Below, in pieces: positions 1 to 64,000 of a DNA stretch of 64,000 nt. The translations under genes were made by a program, and so were the position numbers. The notes under the pieces were generated by a model, which did not search any database, was not told the DNA's origin, and saw nothing but the letters and a program-made list of their open reading frames with translations. Source of the DNA: Tropicimonas sediminicola (GTDB lineage Bacteria; Pseudomonadota; Alphaproteobacteria; Rhodobacterales; Rhodobacteraceae); assembly GCF_900188335.1 (NCBI RefSeq), contig NZ_FZOY01000002.1:682001-746000 (forward strand), read 5' to 3'. Within the stretch, counting starts at the first letter, position 1. The number at the start of each line of letters is the position of its first letter.

Positions 1-1221
1 GGCCGGGAAAAGATCAACCGCGGCGAGATCGACTATCTCGACATGCACCTCAGCCACGTCGCCCCGATGGTCTGGGAAGGGTTCTTCGGCAAGCTCGATG
101 TCGCGGTGATCGAAGTGACCGGCGTCAACGAGGACGGCTCGCTGATCCCCGCGACCTCCGTGGGCAACAACAAGACCTGGATCGACTGCGCGGAGAAGGT
201 GATCCTCGAGGTCAACAGCTGGCACGACGAGCGGATGCTGGGGATGCACGACATCTACTACGGCACCGCCCTGCCCCCCAACCGCGTGCCGATCCCGATG
301 GTCTCCGCCGACGCGCGCATCGGCCAGCCGACCTTCCGCTGCGACCCGCACAAGGTCGCCGGCGTCATCGTGACCGACTTGCCGGACCGCAACGCGCCGT
401 TCTCGCCGATCGACGACACCTCCCGCACCATCGCCGCGCACCTGATGGAGTTCCTCCAGCACGAGGTGAAGATGGGCCGGCTCACGAACCGGCTGCTGCC
501 CCTGCAATCGGGCGTCGGCAACGTGGCCAACGCGGTGCTCGACGGGCTGAAGGATACGCCGTTCCACGACCTGAAGGCCTATACCGAAGTTCTGCAGGAC
601 GGGATGATGGACCTGCTGGATTCCGGCCAGCTACTGACCGCCTCCTCCACCGCCTTCTCGCTCAGCCCCGAAGCCGCCGTCAGGTTCCGGGAGAACCTCG
701 ATTTCTACCGTGACAAGGTGATCCTCCGCCCGACGGAGATCTCGAACCACCCCGAGGTGATCCGCCGCCTTGGCTGCATCTCGATGAACGGCATGATCGA
801 GGCCGACATCTACGGCAACGTGAACTCGTCGCTGGTGATGGGCTCGCGCATCATGAACGGCATCGGCGGGTCGGGCGATTTCGCACGGAACTCCTTCATC
901 TCGATCTTCGTCTCGCCATCGGTCGCCAAGGGCGGCAAGATTTCGACCATCGTGCCGCAGGCCAGCCACGTCGACCACATCACCCAGGATGTGCAGGTTC
1001 TTGTCACCGAACAGGGCCTTGCCGACCTGCGCGGCCTGTCGCCCAAGAAGCGGGCCCAGACGATCATCAAGAACTGCGCGCACCCCGACTATCGCCCGAT
1101 GCTCGAGGATTACTTCGAGCGCGCCAAGCGGGATGCCTATGGCCTGCAGACGCCGTCGCTGCCGAGCGAGGCGCTGTCCTGGCACCAGCGGTTCATCGAC
1201 ACCGGCACCATGCGCCCTTGA
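1..1221 (+). CDS. Acetyl-CoA hydrolase / succinate:acetate CoA-transferase family protein (5' end outside window)
   Basis: The reading frame is open from the first base, so the gene starts upstream; 406 residues are visible. The protein resembles the acetyl-CoA hydrolase/CoA-transferase family, which moves CoA between acetyl-CoA and a carboxylate such as succinate in the cytoplasm. Family-like stretches are VTGVNEDGSLIP near the start, LQSGVGNVANAVLDGL in the middle and GSGDFARNSFISIFVSPS towards the C-terminus, followed by HVDHITQDVQVLVTEQGLADLRGLSP, which is typical of the C-terminal domain. It converges on the sugar ABC operon across a shared hairpin terminator. Hydrolase versus transferase activity cannot be decided from the sequence. 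Confidence 0.85.
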   Translation, partial: GREKINRGEIDYLDMHLSHVAPMVWEGFFGKLDVAVIEVTGVNEDGSLIPATSVGNNKTWIDCAEKVILEVNSWHDERMLGMHDIYYGTALPPNRVPIPMVSADARIGQPTFRCDPHKVAGVIVTDLPDRNAPFSPIDDTSRTIAAHLMEFLQHEVKMGRLTNRLLPLQSGVGNVANAVLDGLKDTPFHDLKAYTEVLQDGMMDLLDSGQLLTASSTAFSLSPEAAVRFRENLDFYRDKVILRPTEISNHPEVIRRLGCISMNGMIEADIYGNVNSSLVMGSRIMNGIGGSGDFARNSFISIFVSPSVAKGGKISTIVPQASHVDHITQDVQVLVTEQGLADLRGLSPKKRAQTIIKNCAHPDYRPMLEDYFERAKRDAYGLQTPSLPSEALSWHQRFIDTGTMRP

Positions 1222-1244
1222 GCGCAGCGAGCGCGTGACAAAAG

Positions 1245-1275
1245 AAGCGCCCGACAGAGATGCCGGGCGCTTTGC
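1245..1275. terminator. Bidirectional intrinsic terminator
   Basis: A perfect 9-bp stem (AAGCGCCCG at 1245-1253, CGGGCGCTT at 1264-1272) surrounds a 10-nt loop. The A/T ends of the stem give a short T run on either strand. It sits between two convergent genes and probably terminates both. Confidence 0.75.
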
Positions 1276-1294
1276 TGTTTGCCGTGCGACTGGA

Positions 1295-2245
1295 TCAGAA
1301 CGGGCTGTCCGGGAAGTAGAACTTCTCGGCGTTCTCCTGGGTCACCAGCACGGAGCCGATCACGAACTTGCCCGAGACCGGGGCGTTGGAGACGAAGTTG
1401 AGCGCCGTGAGCTCGATCGCCGTGCCGCTCATCGAGGGCGGATAGGTCACATTGGCCTTCACATAGGGGTCGCCGTCGCGGACGCGGGCAATCATTTCCT
1501 TCATGCCGGCGCCGCCGAGCACCCACATCTCGTCCATGCGGCCGGCTTCCTTGATCGCCGCCAGCACGCCAATGGCCATGTCGTCATCCGAGGCCCAGAC
1601 CGCGTCGATCTCCGGATACTTGGACAGGAAGTCCTGCATCACGGTGAAGGCGTCGTCACGGTTCCAGTTGCCGTGCTCCATGCCGAGGATCTCGATGCCC
1701 GAGCCCTCGATGGCTGCCTGGAAGCCCTCGACCCGCTCGTTGTCGATCGTGGTCGGGATGCCGCGCAGCACGACGATCTTGCCGCCGTCGGGCATCATCT
1801 CCTTGAAGAACATGCCGGAAGTGGTGCCGAAGCCCGGGTTGTCGCCGGCGACATAGAGATCCTCGATGCCGTCTTCCGAAAGGCCGCGGTCGATCACCGT
1901 CACCCAGGCGCCGCTGTCCTTCACGCGCTTCACCGGCGCGGTCAGAGGCTCGGATTCGAAGGGCAGCACCACCAGCGCGTCGATGTTGCGGGTGGCCATC
2001 ATGTCCTCGATGTCGTTGACCTGCTTGGCCGGGTCGGAGGCCGTGGCGAGCACGAAATCGAGCTCGGGATAGGTCGCTTCGAGCCGGTCGATGGCTTCCT
2101 GCGCATGGAAGTTCATGCCGCCGGCCCAGCCATGCGTCGCCGCCGGGATCGACACGCCGATCACCGTGGTCTCCTGCGCGAAGGCACCAGAGGCGCCAAG
2201 CACCATGGCAACCGCGGTTGCGCCGAAAAGGTGTTTCATAATCAT
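1295..2245 (-). CDS. Sugar ABC transporter periplasmic substrate-binding protein (ribose/RbsB type)
   Basis: A 316-residue type I periplasmic binding protein that would deliver a sugar or sugar derivative to the permease encoded just upstream. The start at 2245 is chosen because GGAGGAAG lies 3-10 bases upstream and it gives a clean signal peptide (MIMKHLFGATAVAMVLGASG-AFAQ). A Met at 2239 is also possible; the longer frame reaching 2335 would overlap the permease and has no leader. Typical stretches are IGVSIPAATHGWAGGM, DPAKQVNDIEDMMATRNIDALVV and VWASDDDMAIGV. It is the last gene of a LacI-controlled operon. The substrate cannot be named from sequence. Confidence 0.88.
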   Translation of the reverse strand: MIMKHLFGATAVAMVLGASGAFAQETTVIGVSIPAATHGWAGGMNFHAQEAIDRLEATYPELDFVLATASDPAKQVNDIEDMMATRNIDALVVLPFESEPLTAPVKRVKDSGAWVTVIDRGLSEDGIEDLYVAGDNPGFGTTSGMFFKEMMPDGGKIVVLRGIPTTIDNERVEGFQAAIEGSGIEILGMEHGNWNRDDAFTVMQDFLSKYPEIDAVWASDDDMAIGVLAAIKEAGRMDEMWVLGGAGMKEMIARVRDGDPYVKANVTYPPSMSGTAIELTALNFVSNAPVSGKFVIGSVLVTQENAEKFYFPDSPF

Positions 2246-2300
2246 ACTCTTCCTCCCTAGGTTTCCCAGTTCTGCGCCCCTCCCCGGAGCGCGCCTCCCA

Positions 2301-3302
2301 TCAGCGGGATGACTTCCTGGCGCGTTGCAGCACAACGGCCAGAATGATGATCACGCCCTGGATCGCCCCGTTGAGATAGGGGCTCACGAGGTCCGTGAGA
2401 TTAAGAATGTTGTCGATCAGCCCGAGGATCAGCACGCCCACCACGGTGCCCCAGACCCGGCCGAAGCCGCCCGACAGAAGCGTGCCGCCGATGATGACGG
2501 CCGCGATCGTTTCCAGCTCCCAGAGCAGGCCGGTGGAGTTCGAGGCCGAGCCGAGCCGCGGCACGTAGAGCACCGAGGCGAGCCCGACGAGCGTGCCGAG
2601 CACCACGTAGGTCAGCATCCGCACGCGCTTGACATGGACCGCCGAGTAGAGCGCCACCTGCTCGTTCGAGCCGATGGCGGCGCAATGCCGACCATAGGCG
2701 GTGTGGCGCATGGCGATCTCGCCGAGGATCGCCACGACGGCGAAGACGATGATCGGCCAGCGGATGCCGAAGAGCCCGCCGTAGTAGACCGGCTCGTAGA
2801 GACTGCCGAGCGCGAAGTTCAACGAAATCGTGCCGCCGTCCGCCAGCCAGGTCACGAGGCTGCGGAAGATCACCATCGAGCCCAGCGTCACGATAAAGGC
2901 CTCTATCCCCATTCGGGTGATCAGGAACCCGTTGACCGCCCCTGCCAGCGCGCCCAGGGCCAGCCCTGCGCCCATACCGATCAGGATCACCCCCCAGCTT
3001 GTGCCGAGCGACGGGATCAGCGCGTTCATGATCATGATCATGATGCCTGCGATAAAGGCCGTCATCGACCCGACGGACAGGTCGAGCCCGCCCGCGGTGA
3101 TCACGAAGGTCATGCCGACCGCCATGATTCCGATGAAGGCCGAGCGCGACAGCACGTTGGTGATGTTCTGCTGGCCGAGGAAATCGGGGTTCAGAAGCGT
3201 GCCGATCACCACCAGTACAACCAGCGCCAGGATCGGCCCGAGCGCCTGAAGATCGAACTTGAACCCTGCCTTGCCCGGGGCATTCGTGGTTTGCTCAGCC
3301 AT
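2301..3302 (-). CDS. Sugar ABC transporter permease (RbsC/AraH family)
   Basis: A 333-residue inner-membrane permease with about eight to ten hydrophobic segments. It carries RbsC-family signatures such as GMTFVITAGGLDLSVGS and the C-terminal IAAVIIGGTLLSGGFGRVWGTVVGVLILG. Its start overlaps the end of the ATPase gene by 8 bp (3295-3302), implying translational coupling. A single permease gene is present, so the membrane unit is probably a homodimer served by the tandem ATPase. Confidence 0.92.
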   Translation of the reverse strand: MAEQTTNAPGKAGFKFDLQALGPILALVVLVVIGTLLNPDFLGQQNITNVLSRSAFIGIMAVGMTFVITAGGLDLSVGSMTAFIAGIMIMIMNALIPSLGTSWGVILIGMGAGLALGALAGAVNGFLITRMGIEAFIVTLGSMVIFRSLVTWLADGGTISLNFALGSLYEPVYYGGLFGIRWPIIVFAVVAILGEIAMRHTAYGRHCAAIGSNEQVALYSAVHVKRVRMLTYVVLGTLVGLASVLYVPRLGSASNSTGLLWELETIAAVIIGGTLLSGGFGRVWGTVVGVLILGLIDNILNLTDLVSPYLNGAIQGVIIILAVVLQRARKSSR

Positions 3303-4851
3303 TGCTGTTGCCCTTCTTTTCCAGTCCCATCGCGAGGCGGACGATAGTATCCTCGTTCACGTCCATGCCCTGAACCTCGCCTGCGATCCGGCCGCGCCGC
3401 ATCACCGCCACCCGGTCGCAGAGACCGATCACCTCGGTCATCTCCGAGGAGATCACGATCACCGAATGGCCCGCTCCCGCCAGTCTGTGGATGAAGCCGT
3501 AGAACTGCTGCTTGGTGCCGACGTCGATGCCGCGCGTCGGCTCGTCGATGATGACGATCTGCGGATCGGCCAGCATGATCTTGGCCAGCAGCAGCTTCTG
3601 CTGGTTGCCGCCCGAGAGGTTGCCCACCAGCACGCTGCGCTCCGGGGCGCGGATGTCGAACTCCTGGATCGCGCGGTCGAGCGCGGCCTCCTCGGCCCGC
3701 TTGTCGACAAGCAGGTTGGAGAACTTTTTCAACGCCAGGAGCGTCAGGTTGCGCCGCATGTCCTGCGTCAGGATCAGCCCGTGCTCCTTGCGGTCCTCGG
3801 GCAGGTAGACCAGCCCCGCGGCCATCGCCGCCTCGACCGAATGCAGGTGAACCGGCGCGCCATTGATCGCGACCGAGCCGCTGGAGTGGCGCACGCCTAT
3901 CAGCCCTTCCATCAGCTCGGTCCGCCCCGATCCGACGAGCCCGGCAAAGCCAAGGATCTCGCCGCGCCGGAGCGTGAACGACACGTCGCGGACGGCATCG
4001 CCGACCGAGAAGCGCTGCACCTCCAGCACCGGCGGGGCGCCATCGGCGGGGCGCTTGGCGGGGAACATGTCGCTCAGCTCGCGCCCGACCATGGCCTCGG
4101 CCATCTGGTCCTCGTTCATCTCGCCGCGCAGCGCACTGCGCACGATGCGCCCGTCGCGCATCACCGTCACCCGGTCGGCGATCCGGGCGACCTCGTCGAG
4201 CTTGTGGGAGGTATAGAGAATCGCCACCCCTTCCGCCTTCAGCCGCTCGATCTGCTTGAACAGAACGCTGGTCTCGCGATTGGTGAGCGCCGCCGTGGGC
4301 TCGTCCATGATCAGCACCCGCGCCTGCCGGGTAAGCGCCTTGGCGATCTCCACCATCTGCTTTTCCGGCACCGAGATCGACGAGACCTGCGCCCTCGGGT
4401 CGAGCGGCGTTTCCAGCCGCGCCAGCAGATCGCGGGTCTGCGCCCGCATCGTCGCGTGATCCAGCAGCCAGCCGCGCTTCAGCTCGTGGCCGAGAAAGAT
4501 GTTCTGCTCGACCGAGAGAAGCTGCGCGAGGTTGAACTCCTGGTGGATCAGCGTCACGCCGCGCGCTTCGGCTTCCCGCGACCGGGCAAAGCTCACCGGC
4601 ACGCCGTCGAGCAGGATCTCGCCCGCCGAGGGGGCGAGATAGCCCGACATGATCTTCATCGTCGTGGACTTGCCGGCGCCATTCTCGCCGATCAGCGCGT
4701 GGACCTCGCCGGCATGCAGCTCGATGCCGATGTCATGCAGGATCCGGATCGGCCCGAAGGAGCGCTGCACGTTGCGCAGCGCCAGCGCCGGGACCGCCGC
4801 CTGTCCCGGCGGCGGCTCCGGCTGGCCCGATTGAAGGGTCGTCGCTTGCAT
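3295..4851 (-). CDS. Sugar ABC transporter ATP-binding protein, tandem-domain (RbsA/MglA type)
   Basis: A 518-residue protein with two ABC domains. The N-terminal domain has Walker A GENGAGKST and Walker [12 protein letters not shown]. The C-terminal half has the degenerate Walker A region GLVGSGRTELMEGL, the signature LSGGNQQKLLLAK and Walker B IVIIDEPTRGID, as in RbsA and MglA. The ATG at 4851 is preceded by GAGGGAAACC; an in-frame GTG at 4863, overlapping the upstream stop, would add four residues. It energises uptake through the permease encoded next. The xylose system in this window uses a single-domain ATPase instead. Confidence 0.92.
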   Translation of the reverse strand: MQATTLQSGQPEPPPGQAAVPALALRNVQRSFGPIRILHDIGIELHAGEVHALIGENGAGKSTTMKIMSGYLAPSAGEILLDGVPVSFARSREAEARGVTLIHQEFNLAQLLSVEQNIFLGHELKRGWLLDHATMRAQTRDLLARLETPLDPRAQVSSISVPEKQMVEIAKALTRQARVLIMDEPTAALTNRETSVLFKQIERLKAEGVAILYTSHKLDEVARIADRVTVMRDGRIVRSALRGEMNEDQMAEAMVGRELSDMFPAKRPADGAPPVLEVQRFSVGDAVRDVSFTLRRGEILGFAGLVGSGRTELMEGLIGVRHSSGSVAINGAPVHLHSVEAAMAAGLVYLPEDRKEHGLILTQDMRRNLTLLALKKFSNLLVDKRAEEAALDRAIQEFDIRAPERSVLVGNLSGGNQQKLLLAKIMLADPQIVIIDEPTRGIDVGTKQQFYGFIHRLAGAGHSVIVISSEMTEVIGLCDRVAVMRRGRIAGEVQGMDVNEDTIVRLAMGLEKKGNSNG

Positions 4852-4859
4852 GGTTTCCC

Positions 4860-6008
4860 TCACGCCAGCTTGACCCAGGCCGCGTCGCGGGCCGAAGAGC
4901 GGACGCAGGCATCGACAAAGGCGACCCCGGCCAGCCCGTCATCGACCGTCGGGAACACCACGTCTCCCGGGATCGCTGCGCCGGCCTGTTTCGCCCGGAT
5001 CGCCCGAGCCGCCTCGGCGTAGATGTTGGCGAAGCCCTCGAGGTAGCCTTCCGGGTGCCCGCCCGGCGTCCGCGACACCCGCGCCGCGACATCCCGCGCG
5101 CCGCTGCCGGCGCGGGTCAGCAACCGCTTGGGCTCGCCGAAGGGCGTGTACCAGAGGTAGTTCGGATCCTCCTGCGCCCATTCCAGCCCGCCCTTCTCGC
5201 CATAGACCCGGAGCCGCAGCGCGTTCTCGTTGCCCGGCGCCACCTGGCTGCACCAGAGCATCCCGCGCGCGCCGCCCTTGTAGCGCAGCATGACGTGGCC
5301 GTTGTCGTCGACCCGCCGCCCCGGCACGAAGCTCTGCAGGTCGGCCGAGAGCGCCTCCAGCTCCAGCCCGGTCACGAAGCCCGCGAGGTTGAAGGCATGG
5401 GTGCCGATGTCCCCGGTGGAGCCCCCCGCCCCGGAGCGTTCCGGATCGGTCCGCCATTCGGACTGCTTGTTGGTGCCGGTCTGCTCGACCGCCTCGGTCA
5501 GCCAGTCCTGCGGATATTCCACCTGCACAACCCGGATCTTGCCCAGCTCGCCCCGCGCCACCATCTCGCGGGCCTGACGCACCATCGGGTACCCGGTGTA
5601 ATTGTGGGTCAGCACGAACAGCGCGTCGCTCTCGTGGGCCAGCTTGGCGAGCTTGCGCGCGTCCGGCAGGGTCGATGTCAGCGGCTTGTCGCAGATCACG
5701 TGGATGCCGCGTTTCAGAAATTCCCGCGCGACCGGGTAGTGCATGTGGTTGGGCGTGACGATCGCCACCGCCTCGATCCCGCCCTTGATCCGGTTCTCAC
5801 GGATCGCCATCTCGCGGAAATCGCCATAGGTCCGGTCGGGCGCCAGCCCGAGCGCCGCGCCACTTGCCTGCGCCTTTTCCGGCGTGGAGCTGAGCGCCCC
5901 GGCGACCAGCTCGTATTCCCCGTCGATCCGCGCGGCGATACGGTGGACGGCACCGATGAAGGCGTCCTTGCCGCCGCCGACCATGCCAAGCCTGATGCGA
6001 TCCGCCAT
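4860..6008 (-). CDS. Gfo/Idh/MocA family NAD(P)-dependent oxidoreductase
   Basis: A 382-residue soluble dehydrogenase. The N-terminal Rossmann fold shows GMVGGG near residue 8. The catalytic CDKPLT motif supplies Lys108, and GDIGTH gives Asp200 and His204, the usual substrate-side pair. These enzymes oxidise or reduce hydroxyl groups of free or glycosylated sugars and inositols, often at C3. It sits 1 bp downstream of a TIM-barrel isomerase-like gene and upstream of the transporter genes, so it probably acts on the imported sugar. The exact substrate is unknown; inositol, trehalose or glycoside 3-dehydrogenases are candidates. Confidence 0.88.
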   Translation of the reverse strand: MADRIRLGMVGGGKDAFIGAVHRIAARIDGEYELVAGALSSTPEKAQASGAALGLAPDRTYGDFREMAIRENRIKGGIEAVAIVTPNHMHYPVAREFLKRGIHVICDKPLTSTLPDARKLAKLAHESDALFVLTHNYTGYPMVRQAREMVARGELGKIRVVQVEYPQDWLTEAVEQTGTNKQSEWRTDPERSGAGGSTGDIGTHAFNLAGFVTGLELEALSADLQSFVPGRRVDDNGHVMLRYKGGARGMLWCSQVAPGNENALRLRVYGEKGGLEWAQEDPNYLWYTPFGEPKRLLTRAGSGARDVAARVSRTPGGHPEGYLEGFANIYAEAARAIRAKQAGAAIPGDVVFPTVDDGLAGVAFVDACVRSSARDAAWVKLA

Positions 6009-6009
6009 G

Positions 6010-7068
6010 TCAGCCTCCGATTCCGAGCATCTTGCGGTTGGCGGCCTCGTCGGCGCCGCTGTCCGCGAAATCGTCGAAGGCCTTCTCGGTCACGCGGATG
6101 ATATGGTCGCGGACGAACTGCGCCCCTTCGCGGGCCCCGTCCTCGGGGTGCTTGAGGCAGCATTCCCATTCGACCACGGCCCAGCCGTCGAAGTCGTTGG
6201 CCGCCATCTTGGAGAAGATCGCCCCGAAATCGCACTGTCCGTCACCGAGCGACCGGAACCGCCCGGCCCGGTCCACCCAGCTCTGATAGCCGGAATAGAC
6301 ACCCTGCCGGCCGGTCGGATTGAACTCCGCGTCCTTGACGTGGAACATCCCGATCCGGTCCTTGTAGATGTCTATATTGTCCAGGTAATCAAGGCATTGC
6401 AGCACGTAGTGGCTGGGATCGTAGAGCATCATCGCCCGCGGGTGGTTGTTCACCCGTTCGAGGAACATCTCGAAGGTGACCCCGTCATGCAGGTCCTCGC
6501 CGGGATGGATCTCGTAGCAGACGTTCACGCCACATGCCTCGGCATGGTCGAGCAGCGGCTTCCAGCGCCGCGCCAGCTCGTCGAAGGCCGTCTCGATCAG
6601 CCCCGCCGGCCGCTGTGGCCACGGGTAGATATAGGGCCAGGCCAGCGCGCCCGAGAAGGTCGCATGCGCCGTGATGCCGAGATTCTTCGACGCGGTCAGC
6701 GCCATTTTCACCTGCTCCACGGCCCATTCCTGCCGCGCCGTCGGGTTGCCGCGCACCTCCGGCGCCGCAAAGCCGTCGAAGGCGGTATCATAGGCCGGGT
6801 GCACGGCCACGAGCTGCCCCTGCAGGTGGGTGGAAAGCTCCGTCACCTGCACGCCGTTGGCCTCGGCCACCCCCTTGAACTCGTCGCAGTAATCCTTGCT
6901 CTCCGCCGCCTTGGCGAGGTCGATCAGCCGGCCGTCCCAGCTTGGCACCTGAACACCGACATAGCCGCAATCGGCGACCCACTTGGTGATGCTGTTCCAG
7001 GAATTGAACGGCGCCTCGTCACCGGCAAACTGCGCCAGGAACAGGGCGGGCCCCTTGATCGTCTTCAT
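6010..7068 (-). CDS. Sugar phosphate isomerase/epimerase-like TIM-barrel protein
   Basis: A 352-residue member of the xylose-isomerase-like (AP endonuclease 2) superfamily. Likely metal ligands are Glu186 in CYEIHPGED, Asp217 and His220 in YDPSH, His243 in FHVKDAEF and a C-terminal Glu in VVEWEC. Start ATG 7068 follows a strong GGAGGAATACG. It is the first gene of the operon, divergent from the LacI gene and downstream of two LacI-type operators. In other bacteria this fold next to a Gfo/Idh/MocA enzyme can be an epimerase, a dehydratase or a 3-keto-glycoside-cleaving enzyme; sequence alone does not choose. Confidence 0.85.
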   Translation of the reverse strand: MKTIKGPALFLAQFAGDEAPFNSWNSITKWVADCGYVGVQVPSWDGRLIDLAKAAESKDYCDEFKGVAEANGVQVTELSTHLQGQLVAVHPAYDTAFDGFAAPEVRGNPTARQEWAVEQVKMALTASKNLGITAHATFSGALAWPYIYPWPQRPAGLIETAFDELARRWKPLLDHAEACGVNVCYEIHPGEDLHDGVTFEMFLERVNNHPRAMMLYDPSHYVLQCLDYLDNIDIYKDRIGMFHVKDAEFNPTGRQGVYSGYQSWVDRAGRFRSLGDGQCDFGAIFSKMAANDFDGWAVVEWECCLKHPEDGAREGAQFVRDHIIRVTEKAFDDFADSGADEAANRKMLGIGG

Positions 7069-7137
7069 CGTATTCCTCCTCGAGCGACGAGACAGACAGC
7101 ATTCGCACAGCCCCTCCTCGGCCCCGCGAATCCCTTA

Positions 7138-7151
7138 TGTAATCCATTACA
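7138..7151. promoter_or_regulatory. LacI-type operator O1
   Basis: Perfect palindrome TGTAATCCATTACA (extending by one base each side) in the divergent promoter. It matches the usual LacI-family half-site layout around a 2-bp centre. Its centre is 32 bp from the second operator, about three helical turns. Confidence 0.7.
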
Positions 7152-7169
7152 TTGGCATCATACGGTTGA

Positions 7170-7183
7170 TGTAATCGTTTACA
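7170..7183. promoter_or_regulatory. LacI-type operator O2
   Basis: Near-perfect palindrome TGTAATCGTTTACA with the central CG common in LacI-family operators; one half-site position differs. It lies 79 bp before the LacI start and 101 bp before the start of the catabolic operon, so one repressor could control both directions. Confidence 0.75.
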
Positions 7184-7261
7184 AGTACCATCGAGCTGCT
7201 AATCTCGGCAAAAGCGTCGGCACCCGAAAACACCGGCAGGCCGGCAGAACGAGACACAGCA

Positions 7262-8320
7262 ATGACAAAGCGTGCCCCATCCATCCGAGACGTGGCCATC
7301 GCGGCCGGCGTTTCCACGGCGACCGTCAGCCGGACCCTCTCCTCGCCGGAAGTGGTGAGCGAGAAGACGCGGGAGACCGTGTACCGGGCGATCTCGGAAA
7401 CCGGCTACCGGCTCAACGTCATGGCGCGGAACCTTCGGCGACGCGAGACCGGCGCGATCGCGGTGCTGCTCCCCAACCTCGGCAACCCGTTCTTCGCCAA
7501 GATCCTGTCGGGGATCGCCGAGGTCATGTCGGCCGCCGGCTACAACGTGCTGATCACCGACACCACGCCGACCTCACCCGACGACCACCGCTTCCCGGAA
7601 TACTTCAGTCACAACCAGACCGACGGGCTGATCGTGCTGGATGGCATGCTCAATCGCGAGCTGCTGCTGAACCGGGGCACGCCGGAGGTGCGTGCGCCGA
7701 TGGTCTTTGCCTGCGAATGGATCGACGAGATCGAACGGCCGAAGGTGACGATCGACAACCGCGCCGCCTCGGAACGCGCGGTCAGCCACCTGATCGAGCT
7801 CGGGCACCGGCGCGTCGGCCATGTCTGCGGCCCGCCGGACAACGTGCTGACCGTCACCCGCCGGCAAGGCACACGAGAGGCGCTTCAGGCGGCCGGCCTC
7901 CCCTGCCGGGACGACTGGTTCTACGCGGGAGATTTCTCGCTGCAATCCGGCGCCGATGCCGCGCGGCGCTGGTGCGAGACGCCCGACCGCCCGACGGCGG
8001 TGCATTGCGCCAGCGACGAGATGGCGATGGGGTTCATCGGCGAATTGCATCGCCGGCGCGTGCGGGTGCCGGAGGATGTGTCGGTGGTCGGGTTCGACGA
8101 CCTCGAGATCACCGCGCATTTCATCCCGCCGCTCACGACGATCCACCAGCCCCGGGTGGAGATCGGTCGCGCCGCGGCGCGGATGCTGCTTGAACGGATG
8201 CGAATCCCGCCGCAGGATCGCCAGCGTGGACCGGTGCCGCGGCTGGTCCTGCCGGTCGAACTGGTGGAAAGGCTCAGCACCGCGCCGCCTCCGGTCGACG
8301 CCCGGCAGAACGCCGGCTAG
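7262..8320 (+). CDS. LacI family transcriptional regulator
   Basis: A 352-residue LacI/GalR repressor. The N-terminal helix-turn-helix is IRDVAIAAGVSTATVSRTLS (residues 8-27) and the hinge-helix region is MARNLRRRETG. The rest is a periplasmic-binding-protein-like effector domain (NPFFAKILSGIAEVMSAAGY; DEMAMGFIGELHRRRVRVPEDVSVVGFDD). It is divergent from the sugar operon and flanked by two palindromes. It probably represses that operon and itself until the sugar, or a product made from it, binds. No strong ribosome-binding site precedes the ATG. Confidence 0.93.
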   Translation: MTKRAPSIRDVAIAAGVSTATVSRTLSSPEVVSEKTRETVYRAISETGYRLNVMARNLRRRETGAIAVLLPNLGNPFFAKILSGIAEVMSAAGYNVLITDTTPTSPDDHRFPEYFSHNQTDGLIVLDGMLNRELLLNRGTPEVRAPMVFACEWIDEIERPKVTIDNRAASERAVSHLIELGHRRVGHVCGPPDNVLTVTRRQGTREALQAAGLPCRDDWFYAGDFSLQSGADAARRWCETPDRPTAVHCASDEMAMGFIGELHRRRVRVPEDVSVVGFDDLEITAHFIPPLTTIHQPRVEIGRAAARMLLERMRIPPQDRQRGPVPRLVLPVELVERLSTAPPPVDARQNAG

Positions 8321-8342
8321 GCGGCCCGCGGGAGGAGGAACC

Positions 8343-9677
8343 GTGAGACAGACGACACATGCCGCAGCCCTTGCCCTGCTGCTCGGCCTTGCACCGGCCA
8401 CCGGGCGGGCGCTCGACCTGCCACCGCCCGTCACCGACGACATGTATGCGCCGGTCATCAGGCCGCTGGCCGAGGTCGGACACCTGCTGTTCTGGGATCC
8501 GATCCTGAGCGGCAACCGCAACATCGCCTGCGGCACCTGCCACCACCCCCGCTTCGGCACCTCCGACGGCGTCTCGCTGACGATCGGCGAGGGTGGCATC
8601 GGCCTCGGCCCGGAGCGCCGCCCCGACCCCGACAACATGCCCGAGCAGCGCGTACCCCGGAACGCGCCGGCATTGTTCAACCTCGGCGCGCGGGAATTCA
8701 CCACGCTGTTCCACGACGGCCGCATCCAGGCCGACCCGTCGCAGCCCAACGGCCTGCGCACGCCGCTCGCCCAGGAGATGGTCCAGGGCTTTTCCGGCGT
8801 GCTCTCCGCCCAGACCATGTTCCCGGTGCTGAGTCCCGACGAGATGGCCGGCCATTACGGCGAGAACGAAATCTCCAAGGCCGTGCGCTCCGGGCGGCTG
8901 ACCGGCGAGGGCGGCGCCTGGGACCTGATCGCCGCACGGGTGCGCGGCATTCCCGAATACCAGGCCGCCTTCGAAACCGCCCTTCCGGAGGTGGCCGCCG
9001 GAAAAGCGGTGAGCTTCACCGACATTTCCGACGCCATCGCCGAGTTCATCGCCGTCGAATGGCGCGCCGATGACAGCCCGTTCGACCGCCACCTCCGCGG
9101 CCAAGAGCCTCTCACCGGGGACGCGCTGCGTGGAATGGAACTGTTTTTCGGGGAGGCCGGGTGCAGCACCTGCCATTCCGGCCCCTTCTTCACCGACCAC
9201 GGGTTTCACGCGATGGGCGTGCCGCAGTTCGGGCCGGGCAAGGCGGAGCGTTTCGAGAGCCATTCGCGGGACGAGGGCCGGTTCCGGGTGACCGGGCACG
9301 AAGAGGACCTCTACGCCTTTCTCACGCCGAGCCTGCGAAACGTCGCGGCGACCGCTCCCTACGGACATACCGGCTCGCACCGCGACCTCGCGGCCTTCCT
9401 CGCCCATCACGTCGACCCGAGTGCCGGCCTCTCAAGCTTCGACAGGAGCCAGCCGATCCTGCACGACTTCGAGGGCAAGCCCGTCTGGGCGGCGCTTGAC
9501 GACCCGGCGGAGGCGGCGCGCATTTCTGCGGCCGCGGGGAGTGAGGCGCGCGAGATCGGTGACGCGGATCTGGCGGCGCTCGTTGCCTTCCTTGAGAGCC
9601 TGACGGACGATGCCAGCCTCTCCGGCCGGTTCGGCGTACCGGAGAGCGTGCCCAGCGGCCTGCCGGTCGACAGGTAG
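8343..9677 (+). CDS. Di-haem cytochrome c peroxidase family protein (CcpA/MauG type), secreted
   Basis: Translation from GTG 8343, preceded by GGGAGGAGGAACC, gives 444 residues with a signal peptide ending near ATGRA. Two c-type haem motifs, CGTCH (Cys63-Cys66-His67) and CSTCH in the C-terminal half, define the di-haem peroxidase/MauG superfamily. Members reduce hydrogen peroxide in the periplasm or carry out MauG-like oxidations. Family-like stretches include LLFWDPILSGNRNIACGTCHH, RNAPALFNLG and TPSLRNVAATAPYGHTGS. It is convergent with a secreted FG-GAP/UnbV protein, an often-seen neighbour type. The longer upstream frame would overlap the LacI gene and is rejected. Confidence 0.87.
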   Translation: MRQTTHAAALALLLGLAPATGRALDLPPPVTDDMYAPVIRPLAEVGHLLFWDPILSGNRNIACGTCHHPRFGTSDGVSLTIGEGGIGLGPERRPDPDNMPEQRVPRNAPALFNLGAREFTTLFHDGRIQADPSQPNGLRTPLAQEMVQGFSGVLSAQTMFPVLSPDEMAGHYGENEISKAVRSGRLTGEGGAWDLIAARVRGIPEYQAAFETALPEVAAGKAVSFTDISDAIAEFIAVEWRADDSPFDRHLRGQEPLTGDALRGMELFFGEAGCSTCHSGPFFTDHGFHAMGVPQFGPGKAERFESHSRDEGRFRVTGHEEDLYAFLTPSLRNVAATAPYGHTGSHRDLAAFLAHHVDPSAGLSSFDRSQPILHDFEGKPVWAALDDPAEAARISAAAGSEAREIGDADLAALVAFLESLTDDASLSGRFGVPESVPSGLPVDR

Positions 9678-9687
9678 CCACGGAGCA

Positions 9688-9868
9688 CTCCCGCCCGTCG
9701 TCGACGCATCAAGGATGCGCCTCCTCCCGTTGGGCCGGGCCGCGCGCAGGCGCGCGGCGGCGCGAGCATTCAGCGGGTGTTCTGCTTATTGCTTGCCAGG
9801 GGCGCCGGCACGCGAAGCGTGCCCGGCCCAACGGGAGGAGGCGCCGCGGCGCCGACGACGGGCGGGAG
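9688..9868. repeat. Long palindromic intergenic repeat, copy 1
   Basis: Nested inverted repeats fill the gap between two convergent genes. An outer 16-bp pair is CTCCCGCCCGTCGTCG at 9688-9703 with its complement at 9853-9868. An inner 24-bp perfect pair lies at 9717-9740 and 9821-9844 (core CCGTTGGGCC). A GC-rich centre of about 80 bp holds smaller hairpins. A related element with the same GTTGGGC and CGGGAGCC parts lies at 22926-23074, so this is a dispersed repeat rather than a one-off terminator. Confidence 0.7.
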
Positions 9869-9881
9869 CCCCGGTTGCCTC

Positions 9882-11459
9882 TCAGTGCGGAGCGGGCCCT
9901 CCCGGGAGGCGGACCTCAAGTCCGCGCTCCGCATCGCGGCAGACCTCTACCGCCTGGTTTGCCGCCACCTCGACCCAATCGCTCATTGCACCGTCGGGCC
10001 AGATGACTCGCAGCTCAACTGCCTCCGCCGCGCCGAGCCCGAAGTGTTCCGGCAGTGCGCGGCCGCTTGCGTGGTATCCGCCGACCGTGATCTCCCTTGC
10101 CGTGATCCGCCCCTCCGCATCGCGCAGCTCCAGCCAAGCGCCGACGGCGAAGCCGTTGCCGCCCTGCTGACGCGGCTGCACCGTCAGCCAGTTGCCGGCG
10201 CCCTCGGTGACGTTCCGGTAGAGTTCCATCGGCGCGCGGCGGTTCACCACCGCGAGATCCAGCCGGCCGTCCCCGTCGAAATCGGCCAGAGCCGCCCCTC
10301 GGGACCGCTCCGTCGTCGCCACCCCGGCCTCCACCGAGCGTTCGGCGAAGGTGCCGTCGGGCTGTTGCACAAGCAGGTTGTTCGGGTCGTTGATCGCGTT
10401 GCTCGGCATCTGGTCCACGTTGCCCTTGGCGATGAACAGGTCGTCCCGGCCATCGTTGTCGACATCGCCGAACTGCGCCGTCCAGCCGGTGGAGGGCCGA
10501 CCGTCGTCGCCGAGGTGCGGGCGTTGCGCAAAGGTGCCGATCTCGTAGGGGGCCTGCACGTAGTCCGACACCCCGTCCGACAGCAGCGTCAGCTGATCCG
10601 CCATGGAGGTCAGCACCAGGTCGGGCCGACCGTCGCCGTTCAGGTCGCGGCTGGCGATGCCCATGCCCCAGATCGAGAATTTCTTCCAGCCATCCTCTGC
10701 TCCGAGCAGTGCCGGCGCCTCGCCCATCCGCCACATCTGTTCCGCGCCGCCGCGCACATAATAATGACGGTCGTTCGAGACCCGCAGGTCCTGCCGGCCG
10801 GCACGCATCCAGTCGGAGAACAGCATCGACAGCGCGCAGAAGCCCGGCTCCAGCAGGACCGGCGGGCCGTAGCCCAGCCCCTCGGGCCGGTGCAGCTCGT
10901 TCACGTCGCAGGCCTCGAAGGGGCCCTCGGGATCGCTGCGGTCGACGTAGTTGCCGAAGGCGAGTGTTGGACGGGATGCGCCTGGCTCCCAGGTCGCGGA
11001 GAAGGCCGTGGTCCAGCGGTCCCCCGCCTCCAGCCCGAACGCCGCCGTGGCATCCTCGAAACGGCAGTCGCCCTGCCCGCGCAGCAGGACGTTGGGCCCC
11101 ACCCGCAGTATGGCCAGGTCCAGCAATCCGTCGTCGTCGATGTCCAGAGGATAGGCGCCGGTCACGCCGGAAAGCTCCGGGATGCCCTGCCCGAGCGCAA
11201 AGGACAGCGGCGCGCCGGCGCCTTCGGTCCGATTCACGAATAGCCGCGCCGGGGCCTCGCCGCCGGCCACGAACATGTCCGGCAGGGTGTCGCCATTGCA
11301 GTCGAAGGTGGCGAGCCCGCCGCCGACGAAATGCTCCCAGCCACCGGAATAGACATGTTCGACCGGCAGCGCAGCGCGTGCATCCTCGAAGCGGACCTCG
11401 CCGCCGAAGGCGGGCAAACCGGCGAGAAGCGGAAGCAGCCCGAGCGCCAGGCGCGTCAT
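9882..11459 (-). CDS. Secreted FG-GAP/VCBS repeat protein with ASPIC/UnbV C-terminus (CRTAC1 family)
   Basis: A 525-residue protein with a signal peptide (MTRLALGLLPLLAGLPAFGG). At least five Ca-binding-like FG-GAP repeats are visible: FDCNGDTLPDMFV, DIDDDGLLDLAIL, DLNGDGRPDLVL, DVDNDGRDDLFI and DFDGDGRLDLAVV. The C-terminal part (GNGFAVGAWLELRDAEGR; AVELRVIWPDGAMSDW) matches the ASPIC/UnbV domain. It is probably a periplasmic or surface beta-propeller. Its start overlaps the stop of the ROK regulator by 4 bp (ATGA), so the two are co-translated. The function is unknown; the nearby di-haem enzyme suggests a redox or cofactor role, which is only inference. Confidence 0.8.
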   Translation of the reverse strand: MTRLALGLLPLLAGLPAFGGEVRFEDARAALPVEHVYSGGWEHFVGGGLATFDCNGDTLPDMFVAGGEAPARLFVNRTEGAGAPLSFALGQGIPELSGVTGAYPLDIDDDGLLDLAILRVGPNVLLRGQGDCRFEDATAAFGLEAGDRWTTAFSATWEPGASRPTLAFGNYVDRSDPEGPFEACDVNELHRPEGLGYGPPVLLEPGFCALSMLFSDWMRAGRQDLRVSNDRHYYVRGGAEQMWRMGEAPALLGAEDGWKKFSIWGMGIASRDLNGDGRPDLVLTSMADQLTLLSDGVSDYVQAPYEIGTFAQRPHLGDDGRPSTGWTAQFGDVDNDGRDDLFIAKGNVDQMPSNAINDPNNLLVQQPDGTFAERSVEAGVATTERSRGAALADFDGDGRLDLAVVNRRAPMELYRNVTEGAGNWLTVQPRQQGGNGFAVGAWLELRDAEGRITAREITVGGYHASGRALPEHFGLGAAEAVELRVIWPDGAMSDWVEVAANQAVEVCRDAERGLEVRLPGGPAPH

Positions 11460-12727
11460 GCCGCGGCCTCCCCGGCGCAGCGGGCCGCAGTCTGTGCCTC
11501 GAGCGCCAGCGTCGCCGCGCCACGCGCCCAGACCAGGTCGCCCCAGGCGTTGATCTCGATCCTGGGCAGGGTGCGCCCCTTGTTCACCGTCATCTCCCGC
11601 ACCTCCGTGAGCACGTCCTCGGCGTAGAGGTAATCGTATTTCATCCGCGCCCCGGACAGGATCACCAGCGACGGATCGAACAGGTTGATCACGTTGGCGA
11701 GCCCGGCCGCGAGGAAACGCCCGGCGCGGCGAAAGATCGTGCGCGCGGCCTCGTTGCCGGCCTTGGCCTGGTCGTAGAGGCTTTCCAGCATGACCTGGGC
11801 GCTGCCCGACGCTGTACGGTGCAGATCGAGCGCGACCGAGGCCTCGCGCACCAGCGCATAATCGGACACGTAGGCCTCGAGACAGCCGCGCTGGCCGCAG
11901 CGGCAGAGCGCGCCGTCGAGCTGCACCTTGGTGTGGCCGATCTCCATCCCCACGGAATGCGCGCCACGGTAAAGACGGTGATCCATCACCAGCCCCATCC
12001 CGACGCCATACTCAAGGGTGACGACCGCGAAATCCGGCAAGGCCCTGCCCGCCCCGTACCAGAGTTCCGCCAGTGTCAGCAGGTTGGCGTCGTTGTCCAC
12101 ATAGACCGGCAGGCCCAGATGGTCTGACATCAGCGAGGCGAGCGGCAGATCGATTCCGCGGATGATCGGCGACCAGAGGGCAACGCCCCGTGCGTGGTCG
12201 ACCATCCCCGGAACGCCGACCCCGAGGGCCGCGATGTCGCTCCGCTTCATGCCGGCCTCGCTCAGAAGACGGACGAGCAGCGCGTCGGCTTCCTCGACCA
12301 GCAGATCGAGGTCGGTGCGCAGGCTGGTGCGGGGAAGGCTCGCCTCGGCGACCGGGCGGCCGGAGAAATCGACGATGACACCGGTATGGACCAGGTCGCT
12401 TAGCTTGATGCCGGCGACGTAGCCTGCCTCGGGGCGCACCTCCAGCGCCACCGGCGGCCGTCCCCGGCTGCTTGGATCACGCGGAACCTCGACTTCCTGC
12501 AGAAGCCCCGCGCCCAGCAGATCGGCGACCTGGGTGGACACGCTCGCCGGGCTGACCTCGAGCCGTTTCGCCACGTCGATCCGCGAGAGTTGCCCCTGCG
12601 AGCGGATGCAGTCGAAAACCTGCTGGCGCAACGGCAGCACGGCCGTCTCTCGGGGCGAAAGGATGGGCCCGCAACCTGAAGGCGGCAGAAGTCGTGACAC
12701 CGAATCCGTAGCTTTCAGACCCACCAT
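11456..12727 (-). CDS. xylR: ROK family transcriptional repressor, probable xylose-responsive XylR
   Basis: A 423-residue ROK repressor. An N-terminal winged helix (RQQVFDCIRSQGQLSRIDVA, then SPASVSTQVADLL) precedes a sugar-kinase-like domain with VYVDNDANLLTLAE, GMEIGHTKV and the zinc-binding CRCGQRGCLE motif. GGAAGG precedes the ATG. It is divergent from xylF with candidate operators between them, and ROK proteins commonly control xylose genes, so XylR is the best assignment. Its last codons overlap the FG-GAP gene, an unusual partner for a repressor. Confidence 0.82.
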   Translation of the reverse strand: MVGLKATDSVSRLLPPSGCGPILSPRETAVLPLRQQVFDCIRSQGQLSRIDVAKRLEVSPASVSTQVADLLGAGLLQEVEVPRDPSSRGRPPVALEVRPEAGYVAGIKLSDLVHTGVIVDFSGRPVAEASLPRTSLRTDLDLLVEEADALLVRLLSEAGMKRSDIAALGVGVPGMVDHARGVALWSPIIRGIDLPLASLMSDHLGLPVYVDNDANLLTLAELWYGAGRALPDFAVVTLEYGVGMGLVMDHRLYRGAHSVGMEIGHTKVQLDGALCRCGQRGCLEAYVSDYALVREASVALDLHRTASGSAQVMLESLYDQAKAGNEAARTIFRRAGRFLAAGLANVINLFDPSLVILSGARMKYDYLYAEDVLTEVREMTVNKGRTLPRIEINAWGDLVWARGAATLALEAQTAARCAGEAAA

Positions 12728-12753
12728 TCATTCAGCCTTCCAAATAATAACAA

Positions 12754-12768
12754 TTCTGCAATGCAGAA
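12754..12768. promoter_or_regulatory. Candidate ROK autoregulatory operator
   Basis: Perfect inverted repeat TTCTGCA-A-TGCAGAA, 27 bp upstream of the xylR start codon, just beyond its ribosome-binding site. The position suits repression of xylR itself. Confidence 0.45.
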
Positions 12769-12842
12769 ATTCCGGGCAAAAAGTGCCGAAGAGACACAAC
12801 TCGCGCCATCCAATCAAACATACACCCGTATCCTTGTCGATT

Positions 12843-12865
12843 TTTATTTTGACAAATGAAATAAA
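12843..12865. promoter_or_regulatory. Candidate ROK operator upstream of xylF
   Basis: A/T-rich inverted repeat TTTATTT-N9-AAATAAA, 75 bp before the xylF start. The layout resembles sites bound by ROK repressors such as NagC and Mlc. It stands out because the surrounding DNA is very GC-rich. Confidence 0.55.
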
Positions 12866-12940
12866 TGACGCGATGGTCGGCACCAGGGGAGCCCATGGGC
12901 TACCCCTGCCCTTCACGCAGGGTAAAATCGGGAGGAATTC

Positions 12941-13966
12941 ATGCGTAACCTTTTCATTGCGGCTGCCGCACTGACGACCGCGTTCACCACAACCGCGCTC
13001 GCCCAGGACCTGACCGTGGGCGTCAGCTGGTCGAACTTCCAGGAAGAGCGTTGGAAGACCGACGAGGCAGCGATGGTCGCGGCCCTCGAGGCCGGCGGCG
13101 CGAAATACGTCTCCGCGGACGCCCAGTCGTCCTCGTCCAAGCAGCTCTCCGACGTCGAGGCGCTGATGGCGCAGGGCGTCGATGCGCTGATCGTGCTCGC
13201 CCAGGACACCGAAGCGGTGATCCCCGCGGTTCAGATGGCCGCGGACGAAGGCATTCCGGTCATCGCCTATGACCGCCTGATCGAAGATCCGCGCGCCTTC
13301 TACCTGACCTTCGACAACGTCGAGGTCGGCCGGATGCAGGCCCGCGCCGTGCTCGAGGCCGCGCCCAACGGCAACTACGTGATGATCAAGGGCTCGCCCA
13401 CCGATCCGAACGCGGACTTCCTCCGCGGCGGCCAGCAGGAAGTGCTGCAGGCGGCGATCGACGCCGGTGACATCACCATCGTCGGCGAAGCCTATACCGA
13501 CGGCTGGCTGCCGGCGAACGCGCAGCGCAACATGGAGCAGATCCTGACGGCGAACGACAACAAGGTCGACGCCGTGGTCGCCTCCAACGACGGCACCGCC
13601 GGCGGCGCCGTGGCCGCGCTCACCGCGCAGGGCATGGAAGGCATTCCGGTATCCGGCCAGGACGGCGACCACGCCGCGCTGAACCGCGTCGCCAAGGGCA
13701 CCCAGACGGTTTCGGTCTGGAAGGACGCCCGTGACCTCGGCAAGGCCGCCGGCGAGATCGCCGTGGCGCTGGCCGGTGGCACGGCAATGGCCGACATCGA
13801 AGGCGCCGCCGAGTGGACCTCGCCCGCCGGCACGACCATGACCGCGAAGTTCCTGGAGCCGGTTCCGGTCACCCAGGACAACCTGACCGCCGTCACCGAC
13901 GCCGGCTGGATCTCGGTCGAGGCGCTCTGCCAGGGCGTCGAGAGCGGCCCCGCGCCCTGTAACTGA
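12941..13966 (+). CDS. xylF: D-xylose ABC transporter substrate-binding protein
   Basis: A 341-residue periplasmic binding protein with a signal peptide (MRNLFIAAAALTTAFTTTAL-AQ). It matches XylF: VGVSWSNFQEERWKTDEAAM at the mature N-terminus, SSSSKQLSDVEALMAQGVDALIV, IPVIAYDRLIED and VVASNDGTAGGAVAALTAQG. It binds D-xylose in the periplasm and hands it to XylH. GGGAGG precedes the ATG. It is the first gene of the xylose operon, and a strong hairpin after its stop would let it be made in excess over the membrane parts. Confidence 0.93.
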   Translation: MRNLFIAAAALTTAFTTTALAQDLTVGVSWSNFQEERWKTDEAAMVAALEAGGAKYVSADAQSSSSKQLSDVEALMAQGVDALIVLAQDTEAVIPAVQMAADEGIPVIAYDRLIEDPRAFYLTFDNVEVGRMQARAVLEAAPNGNYVMIKGSPTDPNADFLRGGQQEVLQAAIDAGDITIVGEAYTDGWLPANAQRNMEQILTANDNKVDAVVASNDGTAGGAVAALTAQGMEGIPVSGQDGDHAALNRVAKGTQTVSVWKDARDLGKAAGEIAVALAGGTAMADIEGAAEWTSPAGTTMTAKFLEPVPVTQDNLTAVTDAGWISVEALCQGVESGPAPCN

Positions 13967-13994
13967 CGCACAGCACATCCGCTGAAAGCACCAA

Positions 13995-14018
13995 GCCCCC
14001 GCCGAATGCGGCGGGGGC
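13995..14018 (+). terminator. Hairpin between xylF and xylH (attenuator or mRNA-stabilising)
   Basis: A 10-bp stem, GCCCCCGCCG paired with CGGCGGGGGC, closes an AATG tetraloop. There is no T run, so it more likely protects xylF mRNA ends or causes partial termination than full termination. Confidence 0.6.
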
Positions 14019-14049
14019 CCTCGGAACGCGCACCCCGGAGAGCGCCCAA

Positions 14050-15348
14050 ATGGCCGATAGCACGGACACCCGCGACCTGCCGAAAAAGACCCGCCGGAAC
14101 ATCCTCGACACCATGGAGATCGACACCCGCCTGCTCGGCATGATCGGGGCCTTTGTCGTTATCTGCATCGTCTTCGATGTCTGGACGGGCGGCCGGTTCC
14201 TGACACCCCGCAACATTTTCAACCTGACGATCCAGACCGTCTCCGTCGCGATCATGGCGACCGGCATGGTTTTCGTCATCGTCACCCGCCACATCGACCT
14301 GAGCGTCGGCGCCCTGCTCGCCACATGCTCCGCCTTCATGGCGATGACGCAGACGGCCTGGCTGCCGAACCTGGTCGGCCTGCCGCTCGGCTCGCCGATG
14401 ATCGCGCCGATCGCGATCCTCGTGGGCCTCGTCGTCGGCACCGCCATCGGCGCCTTCCACGGCTGGCTGATCGGCTACCTGACGATCCCGGCCTTCATCG
14501 TCACGCTGGGCGGCCTCTTCGTCTGGCGCAACGTCGCCTGGCACCTGTCGCGCGGCCAGACAATCGGCCCGCTCGACGAGACCTACGTCACGCTGGGCGG
14601 CATCGAAGGCACGATGGGCGCAACCGGCTCCTGGATCCTGGGGGCGCTCGCCGCGGCCTTCACGGTCTACCTGATGATCAATGCCCGCCGGAACAAGGTG
14701 CGCCATGACTTCCCCGTGAAGCCCATCTGGGCCGAGGCGGTCATCGGTGCGATCGCCGTCGGCGCGATCCTCGGCTTCGTCTGGATCCTGAACTCCTACG
14801 AGGTGCCGATCGGTCGCCTGCGCCGGATCTTCGACGCGCGAGGCGAGACCATGCCCGAGGGCTACACGGCCGTCTACGGCGTGCCCTACTCGGTGCTGAT
14901 CCTGATCGTCGTGGCCATCGTGATGACCGTCGTCGCGCAGCGCACCCGGCTTGGACGCTACATCTTCGCGACCGGCGGCAACCCGGAGGCGACGGAGCTC
15001 GCCGGCATCAACATCCGCTTTCTCACCGTGAAGGTGTTTGCGATCGTCGGCTTCCTCTGCGCGCTGTCGGCAGTCGTGGCCTCGGCCCGCCTGAACTTCC
15101 ACTCCAACGACATCGGCACGCTGGACGAACTGCGCGTGATCGCGGCGGCCGTCATTGGCGGCACGGCGCTCTCGGGCGGCATCGGCACGATCTATGGCGC
15201 CATCCTCGGCGCGCTGATCATGCAGTCGCTGCAATCGGGAATGGCGATGGTCGGCGTCGAGGCGCCCTACCAGAACATCGTCGTCGGCATCGTGCTCGTC
15301 TTCGCCGTCTATGTCGACATCCTCTACCGCAAGCGGACGGGAGACTGA
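14050..15348 (+). CDS. xylH: D-xylose ABC transporter permease
   Basis: A 432-residue inner-membrane protein of the XylH family, longer than ribose permeases because of the extra central segments usual in XylH. Typical stretches are GMVFVIVTRHIDLSVGALLA, FHGWLIGYLTIPAFIVTLGG, GRYIFATGGNPEATELAGI and VIGGTALSGGIGTIYGAILG. It forms the xylose channel with XylG. GGAG lies 9 bases before the ATG. Confidence 0.93.
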   Translation: MADSTDTRDLPKKTRRNILDTMEIDTRLLGMIGAFVVICIVFDVWTGGRFLTPRNIFNLTIQTVSVAIMATGMVFVIVTRHIDLSVGALLATCSAFMAMTQTAWLPNLVGLPLGSPMIAPIAILVGLVVGTAIGAFHGWLIGYLTIPAFIVTLGGLFVWRNVAWHLSRGQTIGPLDETYVTLGGIEGTMGATGSWILGALAAAFTVYLMINARRNKVRHDFPVKPIWAEAVIGAIAVGAILGFVWILNSYEVPIGRLRRIFDARGETMPEGYTAVYGVPYSVLILIVVAIVMTVVAQRTRLGRYIFATGGNPEATELAGINIRFLTVKVFAIVGFLCALSAVVASARLNFHSNDIGTLDELRVIAAAVIGGTALSGGIGTIYGAILGALIMQSLQSGMAMVGVEAPYQNIVVGIVLVFAVYVDILYRKRTGD

Positions 15349-15351
15349 CCC

Positions 15352-16125
15352 ATGCCACTTGATACCCAGGACCGCGGCACCCCGCTCGTCGAGATGCGCA
15401 ACATGCGCAAGTCGTTCGGCGGGATCCACGCCGTCGACGACGTCACGATCAACCTCTACCCGGGCGAGGTCGTGGGCGTGCTCGGCCACAACGGCGCCGG
15501 CAAGTCGGTGCTGATGAAGATGCTCTCGGGCGCCTACAAGCGCGACGGCGGGCAGATTTTCGTCAACGGCGAGGAGGCGCATATCAACTCGCCGAGGGAT
15601 GCCCGGCAGTACAACATCGAGACGATCTACCAGACGCTCGCGCTGGCCGACAACCTCGATGCCGCCTCCAACCTGTTTCTCGGGCGGGAGCTCGTCACGT
15701 CCGCAGGGCTGGTGAACGACGCGCTGATGGAGGCCGAGACGCGCAAGATCATGGCGCGGCTCAACCCCAACTTCCAGCGCTTCCACACCCCGGTGGCCGG
15801 CCTTTCGGGCGGCCAGCGGCAGTCCGTGGCGATCAGCCGAGCGGTCTATTTCAACGCCAAGATCCTCATCATGGACGAGCCCACCGCGGCGCTCGGCGTG
15901 GAGGAAACCGCGATGGTGGCCAAACTGATCGACGAGCTGAAGGCGCAGGGACTCGGCATCTTCCTGATCGACCACGACATCCACCAGGTGAAGGCGCTCT
16001 GCGACCGCGCCTCGGTGATGAAGAACGGCCGGCTGGTGGGCACCGTCAAGGTCGACGAAGTCACGGAGGACGACATCCTCGGGATGATCATTCTCGGCAA
16101 GCAACCGGAAAAAGGAATGGCGTGA
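15352..16125 (+). CDS. xylG: D-xylose ABC transporter ATP-binding protein, single-domain form
   Basis: A 257-residue ATPase with Walker A GHNGAGKS, signature [12 protein letters not shown], Walker [13 protein letters not shown] and switch His in FLIDHDIHQ. The enterobacterial XylG is about twice this length with two ABC domains; here only one is present and no second ABC gene follows, so the transporter probably uses an XylG dimer. It starts 4 bp after xylH. The alphaproteobacterial single-domain form is known, so this is not a truncation. Confidence 0.9.
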
Positions 16126-17567
16126 TGTATATCGGTCTGGACCTCGGGACCTCCGGTCTCAAGGCGCTCCTGATCGACGACGACCAGAAGGTCATCGCCG
16201 AGGCCACGGCACCGCTCACGGTGTCGCGGCCGCATCCCGGATGGTCGGAGCAGTCGGCAGCCGACTGGCTGGCGGCCGCCTCGGCCGCGATGGACGGGCT
16301 CGCGGCCGCCTCCTCGCTCGCGGGCGTGAAGGGGATCGGACTCAGTGGCCAGATGCACGGGGCGACCCTGCTGGACGCCTCCCAGAACGTGCTGCGCCCC
16401 TGCATGCTCTGGAACGACACCCGCTCCTACCAGGAGGCCGCCGCGCTCGACGCCTCGCCGGCCTGGCGGGAGATCACCGGCAACATCGTCTTCCCCGGCT
16501 TCACCGCTCCCAAGCTGATGTGGGTGCAGAAGAACGAGCCGGATATCTTTGCGAAGGTTGCGAAAATCCTTCTTCCCAAGGATTACCTCCGGCTCTGGCT
16601 CACCGGCGAGACGGTCTCCGAGATGTCCGACGCGGCCGGCACCAGCTGGCTCGACACCGGCAAGCGGGACTGGTCGGACGTCCTGCTCAACAGCTCGGAC
16701 CTGACGCGGGATCACATGCCACGGCTGGTCGAGGGCTCCGAGGTCTCCGGCACGCTCCGCAAGGAACTGGCCGACCGCTGGGGCCTGCCGGCCGGCGTGG
16801 TGGTTGCCGGCGGCGGCGGCGACAACGCGGCCTCGGCCGTGGGCGTCGGCGTGGTCAAGGCGGGCGACGCCTTCATCTCGCTCGGCACCTCGGGCGTGCT
16901 GTTCGCGGCATCGGATGCCTACCAGCCCGACGCCGCCACGGCGGTGCACACCTTCTGCCATGCCCTGCCCGGCACCTGGCACCAGATGGGCGTGATCCTC
17001 GCCGCGACCGATGCGCTCAACTGGTATGCGGGGCTGGTCGGCTCCGACGCCGCCACGCTGACCGGCGACCTCGGCGCCAGCCTCCGTGCACCCGGCCGGA
17101 CGATGTTCCTGCCCTATCTCGGCGGCGAGCGGACGCCGCACAACGACGCGCAGATCCGCGGCAGCCTGACCGGGCTGGAGCACGCGACCAACCGCTCCGC
17201 CGGCACCGCCGCGGTGCTCGAGGGCGTGACCTTCGCGATCCGCGACTGCTACGACGCGCTGGCCTCCACCGGCACGCGGTTCGACCGGCTGATCGCGGTG
17301 GGCGGCGGCTCGCGCTCGGACTACTGGCTGCGGGCCATCGCGACCGCGCTCAACATGCCCGTGCAGGTCCCCGTCGCCGGCGATTTCGGCGGCGCCTTCG
17401 GGGCCGCACGCCTGGCGATGATGGCCGCGACCGGCGCTGGAGCCGAGATCGCGTCCGTCCCGAAAATCTCCAAGGTCGTCGAGCCCGAGAAGGAGCTGAC
17501 GACCGCCTTCGCCGAAGCGCAGACGCGCTACCGCGACACATATTCAGCCCTCAGAGGTCTCTCATGA
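16125..17567 (+). CDS. xylB: Xylulokinase
   Basis: A 480-residue FGGY-family kinase that phosphorylates D-xylulose to xylulose 5-phosphate using ATP. Key parts are the N-terminal phosphate loop [15 protein letters not shown], the substrate loop [12 protein letters not shown] and the C-terminal ATP site [19 protein letters not shown] 16125 overlaps the last base of the xylG stop; an adjacent in-frame GTG at 16122 would add one residue. The length is normal for XylB. It overlaps xylA by 4 bp. Confidence 0.95.
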
Positions 17568-18868
17568 CTAACTTCTTCGACGGCATCGAGCCGATCAGAT
17601 ACGATCCCAGTGCCGAGACCGACCTGGCCTATCGCCACTACAACCCCGACGAGATCGTCATGGGCAAGCGGATGGAGGACCAGCTCCGCTTCGCCGTCGC
17701 CTATTGGCACAGCTTCGCCTGGGAGGGCGGCGATCCGTTCGGTGGGCGGACCTTCGATCGCCCCTGGTATCCGCAGGACTCGATGGAGATGGCCAGGGCC
17801 AAGGCCGATGTGGCCTTCGAGATGTTCGCCCTGCTCGGCCAGCCGTTCTTCTGCTTCCACGATGCCGATGTGCGCCCAGAAGGCGCCAGCTTTGCCGAGA
17901 GCCAGCGGAACCTCGAAGAGATCGTCGACTATTTCGGCGAGAAGATGGAGGCCACCGGCACGAAGCTGCTCTGGGGCACGGCCAACATGTTCACCCACCG
18001 CCGCTTCATGGCCGGTGCGGCGACCAACCCCGATCCGGACGTCTTCGCCTGGAGCGCGGCGACGGTGAAGAACTGCATCGACGCCACCAAGAAACTCGGC
18101 GGCCAGAACTACGTGCTCTGGGGTGGGCGCGAGGGCTACGAGACCCTGCTCAACACCGACCTCGTGCGCGAGCGCCAACAGGCCGGGCGCTTCCTGCAGA
18201 TGGTGGTGGACTACAAGCACAAGATCGGCTTCGACGGCGCGATCCTGATCGAGCCCAAGCCGCAGGAGCCCTCCAAGCACCAGTACGACTACGACGTGAA
18301 CACCGTCTATTCGTTCCTCAAGGAGTTCGGCCTCGAGGGCGAGGTGAAGATGAACATCGAGCAGGGCCATGCAATCCTAGCCGGCCATTCCTTCGAGCAC
18401 GAGCTGGCGATGGCGGCCGCCTTCGGCATCCTCGGCTCGATCGACATGAACCGGAACGACTACCAGTCCGGCTGGGACACCGACCAGTTCCCGAACAGCG
18501 TCCCCGAGGTCGCGCTGGCCTATTACGAGATCCTCAAGGCGGGCGGATTCACCACCGGCGGCACCAATTTCGACGCCAAGCTGCGGCGGCAATCGCTCGA
18601 CCCGGTGGACCTGATCGCCGGCCATGTGGGGGCGATGGACGTCTGCGCCCGTGGCCTCAAGGCCGCGGCGGCGATGCTGGAGGACGGCGGGCTGGAGAAA
18701 GCGCGCGGCGAACGCTACGCCGGCTGGGATGCGCCCAAGAACCGCGACATGCTGGAGAACGGCACGCTCGAGAGCATCACCGAGCGCGTGCTGTCCGAAG
18801 GCATCGACCCCGAGCCCCGCTCGGGCCGCCAGGAACGGCTGGAAAACTACATCAACCGCTTCGTCTGA
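17564..18868 (+). CDS. xylA: Xylose isomerase
   Basis: A 434-residue isomerase converting D-xylose to D-xylulose with two divalent metal ions. The class II signature stretches are visible: [27 protein letters not shown] (catalytic His and Asp), [15 protein letters not shown] (metal Glu), [17 protein letters not shown] and [20 protein letters not shown]. The ATG overlaps the xylB stop in an ATGA. It is the last gene of the operon and is followed by a hairpin with a T run. Together with XylB it feeds the pentose phosphate pathway. Confidence 0.96.
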
Positions 18869-18893
18869 GCGCGTGACAGATCACACCGGCTTT

Positions 18894-18925
18894 CGGCGGC
18901 CCCCTTGGCCGCCGATTGCATTTTT
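18894..18925 (+). terminator. Intrinsic terminator of the xyl operon
   Basis: An 8-bp stem (CGGCGGCC with GGCCGCCG) closes a CCCTT loop and is followed by ATTGCATTTTT. Confidence 0.75.
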
Positions 18926-19027
18926 CCGGCCGGAGGCGGGCGGGTTTCTTGACTTCCGTGTCGCAAACAGGCCAGACCGGCGCAGCCCGCCAGTCCACCC
19001 CGGCAGGGTGAAATACGAGCCCTTCCC

Positions 19028-20287
19028 ATGCGCCTCCTGATCTCCCTTGCCGCGCTTCTGCTGTCGGTGCTGCTGCTCCAGCTTTCCTCGGGCGGCGTCG
19101 GTCCGCTGGACGCGCTCTCGGGCCTCGAGCTGGGCTTTTCGCGCGCCGAGATCGGCCTTCTCGGCTCGGCGCATTTCGCGGGCTTCTTCGTCGGCTGCTG
19201 GTGGGCGCCGCGCCTGATGGGCTCCGTCGGCCATTCCCGCACGTTCGCGGCCTTTGCCGCCGCCGGCGCCATCGGCCTGCTGGCGCACCCGATGTGGCAG
19301 ACGCCGTTGGCCTGGACGCTTCTTCGGCTGGCCACAGGGCTCTGCGTCGCCGGCTGCTACACGGTGATCGAGTCCTGGCTGCAGGCACGCGCCGACAACG
19401 CAAACCGTGGCCGCGTGATGGCGAATTACCGGGTGGTCGACCTTGTCGCGGCCATCGGGGCGCAGCTGATGATCGGCGTGCTCGAACCGGCGAGCTATGT
19501 CTCCTACAACATCCTCGCGATCCTGTGCTGCGCGGCGCTGTTCCCGATCACGCTGTCGACCATGCCGCAACCCCACACGCCCTCGGCGCCCCGGCTGCGG
19601 CCCCTGCTCGCGGTCCGCATGTCACCGCTCGCCGCCGCGGCGGTGATCGTCGCCGCCGTCTCCTCGGCCTCGTTCCGCATGGTCGGGCCGATCTATGGCC
19701 AGGAAGTCGGACTGGAACCGGCGCAGATCGCCTGGTTCCTCGCCGCCTGGGTGCTGGGCGGGGCGCTGGCGCAGATTCCGGTGGGCTGGCTCGCCGACCG
19801 GTTCGACCGCCGCCACGTGCTGGTGGCGCTCTCTGTCGCCGCGATTGCGAGCTGTCTCGCGACGGTCACGCTCGGCGCCGCCGGCAACGTCGCGATCTTT
19901 GCCAATGCGCTCGTCTTCGGCATCACGACCTTCCCGGTCTATTCCGTCGCCGCCGCCCATGCCCACGATTTCGCCCGCAGCTCCGAGCGGGTGGAGCTCT
20001 CGGCGGCGCTGATGTTCTTCTTCGCCGTGGGCGCAATCGGCGCGCCGCTTTTTGCCTCGAGCCTGATCGAGGCTTTCGGTCCCTCCGCGCTTTTCGGCAT
20101 GATCGCGGCGGCGCATGCGGTGCTGCTCGTCTTCAGCATCGCGCGGATGCGCGTGGGCCGCATCAAGGTCCGGCGAACCCCGTATGTCTACACGCCGCGC
20201 ACCTCCTTCACCATCGGCCGGCTGCTGCGAAAGAGCCGCGACAACCGCCCGCCCCCGGCGCCGACCCGCGACAGACAGGAACCTTGA
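19028..20287 (+). CDS. MFS transporter, YcaD-like
   Basis: A 419-residue major facilitator with about twelve hydrophobic segments and the loop motif GWLADRFDRRHV between segments 8 and 9. The family-like N-terminus and the stretch TGLCVAGCYTVIESWLQARADNANRGRVMA resemble the YcaD/YfkF branch. The C-terminal tail is basic and Pro-rich (RPPPAPTRDRQEP). It lies alone after the xyl terminator, so a link with xylose is not supported. The substrate is unknown. Confidence 0.8.
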   Translation: MRLLISLAALLLSVLLLQLSSGGVGPLDALSGLELGFSRAEIGLLGSAHFAGFFVGCWWAPRLMGSVGHSRTFAAFAAAGAIGLLAHPMWQTPLAWTLLRLATGLCVAGCYTVIESWLQARADNANRGRVMANYRVVDLVAAIGAQLMIGVLEPASYVSYNILAILCCAALFPITLSTMPQPHTPSAPRLRPLLAVRMSPLAAAAVIVAAVSSASFRMVGPIYGQEVGLEPAQIAWFLAAWVLGGALAQIPVGWLADRFDRRHVLVALSVAAIASCLATVTLGAAGNVAIFANALVFGITTFPVYSVAAAHAHDFARSSERVELSAALMFFFAVGAIGAPLFASSLIEAFGPSALFGMIAAAHAVLLVFSIARMRVGRIKVRRTPYVYTPRTSFTIGRLLRKSRDNRPPPAPTRDRQEP

Positions 20288-20333
20288 CCGGGCGACGCAG
20301 CCTTTCCATCCTGATACGGGACGGAGGGCGGCG

Positions 20334-21080
20334 ATGAAGTACTTCCTGGCAGCAGCCTTGCTTGCAGCATCGGTTGCCCCGGCTGGGGCGGCCCAGCCTA
20401 TGACCTTTACCGAGCGGGTCGAGATCAACGGCCACCGGATGCCGATCTTCATGGAGGTCTATCTCGAACCCGCCAGCCGCTCGAAGATCGCGGTCAAGGT
20501 GGCGGGCAACCTCCGGGCGGTCCAGGTGAACATTCCGGCGCTCCTGTCCGGTGTCGTGCAGGACACCTGCGAACAGCGCATCGCCCTCCAGCTCGACAAG
20601 GCCCGCTCCGAAGGCGACCACATCCGGCTGCTCGGACGGGTCCAGCTCATCCGCTACCGCTGCGATGCCGAGGGGGATTTCGACACCCGGCGCCGCACCA
20701 TCAGCAACATCACCCAGGTCGACGCGCTGCTGCACGGTCAGATCCGCAACAATTGCCTCTTCGCCAGCCTGGAGGAACTGACCATCGACCCGAGCGGGCT
20801 GATCGGCGGCGTCATGAACCTTCTCAACCTGACCGAGAGAGTGTCACAGACCGTGCGCGAGGACCTCAATGCCGAACTGGCCGACACCGACATGTGCCTC
20901 GACATGCCCGATGCGCTGAAGGCCCTCGACGCCCATATCGCGCAAGGCGGCTTCCGGGATTTCGGCGACGGACAGCTCGGGTTCGTGATCCGGGGCAGCG
21001 TGGATCTGAATGCGGAAGGCGTGATCGCGATCCTGCACATGCTGCCGGAGCTGGGCGGCGCGCCCTGCGATTGCGACTGA
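20334..21080 (+). CDS. Hypothetical secreted protein
   Basis: A 248-residue protein that I do not recognise. A signal peptide (MKYFLAAALLAASVAPAGAA) and paired cysteines (VVQDTCEQRI, IRYRCDAEGD, IRNNCLF, DMCLDMP, PCDCD at the C-terminus) suggest a disulfide-bonded periplasmic protein. ATG 20334 follows GGAGGGCGGCG. It lies between an MFS gene and metG, both of which it may be transcribed apart from. No catalytic motif is seen. Confidence 0.7.
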   Translation: MKYFLAAALLAASVAPAGAAQPMTFTERVEINGHRMPIFMEVYLEPASRSKIAVKVAGNLRAVQVNIPALLSGVVQDTCEQRIALQLDKARSEGDHIRLLGRVQLIRYRCDAEGDFDTRRRTISNITQVDALLHGQIRNNCLFASLEELTIDPSGLIGGVMNLLNLTERVSQTVREDLNAELADTDMCLDMPDALKALDAHIAQGGFRDFGDGQLGFVIRGSVDLNAEGVIAILHMLPELGGAPCDCD

Positions 21081-21162
21081 GACGCCTCCGCCGAACTGGG
21101 CGGTGGCGCTTCGCCGGTGCATCGGCTAAAGCGACCTCCGTCGGTAACGGAGCAGGCCAGGC

Positions 21163-22881
21163 ATGTCGCGAATTCTCATCACTTCAGCGCTACCCTACAT
21201 CAACGGCATCAAGCATCTGGGCAACCTCGTGGGAAGCCAGCTGCCGGCCGATCTCTATGCCCGCTACTGCCGGGCCCGGGGCCACGAGGTCCTGTTTCTC
21301 TGCGCCACGGACGAGCACGGCACGCCGGCGGAGCTCGCCGCCGCCAAGGCCGCGATGCCGGTCGATGCCTATTGCGCGCAGATGCACCGCACCCAGGCCA
21401 AGCTCGCCGCCGGGTTCCGCCTGAGCTTCGATCACTTCGGCCGCTCCTCGAGCCCGCAGAACCACCGGCTGACGCAGTATTTCGCCGGCCGGCTGGCCGA
21501 GAACGGCTTCATCTCGGAGGTTTCCGAGAAGATGGTCTACTCGCCCGCCGATGGCCGCTTCCTGCCCGACCGCTACATCGAGGGCACCTGCCCCAACTGC
21601 GGCTACGACAAGGCTCGCGGCGACCAGTGCGAGAACTGCACCAAGCAGCTCGACCCGACCGACCTGCTGGAGCCGCGCTCCGCGATCTCCGGCTCGACCG
21701 ACCTCGAGGTGCGCGAGACCAAGCACCTCTACCTGCGCCAGTCGGAGCTGAAGGACGAACTCGACGCCTGGATCGACAGCAAGTCCGACTGGCCGGTGCT
21801 GACCACCTCCATCGCCAAGAAATGGCTGCACGACGGCGACGGCCTGCAGGACCGCGGCATCACCCGCGACCTCAACTGGGGCATTGCCGTTCGCAAGGGC
21901 GAAGAGGACTGGCCCGGCATGGAGGGCAAGGTCTTCTACGTCTGGTTCGACGCGCCGATCGAATACATCGCCTGCGCCGCCGAATGGGCCGAGGCCCAGG
22001 GCAAGGACGAGGAGGACTGGTGGCGCTGGTGGCGCACCGATGCGGGCGCCGGGGATGTGCGTTACGTGCAGTTCATGGGCAAGGACAACGTGCCCTTCCA
22101 CACGCTCTCCTTCCCTTCGACGCTGATCGGCAGCCGCGACCCGTGGAAGCTCGTCGACTACATCAAGTCGTTCAACTACCTGAACTACGACGGCGGGCAG
22201 TTCTCGACCAGCCAGGGCCGAGGAATCTTCCAGGACCAGGCGCTGGATATCCTGCCCGCCGATTACTGGCGCTGGTGGCTGCTCTCCAATGCGCCGGAGA
22301 CCTCGGACAGCGAGTTCACCTGGGAGAAATTCCAGGCCGGCGTGAACAAGGACCTCGCCGATGTGCTGGGCAATTTCGTGAGCAGGGTGACCAAGTTCTG
22401 CCGCTCCAAGTTCGGCGAGGAGATCCCTGCCGGCGGCGAGGTGACGCCGGAGGGCGCGAAGCTGATCGCCGATCTCGACGCGCGTCTTGCGGCCTACAAC
22501 GGGCACATGGAAGCGATCGAGGTGCGCAAGGCCGCTGCCGAACTCCGCGCGATCTGGGTCGCGGGCAACGAGTTCCTGCAGACGGCCGCGCCCTGGACGA
22601 GCTTCAAGACCGACCCGGAACGCGCCGCGGCCGACGTCCGGCTGGCGCTGAACCTGATCCGCGTCTATGCCGTGATCTCGGCCCCCTTCATTCCCGACGC
22701 GTCCGCGAAGCTCCTCGAGTCGATGCAGACCGATGTCACGGATTGGCCCGAAAGCATGGGTCCCGCGCTGGAAGTGCTCGCGCCGGGCCATGGCTTTGCC
22801 GTGCCGGATACGCTGTTCGCCAAGATCACCGACGAACAGCGCGAAGAATGGGAAAGCAGCTACGCCGGCACCCGGGGCTGA
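21163..22881 (+). CDS. metG: Methionine--tRNA ligase
   Basis: A 572-residue class I synthetase that charges tRNA-Met. The HIGH-type motif reads KHLGN near residue 18. The zinc knuckle CPNC-x9-CENC is present, and the KMSKS region reads FSTSQGRG, an accepted MetG variant. [20 protein letters not shown] and [19 protein letters not shown] are typical. There is no C-terminal tRNA-binding (EMAP-like) domain, so this is the short form. It is a single-gene unit followed by a palindromic repeat. Confidence 0.93.
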
Positions 22882-22925
22882 CGCCGACCGGGCATCCCGA
22901 TCCGCGGCGTCGCGGCCGCAACGAT

Positions 22926-23074
22926 GGCGCTCCCGCCCCCTCGTCGCCCGCCCGAGGCGGGCGCTCGGCGTTGGGCCCCGAACCACGGCCGTCGTGCCGG
23001 GACCGGCAGGCCGCAGGCCTGCCACGCCCAACGGCGGGCAAGCGCGCCAGCGCGCCGTCCCGTCGGCGGGAGCC
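22926..23074. repeat. Long palindromic intergenic repeat, copy 2
   Basis: A GC-rich region between metG and the ABC operon. GGCGCTCCCGCC near the left end faces CGGCGGGAGCC at the right end, and CGTTGGGC at about 22968 faces GCCCAACG at about 23026. It shares these arms, their order and their spacing style with the element at 9688-9868, but the copies are diverged. No gene is seen in this stretch. Confidence 0.6.
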
Positions 23075-23175
23075 GCCCCCGCCCGGCTCGACCGATCCGC
23101 GGCGCGGCCCTCGCCTCTCTTTTCCTGCCGCCCGCACCGGGCTACCTCTGGGCCGAAGAGCAAGAAGGATCGAAG

Positions 23176-23832
23176 ATGCGGATCGAGGCAGCCGGGCTGA
23201 GCAAGTCCTATCACACCACCGACGGCCCCCAGCCGGTTCTGGAGGACGTGTCGCTCACCCTCGCCCCGGGTGAGACCCTCGCCCTCACCGGCGAGTCCGG
23301 CTCCGGCAAGAGCACGCTGCTGCACCTGCTCGCCACACTCGACCTGCCCGACGCCGGTTCGATCCGGCTCGACGGCACCGAGGTGACCGGGTTGGGCGAC
23401 GCCGGTCGTGCCGCCGTCCGCAGGGACCGGATCGGCCTGATTTTCCAGCAGTTCAACCTGATCCCGTCGCTTACCGTCGCTGGCAACCTCGATTTTCAGG
23501 CCCGCCTCGCCGGGCGCCATGACCCGGAATGGTCGGCCGAACTGGTCCATCGGCTGGGCCTCGCTGACCTGACCGACCGCTACCCGGAACAGCTCTCGGG
23601 CGGCCAGCAGCAACGCGTCGCGATCGGCCGCGCGCTGGCGCCACGTCCGAGCGCGCTCCTCGCCGACGAACCGACCGGCAACCTCGACGAGCGTACGGCC
23701 GGGCAGGTCTTCGAGCTGATCCTGGAACTCGTCGCCGAGACCCGTGCCAGCCTGCTCGTGGTCACCCATTCCGAGCGGCTCGCCTCCGGGTTGGCTCGCC
23801 GCCTGCACCTGAGCCGCGGGCGGCTGGCATGA
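23176..23832 (+). CDS. ABC transporter ATP-binding protein (LolD/MacB/AttE-like)
   Basis: A 218-residue ATPase with Walker A GESGSGKS, Q-loop FQQFNLIPSLTV, signature LSGGQQQRVAIG, Walker B ALLADEPTGNLD and switch VVTHSERL, the type that powers MacB/FtsX-fold permeases. The start at 23176 follows AAGGATCGAAG; earlier in-frame sequence is the repeat element and is not coding. Its end overlaps the permease start by 4 bp (ATGA). Confidence 0.9.
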   Translation: MRIEAAGLSKSYHTTDGPQPVLEDVSLTLAPGETLALTGESGSGKSTLLHLLATLDLPDAGSIRLDGTEVTGLGDAGRAAVRRDRIGLIFQQFNLIPSLTVAGNLDFQARLAGRHDPEWSAELVHRLGLADLTDRYPEQLSGGQQQRVAIGRALAPRPSALLADEPTGNLDERTAGQVFELILELVAETRASLLVVTHSERLASGLARRLHLSRGRLA

Positions 23833-26237
23833 GGCGCGCGGCCCTCGCGGCACTGCTGTCGCACTGGCGCCGTCAGCCGCTCCAGCTCTTCACCCTTCTG
23901 GCGGGGCTGGCGCTCGCCACGGCGCTCTGGTCTGCCGTGCAGGCGATCAACGGCGAGGCGCGCCGGAGCTATGACCAGGCCGCCTCCACGCTCGGCATCG
24001 GCAGCTATGCGAGCCTCACGCACACAGATGGCCCACTCTCCGTTGCCACCTATGTCGCGCTCAGGCGCGGCGGCTGGCTGGTCTCCCCATTAGTCGAAGG
24101 CCGCCTGCAGCGCGGCGATATACGTCTGCAAGTCACCGGCCTCGAACTGCTCACCGCCCCGCCCGGTCTCCTGCCCACCGACCTCAGCGCCGGCGCCGGC
24201 ACCACACCGCTCGACCTGCTGCGCCCGCCCGGCGTCGGCTTTGTCGCCCCGGAAACCGCGCGCCTGCTGAAGGAAACCGAGGGGTTGCCCCGGCTGATCC
24301 CGGATCCCGCCATCCCTCCCGGCCGCCTCTTCACCGATATCGGCACGGCCGAGACCCTGTTGGGCACACCCGGGCAGATCGACCGGCTCCTTGTCCTGCC
24401 GGATCAGCCCGCCAACCAACGCCCCCTTGATCAGCTTGCCTCCGGCCTCACCCTCAGCCCGCCGCAGGAACAGGGAGACATCGCGCGGCTGACCGACAGC
24501 TTCCACCTCAACCTGACCGCCTTTGGCCTGCTGTCCTTCGCGGTTGGCCTTTTCATCGTCCACGGCGCGATCGGGCTCGCCTTCGAACAGCGCCGCCCGA
24601 TGTTCCGAACCCTGCGCGCCCTTGGCCTGCCCGCACGCAGCCTGCTGACCCTCCTGCTCGCCGAAGTCCTGCTGCTGGCACTGCTCGCCGGCGGCTTCGG
24701 CCTCCTGCTGGGCTACCTGATCGCCGGCGCCCTGCTGCCCGACGTCGCGGCCACCTTGCGCGGTCTCTACGGAGCCGATGTCCGCGGCGTGCTGAGCTTC
24801 GATCCCGGCTGGGCGCTCGCCGGCCTCGCCATTGCGGAGACCGGTGCGCTGGTGGCGGCGGCGCATGGACTGCTGACCGTGCACCGCATGCCGCTGCTGG
24901 CCTCGGCACAGCCCCGCGCCTGGGCAACCGTCTCCGCCCGCGCTTTGCGGCGGCAGGCGTTCGCGGGCCTCGCCCTCCTGGCCGCCGGCATCCTGGCGGC
25001 TATCTTCGCCGACGGCCTGGTGGCCGGCTTCGCCCTGCTTGGCGGCCTTCTGCTCGGGTCCGCTCTGATCCTGCCGCGCCTGCTTGCCGCGGCGCTCGGC
25101 CTCGGCGCAAGGCTCGCCCGCGGCCCGCTCGCGCAGTGGTTCTGGGCCGACACGCGGCAGCAGATGCCCGGCCTGTCGCTCGCCCTGATGTCGCTGCTCC
25201 TCGCGCTTGCGACCAATATCGGCGTCTCCACCATGGTCTCCTCCTTCCGACTCAGCTTCACCGGATGGCTCGACCAGCGGCTTGTCTCGGATCTCTACGT
25301 CACCGCCCGCAGCGAGGCCGACGGCGAGGCGCTGCGCGCCTGGCTCGCCCCCCGTGCCGATGCGGTGCTGCCGATCTGGCCTGTCGACCTGCCCCTCGCC
25401 GGCGCCCCGGGCGAGCTCTATGGCATCATCGACCACGCGGTCTATCGCGACCACTGGCCGCTCCTGCGTTCCACGCCCGACACCTGGGACGCGGTGATGG
25501 AGGGGCGCGGCGTCCTGATCAACGAACAGCTCGCCCGCCGCGAGAACCTGCGGCTCGGCGCGCCGCTCGCCCTCGGGCCTGACTGGGAACTGCCGATCAG
25601 CGGCGTCTACTCCGACTACGGCAACCCGATCGGGCAGGCCGTCGTCGCGCGCGAAGCCCTGCTCGCCCATCACCCGGATGTGTCCAAGCTTCGCCACGGC
25701 ATCGTCACCGCCGATCCGGACGCCCTGCGCAGGGCCCTCCTCGAGGACTACGGCCTGCCCGAAGCCAACCTGATCGACCAGGCGCGGCTCAAGGCCACGT
25801 CGCTGCAGATCTTCGAGCGCACCTTCACCGTGACCGGCGCCCTGAACGTGCTGACCCTCTCGGTCGCGGGCTTCGCGATCCTGACCGCCCTGCTCACGCT
25901 GTCGACCATGCGCCTGCCGCAGCTCGCCCCGGTCTGGGCGCTCGGCCTGACCCGCCGCCGGCTCGCGCGGCTGGAGATCCTGCGCACCCTCGCGCTCGCC
26001 ACTCTGACCTTCCTCGCCGCCCTGCCGGTGGGGCTGGCGCTGGCCTGGTGCCTGCTGGCGGTGGTCAATGTCGAGGCCTTCGGCTGGCGCCTGCCGATGT
26101 TCCTGTTTCCCGGCCAATGGGGCGCGCTCTTCGCCCTCGCCCTTGCCGCTGCCGCACTGGCGGCCGCCCTGCCCACCCGCAGGCTCGCCCGAACCGCGCC
26201 CTCGCAATTCCTCAAGGTCTTCGCCGATGAACGCTGA
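23829..26237 (+). CDS. ABC transporter permease, fused FtsX/MacB-fold (AttF/AttG-like)
   Basis: An 802-residue membrane protein with an N-terminal membrane helix, a large periplasmic region, a central bundle of about seven hydrophobic helices, a second periplasmic domain and three or four C-terminal helices. This is two FtsX-type units in one chain. Such permeases usually move lipids or peptides, or pull substrates from the outer face of the inner membrane, rather than importing nutrients. It overlaps the ATPase by 4 bp and the hydrolase by 11 bp, so the three form one transcript. Confidence 0.85.
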   Translation: MRRAALAALLSHWRRQPLQLFTLLAGLALATALWSAVQAINGEARRSYDQAASTLGIGSYASLTHTDGPLSVATYVALRRGGWLVSPLVEGRLQRGDIRLQVTGLELLTAPPGLLPTDLSAGAGTTPLDLLRPPGVGFVAPETARLLKETEGLPRLIPDPAIPPGRLFTDIGTAETLLGTPGQIDRLLVLPDQPANQRPLDQLASGLTLSPPQEQGDIARLTDSFHLNLTAFGLLSFAVGLFIVHGAIGLAFEQRRPMFRTLRALGLPARSLLTLLLAEVLLLALLAGGFGLLLGYLIAGALLPDVAATLRGLYGADVRGVLSFDPGWALAGLAIAETGALVAAAHGLLTVHRMPLLASAQPRAWATVSARALRRQAFAGLALLAAGILAAIFADGLVAGFALLGGLLLGSALILPRLLAAALGLGARLARGPLAQWFWADTRQQMPGLSLALMSLLLALATNIGVSTMVSSFRLSFTGWLDQRLVSDLYVTARSEADGEALRAWLAPRADAVLPIWPVDLPLAGAPGELYGIIDHAVYRDHWPLLRSTPDTWDAVMEGRGVLINEQLARRENLRLGAPLALGPDWELPISGVYSDYGNPIGQAVVAREALLAHHPDVSKLRHGIVTADPDALRRALLEDYGLPEANLIDQARLKATSLQIFERTFTVTGALNVLTLSVAGFAILTALLTLSTMRLPQLAPVWALGLTRRRLARLEILRTLALATLTFLAALPVGLALAWCLLAVVNVEAFGWRLPMFLFPGQWGALFALALAAAALAAALPTRRLARTAPSQFLKVFADER

Positions 26238-27348
26238 CCTCTCTTCCTGGCACAAATACCCCCGCCGGAGGCGGTCAGCCCTCGCCGCCCTCGCGGCGCT
26301 CGCCGCCTCTCTCGCCATGGAAGCCGGCGCCCAGGGCTTCGCGGGGCTGGGCACCGATGCCGAAGGGTTCGCCCTGCCCTCCCGCGAGACCGCGCTCGCC
26401 TTCCCCGCCGACCATGGCCCGCATCCGGATTACCGCATCGAATGGTGGTACCTGACCGCGAACCTCTCCGGGGAAGACGGCCGCGACTACGGCATCCAGT
26501 GGACCTTGTTCCGCTCCGCCGTGGCGCCGGAAGCGGGCGTCCCGGTCGAGGGCTGGCAAAGTCCGCAGATCTGGATGGGGCACGCCGGATTGACCACGCC
26601 CGAGGCGCATTTCAGCGCGGAACGGCTGGCACGGGGCGGCATCGGCCAGGCGGGCGCGGTTGCGGCCCCCTTCGAGGCCTGGATCGACGACTGGCGGATG
26701 GCCAGCACGGGGGGCGGCTCCGACGAGTACGACACGCTGGCCCTGAGCGCGACCGGGTCGGACTTCGCCTATCGCCTCGAGCTTCACGCCAACGGTCCGC
26801 TCGTCTTTCACGGCGAACGCGGCTACTCGGTGAAATCCCCCGAAGGCCAGGCCAGCCACTATTATTCCCAGCCCTACTACCAGGTCACAGGCACGCTTTA
26901 CCTGCCCGAGGGCGAGGTTGCCGTGACGGGCGAAGGCTGGCTAGACCGGGAATGGTCCTCGCAGCCGCTGGCCCCGACGCAGGACGGCTGGGACTGGGTC
27001 TCGCTGCATTTCGACAGCGGCGACAAGCTGATGGGCTTCCGCCTGCGCGACCGGGAAGGCCCACCCTTCACCTCGGCCACCTGGATTGCCGCCGACGGGA
27101 GCGCCACGGCGCTCGGCGACGGGGCGCTGCGGCTCACGCCGCTTGCTGAGACCGAGGTGAACGGCGCCGCCATTCCGACGCGCTGGAAGGTCGAGTTGCC
27201 CCAAAGGGAACTCTCGGTCGAACTCGACGCCCTCAATCCGCAGGCATGGATGGCAACCTCCTTCCCGTACTGGGAAGGGCCGGTGCGGATCACCGGCAGC
27301 CACCCCGGCCGCGGCTACCTGGAGATGACCGGTTACGGGGCTGAATGA
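26227..27348 (+). CDS. Secreted CrtC/AttH-like lipocalin-fold hydrolase (COG5621 type)
   Basis: A 373-residue protein with an N-terminal signal region ([24 protein letters not shown]). The stretches [22 protein letters not shown] and [14 protein letters not shown] mark the predicted secreted hydrolase/carotenoid 1,2-hydratase-like family. The ATG overlaps the permease end by 11 bp. ATPase, permease and AttH-like protein together mirror the attEFGH cluster of Agrobacterium, whose substrate is still unclear. The absence of carotenoid genes nearby argues against a role in carotenoid synthesis. Confidence 0.8.
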
Positions 27349-27461
27349 AGAGACGGCCCGCCGGTCGCCGCGCGGCGCCTCCGGGATCGGTATTTGAACC
27401 AGAACAGGGGCCGGCGCCAATCTGGCCCCCAAGATCCGCCGCGTCGTTACAGCAATTTGGA

Positions 27462-27486
27462 GCGCGGCCTTTTCCTTGGGCCGCGC
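27462..27486 (+). other. Leader hairpin upstream of valS
   Basis: An 8-bp GC stem (GCGCGGCC with GGCCGCGC) around a T-rich loop, 42 bp before the valS start. It may be a terminator of the preceding operon or a leader structure. No T-box-like element is seen. Confidence 0.4.
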
Positions 27487-27527
27487 ATTCGCTAGAGGGT
27501 CCTGCGACCCATCCGAGGACCAGACAC

Positions 27528-30500
27528 ATGCCGATGGAAAAGACCTTCGACGCCGCCGAGGCGGAACCGCGGATCTACGACGCCTGGGAGAGCTCCGGCG
27601 CCTTCAAGGCCGGTGCGAACGCCACGCGGACCAAGACCTTCTGCATCATGATCCCGCCGCCCAACGTGACGGGCTCCCTGCACATGGGCCACGCCTTCAA
27701 CAACACGTTGCAGGACATCCTGATCCGCTGGCACCGGATGCGCGGCTTCGACACGCTCTGGCAGCCCGGTCAGGACCATGCCGGCATCGCGACCCAGATG
27801 GTCGTCGAACGCGAACTCGTCAAGGACAAGTCCAACGCCAGCCGCCGTGAGATGGGCCGCGAGGCCTTCCTGCAGAAGGTCTGGGAGTGGAAGGGCCAGT
27901 CCGGCGGCACGATCATCAACCAGCTCAAGCGGCTGGGCGCTTCCTGCGACTGGTCGCGCAATGCCTTTACCATGGCAGGCGCGCCGGGCGACCCGCGCAC
28001 CGGGCACGAGAACTCGCCCGACTTCCACGAGGCGGTGATCAAGGTCTTCATCGACATGTACCAGAAGGGCCTGATCTACCGCGGCAAGCGGCTGGTCAAC
28101 TGGGACCCGCATTTCGAGACCGCGATCTCCGACCTCGAGGTCGAGAACATCGAGGTCGCCGGCCACATGTGGCACTTCAAGTACCCGCTGGCGGGCGGCG
28201 AGACCTACACCTACGTCGAGAAGGACGAGGACGGTAAGGTCATCCTCGAAGAGGAACGCGACTACATCTCCATCGCCACGACGCGGCCGGAGACCATGCT
28301 GGGTGACGGCGCGGTCGCGGTGCATCCCTCCGACACGCGCTACGCGCCGATCGTCGGCAAGCTCTGCGAGATCCCGGTCGGTCCGAAGGAGCACCGCCGC
28401 CTGATCCCGATCATCACCGACGAGTACCCGGACCCGGAATTCGGCTCCGGCGCGGTCAAGATCACCGGCGCGCATGACTTCAACGACTACGGCGTTGCGT
28501 CCCGCGGCGGCATCCCGATGTACCGGCTGATGGACACCAAGGGCCACATGCGCGAGGACGGCCCGGCCTATGCTGACGCCGCGGCCCGCGCCCAGGCCAT
28601 CGCCGAGGGCGACGCCTTCACCGAATCCGAGGTCGACGCGCTGAACCTGGTGCCCGACGAGCTGCGCGGGCTGGACCGGTTCGAGGCCCGCAAGCGGGTC
28701 GTCGCCCAGATCACCGAGGAAGGGCTCGCCGTCATGGTGCGCCGGGTGGAATACGACCCGGCCGATCCGGAGAGCGGCGCCGAGTTCGAGCCGCTGGTCG
28801 AGTCCAAGCCGATCATGCAGCCCTTCGGCGACCGCTCCAAGGTCGTCATCGAGCCGATGCTCACCGACCAGTGGTTCGTCGATGCGGCGAAGATCGTCGG
28901 GCCGGCGCTCGATGCGGTGCGCGACGGGCGCACGGTGATCCTGCCGGAAAGCGGCGAGAAGACCTATTACCACTGGCTCGAGAACATCGAGCCCTGGTGC
29001 ATCTCCCGCCAGCTCTGGTGGGGCCACCAGGTGCCGGTGTGGTACGGGCTCGACATCTGGCCGACCGGTTTCCGTGACGACGAGGGCGACGCGGCACTCG
29101 ACGAGGTGGAGATCTTCCGCCTGCTCGAGGAAGGTGCCTTCAACCACGCCCAGCCGACCTATCACTGCGCCGCCGAACTTGACGCGGTCTGCGAGAAGTT
29201 CCGCAAGGACCTGGGCGCCCTGCCCGCGCCGCTCCATGCCGCGCGGATCGTCGAGGTCGCCGACCGGGCCGAGGCTATGGACCGTCTGGCCGCGAGCCTG
29301 GCAGACTATAATCTGAGCCAGGATCCGACCCATCTGGTCTACCCGATCTGGCGCGACCCGGACGTGCTCGACACCTGGTTCTCCTCTGGACTCTGGCCGA
29401 TCGGCACCCTCGGCTGGCCAGAGCAGACGCCGGAGCTGGCGAAGTACTTCCCGACCGACGTGCTGGTCACCGGGCAGGACATCCTGTTCTTCTGGGTCGC
29501 CCGTATGATGATGATGCAGCTCGCCGTGGTCGACGAGATCCCGTTCCACACGGTCTACCTGCATGGCCTCGTCCGCGACGCCAAGGGCAAGAAGATGTCG
29601 AAGTCGACCGGCAACGTCGTCGATCCGCTGGAGATCATCGACGAGTACGGCGCCGACGCCCTGCGCTTCACCAACGCGGCCATGGCCTCGCTCGGCGGGG
29701 TGCTGAAGCTCGACATGCAGCGCATCGCCGGCTACCGGAACTTCGGCACCAAGATCTGGAACGCAGCCCGCTTTGCCGAGATGAACGGCGTGTTCGAGCC
29801 GTCGGTCGCCCCGATCGACCCGGCCTCGAAACCTGCCGCGACGGTCAACCGCTGGATCATCGGCGAGACGGCCAAGGTGCGCGAGGCGGTCGATTCCGCG
29901 CTGGAGGGCTATCTCTTCAACGATGCGGCCAACGCGCTCTACGCCTTTGTCTGGGGCAAGGTCTGCGACTGGTATGTCGAGTTCGCCAAGCCCCTGCTGC
30001 AGGGCGAGGACGAGGCGCTGAAGGCCGAGACCCGCGCCACGATGCGGTGGGTGCTGGAGCAGAGCTTCGTGATGCTCCACCCGATCATGCCCTACATCAC
30101 CGAGGAGCTTTGGCAGACCCTCGGCTGCGGGTCCAAGATGCTGGTCCATGGCGACTGGCCGACCTATAGCGCCGCCGATCTCGTGGATCCGCAGGCCGAT
30201 GCCGAGATGAACTGGGTCATCACCCTGATCGAAGGCGTCCGCTCGGCGCGCGCGCAAGTGCGGGTGCCGGCGGGGCTGCAGGTGCCGATGGTCCACACCG
30301 GGCTTGACGCCGCGGCGCAGGCGGCATGGGAGAACAACGAGGCGCTGATCACCCGGATCGCGCGGATCGCGAGCCTGCAGGGCTACGAGTCCATGCCCAA
30401 GGGCTGCATCACCGTTCCCGTCCCCGGCGCCACATTCGGCCTGCCGGTGGCCGACATCATCGACGTGGCCGAGGAGAAGGCGCGGCTGGAGAAATCCATC

Positions 30501-30671
30501 GCGAAGCTGGACAAGGAGATCGGCGGGCTTTCCAAGCGGCTCGGCAACCCGAAGTTCGTCGAGAGCGCCCCGGAAGAGGTGGTCGAGGAAGTGCGCGACA
30601 ACCTCGCCGAGCGCACCTCGGAGCAGGACCGCCTGAAGGAAGCCCTGGAGCGGCTGGCCGAAATCGGCTGA
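27528..30671 (+). CDS. valS: Valine--tRNA ligase
   Basis: A 1047-residue class I synthetase. HIGH motif: [19 protein letters not shown] motif: [14 protein letters not shown]. It has the large editing domain ([15 protein letters not shown]) and the C-terminal coiled coil ([23 protein letters not shown]) typical of bacterial ValRS. It is longer than E. coli ValS (951 residues) through inserts around residues 380-430 and 500-600. The start at 27528 is chosen over the far-upstream frame; Met at 27534 is an alternative. It is followed by a hairpin terminator. Confidence 0.95.
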
Positions 30672-30689
30672 GCGCTCCCCGCGAAATCG

Positions 30690-30714
30690 GCGGCCGGGCG
30701 AAATGCCCGGCCGC
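30690..30714 (+). terminator. Terminator-like hairpin after valS
   Basis: A perfect 10-bp stem (GCGGCCGGGC with GCCCGGCCGC) closes a GAAAT loop. It is followed by ATCCCCCC rather than a T run. Confidence 0.55.
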
Positions 30715-30789
30715 ATCCCCCCGGAATCGTTGACCGGTGGCACGCCCTCCCCTAGCGTTCGAAAGTGTTGACGCCACGAGGAGGCCGCG

Positions 30790-32256
30790 ATGACGCGTCG
30801 CTCACTACACCATTCCCTGGCTCTTCTGGCGCTGCTATGCGGCCCTGCGATGGCCCAGACCGAGGCCCCGGCCGAACCGGCCACCGAAAGCGCCAGCCTT
30901 CTGACCGATGCCGAGCTTCAGACGCTCGTTGCGCCGGTCGCGCTTTATCCGGACACGCTGCTGATCCAGGTTCTGGTCGCCTCGACCTACCCGCTGGACG
31001 TAGCCAAGGCGCAGATCCTGCTCGAGAAGAACGAGGGGCTCGACGCAGAGGCGCTCGAAGCGACGATCGCGCAGGAGGCGTTCGACCCAAGCGTCGCGGT
31101 GCTGGCGACGGCCTTCCCGACCGTCGTCGGCGAGATGGCCGAGCACCTCGACTGGACCGAGTCCGTCGGCAACGCAATGCTGGCCCAGAGCGACGACGTG
31201 ATGAACGCGGTTCAGGTGCTCCGCCAGCAGGCGATCCAGACCGGCGCGCTGGTCGATAGCGACCAGCAATCTGTCACGGTGGAGGAAATGGACGCGACGC
31301 TCTCGACCAGCGACGCGCCGGCGGAGACGGTCGTGATCCAGCCCGCCGATCCACAGACCGTCTACGTCCCGCAATACGATCCGAACGTTGTTTACGACAC
31401 CAATCAATATGGCGTCGGAGATGCGCTGCTGACCGGCGCCGTCGCCTTCGGCACCGTCGCGCTGATCGACGAGATCTTCGACGATGACGACGATTGGGAC
31501 GATTACTGGGGCTGCCGCAACTGCGCCGGTTGGGGCGGCGGACCGATCTATCGCGAGCCCGACATCGATATCGACGTCGACGGAAACGTGAACGTCGGCA
31601 ACCGGCTGGAGATCGACCGGGACAGGCTCGATATCGATCGGGACAAGATCAACGCCGACGACATCAAGCTCGACGGCAACCGCATCGACATCGACAAGGA
31701 CAAGATCCAGGCCGGCGGCTGGAAGCCCGACCCCGAGCGGAAATCCCAGGCCCAGGACAAGATCGCCGCGCGGCGCGACGAAATGGGCGCAACGACGTTG
31801 CCGATCGAACGCAAGTCCGGCGGCGGCAAGAGCCAGGGCGACGAGTTGCGCGAGAAGCTCTCGTCGAGCACCGGCGCACGCGACATCACGCGTCCCGAAA
31901 ATGCCGGTGCGCTCCGCGAAGCTTCCGGTGGTGGCGGGCTGGGCGCCGCGGCGGCCGGCGCTGCGGGGGCCACCGGGGCCATTGCGGGCAAGGAGTTGCT
32001 GAAGAAATCCGGCGGCAGCAAGCCCAAGCAGATCTCCCGCCCCAGCGGCGGCTCCAGACCGGAGGTCAAGAAGGCCGCCGCACCGGCGAAAAAGGCCGCG
32101 GCGCCAGCGAAGAAGCCCGCGGCGGCCGTCCAGCGAAAGGCGCCGAAGACCGTGGCGAAGAAACCCTCCAGTGGCTCGATCAAGAAAAAGGCCTCCGGCA
32201 GCAAGGTCCGCAAGGCCTCCTCCCGTGGGGGCTCAAAGAAAATCAAGCGCAGGTGA
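30790..32256 (+). CDS. DUF3300 domain protein with Lys/Ala-rich C-terminal tail
   Basis: A 488-residue exported protein with a signal peptide (SLALLALLCGPAMAQ). The N-terminal half matches DUF3300: LTDAELQTLVAPVALYPDTL, VLVASTYPLDVAKAQ and VYVPQYDPNVVYD. A central acidic region (DEIFDDDDDWDDYWG) and DID/DRDKI repeats follow. The last 120 residues are a Lys/Ala/Pro-rich low-complexity tail like histone H1 or AlgP-type proteins (KKAAAPAKKAAAPAKKPAAA). The function is unknown. It is paired with a DUF2950 gene, as these two families usually are, and both are probably in the envelope. Confidence 0.85.
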   Translation: MTRRSLHHSLALLALLCGPAMAQTEAPAEPATESASLLTDAELQTLVAPVALYPDTLLIQVLVASTYPLDVAKAQILLEKNEGLDAEALEATIAQEAFDPSVAVLATAFPTVVGEMAEHLDWTESVGNAMLAQSDDVMNAVQVLRQQAIQTGALVDSDQQSVTVEEMDATLSTSDAPAETVVIQPADPQTVYVPQYDPNVVYDTNQYGVGDALLTGAVAFGTVALIDEIFDDDDDWDDYWGCRNCAGWGGGPIYREPDIDIDVDGNVNVGNRLEIDRDRLDIDRDKINADDIKLDGNRIDIDKDKIQAGGWKPDPERKSQAQDKIAARRDEMGATTLPIERKSGGGKSQGDELREKLSSSTGARDITRPENAGALREASGGGGLGAAAAGAAGATGAIAGKELLKKSGGSKPKQISRPSGGSRPEVKKAAAPAKKAAAPAKKPAAAVQRKAPKTVAKKPSSGSIKKKASGSKVRKASSRGGSKKIKRR

Positions 32257-32260
32257 GACG

Positions 32261-33166
32261 ATGACGCGTCATGTTCCCATTCTCGCCCCGGCCCTGGTCG
32301 CCGCGGCAAGCCTTGCCTCGGCGCAGGAAGCCCCCGTATACCCGACCCCGCAGGACGCGCTGGAGACCCTGGTCGCGGCGCTGTCCTCTGGCGAGACCGC
32401 CGAGGTGGTCGACGCCATCGGCCCCGACGTGACCGAGCTGATGCGCCCCGACGACGACGTAGAGCGCGCGGAGGACTGGGCCGAGCTTCTGGCGGCCTAT
32501 GGCGAGGGCTATCGCTTCGTGCCGTTGGCGGACGGCCGTGTCGAGATCGTCCTCGGTGCCGACGACTGGCCCTTCCCGTTCGAGCTGGAACGCGGCGCGG
32601 AAGGATGGTCCTTCGATGTGGCCTCCGGCCTCGACGAGATCGCGGCCCGCGAGATCGGCCTGAACGAACTCGACGTGATCGACGCGCTCGAAGCCTATGT
32701 GGAGATCCAGGCCGCCTACCGTCTGGTCGACCACGACGGCGACGGGGTCATGGAGTTCGCCGCGCACGTGATCTCGACCGAGGGCACGCGGGACGGGCTC
32801 TACTGGCCCGGCGAGGACAGCCCGATCGGCGACCTCGTCGCGCAAGCCAGCTTCGAAGGCTATGCAGAGGCCGGGGAGGAAACGGATCCGGAGCCCTACC
32901 TCGGCTATGTCTTCCAGGTGCTCGACGGCCAGGGGCCGGACGCGCCAGGCGGCGAGATGAGCTATGTCGTCAACGGCAACCAGGTGGCGGGCCACGCTCT
33001 GCTGGCCGTCCCGGCAGAATATGGCGTGACCGGCGTCATGACCTTCATGGTCGGCGAGAACGGCCGGATCTACGAGGCGGATCTCGGCGAGGACACGCTC
33101 TCCGTCGCCGCCGCAATCGAACTTTTCAACCCCGGCGAGGGCTGGTCCGAGATCGAGGTGGAGTGA
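32261..33166 (+). CDS. DUF2950 domain protein, exported
   Basis: A 301-residue protein with a signal peptide (MTRHVPILAPALVAAASLAS-AQ). Stretches typical of DUF2950 are YRFVPLADGRVEIVLGADDWPFPF, GRDGLYWPGEDSPIGDLVA-like TRDGLYWPGE, PYLGYVFQVLDGQGPDAPGG and YGVTGVMTFMVGENGRIYEADLG. It starts 4 bp after the DUF3300 gene and is surely co-transcribed. No enzyme motif is visible; a periplasmic partner of the DUF3300 protein is the best inference. Confidence 0.85.
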   Translation: MTRHVPILAPALVAAASLASAQEAPVYPTPQDALETLVAALSSGETAEVVDAIGPDVTELMRPDDDVERAEDWAELLAAYGEGYRFVPLADGRVEIVLGADDWPFPFELERGAEGWSFDVASGLDEIAAREIGLNELDVIDALEAYVEIQAAYRLVDHDGDGVMEFAAHVISTEGTRDGLYWPGEDSPIGDLVAQASFEGYAEAGEETDPEPYLGYVFQVLDGQGPDAPGGEMSYVVNGNQVAGHALLAVPAEYGVTGVMTFMVGENGRIYEADLGEDTLSVAAAIELFNPGEGWSEIEVE

Positions 33167-33170
33167 GGCC

Positions 33171-33503
33171 GTGCAGCGGTGGGACCGCATCGCCGAACAC
33201 CGGATGCGCAAGGCAGAGGCGGACGGCTCGCTGAAGAACCTTTCGGGCGAGGGCGCGCCCCTGCCCGAAAGGCCAGAGGCGGCGCATATCGACACAGGCA
33301 TCGCCGTCGGCCACCGGATCATGGCGGAAGCCGGGGCGCTGCCCCGGGAAATCACGCTCAAGAAAGAACTTCTCGCCTTGCAGGAAGGTTACGCTGCCGA
33401 GACGGACCCGACGCGAAAGAAAGCCCTGATGGCAGAAATCGCCCGGGTCCAGATGCGGCTCGGCATCGAACAGGAAGCGCGCCGCGTCTTCCTGCGCCGC
33501 TAG
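33171..33503 (+). CDS. DUF1992 (DnaJ-homologue-like) small protein
   Basis: A 110-residue protein whose N-terminus WDRIAEHRMRKAEADGSLKN and following LSGEGAPLP match DUF1992, known from the DnaJ-related DNAJC28 group but without a J domain. It starts at GTG 33171, 4 bp after the DUF2950 stop, so it belongs to the same transcript. It is the last native gene before the integrative element. Confidence 0.85.
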   Translation: MQRWDRIAEHRMRKAEADGSLKNLSGEGAPLPERPEAAHIDTGIAVGHRIMAEAGALPREITLKKELLALQEGYAAETDPTRKKALMAEIARVQMRLGIEQEARRVFLRR

Positions 33504-33518
33504 GCCGGCCACGAAGCT

Positions 33519-33542
33519 ACGATTTTTCGTCCGAAAAATCGT
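33519..33542. repeat. Perfect A/T-centred palindrome (possible terminator)
   Basis: 11-bp arms ACGATTTTTCG and CGAAAAATCGT with a 2-nt centre, 15 bp after the DUF1992 stop. The mirrored T and A runs within the arms differ from ordinary terminators in this window. It could end the operon in both directions or be a protein site. Confidence 0.5.
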
Positions 33543-33562
33543 CGCCTGTCCGGTCCGCGGCA

Positions 33563-33591
33563 TTGACTTCGCCGGTCTGCGGCGCGATGCA
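33563..33591 (+). promoter_or_regulatory. Possible former thrS promoter (-35 TTGACT)
   Basis: TTGACT at 33563-33568 with a weak GATGCA 17 bp downstream. If the element were excised at the 19-bp repeats, this box would lie about 75 bp before the thrS start. The -10 match is poor, so this is tentative. Confidence 0.3.
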
Positions 33592-33611
33592 CCCTCTCGC
33601 ACACATATCCT

Positions 33612-33630
33612 GCAACCGGGCGTTCCGTGG
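33612..33630 (+). repeat. Left attachment site (attL), 19-bp direct repeat
   Basis: GCAACCGGGCGTTCCGTGG, repeated exactly at 51177-51195. Flanking bases differ at both ends of the match. It lies 193 bp before the integrase start, the usual arrangement for tyrosine-integrase elements. Confidence 0.85.
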
Positions 33631-33823
33631 CGGGCACCGGCAAGGCCCCGGATTACCAGCAGAAACCCCAATCATTATCAGGCCACTATGCGGAATTCTC
33701 CGTCGCAGGATGCCCCCAGACGTTTCGTGCCGCTTCACCAAATATCACACACCGGAAGTGACGGATCAGTGACTGCTCTGGTGCTGAGCGACCGGATCGA
33801 CTATATGGGAGGGGTGCCGGGCG

Positions 33824-35206
33824 GTGTTGGAAGCACCGACCCGGCCACACGACCGACACCGCTTAAGGAAGCCTGCCATACCTACCGACACATACGATCT
33901 GACCACCGCCATTGCCACCCTCGCCGACGAGGCGGCCCAGCGCGGCACCGACCCCCGCGCCATCACCAAGGCGCTGATGCAAGTCGCCCTCGAAACCGGC
34001 ATCCGCCGGGAGTTGCGCAGCACCGTGCAGCTTGCGCTGGAACAGGCGAGTGGCGACGCACCCAAGGAACTGACCGATCTGGCCTGTCGTCGGCTGAAGC
34101 CGGGCAACCGTCTCAGCGACCCGCAGTTCGCGGGCCTGATGCTCGTCGCATCCACGAGGGGGAAGCGGTGGGTCCTCCGGTCTCAGGCCGGGGGCAAGCA
34201 GCGCCAGAAGACCGTCGGCCACTATCCGGCCCTGACACTCGCCGAGGCGCGCGAGAAATGGGTGACCATCAAGTCCGAAGGGTGGAACACAGCTCCGGCA
34301 GACAAGCGCTCCGAGACCACGCTGGAGGCGCTGGTGGACCACTACGTTGACCACCTGAAGGCGAAGGGCAACCGCTCATGGCAGCGGACGCTGAAGGTCT
34401 TGCAGAAGCACCTGCTGGACAAGCACGCCGCCATGCCCCTCGCCGACGTGACCGCTGAGGTTCTGGAAGGCTGCTACGAACACCTGATCGACACCCAGCC
34501 CGGCACCGCCCACAACATCCGCGCCCCTCTTAGCGCCATGATGAACTGGGCCGAGGCCCAGAAGCGGCTTCCCGTGGGAATGACCGCGCCCAAGCTGAAG
34601 GACACGCGCCGCGCCAAGGTGAAGGAATACCATCCGGGCACCAGCGAGTTGCGCACCATGCTGCAGGGTCTCGACACCCTGAAGCCCGAATACGCCGACA
34701 TTCTGCGCCTCCAGGCGCTGACCGGCTGCCGCATCAGCGAGGTATGCGGGGCCGACTGGTCCGAAATATCCCTCGACGAGAGGCGGTGGACCATCCCGGG
34801 TGAGCGGATGAAGAACAAGGAACAGCACATCGTCATGCTGTCCGATCAGGCCATCGCCCTGCTGGAACGCCAGCCGACCCGAACCGGCACGGTGTTCGGC
34901 AAGACCGCACCGACCCGCGAACATGTGTCGAAGCTGTGGGCCACGCGCCGCGACGAACTGGGCCTGCCGAAGGCGTTCACCAGCCACACGCTGCGCAAGG
35001 CGTTGGGATCGTGGCTCGCCGAGAGCGGCGAAGGTCTCGACATGCGTGACCGGATGCTGGCGCACAGCCGGGGCGGCGTGGACAAGCACTACAACCTCGC
35101 CCTGTTGAACCAGCCCGCCGCCAAGTGCTGGCAGAAGTGGGCCGACCGGCTCGACGCCATCGAGACCGGCGGCAGCGTCGTCCTGATCGACGAGGTCCGA
35201 GCATGA
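33824..35206 (+). CDS. int: Tyrosine recombinase / integrase
   Basis: A 460-residue site-specific recombinase. Residues 165-250 form a SAM-like core-binding domain and 270-430 the catalytic domain. The active site is complete: Arg303 (TGCRISEVCG), Lys330 (ERMKNK), His388 and Arg391 (HTLRKALG), His414 (LAHSRGG) and Tyr423 (KHYN). Start GTG 33824 follows GGGAGGGG. It would join the element's att site with the chromosomal 19-bp core upstream of thrS. The long N-terminus before residue 160 probably binds arm sites. It overlaps the next gene by 4 bp. Confidence 0.93.
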   Translation: MLEAPTRPHDRHRLRKPAIPTDTYDLTTAIATLADEAAQRGTDPRAITKALMQVALETGIRRELRSTVQLALEQASGDAPKELTDLACRRLKPGNRLSDPQFAGLMLVASTRGKRWVLRSQAGGKQRQKTVGHYPALTLAEAREKWVTIKSEGWNTAPADKRSETTLEALVDHYVDHLKAKGNRSWQRTLKVLQKHLLDKHAAMPLADVTAEVLEGCYEHLIDTQPGTAHNIRAPLSAMMNWAEAQKRLPVGMTAPKLKDTRRAKVKEYHPGTSELRTMLQGLDTLKPEYADILRLQALTGCRISEVCGADWSEISLDERRWTIPGERMKNKEQHIVMLSDQAIALLERQPTRTGTVFGKTAPTREHVSKLWATRRDELGLPKAFTSHTLRKALGSWLAESGEGLDMRDRMLAHSRGGVDKHYNLALLNQPAAKCWQKWADRLDAIETGGSVVLIDEVRA

Positions 35207-35460
35207 GCCTCCCCGACTACAAGACCGAACACTGGACGATGTGGTTCATGACCGGATGCCACATCGACGGCCTCGTGCCGCCGAACGTAGTGGCCGTGCC
35301 AACCGTCTACCTCGACGTGCGATCCAAGTTCCGAGCCTCCGAACGCACCCTTGCATGTATCACAGCCCAGCGCCTGAAGCTGGACCCGATCTTCACGGAG
35401 GCCCTGATCCGCGTGCTGAAGGGGGCCGCCGATGGCCTGCTTTCGGAGGCCCGGGCATGA
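35203..35460 (+). CDS. Small hypothetical element protein
   Basis: 85 residues, starting MSLPDYKTEHWTMWFMTGC, not recognised. It is coupled by ATGA overlaps to the integrase before it and the HTH gene after it, so it is a genuine member of the integrase transcript. No motif is seen. Confidence 0.65.
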   Translation: MSLPDYKTEHWTMWFMTGCHIDGLVPPNVVAVPTVYLDVRSKFRASERTLACITAQRLKLDPIFTEALIRVLKGAADGLLSEARA

Positions 35461-36011
35461 CCGGGCCGAAAGACCCCACCCTCGCCAACTGCTGGGCATC
35501 CACCCCGGGTAGGAGCGCCGAGGAACTGCGGCAGGCGTTCGCGGCCCACAAGCTGGCGCGGGACCTGCAGTCTTCGCTTGATGCGAGGTCCGTCGAGCCT
35601 CGGATAGAGCTGACGCCCATCGGCCATGACGAGGACGGCAACCCCATCCTCTCCGAAGCCGACTGGTTGACGATGGCCGAGGGGGAGATCGAGGCCTGGG
35701 AACCCGCGCCGGACTGGCTGGTGCAGCAGCTTGGTATGCCGATCCCGGTGGACTATGTGCGTCCGGCCATCCGGGGGCTTGCCGCCACCGCCAAGCGTGC
35801 CGCCGAGGATGGCCGACCGCTGACCGGCACCAACGCCCAGCGCCAGCAGACTGCCAAAGACGGGGCCGCCGCAATCCGCGCCGCCGCCATCGAGGAACAG
35901 TACGTGGGGATGCAGAAGTCGCAGTGGAAGGCGGAACTGGCGACCCGGTTCGGCGTCAGCACCAAGACGGTCCACCGCGCCCTCGACGGAATGAAGCCGC
36001 CGACCGGGTAG
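35457..36011 (+). CDS. Hypothetical element protein with C-terminal helix-turn-helix
   Basis: 184 residues. The N-terminal part is acidic and unrecognised (HDEDGNPILSEADWLTMAEG). The last 30 residues (WKAELATRFGVSTKTVHRALDG) look like a helix-turn-helix. It starts in an ATGA overlap with the preceding small gene. Two large palindromes follow its stop, so it is one candidate for the protein that binds them. Confidence 0.65.
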   Translation: MTGPKDPTLANCWASTPGRSAEELRQAFAAHKLARDLQSSLDARSVEPRIELTPIGHDEDGNPILSEADWLTMAEGEIEAWEPAPDWLVQQLGMPIPVDYVRPAIRGLAATAKRAAEDGRPLTGTNAQRQQTAKDGAAAIRAAAIEEQYVGMQKSQWKAELATRFGVSTKTVHRALDGMKPPTG

Positions 36012-36033
36012 CCCGGAAGCACCTGAAAAAACA

Positions 36034-36087
36034 GGACACACATGTGTGTCCACACTTTCTGGAAGGGACACACATGTGTGTCCCTTC
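36034..36087. promoter_or_regulatory. Paired large palindromes (candidate operators)
   Basis: Two copies of the perfect palindrome GGACACACATGTGTGTCC, at 36034-36051 and 36066-36083. The second is embedded in a 26-bp perfect palindrome (36062-36087). The centres are 32 bp apart, three helical turns. They lie 73 bp before the excisionase-type gene and 23 bp after the preceding stop. Confidence 0.7.
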
Positions 36088-36159
36088 TTTGCTGTTGGGC
36101 GCTGGGAGGTCGTGTGCATTGAAAGGGGTCGTCCCGAAACATCCTATGGAGATGACACC

Positions 36160-36393
36160 ATGCCCAAACCTCCCGATCACAGCGTTCCGCCCCGGAGCGA
36201 AACCTCCGATTTGACCATCAAGGAAGTCTGCAGCGAACTGCGGGTCGCCCCGGCGACCGTCTACCGGATGCTGAAATCCGGTGAACTGGCAGGCTACAAG
36301 TTCGGCGAGAACAACTGGTCCACCCGCATCACCCGCCAGAGCGTTGACGCGCTGAAGCGGCGCCAGCCCTTCGAACCGAAGGGGGCCGCGTGA
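36160..36393 (+). CDS. Excisionase/AlpA-like helix-turn-helix protein
   Basis: 77 residues. LTIKEVCSELRVAPATVYRMLKSGELAGYKFGENNWSTRITRQSVDALKRRQPF is a clear MerR-type winged HTH of the excisionase family. ATG 36160 follows TATGGAG; the longer frame would run back through the palindromes and is rejected. In such elements this protein directs excision or activates replication genes. Its stop overlaps the next micro-ORF start (TGATG). Confidence 0.82.
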   Translation: MPKPPDHSVPPRSETSDLTIKEVCSELRVAPATVYRMLKSGELAGYKFGENNWSTRITRQSVDALKRRQPFEPKGAA

Positions 36394-36452
36394 TGGACCT
36401 GATCATGCTCTCCAGATCCAGGCTCCAACTGGAACTGGAGGCCGACCGATGA
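36393..36452 (+). CDS. 19-codon micro-ORF linking two element genes
   Basis: ATG 36393 overlaps the preceding stop by one base (TGATG). The frame encodes MDLIMLSRSRLQLELEADR and ends in a TGA that overlaps the next ATG (ATGA). The chain of two overlaps fits a translational-coupling peptide that passes ribosomes to the next gene. No function of the peptide itself can be claimed. Confidence 0.4.
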   Translation: MDLIMLSRSRLQLELEADR

Positions 36453-36751
36453 TCGTCGATGGAAACTACCGAGCCCGGCGCCTCGATGACTTTCAGTTTG
36501 TGGTCGAGCGGCGGAAGGGCCGACAGCCCGGGAACAAGCGGTTTGGGGGGGCTTGGCGGGTCCTCGGGTATGTAACGACGCCCGAAGGCGTGATGCGGCT
36601 CACATCCACCAAAACTAGGGTCTGCGACGTGACCGGGAGACAGTGGCATCCGGCTCCGGCCCCTAGCAAAGCGCTTCTGGATTGGCTGCTCCAGGAGATG
36701 GCGGCCTCCACCGCCAGGCGGAAGGTGCACCGGGAGAACGGCGATGACTGA
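36449..36751 (+). CDS. Small hypothetical element protein
   Basis: 100 residues, beginning MIVDGNYRARRLDDFQFVVE, unrecognised. It is coupled to the micro-ORF by ATGA and overlaps the replication gene start by 8 bp, so it is probably part of the replication operon. Confidence 0.65.
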   Translation: MIVDGNYRARRLDDFQFVVERRKGRQPGNKRFGGAWRVLGYVTTPEGVMRLTSTKTRVCDVTGRQWHPAPAPSKALLDWLLQEMAASTARRKVHRENGDD

Positions 36752-38753
36752 CAACCACTGGGGCCTGTTCGCCATCGTCTCGAACGACAAGCCCAACGGC
36801 AAGCCGGACAAGATACCGATGGACCTGACGACAGGGAAATCTCCGGTCGCCGCGAAGTCGGCCTTCACCTACTCCCTTGAAGAAGCCAAGGCGAAGCTGA
36901 ACGGCGGCTCCACGATGCTGGGCTACCTGCCTGCACCTGACAGCACCTATGTTGGGGCCGACTTGGACAAGTGCCTCGAAAACGACGGGGCCACTTTCAA
37001 GGATTGGGCCGACGACCTGCTGGGCGACTACGATGGGCCGGATGCGGTCACCCCGTCCGGACAGGGGGTGCGGATCATGATGCCCCGCGCGCCTGGCGAC
37101 GAGGACCGGGGCAGCGCCAAGGAAAGAAACGACGTGGGGTTCTTTGCAACGGAGGCCCGTGCATTCACGGTGCCGCTGGAACTGGCGGACAAGCTGGACG
37201 AGTTGGTGCGCGACGATGGTCTGGTGGATCGCATTGTCGCCCGCCGGGACGCCGCCGATGACGAGGCGCGCCCGGGTCTCTACACGGCGGAGCAGAAGGT
37301 CGCCCACAACGGCGAATTCGACCGCAAGTGGAAGGATCACTGGTTGAACCACCTTTCACCAGAGGACCAGCAAGCCGCTGTGACAGAAATGCTGAAAGCC
37401 TTGCCGAAGGAGTTCTGCGAAGAGTACTCCCAGTGGCTGGAAATATCGATGGCCCTGCACCATTTGAGCGTTCTCGTCATCTGGGATGCGGAGACCATTT
37501 GGGACCAGTGGAGCGAGAGCGGCGCAGTGTATCGCGCTGGCTTCTTCAGGATCAGGACGGGCGACGCCAACTACAACCCGGCCCAAAACCGCTACTTTTG
37601 GGGGCGACTGCAGCCCAACAAGGGCGTCACGATCTTCACGCTGCTGCACCATGCCAGGGAACACGGGTTCGACATAGAGCCGTGGCGGCAGAAGGCCGAG
37701 GTGAGGCGCCGCGAACGACTAGCGGAAGATCTGGGCGAGTTGCTGACGAAGACCCGCAAGAAGCAGGAGAGCGGGAAGCCCGAAGGACGCATCATCAGCG
37801 GCCCCGACTTCCTCAATTACGACCCGGGTGCATTGCGGTGGGTGGTAGATGAGTGCATCCCGCCCGGCCTGACGGCGTTGGCAGGCCAGATGAAGGTAGG
37901 CAAGTCGTTTCTGCTGATCCAGCTTGCGGAGGCGATAACGACCGGCAGGGATTTCCTGGATATGCCGACGCAGCGAGGTCGGGTGCTGTATTATGCCGTC
38001 GAGGATGGGGTGAACCGCCTGCGTAGGCGCGTGAAGCAAATGGGCGTCCGGTTCGACCCTGATCGGCTGTCACTGGTGTTCCAAGGATCACCGACCCCCA
38101 CGGACCTGGCGAAGGATATCGCAAGGGACATTGAGGCGGTGGGCGGTGACGTCGCGTTGGTGATAATCGACACCTTCAAGCTGGCGTCCGGCACGCGAGA
38201 GGACAGCCGCAAGAACGCCTACGAGCAGGACGTGGAAATGCTGGCGGTGTTCAAGATGCTGGCCGACATGTCCGGTGTCGCCATCCTCGCCACCTTCCAC
38301 GAGCGAAAGCCGCCACCCGGACGACAGAGACAGACAGGGGATCACTTCGATGCCATTTCCGGGTCGGCGGGCATCCTCGCCACAGCTGACGGTTTCCTGC
38401 GGCTTATCCGAGAGCGTGAGACGACGCTGGGGAGGCTTTACATAGGAGGCCGAGACGTGCGCGAGGACCGCACTATCAACCTCGATCACAGCCGTGAAGA
38501 CGAGGGCCGCTGGTCGCCGCTGTCCGGGGCAATGAACAGGTCTCTCGACATGCTGACGAGGATGAAGGCAGGGGCGCGGAAGGACATTCTGGAAACGATT
38601 ATGTTGAAGGGTCCGATGACCCGGGACGAGCTGCGAGGGACGCTGCCGAACCACACCTCGGAGAACATCCAGCGGTCTCTGCACAGGCTCTTGGAGGGGG
38701 GTGTGATTGTCGAGGACGAAGACGGAAACCTGCACCTGGCGATGGGGGAATGA
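36744..38753 (+). CDS. Replication protein: PrimPol-like, PriCT-2 and RepA-type helicase domains
   Basis: A 669-residue fusion. Residues 1-150 resemble the bifunctional primase/polymerase fold, with the acidic pair in GADLDKC (Asp73, Asp75) and SGQGVR at 105-110, where related enzymes usually have His in place of Arg110. Residues 225-310 resemble PriCT-2 (WLEISMALHHL, WDQWSESGAVYR). Residues 365-560 are a RecA/RepA-like ATPase with Walker A GQMKVGKS (380-387) and Walker B ALVIIDTF (470-477). The last 80 residues look like a winged helix. It would prime and unwind element DNA. Iteron-like repeats start 8 bp after its stop. Confidence 0.82.
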   Translation: MTDNHWGLFAIVSNDKPNGKPDKIPMDLTTGKSPVAAKSAFTYSLEEAKAKLNGGSTMLGYLPAPDSTYVGADLDKCLENDGATFKDWADDLLGDYDGPDAVTPSGQGVRIMMPRAPGDEDRGSAKERNDVGFFATEARAFTVPLELADKLDELVRDDGLVDRIVARRDAADDEARPGLYTAEQKVAHNGEFDRKWKDHWLNHLSPEDQQAAVTEMLKALPKEFCEEYSQWLEISMALHHLSVLVIWDAETIWDQWSESGAVYRAGFFRIRTGDANYNPAQNRYFWGRLQPNKGVTIFTLLHHAREHGFDIEPWRQKAEVRRRERLAEDLGELLTKTRKKQESGKPEGRIISGPDFLNYDPGALRWVVDECIPPGLTALAGQMKVGKSFLLIQLAEAITTGRDFLDMPTQRGRVLYYAVEDGVNRLRRRVKQMGVRFDPDRLSLVFQGSPTPTDLAKDIARDIEAVGGDVALVIIDTFKLASGTREDSRKNAYEQDVEMLAVFKMLADMSGVAILATFHERKPPPGRQRQTGDHFDAISGSAGILATADGFLRLIRERETTLGRLYIGGRDVREDRTINLDHSREDEGRWSPLSGAMNRSLDMLTRMKAGARKDILETIMLKGPMTRDELRGTLPNHTSENIQRSLHRLLEGGVIVEDEDGNLHLAMGE

Positions 38754-38760
38754 AGTGTCT

Positions 38761-38900
38761 TCTGTCTGGGTGCTGTCTGGATTTCTGTCTGGGGCGAGCG
38801 GGCGAAACAAGACGAGAACATTCTACTGTCCCATACACCCCCCATGTGCGTCTGGGTTTATGTCTGGATTTCTGTCTGGGTGGACAGGGACCCAGACAGT
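38761..38900. repeat. Iteron-like TGTCTGG repeats (candidate replication origin)
   Basis: TGTCTGG occurs at 38763, 38774, 38786, 38861 and 38873, and inverted at 38892-38898. Within clusters the spacing is 11-12 bp. The 20-mer TGTCTGGATTTCTGTCTGGG is repeated exactly at 38774-38793 and 38861-38880. The position just behind the replication gene suits an origin or a Rep-binding site. Confidence 0.6.
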
Positions 38901-39446
38901 AGAGAGGGGATGTATAGAGACCCACCCCTCGATGAACTGGTTTCTTGCCCCAAAGGGCGCACCGACGCGGGTCGAATGGGTGTCTAGCGATCCCGGACCG
39001 GCCTCTTCTGGTGGAGCACGCCGCGAGGAGCACCATCCTCGGCAGGAAGCCTCTCACGCGCGTGGGCACCGGCGTCCGTGCTGACGGTCAACTAGCGCCA
39101 CGTCGCCCCACATACCTCGGATCGACAAACCCGCAGCCCACAACTCGCCGACCGCACCAGCAGTTGAAGTGCGCCTGATAGCAAGCGTGCCACCGGGCGC
39201 TGTAAAGGGCGGCACCCGCCCGCATCAGGCACTCGGAATGCGGCCTCCTGTGCCTGAAACCCTATCAAGAAGTGGCCTATAGAAATGGGTCTGGACAGCC
39301 GGCCAGTTCCGGGCCTTGTAGGCGGGGGGGGGGGGAGTCGGTTTGCTCATGCATCCCAGCTATCACGCTGGATTCACGAGATGAATGCCTCACGCGATTT
39401 GTGCATCAGGGCCCCTTCCGGTGGAAACATATTGGCGGGAGTCGTT
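38901..39446. other. Gene-poor stretch with a 12-G homopolymer
   Basis: No convincing gene on either strand. The only marked feature is a run of 12 G at 39324-39335. The stretch separates the replication module from the cargo genes. Confidence 0.5.
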
Positions 39447-40697
39447 TCAGAAAGCAGCCCTCAGCCTCAGCCCGAACATGGCAACCGTATCTTTTGTGGG
39501 GCTCAGCGCCGGGTTTTTGATCACCTGAATGCTCGGGGTCAGCTCAATGCCTTCGGTCAATTGCCATTGCTGGAATACCTCAAGGCTATATTGATCGTCC
39601 AGCTTGGACCCGAAGGTGTCTTCATTTGGTCGGGACCAGTTCAGCCCCGCACCAAGCATGTTCTGGCTCGGGTTGGTCGTGTAGCCGAAACCGGCACTCA
39701 GAGCGGTTTCATAGAGGCTGCCGCCATCCTTGGCCCAACCACCGCGTATAAACGGAAACCACGTGTTGTCGATCGCTTTGGAGTAAGAAAATGCAGCCCC
39801 GTACCCGCTGGGGGTTCCTGCCGCCGTGCGTTCATCAATTTGCCATAGGGTCACGTGGGCATTATCGAAGAAAAGGGCATCGGGCCCAGAGGTCCACCCG
39901 AACTCCAGCGTTTTGAAGGTCTCGAAGTCGTTGAAGAAGGTGTCAAACCCGGCAAGCGGATCGGTCGGGTCTCCGTTGGCGTCGACGATGCTGGCCGCGA
40001 CATAGTAGTTTTCGCTCAAGAAACCGCCGGCCATCACCCCCAGAGATCCGTCAGGCAACCCGCCGATGGTGCCCGATCCGGTCTGGAAAGCGAGGTTCGA
40101 GAAACCGGACCACGGGCTGGCAAGGGCATAGACATCGGTGTAATCCGTCACGTCCAGCCACCCGGCATAAACGGTGCCGCGGCCTTCAGCAAAATCCTGT
40201 TGCCAGTAGAAATGCGTCATCCGCGTGCCCTGGTCGCTGAAGACGGAACTGATCGCCCCAGCATAGCCAAGCTCGCTGCCAAAGTCAGTCGGTGCCACGT
40301 CTGTAAAGGCATGACGGTGCTCAAGTTTGAAGACGAGCTTGCCCGAATTGGCCTGCCCCCGGTTCAACAATTCCCAAGTACCAAAGAAGCGAAGCGCACC
40401 GCTGGCTGTGTTGTCTTCTCCAAGGCTTGAGGACGCCTTGTAGCCCAGAACGTTGTAGTCGATCCCAAAGTCTAACCCTGTGCGCTCCTTTACGCCTGCT
40501 TTCCACTCCGACCAGGATTGCTGCTTGTTGATACCAAGCAGGTCGTCAGAATCCTCCGCGTCGGATGCCAGGACATTTGGCGTTGAGTCGGGGCCGGCGA
40601 GGTTGCTGGCGCTTTGGGCAAAAGTTGCCATCGGCGCTGCGGCGAACAATCCGGAAAGTGTCGGCGCGAGGATGTAGGACTTGAGGGTGGGTTTCAC
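39447..40697 (-). CDS. OprB-family carbohydrate-selective porin
   Basis: A 416-residue outer-membrane protein. The signal peptide ends in PMATFA-QS. A beta-barrel pattern with alternating hydrophobic and aromatic residues ends in the C-terminal Phe of AMFGLRLRAAF. Stretches such as LGYKASSSLGEDNTASGALRFFGTWELL, KLVFKLEHRHAFTD and TRMTHFYWQQDFAEGRGTVYAGWLDVTDY match OprB porins. The start appears to be GTG 40697 after AGGGAAC. It is co-directional with the AraC regulator gene, 164 bp downstream of it. The solute is not known. Confidence 0.85.
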   Translation of the reverse strand: MKPTLKSYILAPTLSGLFAAAPMATFAQSASNLAGPDSTPNVLASDAEDSDDLLGINKQQSWSEWKAGVKERTGLDFGIDYNVLGYKASSSLGEDNTASGALRFFGTWELLNRGQANSGKLVFKLEHRHAFTDVAPTDFGSELGYAGAISSVFSDQGTRMTHFYWQQDFAEGRGTVYAGWLDVTDYTDVYALASPWSGFSNLAFQTGSGTIGGLPDGSLGVMAGGFLSENYYVAASIVDANGDPTDPLAGFDTFFNDFETFKTLEFGWTSGPDALFFDNAHVTLWQIDERTAAGTPSGYGAAFSYSKAIDNTWFPFIRGGWAKDGGSLYETALSAGFGYTTNPSQNMLGAGLNWSRPNEDTFGSKLDDQYSLEVFQQWQLTEGIELTPSIQVIKNPALSPTKDTVAMFGLRLRAAF

Positions 40698-40861
40698 GGG
40701 GCTTTGTTCCCTGTCGTTTCGTTGGTGGAAAAACGTGAACCAGAGTGTGGTGGGAGGCCTGCAAAAGTTTCATGGCGGCAGTGTCCTGTCGAGTGGTGTA
40801 GCTAGCGCTGATCGTCACCGTGATGCTCGGCGCCGGCCTGCTTGATCACAGCCACCCGCTT

Positions 40862-41917
40862 CTACCGCTTTCCGGTTGGAACGCGCCGCAGCCGCTGACG
40901 ATAAGCGCGCGGCGTTTCGCCCGTGTTGGACTTGAAGAACCTCGAGAAGTTGGCGGCAGCGGAAAAACCCAACTGGGCCGCGATGTCCGCGATCGGCGTG
41001 TCAGTCGTTTCCAGCGCGTCACAAGCCAGCGCAAGGCGCGCGCGACGGAGTTCGCTCGCGAGGCTCGTGCCAAGGACAGACAACCCGGCTTCCAGTTCTG
41101 CCGGAGCCAGGCCGATCGCCTCGGCCACGGCCTGCTGCAGGTTGTCTTCGTGGCGATTGAGGATCTCCGGCGCTACGGCGGCGATGGCGCGGGTCAGCGA
41201 CGGGCGCTCCAGTAAAGCCTCGGTTGCAGGGGTGCGGGCAAGACGGTTGACAGCACGGGACCGCAGCAGCTTTGACGGAAAGCGGATCACCTGCACTGGA
41301 GACCCGGTTTCCCGAATGTCGAGGCCTCTGTAACCCGGCGGCAATGCGAGTGCAGAAGGTGTTTCGAGCACCACGTCGCCGGTTGCCCGAGTGTCGTCGA
41401 GCAGATCGAGAATCCGGAGAAATGTTGCAAATGTGAATCCGATGTTCTGAAGCGGCACTTGGCGCGGACGAAACGTGCGTTCTACACAGTAGGAGGATTG
41501 CACGGGGCCGATTTCCAGACGGTGCCGCGCCGATGCGGTGAATTTCACTGTGGAAAGCACGAGGCCTGTCAGGATTTGGCCAAGAGTTTCGCCACCCTTG
41601 AGCGCGTCCTGCGTGATAGGCCATGCCTCCAGGTCGAGGTGTTCCCCGACGTGCACGCCGAGCCACGGGTCGCCGATGGCCCGGGCAAGGGACTCGACGA
41701 GCCCATAGATCACCTCGGCCTGCACGAGCCGCGAAGGATCTTTCGCGGCTTCCAGCGTAAGCCCGTGAGCCTCCATCAGTTGGTCCACGTCATAGGACCG
41801 CGCCTTCAGATAGCCAAGCAAAGGGGAAATCGTGTTCAGTTGCACCAAGGCGCTCGCCCGGGCTACGGGGCTTCCCGGGAGGAAATCGGCATCAGGTAAC
41901 TTCATGCTTCCCATCAT
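40862..41917 (-). CDS. AraC family regulator with Arabinose-bd-type N-terminus (OruR/ArgR-like)
   Basis: A 351-residue regulator. The N-terminal ~200 residues (INTISPLLGYLKARSYDVDQ-like QLNTISPLLGYLKARSYDVD; WLGVHVGEHLDLEAW) match the ligand domain found in OruR-type AraC proteins. The C-terminal ~100 residues carry two HTH units (LASELRRARLALACDALETT; IADIAAQLGFSAAANFSRFFKSNTGETPRAYRQ). It is divergent from the amidohydrolase-ABC operon and upstream of the porin, so it probably controls one or both. Met codons at 41914 and 41905 are alternative starts. Confidence 0.88.
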   Translation of the reverse strand: MMGSMKLPDADFLPGSPVARASALVQLNTISPLLGYLKARSYDVDQLMEAHGLTLEAAKDPSRLVQAEVIYGLVESLARAIGDPWLGVHVGEHLDLEAWPITQDALKGGETLGQILTGLVLSTVKFTASARHRLEIGPVQSSYCVERTFRPRQVPLQNIGFTFATFLRILDLLDDTRATGDVVLETPSALALPPGYRGLDIRETGSPVQVIRFPSKLLRSRAVNRLARTPATEALLERPSLTRAIAAVAPEILNRHEDNLQQAVAEAIGLAPAELEAGLSVLGTSLASELRRARLALACDALETTDTPIADIAAQLGFSAAANFSRFFKSNTGETPRAYRQRLRRVPTGKR

Positions 41918-41938
41918 ACTTCGAGATGCAGTGAAAAC

Positions 41939-41990
41939 TTATCAAAGAGTGGGATTCTCGGGATAATTTCATCCCATTTTGATAATTTTC
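41939..41990. promoter_or_regulatory. Divergent regulatory region with repeats (AraC site candidate)
   Basis: TTATCAAA...GGGAT at 41939-41955 is matched by ATCCCATTTTGATAA at 41971-41985 as an imperfect inverted repeat. GATAATTTC at 41962 and GATAATTTTC at 41981 form direct repeats 19 bp apart, a spacing common for AraC proteins. The stretch is A/T-rich and lies between the two divergent starts. Confidence 0.5.
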
Positions 41991-42139
41991 TGCCGCCTCA
42001 GGTTGCTAGTCTGCGCCGACTGCTGAGGCATCGCCCGAAAGATTCGGTTCGCGCGAACGGCGAATTACAAGCGCTCATGTTGGAGCGGTGAACGGCCCGC
42101 GCAAGGCGTATGTGGCCACTGCAAACGGGAGAAAACGGT

Positions 42140-43516
42140 TTGAAAAACTTGATGAAAATAGCTGTGCTGTCTGTCCTGGCGGCAGGCCCGGTGTGCGCAC
42201 AAGATGCGCTGCCGCAGGTATTGTTTACGAATGTGCAGGTGTTTGACGGTGTGAACGAGGCCCTCATCGAAAACGCTTCGGTTCTGGTCGAGGGCAACAA
42301 GATCAAAACCGTGTCGACCGACGCCGTCGACGCCCCGGATGCGACAGTGATCGACGGTGGCGGGCGGACGATGACGCCGGGATTCGTCGAGACCCATGCC
42401 CACTTCATGCTCATGGGGCCATCGGTGCCGGCCATGGAAGCCAGTAAGACCTGGGAGGATTTCGGCATCCACGCCACCAAGATGGCCGAGATGTACTTGA
42501 TGCAGGGCTTCACCACCGTACGCGACGCGGGCGGAGCTAACGGTGGTATTCGTAGGGCAATCGATAGCGGGTTGATCGTCGGTCCGCGCCACTATCCTTC
42601 CGGTGCGTTTATCGGCACGAGAGGGGGGCACGCCGATTTCGCCAACTTCACTGCACTGCCTGATGCAGAGACAAACGTATCTCGATTGAACATCTCGCAA
42701 CAGGCCAACGGCCCTGACGACGTGCTGAAATTCGCGCGCAACAACTTCCGCATGGGTGCCACTCAGATTAAATTCATGCAATCGGGTGGCATCGTTTCGG
42801 TATTCGATCCGTTCCAATTGCTTGCCGGATCAAAAGAGGAACTTGAGGCGGCGGTTCAGGTCGCCAACGAGTACGGCAGTTACGTCATGGTACATGCCTA
42901 TCGAAAAGAAGCCGCGATGGCCGCACTGAATGCTGGCGTTAAGTCCATCGAACATAATTTGGGGTTCGACAAGGAAGTCGCAGATTTGATGATAGAGAAA
43001 GGCGCCTACACCACTACCAACCTGACCAGCTTCGATCCGTCGATACTGGAGATTCCGCCAGTGCGCGACGTGCCATCAAGCCTGGCCAAAGCGACAGCGG
43101 CAAAGGAGATGTTTGCGAACTACATTTCGAACATGAAGCAATATCCTGTTAAGCGTGGCTTCAATACGGATTGTATTGACACGGTTGAAGCCTGCAACAT
43201 CCAGATTGCCTACGAGAAGCATTTGCACGAGAAATATTTCAGCGCCTTCGATGGACTGGTGGCGATGACATCGGTGGGTGGAGAAATTGTCGCCCTGTCT
43301 GGCGATTTCATGAACCCATATCCGGAAGGCAAGCTCGGCGTCATCGAAGAAGGCGCTTACGCTGATCTGTTGCTCCTCGACGGGAATCCGCTCGAAGCCT
43401 TCTCTGTCGTCGGCGCGTCAGACAAGTGGCTCGACGCAGAGCCGCGCCCTGAAAGCCCCGAAACGATCCGCATCATCATGAAGGACGGCGTGATCTACAA
43501 GAACACGCTTCAGTGA
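42140..43516 (+). CDS. Secreted metal-dependent amidohydrolase (prolidase/imidazolonepropionase-like)
   Basis: About 458 residues from TTG 42140, which follows GGGAG with good spacing; ATG 42152 is an alternative. A signal peptide (MKIAVLSVLAAGPVCA-QD) places it in the periplasm. The metal site shows VETHAHF (HxH), Lys in TQIKFMQSGG, His in YVMVHAYRK, His in KSIEHNLG and Asp in GFNTDCID. The C-terminal KLGVIEEGAYADLLLLDGNPLE is the usual beta-sandwich return. Relatives cleave X-Pro dipeptides or other amides. The substrate here is unknown. It is 57 bp before the ABC genes, with a hairpin between. Confidence 0.85.
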   Translation: MKNLMKIAVLSVLAAGPVCAQDALPQVLFTNVQVFDGVNEALIENASVLVEGNKIKTVSTDAVDAPDATVIDGGGRTMTPGFVETHAHFMLMGPSVPAMEASKTWEDFGIHATKMAEMYLMQGFTTVRDAGGANGGIRRAIDSGLIVGPRHYPSGAFIGTRGGHADFANFTALPDAETNVSRLNISQQANGPDDVLKFARNNFRMGATQIKFMQSGGIVSVFDPFQLLAGSKEELEAAVQVANEYGSYVMVHAYRKEAAMAALNAGVKSIEHNLGFDKEVADLMIEKGAYTTTNLTSFDPSILEIPPVRDVPSSLAKATAAKEMFANYISNMKQYPVKRGFNTDCIDTVEACNIQIAYEKHLHEKYFSAFDGLVAMTSVGGEIVALSGDFMNPYPEGKLGVIEEGAYADLLLLDGNPLEAFSVVGASDKWLDAEPRPESPETIRIIMKDGVIYKNTLQ

Positions 43517-43526
43517 CAACGACCGT

Positions 43527-43546
43527 CCGCCGCGAAAACGCGGCGG
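43527..43546 (+). terminator. Hairpin between amidohydrolase and ABC genes
   Basis: An 8-bp stem (CCGCCGCG with CGCGGCGG) closes an AAAA loop, with no T run. It may reduce read-through to the ABC genes. Confidence 0.5.
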
Positions 43547-43573
43547 GCGACTTCATGGCCGGGAGACCGATAG

Positions 43574-44260
43574 TTGCACCCATTGCGGATTGATCGGCTT
43601 GTCCACCGGTGGCCGCGCGCGGAGCGTTGCACGCTGGAGATTGGCGCGCTGTCTCTGGCGTCCGGCGAGAGCCTGTTCCTGTATGGACCGAGCGGGTGCG
43701 GAAAATCGACCTTGCTGTCCGCGATCGCGGGAGTGGTCGATGTGCCGAAGGGGGTCATCCGCGTCGCGGAACAGGATCTTGGCGCCCTGCGCGGTGGTGC
43801 GCGGGACCGGTTCCGGGTGGATCACATCGGCATTATCTTTCAGGTGTTCAATCTCGTTCCGTGGCAGAGTGCGCTCGAGAACGTCCTTCTGCCCTGCACA
43901 TTCTCGCAGCGTCGCCGCGTGCGTGCGGGCGACAATCCCGCGGGAACGGCCCGCCGACTGCTTGACGAATTGGGTCTGTCCGATCCGGCGCTGGCGTCGA
44001 AGCCGGCCAACGAGCTCAGTGTCGGGCAACAGCAGCGGGTCGCCGCCGCGCGGGCTCTGATCGGCAAGCCGGACCTGATCCTGGCGGACGAGCCGACCTC
44101 GGCGCTCGATGAGGCGGCCAAGGCGGCCTTCGTCGACCTGCTGGCGCGGGAATGCGCCGAAGCGGGCGCCGCGCTTCTCTTTGTCAGTCACGACCGCAGC
44201 CTGGAGCGTCATTTCGACCGCAGTGTGGACTTCCTCGAACTGAACCGGAGCGCCGCCTGA
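43574..44260 (+). CDS. ABC transporter ATP-binding protein (Zrg-like system)
   Basis: A 228-residue ATPase starting at TTG 43574 behind GGGAG. Walker A is GPSGCGKST, the Q-loop is FQVFNLVPW and Walker B is LILADEPTSALD. The signature reads LSVGQQQRVAAA, with Val in place of the usual first Gly. The switch is LFVSHDRSL. It belongs to the LolD/MacB branch that powers FtsX-fold permeases. The stop overlaps the permease ATG by one base. Confidence 0.88.
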   Translation: MHPLRIDRLVHRWPRAERCTLEIGALSLASGESLFLYGPSGCGKSTLLSAIAGVVDVPKGVIRVAEQDLGALRGGARDRFRVDHIGIIFQVFNLVPWQSALENVLLPCTFSQRRRVRAGDNPAGTARRLLDELGLSDPALASKPANELSVGQQQRVAAARALIGKPDLILADEPTSALDEAAKAAFVDLLARECAEAGAALLFVSHDRSLERHFDRSVDFLELNRSAA

Positions 44261-45591
44261 TGCTTGGGTTCAGCCTGCGCAGCCTGTGGAACCGCCGGTT
44301 CGTCGCCGGCCTGACCGTGCTGGCCATCAGCCTCAGCGTCGCGCTGATCCTCGGTGTCGAGCGGATTCGGGGGGGCGCGCGCGACAGCTTCGCCAACTCC
44401 GCCTCGGGGATCGACCTGGTCGTGGCGCCGCGCGGCAATTCCGTCCAGATCCTGATGGCCACGGTGTTTGGCGTCGGCGGTACCGGGACCGGCATGACCT
44501 GGGAGAGCTTCAAGTGGCTGGAGGATCGGCCCGAAGTCGCCTGGGCGGTCCCGATCCAGATGGGCGACAATCATCGCGGCTATCCGGTGATCGGGACGGA
44601 TGCGTCGTATTTCGAGCATTTCCGGCACTCCGGCGGCCAACCGCTCTCTCTGGCGGCTGGCACGTTCTACACCGGCGATGGGGCAGACGCCGCCGTGATC
44701 GGGGCCGAAGTCGCGGCGCGGTTCGGCTATGCGCCCGGTGCGGTGATCGTCAACGCCCATGGCTCAGGAGAGGTCTCGTTCGACCTCCACGACGACGCGC
44801 CGTTCACCATTTCGGGCGTGCTCGCGCCGACCGGTACCGCCGTCGACCGGATGGTCTTCGTCACGCTCGAGGGCTTTGACACCCTGCATGCGCAGGAAGA
44901 CGCGCCGCTGGCCGCCCCCCTCGACCCGGCCGCCATGCCCGCCGACGGTCATGGTGAGGATGACGCACACGACGACCATGACGACCACGAAGATCATGGC
45001 GACCATGAAGGCACGGAGGTCGGACACGGACACGAACCGGACCGGATCAATGCCGTCTATATTGGGCTGATCGATCGGACCAGTGTCCTCGGTCTGCAGC
45101 GGGCCGTCAACCAACGCCCCTCTGACGCGTTGAGCGCCGTCCTCCCGGCGGTCGCGCTCGCCGAGCTCTGGGGGATCACCGGGACGGCTGAACGCGCGAT
45201 GCGACTGATGGCTTGGGCCGTGGCTTTGGCAGGAATGATCGGCATGGTGGTCATGCTCTCTGCGACCCTCGAGACCCGCCGCCGCGAATTTGCGATCCTG
45301 CGGTCTGTTGGGGCCACACCCACGCGTATCTTCACGTTGATCGTCACGGAAGCAGCCGTCCTCACCGCGGCGGGGCTGATCCTTGGCCTTGCTCTGCTCA
45401 CGGTGGCCACGTTCGTGACCGACCCGATCCTGTCCGCCCGCTTCGGTCTGCGATTGGGATGGAATGTCTTCGGGGCGCGCGAACTGACCACCCATTTCGT
45501 CATCTTCTGCGCCGGGCTGCTCGCCTCGCTTGTCCCGGCAGTCCGGGTCTATCGCATGACGCTGGCCGACGGGCTGTCGGTTCGGCTATGA
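44260..45591 (+). CDS. FtsX-fold ABC permease with His/Asp-rich loop
   Basis: A 443-residue membrane protein with one N-terminal and three C-terminal hydrophobic helices around a large periplasmic domain, the MacB/FtsX plan. Residues about 228-260 form a striking His/Asp/Glu-rich loop (HGEDDAHDDHDDHEDHGDHE), a likely binding site for zinc or another transition metal. ATPase, permease and DUF3299 protein together resemble the zinc-related Zrg genes of Vibrio. Whether it imports metal, exports it or delivers it to envelope proteins cannot be read from sequence. Confidence 0.85.
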   Translation: MLGFSLRSLWNRRFVAGLTVLAISLSVALILGVERIRGGARDSFANSASGIDLVVAPRGNSVQILMATVFGVGGTGTGMTWESFKWLEDRPEVAWAVPIQMGDNHRGYPVIGTDASYFEHFRHSGGQPLSLAAGTFYTGDGADAAVIGAEVAARFGYAPGAVIVNAHGSGEVSFDLHDDAPFTISGVLAPTGTAVDRMVFVTLEGFDTLHAQEDAPLAAPLDPAAMPADGHGEDDAHDDHDDHEDHGDHEGTEVGHGHEPDRINAVYIGLIDRTSVLGLQRAVNQRPSDALSAVLPAVALAELWGITGTAERAMRLMAWAVALAGMIGMVVMLSATLETRRREFAILRSVGATPTRIFTLIVTEAAVLTAAGLILGLALLTVATFVTDPILSARFGLRLGWNVFGARELTTHFVIFCAGLLASLVPAVRVYRMTLADGLSVRL

Positions 45592-45611
45592 CAAACCAAG
45601 GGGAAGTCTCC

Positions 45612-46268
45612 ATGCCCATGTTTGCTCGTCTCGTCTTGATGCTCTCGCTTGCCGTTCCTCCGGGGCTGGCGCAGGCGGCAGACCCTCAGGAGATCTCCTG
45701 GGAGACGCTCGCGCCTCCGGCCGCCGTGATCGAGAACCCGTTCGAGACCATCACCTACCACCAGATGGACACCCTCCGCCAGATCCTGCGGTTCGAGACA
45801 GGAGCCGAGCAAAGCGATGACGCAGAGGCGCGCGCCAAGGCGCAAGCGTTACGCGAACAACTGTCCAAGGACGGCCTCGATGTCGACGGATTGTTCGCTG
45901 CGCGTGTGGCGATCATGGAGAAACGTGAAGCGGCAGCCTCAGCGGTGAACGAGGACATCGTCGGCACGAGTGTCCGCCTACCGGGATATATGCTGCCCTT
46001 GAAATTCAAGGATCGAAAGGCGGTTGAGTTCCTTCTCGTGCCCACCGTCGGCGCCTGCATCCACACCCCACCACCGCCCGCCAACCAGATCGTCCATGTC
46101 GTGTATCCCGAGGGCATCGAGGTGGACGTACTTTTCAGGCCCGTCTGGATCACCGGGACCATGGTCGCCCAGAGTTCGGTTCAGGACGTCGGGTACGTCG
46201 ATGGACGGGCCCCGGTCTCCGTGAGCTATTCGATGCAGCCGGTGCTGGTCGAGAAATATGGCGGGTGA
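45612..46268 (+). CDS. DUF3299 exported protein
   Basis: 218 residues from ATG 45612, preceded by AAGGGGAAG and giving a clean signal peptide (MPMFARLVLMLSLAVPPGLAQA). An ATGA-coupled ATG at 45588 would add eight residues. The C-terminal half has the DUF3299 hallmark VGACIHTPPPPANQIVHV, with Cys and His that could bind metal. DUF3299 proteins go with Zrg-type ABC transporters. It is the last gene of the cargo operon. Confidence 0.82.
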   Translation: MPMFARLVLMLSLAVPPGLAQAADPQEISWETLAPPAAVIENPFETITYHQMDTLRQILRFETGAEQSDDAEARAKAQALREQLSKDGLDVDGLFAARVAIMEKREAAASAVNEDIVGTSVRLPGYMLPLKFKDRKAVEFLLVPTVGACIHTPPPPANQIVHVVYPEGIEVDVLFRPVWITGTMVAQSSVQDVGYVDGRAPVSVSYSMQPVLVEKYGG

Positions 46269-46677
46269 ACGACGAGGCATGGGACAGATCGGTATCTCGG
46301 CATGGCGGGTTGTACGTGTCGGCGAAGGCGTCGCGTCCACGAGACCTCAGAACGAAATGGGTCGGATGCTGCCCACCCAAGAAGGCATCGTGCGGTGCCA
46401 GACGAGTGCGTCCGAAACGCCCACCGACTGAGGGCATGCCCTCAAAAAACACACAATATCAATATATTAAGAGTCTGATGGGGTTAGACGTCAGGCCCAC
46501 CCCCTCCGGCACCTGGAAGGTTAGCGGTTAGGGGCATCATCCACCTCTAGCCCAGATTCCCAAACGCCTTTCTGAAGGACTCGCCAAACGTTGATGTGGC
46601 GTTGATGTAAAACGCGACATCAAAAAACTTGATCGGCCGAATCCGACTTCAGGTCTTTGATATTGTTTTTTATTTTT
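46269..46677. other. Gene-poor stretch
   Basis: No gene is convincing here. An 88-codon open frame (46265-46531) has no recognised motif, no good ribosome-binding site and unusual composition. Confidence 0.4.
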
Positions 46678-46726
46678 GGTTGCGGGGGTAGGATTTGAAC
46701 CTAAGACCTTCAGGTTTTGAGCCAAC
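46678..46726 (-). pseudogene. Decayed 3' part of initiator tRNA-Met (old attachment site)
   Basis: Read on the minus strand, the segment gives GGCTCAAAACCTGAAGGTC, then a T-arm-like AGGTTCAAATCCT and ends CCCCGCAACCA. This matches the anticodon arm to CCA end of initiator tRNA-Met, but the anticodon CAT has become CAA, the T-stem is disturbed and the 5' half is missing. Mobile elements often leave such fragments, so this is probably a former att site. Confidence 0.65.
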
Positions 46727-47107
46727 GGGAGTTTAGCTATGTCCGCCTTGTCAGAGCAGAGACAGTTCTTTCGATCCCCCTCGGGATCGATACACGTTCA
46801 CAGTGATTGTCTTGGCAATTTGGAGTCTTTGCAACAAACGGGAGGCGGTCGTTCGTACTGGAGCTACCAAAAAACAGCAAACGGCCGCTCTAGCGTTCCT
46901 AGGGTTGGCTTGGTTTGCCGGTCGTGTCACCTAAGCGGCGGTTCGGGGTTGTTTTTCATAGGTCGGATGGCCGGATCATTAGTGGCGCAAGACGATCGCC
47001 AATGAAAGTGACCTTGGTAGCGTCGGTCATGTTGCCTTGGTACGCCGTGTTGGACCACCGCGATCCCGCCATGCTATCAATTTGCTACCAAACTGGAGGC
47101 GAAAAGG
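46727..47107. other. Gene-poor stretch after the tRNA remnant
   Basis: I see no supported gene. An 88-codon open frame at 46739-47005 lacks homology clues and a ribosome-binding site. The stretch is more A/T-rich than the chromosome and looks decayed. Confidence 0.4.
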
Positions 47108-47458
47108 ATGACATGGGTGAAGGGCCAGAGCGGCAACCCGAGCGGACGCCCGCGCATGGACCCGCAGGTACGCGAGGCGATCCGCCAGAACGGCGTCGCA
47201 GGCGTGGAGCGGATGCGTGAGCTGCTGGACGACGACACCGCGTGGGGACCGGACGGGTGGCTCGACCCAAAGGTGCAGGTCCAACTGGCGGAAACCGCAA
47301 TCGTTCGGGCGTTCGGCAGCCATGGGCTGGCGAACGACGAACACGGACCGACCGGAATGGAACTGGGTCAGTTGATGAGGTCTGTGTATGAAACGATGCG
47401 AGAGGACGGAGTGCTGCCCGAACTCCTGAACGCGGAGAAGGCAACCGATGCAAACTGA
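47108..47458 (+). CDS. DUF5681 domain protein (phage-associated)
   Basis: 116 residues with N-terminal KGQSGNPSGRPR, the hallmark of DUF5681, a family often coded beside phage packaging or transposition genes. GGAGG lies 8 bp before the ATG. No terminase or portal gene follows, so it is probably a leftover of a larger phage-derived block. A hairpin (47469-47486) follows. Confidence 0.75.
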   Translation: MTWVKGQSGNPSGRPRMDPQVREAIRQNGVAGVERMRELLDDDTAWGPDGWLDPKVQVQLAETAIVRAFGSHGLANDEHGPTGMELGQLMRSVYETMREDGVLPELLNAEKATDAN

Positions 47459-47468
47459 CGGCACGCAG

Positions 47469-47486
47469 GAGGGTCAATCGACCCTC
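47469..47486 (+). terminator. Hairpin after the DUF5681 gene
   Basis: A 7-bp stem (GAGGGTC with GACCCTC) around AATC, with no clear T run. Confidence 0.4.
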
Positions 47487-48152
47487 TCACTGCAATCCGT
47501 TCGCTGTCTGCCCGCCCAAAGAGCGGATTGTGACGCGATATCTACCGATCAGCCCCCCTTACCACGCCAGCGTGCGGGAAGACGCCGTAATCCGCCCAAA
47601 TGTGGCCCCACCGCTTTGAGGGCAGGTCGGCCCTTTTGGGGCCAACAACGATCAGACCCCGGCCAAGCAATGCTGAGCAGAGCTGCCGGGCTGCTCGCGA
47701 CGAGATGAATGCGGACGTTGTAGTGCCCCAGCTGATTACTCCGGCTTCAGCAACCGACCGGTATCGACGCGACGCAAGCAGATCAACTGAGCCATCTGTG
47801 AGCCGACTTCAAGTTTGGAATAAGGTCAGCTTGGAAGCAGGACGGGCGAAGCATGCGTGTAAGCAGCGACAGCTTCCTGCGCAAAGCTGCCGGTCACGGC
47901 GCATCAGCGCTTCGCTAGTGCAGCTTCTTCAATTGAACCGGGAGCCGCCATACGCGTCCAGAGCAGCATAGGGGCGGGAAGACGACCTTCGCGGCAGCCG
48001 CGAAAGCCGGACTTGGTTTTAATGAAAGCGAACAACCGCCGCTCCGACGTGCGCAGGTTCTCACTTCTATCAAAGGTCTATCGGCGCGCCTGCGTAGACG
48101 ATGTGTTACGCAGGGTTATCGTACGGGGAAGGTGGGCTGGGTGTCAGACGAA
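47487..48152. other. Gene-poor stretch
   Basis: No supported gene in either direction; several short open frames lack motifs and ribosome-binding sites. It may be remnant phage or transposon DNA. Confidence 0.4.
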
Positions 48153-50138
48153 TTAGGTGGCGGTTGTTGAGGGTGCCAAGGTCCAGCCAAGGTCGATTTC
48201 CGTTTCGCACGTTGGTTCGGCGAAGAGACCTCTCAATCTCGCTTTCTCAAGCCTGTCGTCGACCAATCGATCAATTCCCTTTATCAACCCACGCAGTTGA
48301 GCCTTTCGCGGCATGATCGGCTCATCATCCATCTTGACAGAAAGCCTATTTGCAACGCTTTGCCACCAGGGGCCTTCGGTCAAAATCAACTCTGGCACTT
48401 GATCATATCGGTCTTCGAAACAACCCGCAAGCGCGCGCTCATATTCCCTGTCCAACGACAACCATGCATTCACGAAATCATCCTCTTCAATGGTTTGAAG
48501 AATTGGCTCTCGGAGAAACCTCTGAGTACCCTTACCATTGACAATTTTAAGCTCACCGAGAAACTCGAAGTAATCTGACTTCAAAGCCTCGATTAAGTGC
48601 TTAGCCACTGATTGTGCCTTCCATTGGGAGTACCAATCATGTGCAGCTTGCTGCAGATGAGAAAGCACTTCCATAAAATCCTCTTTCTCGCGGCGAATAT
48701 AGCCGAGTCCTTCATAGCCTGAGTCAAAACTCCAACGTGTTGCACCAAAGCTGTCGAGATCAAGCGAGGGGATTACAATCTCATCAATATAGCGCTTGAA
48801 CCTCTGAACCCAGCCGCTCTCGACGTCCTCGATCAACCCTTCGTCAAGTAGCATCAATACGACGCCAACAACGTGCATCACAACAAGAGGATTCTCATAA
48901 CGGCCCTCTTCAATTCCGTTGCGAATATCGGCAATGTCGGCATCAAACTCTGTCACCGAACCGTCTGAAAAATCCCAGCTCGAAATATGCCAGAGCCGTT
49001 TCCAAGAAGGCCAGCTATCCGGGCCGTTGACTTCTGGGGCGCCAGCCAGTTCAGCGTTGAACCGCTTCGCATCGACGACTCCGCTATTGAGGATGTCAAC
49101 CCATTGACGAAGTGTGATTGCCGTCCGGATGCCATGGATGAGGTTGTATTTCAGAATTACTTTCCGAGTGGGAGTGTCAGGATCGTCTTTATTCATCTTG
49201 AAGGCATAGAATGTTCGTCGTTCAGGGTCGTCGCGCCCGATTTCCGGCACTAGATCTGAAGGGGTCAGAGGATTTTCTGGGCCGCCAAGGTTCAGTCTGA
49301 ATTCTATGAAGAAAATGAAAGCCTGAGTGATGAGGCTATCTATCAGCTCACTATTTTCCCGAAATCTCCGATCTGTAGCTTCAAGCATGCCTGCCAGGAA
49401 CCACAAGAACTGTCGGATAGCACGGAGATTATTGAATCCAGAGAGACGATAGAGTTCTTCAATCCTATCGCTTCTAGAAGCGATTAATGTTCTTGCAACG
49501 CCCTCCGATATCTCCGCAATGAACGCATCGACCGCAGCCTTGGGGTCAGGTGGAATCTCGAAAGTTTGGCCGATAACCTTCTCCCGAAACTCTCCAAACT
49601 TTTCGTCGTTAATCCGTTGTGTGTTTGCCACTAGAATGATACGACAGTTGCCATGCTCGATGTAGCGGTTAAGGACGCCGAGTAGTTCAGATTGATTAAA
49701 GCCGCACCGTTCGAGGTCGTCAATTATAACCAAAGCCTCATTGATTGCATCAGACGCTTTGGTCACTTGCTTCAAAGTGCTTTCAACGGCTTGTCCGATG
49801 TCTGCCGATCCTGAAAACACACCTCCAGAGCCAACCGAGATAGCACCAGAGAAAAGGGAGGAGGCGAAGCCAAGCCCTTGATGCATAATCTTGATGGCTT
49901 TGGACGATGCGGCATAAAACAGCTGCCTTTCAAAATCTTGCAAGTTGCTGATGCCGAACAACGATAGATATATGGTCTTTCGCATTGTAAAGTCATCTTC
50001 ACTCACGAGGCTTTGAATAAAGTGCGTCTTGCCGCAACCCCATCGACCTTCAATCATTACCGCGAACTTTGGATTGTCAGGAGAATTGACCCAACGCAAT
50101 AGGAATTGTCGAATTTGATTTCGGGCCGCGTCGTGCAT
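48153..50138 (-). CDS. KAP family P-loop NTPase (candidate defence protein)
   Basis: About 661 residues from ATG 50138; the open frame reaches 50237 but the upstream part is not KAP-like. Walker A is EGRWGCGKT (30-38) and Walker B LVIIDDLERCG (136-146), with DDLER typical of KAP NTPases. Between them a Gly/Ser-rich hydrophobic stretch (88-112) stands where other KAP proteins carry membrane helices. The C-terminal 400 residues are unrecognised. KAP NTPases occur in anti-phage and plasmid-exclusion systems. The gene is clearly richer in A/T than its surroundings and lies next to attR, both signs of recent acquisition. Confidence 0.82.
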   Translation of the reverse strand: MHDAARNQIRQFLLRWVNSPDNPKFAVMIEGRWGCGKTHFIQSLVSEDDFTMRKTIYLSLFGISNLQDFERQLFYAASSKAIKIMHQGLGFASSLFSGAISVGSGGVFSGSADIGQAVESTLKQVTKASDAINEALVIIDDLERCGFNQSELLGVLNRYIEHGNCRIILVANTQRINDEKFGEFREKVIGQTFEIPPDPKAAVDAFIAEISEGVARTLIASRSDRIEELYRLSGFNNLRAIRQFLWFLAGMLEATDRRFRENSELIDSLITQAFIFFIEFRLNLGGPENPLTPSDLVPEIGRDDPERRTFYAFKMNKDDPDTPTRKVILKYNLIHGIRTAITLRQWVDILNSGVVDAKRFNAELAGAPEVNGPDSWPSWKRLWHISSWDFSDGSVTEFDADIADIRNGIEEGRYENPLVVMHVVGVVLMLLDEGLIEDVESGWVQRFKRYIDEIVIPSLDLDSFGATRWSFDSGYEGLGYIRREKEDFMEVLSHLQQAAHDWYSQWKAQSVAKHLIEALKSDYFEFLGELKIVNGKGTQRFLREPILQTIEEDDFVNAWLSLDREYERALAGCFEDRYDQVPELILTEGPWWQSVANRLSVKMDDEPIMPRKAQLRGLIKGIDRLVDDRLEKARLRGLFAEPTCETEIDLGWTLAPSTTAT

Positions 50139-50284
50139 GAAAAAAAAATTTCCGCCTAGATGCTCTTCGTTGCGACCATAGTCGATAGGGCGGCATCGTC
50201 TATCTGATTTTCGGGAATGTCTGACCGCACCATACACGCGGGGTGGCCGCTTAGGGGCTCGGTGTGTGTTCGAAGTGGACTAAG

Positions 50285-51128
50285 GTTACCGCGTGATGGC
50301 TGCAAAATTTGCACACGTAGCGAAAGGCAGGTTCAACGGGAGAACTGCAGCATCCCAGAACACCGAAGAGTGGCCGCAACCGGCCGGTTGCGCGCCTTCG
50401 AGCGATCTGGCCGATGGCCCGTTTTGTCCCGCTGACTTGACGTTGATGTGAGCCACCGCGAACGTCCGGTCCGTTCCCGCTTCATCGATGGTCTGGTGAG
50501 CGCAACGTTCGATGTTTCGGCCGCAGCCAAGGTTCGGCAAGTCGGCAAAGTACCCGCCTAGGAGGTCTACTTGTCTTCGTCGCCGGTTCGGGCGGTACTG
50601 AAGCTGCAATTTCCTTCTGCCTAAGGACCAGAACCTTGGCTGCCTAGCGGCATCAGCACTGCGGTGTGTCGGCGCCCCCTTGGGGGACACAGGAGCGGTT
50701 GGTGGCCAGGAGTTGGCGCGACGGCACCCCTTACCAAGCCGTAACTCTGAAAGTCTCTGCAAACCGCTCTTTCCGGTCCTACGGCTGCCCGACAAGACGG
50801 AGGCAGAGACGCTGTTGGGTCGCTTGATCCGGAGGAAGGATGTTTGGCGTTCTGGGAGTGGGCGACGACTGAGTTCCGCTGCCACGCAACGGGCTAGGGC
50901 TTGCCGCGCCGTCGAAAAAAATCTCGAAAAAAACTTGAGGGGTCGGCTGTGTATGGCTCTGCCTCGTCCGCCGCCCCCGAGAGCCTCATGGGTAGGGGGT
51001 GGGGGGTGTTTCGCTTCCGGCGCGACCCGACTAGGCCAACCGCAGCCCAGCGCCGCGAGGTATCACTTGCATCCTCCGCCGTCTGGCGGCACAACCCAGT
51101 TCCGAAAATAAATCCACCCCGCTGAGCA
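50285..51128. other. Gene-poor right end of the element
   Basis: No convincing gene; a 199-codon minus-strand frame (50286-50885) has basic, low-complexity composition and no start context. A G-rich stretch near 50993-51009 (GGGTAGGGGGTGGGGGG) could form a quadruplex. Confidence 0.45.
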
Positions 51129-51149
51129 TTTCAGTGACGACCACTGAAA
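51129..51149. promoter_or_regulatory. Inverted repeat just inside attR
   Basis: Perfect 8-bp inverted repeat TTTCAGTG-ACGAC-CACTGAAA, 27 bp inside the right attachment site. It could be a recombinase or excisionase arm site, or an operator for a promoter reading into thrS. Confidence 0.45.
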
Positions 51150-51176
51150 GAATGAAATGTTTTCAATGGGGGCATC

Positions 51177-51195
51177 GCAACCGGGCGTTCCGTGG
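51177..51195 (+). repeat. Right attachment site (attR), 19-bp direct repeat
   Basis: GCAACCGGGCGTTCCGTGG, identical to 33612-33630. It ends 26 bp before the thrS ATG, leaving the thrS ribosome-binding site GAGGAG intact. Confidence 0.85.
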
Positions 51196-51221
51196 GCGCC
51201 GAACCGACGAGGAGAGCCGAC

Positions 51222-53168
51222 ATGGCCGATATTTCCCTCACATTCCCCGATGGCGCGAGCCGAGACTTCCCGCGGGGCGTTACGCCCGCCGAAGTTGCCG
51301 CCGCCATTTCCACCTCGCTGGCCAAGAAGGCGATCTCCGCAACCGTGGACGGCCAGCACTGGGACCTGCAATGGCCGGTCGAAGGCGACGCCACCATCGC
51401 CATCAACACGATGAAGGACGAGGCCCCTGCCCTTGAGCTGATCCGGCACGACCTCGCCCATATCATGGCGCGCGCCGTGCAGGAAATCTGGCCCGAGGTT
51501 AAGGTCACCATCGGCCCGGTGATCAAGGATGGCTGGTATTACGACTTCGACCGCGAGGAGCCCTTCACGCCGGAGGACCTCGGCGCCATCGAGGCCAAGA
51601 TGAAGGAGATCATCAACCGCCGCGATCCGGTGACCACCGAGGTCTGGGAGCGCGACCGCGCGGTGAAGTATTACGAGGCCAACAACGAGCCTTACAAGGT
51701 GGAGCTGATCGACGCCATTCCGGGCAGCGAGCCGATCCGCATGTACTGGCACGGCCATTGGCAGGATCTCTGCCGCGGCCCGCATCTCCAGCACACGGGC
51801 CAGGTGCCCGCCGACGCCTTCAAGTTGATGAAGGTGGCAGGCGCCTACTGGCGCGGCGACAGCGACCGCCCGATGCTGCAGCGGATCTACGGCGTGGCGT
51901 TCCAGAACCGCCAGCAGCTCAAGGATTACCTGACCTTCCTCGAGGAGGCCGAGAAGCGCGACCACCGGCGGCTGGGCCGCGAGATGGAGCTGTTCCACTT
52001 CCAGGAGGAAGCGCCGGGCATGGTGTTCTGGCATCCCAACGGCTGGACCATCTATCGCGAGATGGAAGACTACATGCGGCGCAAGCTCGACCGCGCGGGC
52101 TATCGCGAGATCAAGACGCCGCAGGTGGTCGACCGAAAGCTCTGGGAAGCCTCGGGTCACTGGGACAAGTACCGCGAGAACATGTTCATCACCGAGATCG
52201 ATGAAGAACATGCCAACGAAAAGCGGATGAACGCGCTGAAGCCGATGAACTGCCCCTGCCACGTGCAGGTGTTCAACCAGGGCATCAAGTCCTACCGCGA
52301 CCTGCCGCTGCGGCTGGCCGAATTCGGTTCCTGCCACCGCTACGAGGCGCATGGTGCGCTGCATGGCCTGATGCGGGTGCGCGGCTTCACGCAGGATGAC
52401 GCGCATATCTTCTGTACCGAGGACCAGATCGAGCAGGAATGCGCGAGCTTCATCGAACTGCTGTCTGACATCTACCGCGACACGGGCTTCTCGAAGTTCG
52501 ACATCAAGCTCAGCACCCGCCCCGAGGTGCGCGTGGGTTCCGACGAGGTTTGGGACAAGGCCGAGGCGGCGCTGGAGAAGGCGATCCTCAACGTCCGCAA
52601 CGACTTCGAGATCGACCCGGGCGAAGGCGCCTTCTACGGACCGAAACTCGACTTCAAGCTGACCGACGCGATCGGCCGCGAATGGCAGTGCGGCACCTTC
52701 CAGGCCGACTTCAACCTGCCGGAACGGCTGGATGCGAGCTACATCGGCGCCGACGGCGAAAAGCACCGCCCGGTCATGCTGCACCGTGCGATCCTTGGCT
52801 CCTTCGAGCGGTTCATCGGCATCCTGATCGAGAACTATGCCGGCCGGATGCCGATGTGGCTGGCGCCGCGGCAGGTCGTGGTGGCCTCGATCGTCTCGGA
52901 TGCGGATGAGTTCGTGCTGGAGGCGACGAAGACCCTGCAGGACGCCGGGTTGCGCGCCGAGGCCGATATCCGCAACGAGAAGATCAACTACAAGGTGCGG
53001 GAGCACTCCGTGGGCAAGGTGCCGGTGATCCTCGCCATCGGGCAGCGCGAGGTGGAGAACCGCACCGTCACCGTGCGACGGCTGGGCGAGAAACAGACGG
53101 CGACCGTGCCGCTCGACGAACTCGTCGCACAGCTCGCCGACGAGGCCCTCCCCCCCGATCTGCGCTGA
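51222..53168 (+). CDS. thrS: Threonine--tRNA ligase
   Basis: A 648-residue class II synthetase. The N-terminal TGS domain (residues 1-60) is followed by the editing domain with the HxxxH motif in [10 protein letters not shown] and by the catalytic core with the zinc Cys in [12 protein letters not shown], the [14 protein letters not shown] motif and the C-terminal anticodon domain ([12 protein letters not shown]). ATG 51222 follows GAGGAGAGCCGAC. Length is normal. It lies directly after attR, so its present promoter must come from element DNA or from read-through. A hairpin ends it. Confidence 0.96.
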
Positions 53169-53194
53169 CCGGAGCAACGGCCGACAGAAACGCG

Positions 53195-53216
53195 ACGGGC
53201 GCCCGAAGGCGCCCGT
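53195..53216. terminator. Bidirectional hairpin between thrS and nrsF
   Basis: A 9-bp stem (ACGGGCGCC with GGCGCCCGT) closes a stable CGAA tetraloop between two convergent genes. Confidence 0.7.
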
Positions 53217-53236
53217 AAGCATCTGGGAAGAATGCT

Positions 53237-53878
53237 TTACCAGCGCAAGAGCCGGTTCCCGAGGACGGCGCCGAGCCCGGTGACGATCAGGATTCCGAGG
53301 CTGTACCAGACGCCATAGAAGAGCGGCGTATCCTCGATGCAGAACAGCGAGTAGATCGCCGTCGCAAGGCCGGCCGACGCCAGGCCGGCCAGCGCGCCGC
53401 AGCGCACCGGGTTCACCGGGGCGCCCTGGCGCAGGGCCATCAGCAGTCCACCGAGGATCGGGAGCGACAGCGCCGTGATCGACGGCAGGCAGACGTGGAT
53501 CGAATGCCCAACGAAGTCTGCCAGCCGCTGACCGGCAGGGGTCGTGACAAACGCCCAGACGAAGAGCCCAAAAACAGCCGCCGGCACCGCCCAGATGATC
53601 CTGGAAGCCGCCCCGGACGGCACGGCCGGGCGCGATGCGCGCAGCACCAAGCCAAGACTCAATACGGCCAGAACGAGCGGCAGCACCGTCTTGGCAAGGG
53701 TCACCGGATCCGACACGGCGATGCCCAGCCCGGGCCGGGGGCCCAGGACGACGGCAAAGAGCGCCAGCGTCACGAACGCGCCCGCCGCCAGGCCCCCTGC
53801 CGCCCGCCGCTCCAGCGACGGGCCGGCGGGCGGCAGGGGCTCCGCGGCCAATGAGGCTATCAGGTCTTCGGTCTTCAT
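53237..53878 (-). CDS. nrsF: Anti-sigma factor NrsF (DUF1109)
   Basis: A 213-residue inner-membrane protein with six hydrophobic segments, matching the NrsF family of anti-sigma factors. Cys130 (HVCLPS) and Cys180 (LFCIEDTP) lie almost exactly where Caulobacter NrsF has the two Cys that sense metal stress (131 and 181, from memory); a third is Cys160. It would hold SigF at the membrane until copper or other metal stress releases it. It overlaps sigF by 4 bp. Confidence 0.88.
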   Translation of the reverse strand: MKTEDLIASLAAEPLPPAGPSLERRAAGGLAAGAFVTLALFAVVLGPRPGLGIAVSDPVTLAKTVLPLVLAVLSLGLVLRASRPAVPSGAASRIIWAVPAAVFGLFVWAFVTTPAGQRLADFVGHSIHVCLPSITALSLPILGGLLMALRQGAPVNPVRCGALAGLASAGLATAIYSLFCIEDTPLFYGVWYSLGILIVTGLGAVLGNRLLRW

Positions 53879-54435
53879 TTCCTCGTCTCGTCCTCTTTCT
53901 CGTCTCCTGCCGCCAGCCGGCGCAGGCGGGCCAGCGCACGGTGATAGGCTACCCGCACGGCCCCTTCGCTCATTCCGAGCCCGCCAGCGACATCGCCGGC
54001 ACTTTGTCCTTCCAGACCGACGGCGCGCACGATCTGCGCGGAACGGTCATCTATTCCGTCCAGCAGGCGTCCAAGGTCGCGCGCGGCGGTCGGGTCGACC
54101 TGCGCTTCGTCCGGCAACTGCTCGGCCAGATCCTCGATCGGGACCTGGTGTCCACCGCGCTTCATGCGGCGGAATGCGTCGGCGGTCTTGTATCGCGCAA
54201 TGGCATAGAGCCACGGCGCCACCGGGTCGGTCTCTCGCCAGGTATGCCGCCTGGCGTGAACCGCCAGCAACACCTCCTGCACGATGTCCTCGCTCCCCGC
54301 ATCCCTTCCGGAACGCCCGAGAACGATGGTTCGTATCGCCGGTGTGACCTCGGTGAGGAACTGCGCGTAGGCCTTTGCCTCGCCCCTGTTCGCCCTCCGA
54401 AGGAGATCTCTCCACCGGTCGTTGCGATCCGTCAT
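53875..54435 (-). CDS. sigF: ECF sigma factor SigF
   Basis: A 186-residue ECF sigma factor. Region 2 shows [13 protein letters not shown]-like [19 protein letters not shown] and [18 protein letters not shown]; region 4 shows [47 protein letters not shown] 54435 directly follows GGAGGATCA and is preferred to a start at 54528. The pairing with NrsF and the divergent bufferin operon identify it as the SigF group. A GTAAC-type box in its own promoter suggests autoregulation. Confidence 0.9.
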
Positions 54436-54445
54436 TGATCCTCCA

Positions 54446-54471
54446 TTCGCGCGAAACAGCGAAACGTTACA
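54446..54471 (-). promoter_or_regulatory. Candidate sigma-F promoter of sigF
   Basis: On the minus strand TGTAAC (54471-54466) is followed after 16 bp by CGAA (54449-54446). The same boxes occur in the opposite direction before bufA. The -10 lies close to the ribosome-binding site, so the transcript would be nearly leaderless. Confidence 0.5.
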
Positions 54472-54517
54472 GCCGGGCGGCGATTTTGGCGATTTCAGTA
54501 ACCTGTTCGTGAGGTCC

Positions 54518-54544
54518 GTAACATCCATGCCCGGAGCGACGAAC
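54518..54544 (+). promoter_or_regulatory. Candidate sigma-F promoter of the buf operon
   Basis: GTAAC at 54518-54522 and CGAAC at 54540-54544 with a 17-bp spacer, followed by a leader of about 45 nt before bufA. A second GTAAC at 54498 lies 20 bp upstream. The boxes agree with the GTAAC...CGAA form I recall for sigma-F promoters. Confidence 0.5.
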
Positions 54545-54595
54545 AGGTATGCACGGACGCCAAGACGGCGCCGATCAACCGAAGGATACAGTCAT

Positions 54596-54889
54596 ATGAA
54601 ATCGACCAACAAGACCGTTCTCGTCTCTGCCATGACCGCCGCGCTCGTCAGCATCAGCGCCGGCCACGCCACCGCGCAGGAAGCCGGCAAGGAGAAGTGC
54701 TTCGGCGTTTCGCTCGCCGGTCAGAACGACTGCGCGGCCGGCCCCGGCACCACCTGCGCCGGCACCTCGACGGTCGATTACCAGGGCAACGCCTGGACGC
54801 TCGTCGACGCCGGCACCTGCGAGAGCATGGAACTGCCCGACGGCCGCATGGGCTCGCTCGAAGCCCTCGACCGCGACCTGCCGGCGTAA
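54596..54889 (+). CDS. bufA: Bufferin precursor peptide (DUF2282, BufA1 type)
   Basis: A 97-residue precursor with an N-terminal Sec-type signal ([19 protein letters not shown]...HATAQ) and four Cys in the core: [20 protein letters not shown] and AGTCESM. DUF2282 peptides are modified at Cys by a DUF692 enzyme and exported to sequester copper. GAAGGA precedes the ATG. It is the first gene of the operon, opposite sigF, and a hairpin after its stop would raise its level over that of the enzymes. Confidence 0.9.
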
Positions 54890-54902
54890 GCCGCCCCGCC
54901 AG

Positions 54903-54929
54903 GTGCCCGGCGCGCGAACCGCCGGGCAC
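54903..54929 (+). terminator. Hairpin between bufA and bufB
   Basis: A 10-bp stem (GTGCCCGGCG with CGCCGGGCAC) around CGCGAAC without a T run. It probably stabilises the bufA message or causes partial termination. Confidence 0.6.
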
Positions 54930-54962
54930 GCCCCCTGCCCATGACCGCTCCGGAGACCTGAC

Positions 54963-55829
54963 ATGCTCGACAGCACCGCCCACGAGACCCTGCCACTGGC
55001 GCCCGGGGTCGGTTACAAGCCGCAGCATTTCGCAGCGATCATGGCGGATCCGGGCCCGGTCCGCTGGCTGGAGATCCACGCCGAGAACTACATGGGCGAC
55101 GGTGGCCGCCCGCTGGCGCAGCTGCGTCACCTGGCCGAACGCTTCCCGATCTCGGTGCACGGCGTCGGGCTTTCGATCGGCGGCGAGGCGCCGCTCGACA
55201 GGGACCACCTCGCCCGCCTTGCTCACCTGGTGGGCTGGCTGAACCCCGCAAGCTTTTCCGAACACCTGGCCTGGTCGACGCACGACACGGCCTTCCTGAA
55301 CGACCTGCTTCCCCTGCCATATACCGAGGCCACCCTGGCCCGCGTCGCCTCCCATATCGACCAGGTGCAGGAGGCGCTCGGCCGGCGGATGCTGCTGGAG
55401 AACCCCTCGACCTATCTCGCCTTTGCCGAAAGCGAGATGTCGGAGACCGATTTCCTGCGGGAGATTGCCCGCCGCACCGGCTGCGGCCTGCTGCTCGACG
55501 TCAACAACGTCTTCGTTTCCGCGACCAACCAGAAGACCGACCCGCGCGACTATATCGCCGAGTTCCCGCTGGAGCACGTGGGCGAGGTGCACCTGGGCGG
55601 ACATGACGAACAGGAGGACGAGCATGGCGCGCCCTTGCTGATCGACAGCCACGGCGCCGAGGTCGTGGACCCCGTCTGGACGCTCTATGCCGAGACCATC
55701 GCCGCCATGGGCCCGCGCCCGAGCCTGATAGAATGGGACACCGACGTGCCCGAGTGGCCGGTACTGGCCGCCGAGGCCGAGCGCGCCGCCGCCATTCTCA
55801 CCCCGGCGCGGCAGGCGGTGTTGTCATGA
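54963..55829 (+). CDS. bufB: DUF692 multinuclear iron oxidase of bufferin synthesis
   Basis: A 288-residue TIM-barrel enzyme of the DUF692 (MNIO) family, which modifies cysteines of precursor peptides using a cluster of two or three iron atoms. Ligand-bearing segments are [60 protein letters not shown] and [13 protein letters not shown] precedes the ATG. It would act on BufA in the cytoplasm with BufC as partner. It overlaps bufC by 4 bp. Confidence 0.92.
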
Positions 55830-56575
55830 CCGTGAGCCAGACAGATTTTCGCGCCGCGGTCCTCGATCCGGTCCGCCCGGTCCCGGAGGGGCTGGTCGAC
55901 CCGGAGGGCCGTGCGGCGGGCAAACGCTTCGACGTTTACCGCAACAACGTGGTCGTCAGCCTGTCGAACGCCCTCGGCGAGGCCTTCCCGGTGATCCGCA
56001 AGCTGCTGGGAGAGAACAACTTCCGCATCCTTGCCGGGCATTTCGTCCGGGCGCATCCGCCCGTCTCTCCGCTGATCGCGCTCTACGGCGAGGCCCTGCC
56101 CGGCTTTCTCGAGCAGTTCGAACCGGTGCGCTCACTCGGCTACCTGCCCGACGTGGCGCGCCTCGAACTTGCGCTGCGCCGCGCCTATCATGCGGCCGAC
56201 ACCCTGTCGCTGCCGCCCGCGGAACTGCAGGCGCTGCCGCCCGACGCGCTGGCGGAAGCCCGGTTCCGCCTCGCGCCCGCGCTGCAGCTTGTCGAGTCCG
56301 ACTGGCCGATCGTGTCTATCTGGCGCTTCAACATGGAAGACGGCCCCAAGCCGCGCCCGGTACCGGAAACGGCCCTGATCACCCGGCCGCAGTTCGACCC
56401 CGAAATCGCCGCGCTGACACCCGCAGCCGGCACCTTCGTTTCCGCCATCGCTGCCGGTGGCAGCCTGGGCGAGGCATTGTCCTGCGCGTCCGAAATCGAC
56501 GCCGGTTTCGACCTGACGCCGACCCTTGGCGCCCTGATCTCGGGCGGCGCCCTTATCGCCATCGAGGAGGACTGA
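55826..56575 (+). CDS. bufC: BufC, DUF2063 partner of the MNIO enzyme
   Basis: A 249-residue protein with an N-terminal DUF2063 domain ([29 protein letters not shown], then [11 protein letters not shown]) and a C-terminal part with alpha/beta character. DUF2063 proteins recognise the precursor and present it to the DUF692 enzyme. It is coupled to bufB by ATGA and followed after 4 bp by the DoxX gene. Confidence 0.88.
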
Positions 56576-56579
56576 CCCG

Positions 56580-57188
56580 ATGACCGCCACCACAACAGAC
56601 ACCGCAACCTCGCAGAAGCGCGCCGTATTCAACCGCATCGTCGCGATCCACGACCGGGTGTTCTCCGCCCTCGAAACCGCCCTTGCCGGCTGGGCCATCC
56701 CGACCCTGGCGCGGTTCGCCTTTGCCGCCGTGCTACTGATGTATTTCTGGGCGTCCGCGATGACGAAGCTCGGCGATGGGATCTTCGGCATCTTCGTGCC
56801 CTCCACCGGCGCCTATGCCCAGATCTTCCCGCAAAAGGCCGAGGCCGTTCTCTACGACCCGAGCCAGTTCTCGATCTTCGAGAAACTGGTGATCCTCGCC
56901 GGCACCTGGGCCGAGTTCCTGCTGCCCCTGCTCATCGTGATCGGGCTGTTCACACGCCTCGCCGCGCTCGGCATGATCGGTTTCGTCACCGTCCAGAGCC
57001 TGACCGACATTCACGGACACCACGCCGACGCTACAACCATCGGCGCCTGGTTCGACCGCGCCTCGGATTCGCTGATCATGGACCAGCGGGCATTCTGGAT
57101 GCTGCTTCTGATCACGCTGGTGCTGCGCGGGGCAGGTCCGCTGTCGATTGACCGTTTGATCGGCATCGGACAGCCCCACAAACAATGA
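56580..57188 (+). CDS. bufD: DoxX family membrane protein (BufD type)
   Basis: A 202-residue protein with four hydrophobic helices (ARFAFAAVLLMYFWASAMTK; VILAGTWAEFLLPLLIVIGLF; LAALGMIGFVTVQSL; FWMLLLITLVLRGAGPLSID) matching DoxX. DoxX proteins often end bufferin operons and may act on electron flow or copper handling at the membrane; this role is not settled. The start lies 4 bp after the bufC stop, and GAGGAGG within the bufC end serves as ribosome-binding site. Confidence 0.85.
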   Translation: MTATTTDTATSQKRAVFNRIVAIHDRVFSALETALAGWAIPTLARFAFAAVLLMYFWASAMTKLGDGIFGIFVPSTGAYAQIFPQKAEAVLYDPSQFSIFEKLVILAGTWAEFLLPLLIVIGLFTRLAALGMIGFVTVQSLTDIHGHHADATTIGAWFDRASDSLIMDQRAFWMLLLITLVLRGAGPLSIDRLIGIGQPHKQ

Positions 57189-57349
57189 TTTTTCAAAGAG
57201 GGTTGTTTTATTTCACAAGTGAGGCACCCTCTAGGCGTGACGACGCCACTACGACTCACTGGCCCTGCCCCCAAGAGAAAGTCCGGCTGCGTGACCACGC
57301 CGCCGCAATCTCGCGGGCGGATCAAGTTGAGACGAAGGAGACGCGGGAT

Positions 57350-57556
57350 ATGCCGACCGGCACCGTGAAATGGTTTAACACCACCAAGGGTTACGGGTTC
57401 ATTGCCCCCGATGACGGCGGAAAGGACATTTTCGTTCACATCAGCGCGGTTGAGCGCGCTGGAATGACGGGCCTCGCCGACAACATGAAGATCGAATACG
57501 AGCTGCGCGAAGGTCGTGACGGGCGGTCTTCGGCAACAGACCTCAAAGCATTGTAA
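57350..57556 (+). CDS. Cold-shock domain protein (CspA family)
   Basis: A 68-residue single-strand nucleic-acid binding protein with RNP1 KGYGFI and RNP2 DIFVHIS in a five-strand OB fold starting GTVKWFNTTKG. GAAGGAG lies 11 bp before the ATG. The 160-bp upstream gap may hold a structured leader, as is common for csp genes. A strong terminator follows. Confidence 0.93.
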   Translation: MPTGTVKWFNTTKGYGFIAPDDGGKDIFVHISAVERAGMTGLADNMKIEYELREGRDGRSSATDLKAL

Positions 57557-57571
57557 AAATTATCATTTTCC

Positions 57572-57608
57572 GACAGCCACGCGCCTCAGGACGCGTGGCT
57601 GTCATTTG
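57572..57608 (+). terminator. Terminator of the cold-shock gene
   Basis: A perfect 12-bp stem (GACAGCCACGCG with CGCGTGGCTGTC) around CCTCAGGA, followed by ATTTG; an upstream A/T-rich stretch would make it work on both strands. Confidence 0.75.
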
Positions 57609-57768
57609 CGGCACACGCATTTCCGCATTGCAGCAACGAAGGTTTCCCTTGTGCTGCTCCGTGCTATCATTCCCGAAACAACGCCAATTGGGAGGAGGCG
57701 CGGCACCGTCAGCTGCATCCTGCCATGACGACGCGTCTCCTTGCACAACTTGCAGGTACGCACGCATC

Positions 57769-58068
57769 ATGCCCGATCTCGTCGCCATTCTCTCGTTCTA
57801 CAGAGCCCTCGCCCGGTTTGCCGTCAGCGGTGCCCTTCCAGACGAGGCGGCGATGATGGCCCAACCCGAACGAGAGATCGTGCTGCGCCGATTCCTGAGC
57901 CCGGCTGAACGGGATGCGCTGGCAAAGGTGCCGGCCTGCGACCGCCAGCTCCGACTTCGAAAGGGCGCGCTGCGCTTCCAGGCCTGGGAAGCCGCCAACC
58001 CGGATATCGCCGCCCTGCTCCGCCGGAAAGCCGAGCGCCAGGTGTTCGACCGGGCGAGCTACGCCTGA
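57769..58068 (+). CDS. Hypothetical small protein
   Basis: A 99-residue, mostly helical and basic protein (MPDLVAILSFYRALARFAVS; IVLRRFLSPAERDALAKV; GALRFQAWEAANPDIAALLRRKAE) that I do not recognise. The start is chosen as the first Met with plausible coding sequence; the ribosome-binding site is weak. Its gene is alone between the csp terminator and the next small gene. The end, WEAANPDIAALL, resembles the WEADNPDLVDEM of the next protein. Confidence 0.55.
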   Translation: MPDLVAILSFYRALARFAVSGALPDEAAMMAQPEREIVLRRFLSPAERDALAKVPACDRQLRLRKGALRFQAWEAANPDIAALLRRKAERQVFDRASYA

Positions 58069-58300
58069 TTATCGGACAACAGCGGTCTCGCGACGCTCAA
58101 ATCCCCGGCCCCGCTGCACGAGCGCCGGGCGGCCACCGGTTCGGGATGAACGATCGCTCGATTCGTGGTATACTTGCTCAAGCGTTGCCGGAGGGCACGC
58201 ATCTTGATGGGAGGCAGTGACGCAGTGGCGCTCCGCTTCCCCGTGCGCGACTGACAAGGTTCTGCGTCCACTGTCTCCATGCATTTTTGGAGGCGTTACC

Positions 58301-58585
58301 ATGACCGAATTTCTCGCGATCCTGGCAGTTCTTTACACGTGCAATGCAGCGGCCGAAGTGCGGGTCCTGTCCTCGGACGAGGCGGTCGCCTGCAGTGGGG
58401 TGTTCGAAGTCGTGAAGGCCCAGTTCATGGACGATCCCGAGGCAGGAAGCAGCGATCCGATGTCCGGCACGCGGCAGAACGTCGACGCCTATCTCGCCTT
58501 CAAGCAGTGGGAGGCAGACAACCCTGACCTGGTGGACGAGATGCAACGCGCCGCCCGCCATGAGCTTCTGGAAACGCCGGCCTAG
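58301..58585 (+). CDS. Hypothetical small protein, possibly exported
   Basis: 94 residues from ATG 58301 behind GGAGGCGTTACC. A short hydrophobic N-terminus (MTEFLAILAVLYTCNAAAEV) could be a signal or anchor. The C-terminal part (LAFKQWEADNPDLVDEMQRAAR) shares the pattern of the preceding gene's end. No domain is recognised. Confidence 0.6.
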   Translation: MTEFLAILAVLYTCNAAAEVRVLSSDEAVACSGVFEVVKAQFMDDPEAGSSDPMSGTRQNVDAYLAFKQWEADNPDLVDEMQRAARHELLETPA

Positions 58586-58607
58586 CCTACGCTGTCGAAC
58601 GGCCGCC

Positions 58608-58934
58608 CTAGACGTTCCACTCCGCGCGAGTCGCCTCATCCCATCCCAGCGTCAGCCGGTTCCCCTCCTGCACCACCGGGCGCTTCATCAGCGTCGGATG
58701 GGCGGCCAGAAGTTCGGAAACGCCGCACGCCCTTTCCGCCTCCGAAAGCTCCCGCCAAGTGGTCGAGCGCCGGTTGATCAGGGCATCGCCGAAGGCCGTG
58801 ATGAGCGGCTCCCACTCATCGGATGTCAGCGGCTCCTGCCGGATATCGCGGAAGGTCACCGCATGGCCCGCCGCCTCGAGCGCCTTGCGCGCCTTGCGGC
58901 AGGTGTCGCAGGTGGGAATGCCGAAAAGGATCAT
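58608..58934 (-). CDS. ArsC/Spx-like thioredoxin-fold reductase (YffB type)
   Basis: A 108-residue thioredoxin-fold protein of the ArsC family. CDTCRKA gives Cys9 and Cys12, and TLMKRPVV is the cis-Pro loop. The short length and INRRSTTWRELS point to the YffB/glutathione-dependent branch rather than a true arsenate reductase. No ars genes are near. It is probably a stand-alone redox protein. Confidence 0.88.
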   Translation of the reverse strand: MILFGIPTCDTCRKARKALEAAGHAVTFRDIRQEPLTSDEWEPLITAFGDALINRRSTTWRELSEAERACGVSELLAAHPTLMKRPVVQEGNRLTLGWDEATRAEWNV

Positions 58935-58999
58935 CGCTCTACTCCGGGTTCGCTCCAGTCACCCCCTCGCTTCGCATGGCGACCCGTGAACGGCAAGCG

Positions 59000-59398
59000 T
59001 CAGCCGATGGCGCGAGCCGCCATCACCCCGCACCAGGCCGAGACCCCGGTGAGCACCGCGCCCCAGCACATGTCCACCGCCGCCATGGAGACATGCCAGT
59101 CCCGCATCACCGCATAGCTGGTCAGCTCATAGGTGCCATAGGCGACGAGGCCGAGGATCGCGCCGTTGATCAGCGCCTGGGTCGGCGCATCCGCTCGCAA
59201 CGCGGGGAGCGATACGAAGTACATCACGCCCCCCATGTAGAGCAGGTAGAACAGGATCGCGGGCCCGAGCCGCAACCCGTCGAGCAGCCCCTCGCCCAGA
59301 TGGCGTTCGAAGAGCGGGCGCATCACCGTGCTCAGCATCACCGCATCTAGCGCGAGAAAGACCAGTCCAGTGGTCAGCAAAAGAACGAGAAAGGGCAT
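59000..59398 (-). CDS. DUF2177 membrane protein
   Basis: A 132-residue inner-membrane protein with four hydrophobic helices; LDAVMLSTVMRPLFERHLGE and GLVAYGTYELTSYAVMRDW are typical of DUF2177. ATG 59398 follows GGAGGTGACG, so the longer upstream frame (to 59731) is rejected. The function is unknown. Confidence 0.85.
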   Translation of the reverse strand: MPFLVLLLTTGLVFLALDAVMLSTVMRPLFERHLGEGLLDGLRLGPAILFYLLYMGGVMYFVSLPALRADAPTQALINGAILGLVAYGTYELTSYAVMRDWHVSMAAVDMCWGAVLTGVSAWCGVMAARAIG

Positions 59399-59450
59399 CG
59401 TCACCTCCGGTTGGGGCGGAGGTAGCGCCGGGGCATGGCCCGGCAAGGGG

Positions 59451-59783
59451 TCAGGCGCCGCGTGTGCATTCCGCGCACCGGGCAAGGGCCGGGTCCAGTT
59501 CCAGCCGCTCCGCCGGGATCGGCTCGCCGCAATCGGTGCAATAGCCGTATTCCCCCTCGTCGAGGCGCGCGAGCGCCGCACGGATCCGAACCCGCTCAGC
59601 CGCGCGCCGGCGGGCCTGTGCCTGCGCCATCGCCTGGTGTTGCAGCGCGTCCATCCGGGACAGGCGGCCTGTGGCGGCCTGGTCGAGCTCCACGACCGAA
59701 CGCGCCCCGGCCGAGGCGGCATCCTCCTCATCGAGGGTCTGCAGGCGCTCCATCAAGCGCTTTCGGATCGCGGGCTCCTCCAT
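59451..59783 (-). CDS. DksA/TraR-type zinc finger protein
   Basis: 110 residues. An N-terminal helical hairpin (MDALQHQAMAQAQARRRAAE) is followed by a four-Cys zinc finger CTDC...CAEC. The acidic tip residues of full DksA are not obvious, and the protein is shorter than DksA, so this is probably a secondary DksA/TraR-like regulator of RNA polymerase. The start ATG 59783 has a weak ribosome-binding site. Confidence 0.8.
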   Translation of the reverse strand: MEEPAIRKRLMERLQTLDEEDAASAGARSVVELDQAATGRLSRMDALQHQAMAQAQARRRAAERVRIRAALARLDEGEYGYCTDCGEPIPAERLELDPALARCAECTRGA

Positions 59784-60119
59784 GAGCCGAGCGTGGCAGG
59801 CAGCGGGCGCGGGCGCAAGCGCGGGGCGTTGCGATCCCGCGCGCCGCCACCGAACGCTGCCCGCCTGTTTACGCAACGGTGACGAATTCGGCGTTATACC
59901 GGCAACGCAGCGGGGCGCGAGGTGTATCAGTTGGCTCCTGACCGTCACGCGTCCCGCCTGCAATCCCCCTGATTATCGGCACAGAACGGCATCGCGAACG
60001 GGCGATGTCTGCGCGAGGCAAACGCCCCGAACCGGACCGGATGACCGCCGTTCCACATGCACATTTTGATCTGGGAAGGTTGCCATTCCGGGGCGCCGGA
60101 CGGCGGCCCCTAGGGGATC
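59784..60119. other. Intergenic stretch without a recognised gene
   Basis: No gene or clear hairpin is supported between the DksA-like gene and tRNA-Leu. It must hold the promoter of the DksA-like gene. Confidence 0.4.
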
Positions 60120-60206
60120 TGGTGCGGTCGAGAAGACTCGAACTTCCACGGGAGTTACCCCACAGCGACCTCAACGCTGCGCGTCTACCAATTCCGCCAC
60201 GACCGC
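60120..60206 (-). tRNA. tRNA-Leu(GAG)
   Basis: On the minus strand the 87-nt sequence begins GCGGTCGTGGCGGAATTGG and ends CGACCGCACCA, with a 7-bp acceptor stem, a type II variable arm, a T-loop TTCGAGT and an encoded CCA. The anticodon loop TTGAGGT gives anticodon GAG. There is no sign of an insertion at its 3' end. Confidence 0.93.
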
Positions 60207-60302
60207 ACGTGATCAGGTAGGCTCGGCGCTTCTAGCGAAGCCGCGCGGGGATGAAAAGGGGTTTTTTCGGCTTTCGCAAAGCTTCTTTCACAAATCGCGC
60301 GG

Positions 60303-60334
60303 GCGGGCGCCCGAGGGATACTCCGGGCGCCCGC
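60303..60334. terminator. GC-rich hairpin after the peptidoglycan-binding gene
   Basis: Perfect 11-bp stem (GCGGGCGCCCG with CGGGCGCCCGC) around AGGGATACTC, 22 bp after the stop of the minus-strand gene. Confidence 0.65.
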
Positions 60335-60355
60335 ACCACCCCTGGTTTGCAAGGG

Positions 60356-61720
60356 TCACTGGCTGATCTGGAAGCTCGGCATCGCCGTCGAGGAGGCCGC
60401 CTGCGGCTGCATCGCCCTCGGGGCGCCTCCGGTTCCGTTGATCTCGGACGCCGCCGTAAGGATCAGCTCGTTGCGACCCTCCTGCCCCGGCGCAAAGACC
60501 GGCGTGGTCCCCCGGGCGATCGCGTCTGCGCTGGACTGGTACCAGGCCAGCGAGAGATCCGGACGTTTCGACGCGCCGAATCCCTGCGAGAGGTGATGGC
60601 CGAGCAGCTCGCCATAGACCGGCTCGCCCAGCACGACGAGAATCAGCGCCGAGCCCAGAGCGACGTTCAGATCATCGACCCGGTAGCCGTCGCCGAGGCA
60701 GATTTTGGCCGTCTGCACCATCTGGGCCGGCGACATTCCCGTCGAGAGCACGAATTGCGAGACCTGCTGGACGACCGCCTCCTTGTCGTTCACCGACATC
60801 GCGGCAACCTGGTCCTTCAGAAGCGGCGCAAGCTGCTTGCACTGCGCGGTGATCTCGGCCGCCGAGACACCCTGCACCTTGCCGATCAATTGCTCGCTCT
60901 GGGCGATGGCATAGGTCCGCGCGAGGCAGAACTGTTCGTTCAGCGCAACCGCGGGATCGGACATGGAGGCGAGGGTCGCAAAGCCGCCGTTGGCGTTGGT
61001 CATCAGGTTGACCGCGTTGCAATGCGAGGCGAGCGAGGCCTCGCTGGCTTCGCCGAGGAAGCTGGGCATCTTCGGCCCCTCGTCCACGGCTGCCTCGGTC
61101 ACGGGCGCGGCAGGCTCCGCGGCCGCCGGGACCGGCGCCGGCGCGGCAGGTTGCGCGACGGCGGGGTTTACGACAACGGTTGTGGTTGCCGGCGGCACGA
61201 CGCCCGCCATGGCCCCGCCCGCCAATTGGTCGCGATAGGTGATCAGCAGCCCCTTGGGCCCCATCGGGTTCGCCGCGATGAGCTGGTTCGTCGTCGGCCC
61301 GCCGGCGAGCACACGGTTGTGCGAGGTCAGCAGGAAGTCCTTCTCGTACTGGGTCAGCTGGCCCGTCGCCGGGTAGCCCATATGCGCCTGGTAACCGGAA
61401 ATGGCTGCACGGGAATTGCGCCCGAGCACGCCATCGGCGCCGCCGGCGTTGAACCCGAAATAGTTGAGCGCGTGCTGAACCGAGCGGTTCTCGGCCCGTT
61501 GCGCCGAGGATATGCCGGAACTGTACGTCTTCTTGGAAGGCGCCGCCTGGCGGTAGACGGTGGTGGTCCGGCGCTGCTGATCGCGGGCGATGGCGTTGCC
61601 GATGATGCCGCCGACGATCGCGCCGGCGATGGCGTCCCCCGCATCTGCGGCCGCCCGGTGGGCCGGGCCGATGGCGAGGTTTCCTGCAAGCAAGGTCGAG
61701 ACGAGGATGCGTCCTTTCAT
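60356..61720 (-). CDS. Exported protein with glycine zipper and peptidoglycan-binding domain
   Basis: A 454-residue protein with a signal peptide (MKGRILVSTLLAGNLAIGPA). A glycine-zipper stretch AGDAIAGAIVGGIIGNAIA follows near residues 26-45, then a PG_binding_1-like domain at about 78-125 (VQHALNYFGFNAGGADGVLGRNSRAAISGYQAHMG). An Ala/Pro-rich linker leads to an unrecognised helical C-terminal half. It is probably a periplasmic wall-associated protein. It is transcribed alone. Confidence 0.78.
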   Translation of the reverse strand: MKGRILVSTLLAGNLAIGPAHRAAADAGDAIAGAIVGGIIGNAIARDQQRRTTTVYRQAAPSKKTYSSGISSAQRAENRSVQHALNYFGFNAGGADGVLGRNSRAAISGYQAHMGYPATGQLTQYEKDFLLTSHNRVLAGGPTTNQLIAANPMGPKGLLITYRDQLAGGAMAGVVPPATTTVVVNPAVAQPAAPAPVPAAAEPAAPVTEAAVDEGPKMPSFLGEASEASLASHCNAVNLMTNANGGFATLASMSDPAVALNEQFCLARTYAIAQSEQLIGKVQGVSAAEITAQCKQLAPLLKDQVAAMSVNDKEAVVQQVSQFVLSTGMSPAQMVQTAKICLGDGYRVDDLNVALGSALILVVLGEPVYGELLGHHLSQGFGASKRPDLSLAWYQSSADAIARGTTPVFAPGQEGRNELILTAASEINGTGGAPRAMQPQAASSTAMPSFQISQ

Positions 61721-61835
61721 GTCAATCTCCTGATGTATTCACGGTCGAAAAAAGAGGCTTGGGCCATGGCGGCCCCAATAACGTTTGGCTAATGGTCATG
61801 GCCGACACCGATTCGAGTCAAGCTTGGGGGCCAGC

Positions 61836-62489
61836 ATGGTTGAGTGGATCACGTCCGACGGGCTCGTCCCCTACGAGACGGCCGTATCCGAGATGGAGCG
61901 GCGCGTGGCGGAGATCACGGCCGGAACGGCTGGCGAAGCGGTCTGGCTGCTCGAGCATCCGCCGCTCTACACCGCCGGCACGTCGGCCCGGCCCGACGAC
62001 CTCAAGCAGCCGGACCGGTTTCCGGTCCACGAAAGCAAGCGGGGTGGCCAGTACACCTACCACGGCCCCGGTCAGCGGGTGGTCTACGTGATGCTCGACC
62101 TCAACCGGCGCGGGCGGGACGTGCGCGCCTTTGTCGAGCAGCTCGAGACCTGGGTCATCGACACCCTCGACACGTTCAACGTGAAGGGCGAGATCCGTCC
62201 CGGCCGCGTCGGCGTCTGGGTGACGCGCCCCGAGAAGCCCCCCCTGCCCGACGGCTCGCCGCGGGAAGACAAGATCGCCGCGATCGGCATTAGGCTCCGG
62301 AAATGGGTGAGCTTCCACGGCATCTCGATCAACGTGGAGCCGGACCTGAGCCATTTCGATGGAATCGTGCCCTGCGGCATCACCGGCCACGGGGTTACCA
62401 GCCTTGTCGACCTCGGGCTCCCGGTGACGATGAACGACCTCGACGTCGCGCTCCGCAGCACCTTCGAGGACGCGCTGCCACTTCGCTGA
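61836..62489 (+). CDS. lipB: Octanoyl-[ACP]:protein N-octanoyltransferase
   Basis: A 217-residue LipB that moves octanoyl from ACP to lipoyl domains. [25 protein letters not shown](R)VVYVMLDL, the catalytic Lys in [11 protein letters not shown] and the catalytic Cys in FDGIVPCGI are all present. ATG 61836 follows GGGGG; a TTG frame start at 61785 lacks a ribosome-binding site. It is a single gene between an unrelated minus-strand gene and ctaD. Confidence 0.95.
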
Positions 62490-62774
62490 GCGTTCCACAG
62501 GCAGCCCTCGACACGCCCCCGCCCAGCCATAGCGCGATTCGTGGCCGAGGGGGCTCGCATGGGGCACTCCCCGCCGCCTCGTCCCGCTTCGGGACAGACT
62601 GCCGCAGTATGGACCCGGAATTGCATTCCGCAAACTGCATATAGCCCATGTTCTGAGCGCATTGCTGGTTGCTGGCGCCCACCTAACACCCTAATGTGAG
62701 CGTCGGACGCGGGGGGCGCCGATCCAACGATGCTGCCCCCGGAAAACAGGACACACTTCATCCGGAGGGAATGC

Positions 62775-64000
62775 ATGGCCGATGCAGCCATTCACGGGCA
62801 TGACCATGAGGACAATCGGGGTTTCTTCACCCGTTGGTTCATGTCCACCAACCACAAGGACATCGGGATTCTCTACCTGGTGACCGCGGCCGCCATGGGC
62901 TTCATTGCGGTCTTCTTCACCGTTCTGATGCGCATCGAGCTGATGACGCCGGGCGTGCAGCACATGTGCATGGAGGGCTTCCGGCTCTTCGCCAGCTCGA
63001 CCGATGGCTGTACGCCGAACGGCCATATCTGGAACGTGCTGATCACCGCCCACGGCATCCTGATGATGTTCTTCGTGGTGATTCCGGCGCTCTTCGGGGG
63101 CTTCGGCAACTACTTCATGCCGCTGCAGATCGGCGCGCCGGACATGGCGTTCCCGCGGCTGAACAACCTCAGCTACTGGATGTATTTCGCCGGCTGCTGC
63201 CTTGCGGTGGCCTCGGTGTTCAGCCCGGGCGGCAACGGCCAGCTGGGTTCGGGCGTGGGTTGGGTGCTCTATCCGCCGCTGTCGACCAATGAAGGCGGCT
63301 ACTCGATGGACCTGGCGATCTTCGCCGTCCACGTCTCGGGCGCCTCGTCGATCCTCGGCGCGATCAACATGATCACCACCTTCCTGAACATGCGCGCCCC
63401 GGGCATGACCCTGCACAAGGTGCCGCTCTTCGCCTGGTCGATCTTCGTCACCGCCTGGCTGATCCTGCTCAGCCTGCCGGTTCTGGCCGGTGCGATCACC
63501 ATGCTGCTGACCGACCGCAACTTCGGGACGACGTTCTTTGACCCGGCCGGCGGCGGCGACCCGGTGCTCTATCAGCACATCCTGTGGTTCTTTGGCCACC
63601 CGGAAGTCTACATCGTGATCGTGCCGGGCTTCGGCATCATCAGCCAGGTGATCGCGACCTTCTCGCGCAAGCCGATCTTCGGCTACCTGCCGATGGTCTA
63701 TGCGATGGTCGCAATCGGCGCGCTCGGCTTCGTGGTCTGGGCCCACCACATGTACACCGTGGGCATGTCGCTCAGCCAGCAGAGCTACTTCATGCTGGCG
63801 ACGATGGTGATCGCGGTGCCGACAGGCATCAAGATCTTCAGCTGGATCGCCACGATGTGGGGCGGCTCGATCGAATTCAAGACACCGATGCTGTTCGCCG
63901 CCGGCTTTGTGGCGCTGTTCACTTTGGGCGGTGTCACCGGCATCGTGCTGAGCCAGGCCGGCGTCGACCGGGCCTATCACGACACCTACTACGTGGTGGC
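62775..64000 (+). CDS. ctaD: Cytochrome c oxidase subunit I, aa3 type (3' end outside window)
   Basis: 408 residues are visible from ATG 62775, which follows GGAGGG. The haem-copper oxidase core is clear: [10 protein letters not shown] (haem a His), [17 protein letters not shown] (CuB His and the cross-linked Tyr), [10 protein letters not shown] (two CuB His) and [13 protein letters not shown]. The last residues read YHDTYYVV, just before the haem a3 ligands. It is the catalytic subunit of the terminal oxidase that reduces oxygen and pumps protons. Confidence 0.95.

What the first reader, a model, noticed from the sequence alone, without database searches (positions are those of the whole stretch)
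33612..51195. 17.6-kb integrative element with a 19-bp core in the thrS leader
GCAACCGGGCGTTCCGTGG occurs exactly at both ends, one copy 193 bp before a complete tyrosine integrase and the other 26 bp before thrS. Integration into a synthetase leader rather than a tRNA gene is unusual, and the element combines a satellite-like replication module with metabolic and possible defence cargo.
Basis: partly seen in the sequence, partly recalled or inferred. Interest (0 to 1): 0.85.

Follow-up and report, generated by a model that had tools for sequence, protein, structure and literature searches.

The report
Mobile element inside the thrS leader
A 17.6-kb mobile DNA element has inserted itself into the conserved control sequence just in front of an essential gene (thrS), parting the gene from its original promoter; a second bacterium appears to carry a related element at the same spot with a different (CRISPR-Cas9) cargo.

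Summary
GCAACCGGGCGTTCCGTGG occurs exactly twice in the genome, at both ends of a 17.6-kb insert; joined flanks align through the junction to empty sites in the same genus. A tyrosine integrase, an excisionase-like gene and a primase-helicase lie at the left end.

New here. (1) The core is part of a family-conserved thrS 5' leader. Of 76 leaders, 74 have TTGAC upstream; the two without are this genome and an Aliiroseovarius MAG (G399), the only two of 394 genomes with this integrase type. G399 shows the same split, with Cas9-Cas1-Cas2 as cargo. Both right ends share repeats at the same distance from the core. (2) The leader has a conserved hairpin whose loop reads N-G-U, the threonine anticodon, in 42 of 42 aligned leaders: probably a ThrRS operator. 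(3) Integration leaves the thrS promoter in front of int and puts thrS behind element DNA. thrS is single-copy, yet only a weak replacement promoter was found. Known kind (dusA islands), new target.

The parts
33563..33591 (+). original thrS promoter left behind at the left end: TTGACT (33563-33568), N17, GATGCA (33586-33591); now points at int
   Evidence: same place and form as TTGACN-N17-CANANN, the consensus of 74 thrS leaders; scores 7.4 against a native median of 13.7 and minimum of 4.5; the plain consensus scan reports no promoter here
33612..33630 (+). attL core, 19 bp; imperfect dyad GCAAC-CGGGC-GTTCC at 33612-33626
   Evidence: in G399 the left copy is GCAAC-CGGGC-GTTGC, a perfect dyad
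33755..33773 (+). arm-site-like direct repeats GAAGTGAC / TCAGTGAC, 11 bp apart
   Evidence: AGTGAC at 33757 and 33768; same motif and 11-bp spacing at the left end of the G399 element, 3 bp further from the core start
33824..35206 (+). tyrosine integrase, open over its length (start codon uncertain)
   Evidence: Pfam Phage_integrase 6e-22, Arm-DNA-bind_3; PHROG 1 integrase 7e-51; 62-63% identical to the G399 integrase
35457..36011 (+). possible HTH regulator
   Evidence: PHROG 4583 transcriptional repressor, E 0.0016, weak; 41% over 51 residues with G399, E 1.4e-6
36034..36087 (.). two palindromes sharing GGACACACATGTGTGTCC, 32 bp apart, probable operator in front of the excisionase-like gene
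   Evidence: none of 12 bp or more in L036 11600-12500 of the G399 element
36160..36393 (+). excisionase/AlpA-like HTH_17 protein (likely ATG start inside ORF 36046-36393)
   Evidence: TIGR01764 excise 1.1e-8, above cut-off; HTH_17 3.7e-10
36744..38753 (+). primase-helicase (PriCT_2 + AAA_25), likely replication protein
39447..40697 (-). OprB-family porin (cargo)
   Evidence: PF04966 2.9e-13
40862..41917 (-). AraC-family regulator (cargo)
   Evidence: PF12833 4.8e-17
42110..43516 (+). amidohydrolase, nearest to a Xaa-Pro dipeptidase model but far below its cut-off (cargo)
43574..46268 (+). ABC ATPase, MacB/FtsX permease, DUF3299 protein (cargo)
48153..50237 (-). KAP-family NTPase, candidate anti-phage gene
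   Evidence: PADLOC PDC-S49 8.9e-115; PF07693 2.4e-15
51067..51095 (+). weak candidate for a replacement thrS promoter: TTGCAT-N17-CACAAC
   Evidence: best hit in the last 300 bp, score 8.1, but reached by 48 of 200 shuffles; plain consensus scan finds none
51129..51149 (.). palindrome TTTCAGTGACGACCACTGAAA, arm-site-like
   Evidence: CAGTG and CACTG at the same distance from the core in G399, where the palindrome is AAACAGTGATGAACACTGTTT
51177..51195 (+). attR core, 19 bp = start of the retained thrS leader
51184..51200 (+). thrS leader hairpin GGCGU-UCCGUGG-GCGCC; N-G-U triplet at 51191-51193
51222..53168 (+). thrS, threonyl-tRNA synthetase (host gene, only full copy)

Best explanation
It is a site-specific integrative element of about 17.56 kb. 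Its tyrosine integrase recombines an element core (attP) with a core in the 5' leader of thrS (attB). Shown: the two 19-bp cores, empty sites in relatives, the open integrase gene, a related integrase behind a thrS promoter and core in a second genome whose thrS is preceded by foreign DNA, and shared repeats at the ends of both. Inferred: strand exchange within GCAAC-CGGGC-GTTCC; the CAGTGAC repeats as integrase arm sites; the HTH_17 protein as directionality factor; excision to a circle that may replicate through its own primase-helicase. The target is probably chosen because the leader is nearly invariant in the family, perhaps as a ThrRS operator: a hairpin with a threonine-anticodon (N-G-U) loop, as E. 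coli ThrRS uses to repress its own mRNA. Insertion keeps that hairpin and the ribosome-binding site with thrS but leaves the thrS promoter 20-49 bp in front of attL, pointing at int. So (inferred) the host promoter reads into int while integrated, and the element's right end must supply thrS transcription; in the circle the same right end would lie in front of int.
For: Exact cores, unique in genome. Empty site and collinear flanks in the same genus. Integrase, excisionase-like and primase-helicase genes. G399: integrase 62-63% identical, thrS promoter plus 13-bp core about 200-250 bp before its int (start codon uncertain), thrS preceded by unrelated DNA. 74 of 76 leaders have TTGAC upstream; the two exceptions are exactly these two genomes. 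Right-end repeats at equal distance. Leader hairpin: 99.5% of 205 cells paired, one pair with G-C, A-U and U-A, the same stem returned by RNAalifold on its own; loop triplet N-G-U in 42 of 42. thrS in one full copy.
Against: No replacement promoter stands out from shuffles (48 of 200 for the window, 67 of 200 for G399). Some 6-mer as frequent as CAGTGA and shared by all four ends arises in 35 of 1000 shuffle sets. attL and attR of G399 lie on different contigs, so that they bound one element is inferred; its own empty site was not found. Minimum-energy folds of three 51-nt leaders prefer another pairing, with ordinary z-scores. Covariation rests on two sequences, and a structure slid by 2 columns shows six both-sided changes, though only 56% of its cells pair. 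No excision, circle or ThrRS-binding data.
Confidence: 0.82

Rival explanations
1. An ordinary genomic island whose integrase merely happens to use a conserved DNA word; the leader hairpin plays no part in site choice and thrS expression is little affected.
For: Integrases commonly pick conserved sites (recalled). The dyad GCAAC-CGGGC-GTTCC is offset from the RNA hairpin, and the core matches the three own tRNA-Thr genes found at 10 of 19 bases at best.
Against: Does not conflict with the data; but the promoter split follows directly from the position in both genomes.
Confidence: 0.45
2. The conserved leader is a structural or ribosome-binding element (for example Shine-Dalgarno sequestration) and the N-G-U loop is coincidence.
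For: Folds of three 51-nt leaders pair the UUCCGU region with the Shine-Dalgarno region; many other leader positions are as invariant.
Against: Loop positions around G-U vary, the wobble position through all four letters, while G-U does not; the alifold consensus has the 5-bp stem of an anticodon arm.
Confidence: 0.3
3. Composite: a short element (attL to about 38.8 kb) with later, unrelated insertions forming the cargo; not one mobile unit of 17.6 kb.
For: GC varies between 0.68 and 0.49 along the insert; of its proteins only int and the possible regulator match the assembled parts of the G399 element, which are incomplete.
Against: Both att ends are present and the right end has the same palindrome at the same distance as in G399; variable cargo is normal for such elements (recalled).
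Confidence: 0.2
4. Chance repeat plus rearrangement, no integrative element.
For: G008 shows that other DNA can come between DUF1992 and thrS without a recognised integrase.
Against: Exact unique 19-bp repeat, adjacent integrase, empty sites, second case.
Confidence: 0.02

Closest known systems
dusA-specific islands and IMEVchUSA3 (PMC4482086, PMC8409611; passages seen)
   Same: integrase inserts at the 5' side of a tRNA-related gene; 21-bp imperfect repeats at the ends; element supplies a new promoter (lacZ fusion for IMEVchUSA3); excised forms detected by PCR; mixed cargo.
   Different: There the insertion lies in the 5' coding part and the N-terminus is replaced; here it lies in the untranslated leader and the protein is untouched. 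Homology to the dusA integrases was not tested.
V. cholerae Aux3 T6SS island (PMC7721734; section 6 and passages seen)
   Same: integrase-bearing island between gcvT and thrS; attB a single copy in naive strains.
   Different: Another class of bacteria, long att repeats, T6SS cargo; whether its att site overlaps the thrS operator is not stated in what I saw and was not tested.
E. coli thrS operator (PMC3858243, PMC6542539; passages seen)
   Same: region upstream of the thrS start codon with tRNA-like hairpins bound by ThrRS, which blocks the 30S subunit.
   Different: E. coli has hairpins H1 and H2 and a bipartite ribosome site; here one short hairpin, sequences not compared, no binding data.
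ICEclc-type int control by an element-end promoter (recalled; PMC4063739 seen only in the listing)
   Same: a promoter at the other end lies in front of int only in the circle (recalled).
   Different: Not shown here; the candidate promoter is weak.

Membership tests
Tyrosine-integrase integrative element (genomic island) | direct-repeat att cores at both ends with an integrase next to one | tested here: met
Tyrosine-integrase integrative element (genomic island) | empty site with one core in relatives | tested here: met
Tyrosine-integrase integrative element (genomic island) | excision/circular form | not testable with these tools
   no reads or bench work
ICE/IME | relaxase or mobilisation/conjugation genes | tested here: not met
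   none recognised among the element's ORFs scanned; short ORFs were not all scanned
Phage satellite (PICI/P4-like) | integrase, AlpA-type regulator and primase-replication gene in order | tested here: met
   int, HTH_17/excise, PriCT_2-AAA_25
Phage satellite (PICI/P4-like) | packaging or capsid-hijack genes, helper phage dependence | tested here: inconclusive
   no such family hit in the nine proteins scanned against PHROGs; helper dependence not testable
dusA-type 5'-end islands | integrase of the dusA-associated family | not tested
   no such sequence was compared
ThrRS autoregulatory operator | anticodon-arm-like hairpin (5-bp stem, 7-nt loop, N-G-U) upstream of the thrS ribosome site | tested here: met
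   3 of 42 leaders have an 8-nt loop
ThrRS autoregulatory operator | binding by ThrRS and translational repression | not testable with these tools
   needs bench work

The most novel reading that the evidence does not exclude
A family of defence-carrying elements uses a ThrRS operator, that is a messenger-borne mimic of the tRNA-Thr anticodon arm, as its attachment site instead of a tRNA gene, and by landing there trades promoters with an essential gene: the host thrS promoter drives the integrase, and thrS comes to depend on the element's right end, with integrase arm sites a few dozen bases upstream, which ties loss or activity of the element to translation.
Probability: 0.3. Interest if true: 0.75.

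Novelty: new variant of a known kind. Interest (0 to 1): 0.58.

Why it matters
It gives a reason for a non-tRNA attachment site (an almost invariant regulatory leader), a natural promoter swap at an essential gene that can be measured directly, and a candidate ThrRS operator across a large alphaproteobacterial family. Rfam gave a single match in window 30000-54000, below its gathering score (E 0.84) and outside the leader; the paper listings showed no title on such a leader or element in these bacteria, but several of these listings were capped. The integrase, with an attB conserved across the family, might serve genome engineering in these bacteria.

Tried and rejected
Third occupied site: G008 (same genus) has a divergent leader preceded by non-native DNA and DUF1992 18.3 kb away, but polyol/sugar genes fill the gap, no integrase was recognised among the ORFs looked at (150 aa or more in L142; 60 aa or more in L143), and no left core or promoter copy was found. 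Unexplained, not counted.

Origin of the core from tRNA-Thr: the three tRNA-Thr genes found match the 19-mer at 10 of 19 at best. They come from 28 of 42 tRNA places given to ARAGORN.

A short upstream hairpin CCCG-CAAC-CGGG: 90.9% of 164 cells paired, no both-sided change: not supported.

Replacement promoter: the consensus scan found none at either end, the native promoter at attL included; a matrix scan gave candidates no better than shuffles: unproven.

Copies in viruses and plasmids: 99 stretches of viral contigs hold GCAACCGGGCGTTSC, none with thrS by tblastn; one of them, L181, also holds a distant integrase (29% identity), as does L260 (26%), not followed. One distant integrase fragment in viral contigs. 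No DNA match of the left end in plasmids, no integrase match in plasmids at 1e-40 or phages at 1e-30. First genome scan found none, the second only the G399 contig.

ilvE upstream of thrS elsewhere, to confirm the G399 empty site: no hit in 28 and in 130 loci, many only 383 bp long; G399's genus holds no other genome here. Unresolved.

Leader outside the family: model R1 hit 4 of 289 class genomes, all of the own family (own genome included), with strict filters.

Full report
What was checked. The 19-mer lies at 33612-33630 and 51177-51195, both +, and nowhere else in the genome by exact search. Flanking letters differ on both sides, so the identity is exactly 19 bp. G399, of the same family in the tool's scheme, has a 74,892-base contig that by length and integrase position is NZ_JASBTN010000043.1, a MAG of Aliiroseovarius sp. 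BWSM_38; NCBI places that genus in Rhodobacterales, Paracoccaceae.

Empty site. With up to one mismatch the 19-mer occurs in 37 of 100 genomes (both numbers include the own genome), all in the own family, and in the 36 others as a single copy. In the 30 loci fetched there it stands in front of thrS (thrS by tblastn for L003-L030 and, for the last two genomes, in L039 and L040). In seven same-genus loci, DUF1992 lies 0.11, 0.61, 0.63 and 1.48 kb before the core in four and was not found in the stretch in three. The joined flanks of the window align through the junction: upstream of it 412 of 553 bases are identical in L040, 88 of 119 in L041, 50 of 63 in L042 and 13 of 14 in L039; without joining, alignment begins exactly at the junction in the two loci tested.

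Anatomy. From the left: integrase with arm-binding and catalytic domains; a small possible repressor; two palindromes GGACACACATGTGTGTCC 32 bp apart; an excisionase-like HTH_17 protein; a PriCT_2/AAA_25 primase-helicase; cargo: OprB porin, AraC regulator, amidohydrolase, ABC ATPase with MacB/FtsX permease and DUF3299 protein; a small protein near DUF5681 but below its cut-off; a KAP NTPase that matches the defence candidate PDC-S49. No relaxase, conjugation or packaging gene was recognised in the proteins scanned.

Second element. Of 394 family genomes searched (own included), only the own genome and G399 hold an integrase at E <= 1e-60. In G399 the integrase ORF is preceded by CTTGACT...CACATACCC-GCAACCGGGCGTT-GCGAGAAC, that is a thrS promoter and 13 bp of the core, and its thrS leader is preceded by other DNA without TTGAC. 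The left core there is a perfect dyad GCAAC-CGGGC-GTTGC, which suggests where the integrase protomers sit (inference). Its cargo begins with Cas9, Cas1 and Cas2, followed by three 34-nt direct repeats 65-66 bp apart at the contig end. The two ends are on different contigs, so the rest of the element is not known.

End repeats. CAGTGA occurs once or twice in each of the four 200-bp ends, 5 in all against a shuffle mean of 0.35 and maximum of 4; but some 6-mer as frequent and shared by all four ends arises in 35 of 1000 shuffle sets. Stronger is position: CAGTG and CACTG lie at the same two places in both right ends; the left repeats are 11 bp apart in both and differ by 3 bp in distance from the core start.

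The target. 76 leaders were recognised with at most 7 substitutions among the loci fetched by then, after setting aside three duplicate loci and seven others (L001, L033, L034, L036-L038, L047); most had been fetched because they hold the core, so their variety is understated. 74 have TTGAC within 75 nt upstream; the two without are the window and G399. Seventeen bases after the TTGACN hexamer stands CANANN, with C in 62, A in 73 and A in 51 of 74. Transcription would start roughly ten bases before the core (inference from spacing). The leader from core to Shine-Dalgarno is nearly invariant. The 13-bp form of the core has a match in 291 of 394 family genomes, chance hits included. Of 38 family genomes given to a model of the leader (37 without an exact 13-mer; G008 was not in that search), 32 had a hit at E <= 1; by eye 28 of these stand before a thrS-like start, two (L140, L141) are chance and two (G108, G130) were not looked at.

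The hairpin. Of 48 true leader loci among the 50 sources, 42 were aligned (A4), chosen for variety; six were left out. RNAalifold returns GGCGU-loop-GCGCC without being told. 99.5% of 205 cells pair; the outer pair is G-C in 39 and A-U or U-A in one each of 41 distinct rows; shuffles reach the covariation score in 0 of 500, but the structure slid by 2 columns has more both-sided changes (6 cells against 2) with 56% of cells paired. The loop triplet is CGU 34, GGU 3, UGU 3, AGU 2: G-U in 42 of 42, all four letters at the wobble place; the base before is a pyrimidine in 41 of 42 and the base after a purine in 40 of 42. The loop is 7 nt in 39 and 8 nt in 3. The own tRNA-Thr loops found read UU-NGU-AA. 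E. coli ThrRS binds tRNA-like hairpins upstream of its own start codon and blocks the 30S subunit (PMC3858243 and PMC6542539, passages). That this leader is such an operator is inference by layout. Against it, minimum-energy folds of three 51-nt leaders choose another pairing that involves the Shine-Dalgarno region, with ordinary z-scores; the 17-nt hairpin alone does fold.

How it works. Integrase recombines attP and attB. The thrS gene keeps core, hairpin and ribosome site; its promoter stays at attL, with int downstream in the same direction. thrS has one full copy, the other hit in the genome being a 29% match over 142 residues, so the element end or read-through must transcribe it. The best candidate, TTGCAT-N17-CACAAC at 51067-51095, scores 8.1, similar to the retained native promoter (7.4) but reached by 48 of 200 shuffles; in G399 the best is 9.0, reached by 67 of 200.

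Known or new. Integration at the 5' side of a gene with replacement of the promoter is known and measured for a dusA island (PMC8409611; PMC4482086; passages), and Aux3 of V. cholerae lies between gcvT and thrS (PMC7721734, section 6). No title on a thrS-leader element in this family or on a ThrRS operator in alphaproteobacteria showed in the listings (15 of 19 papers listed; 20 of 232; 15 of 49; 0; 0; 7 of 8; 7 of 7; 8 of 12); the library holds open-licence papers only. So: a new variant of a known kind, with a new candidate regulatory RNA as the target.

Noticed in passing
L036:13023-17893 (G399, Aliiroseovarius MAG): Type II CRISPR genes (Cas9, Cas1, Cas2) and three 34-nt repeats at the contig end, carried downstream of the integrase and regulator of the sister element.
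   Followed up: partly
G008:C29 (L142, L143, L126): Same-genus genome with DUF1992 and thrS 18.3 kb apart by polyol/sugar genes, no integrase recognised; the three bases before its leader core are ATC as at the window's right end. Possibly a relic or a rearrangement.
   Followed up: partly
36034-36087: Two palindromes sharing GGACACACATGTGTGTCC in front of the excisionase-like gene, probable operator; no palindrome of 12 bp or more in L036 11600-12500 of the G399 element.
   Followed up: partly
33824-33890: The integrase start is unclear: where the G399 relative seems to have ATG the window has ATA; upstream GTG and TTG are in frame.
   Followed up: no
24127-24219: ARAGORN tRNA-Leu call that the Rfam tRNA model does not list and that does not look like a tRNA; the tRNA-Leu at 60120-60206 is listed.
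   Followed up: yes
50240-51176: About 0.9 kb at the element's right end without a recognised gene, with a G-rich tract; it must hold the thrS promoter if the reading is right, unless thrS is read through from further in.
   Followed up: partly
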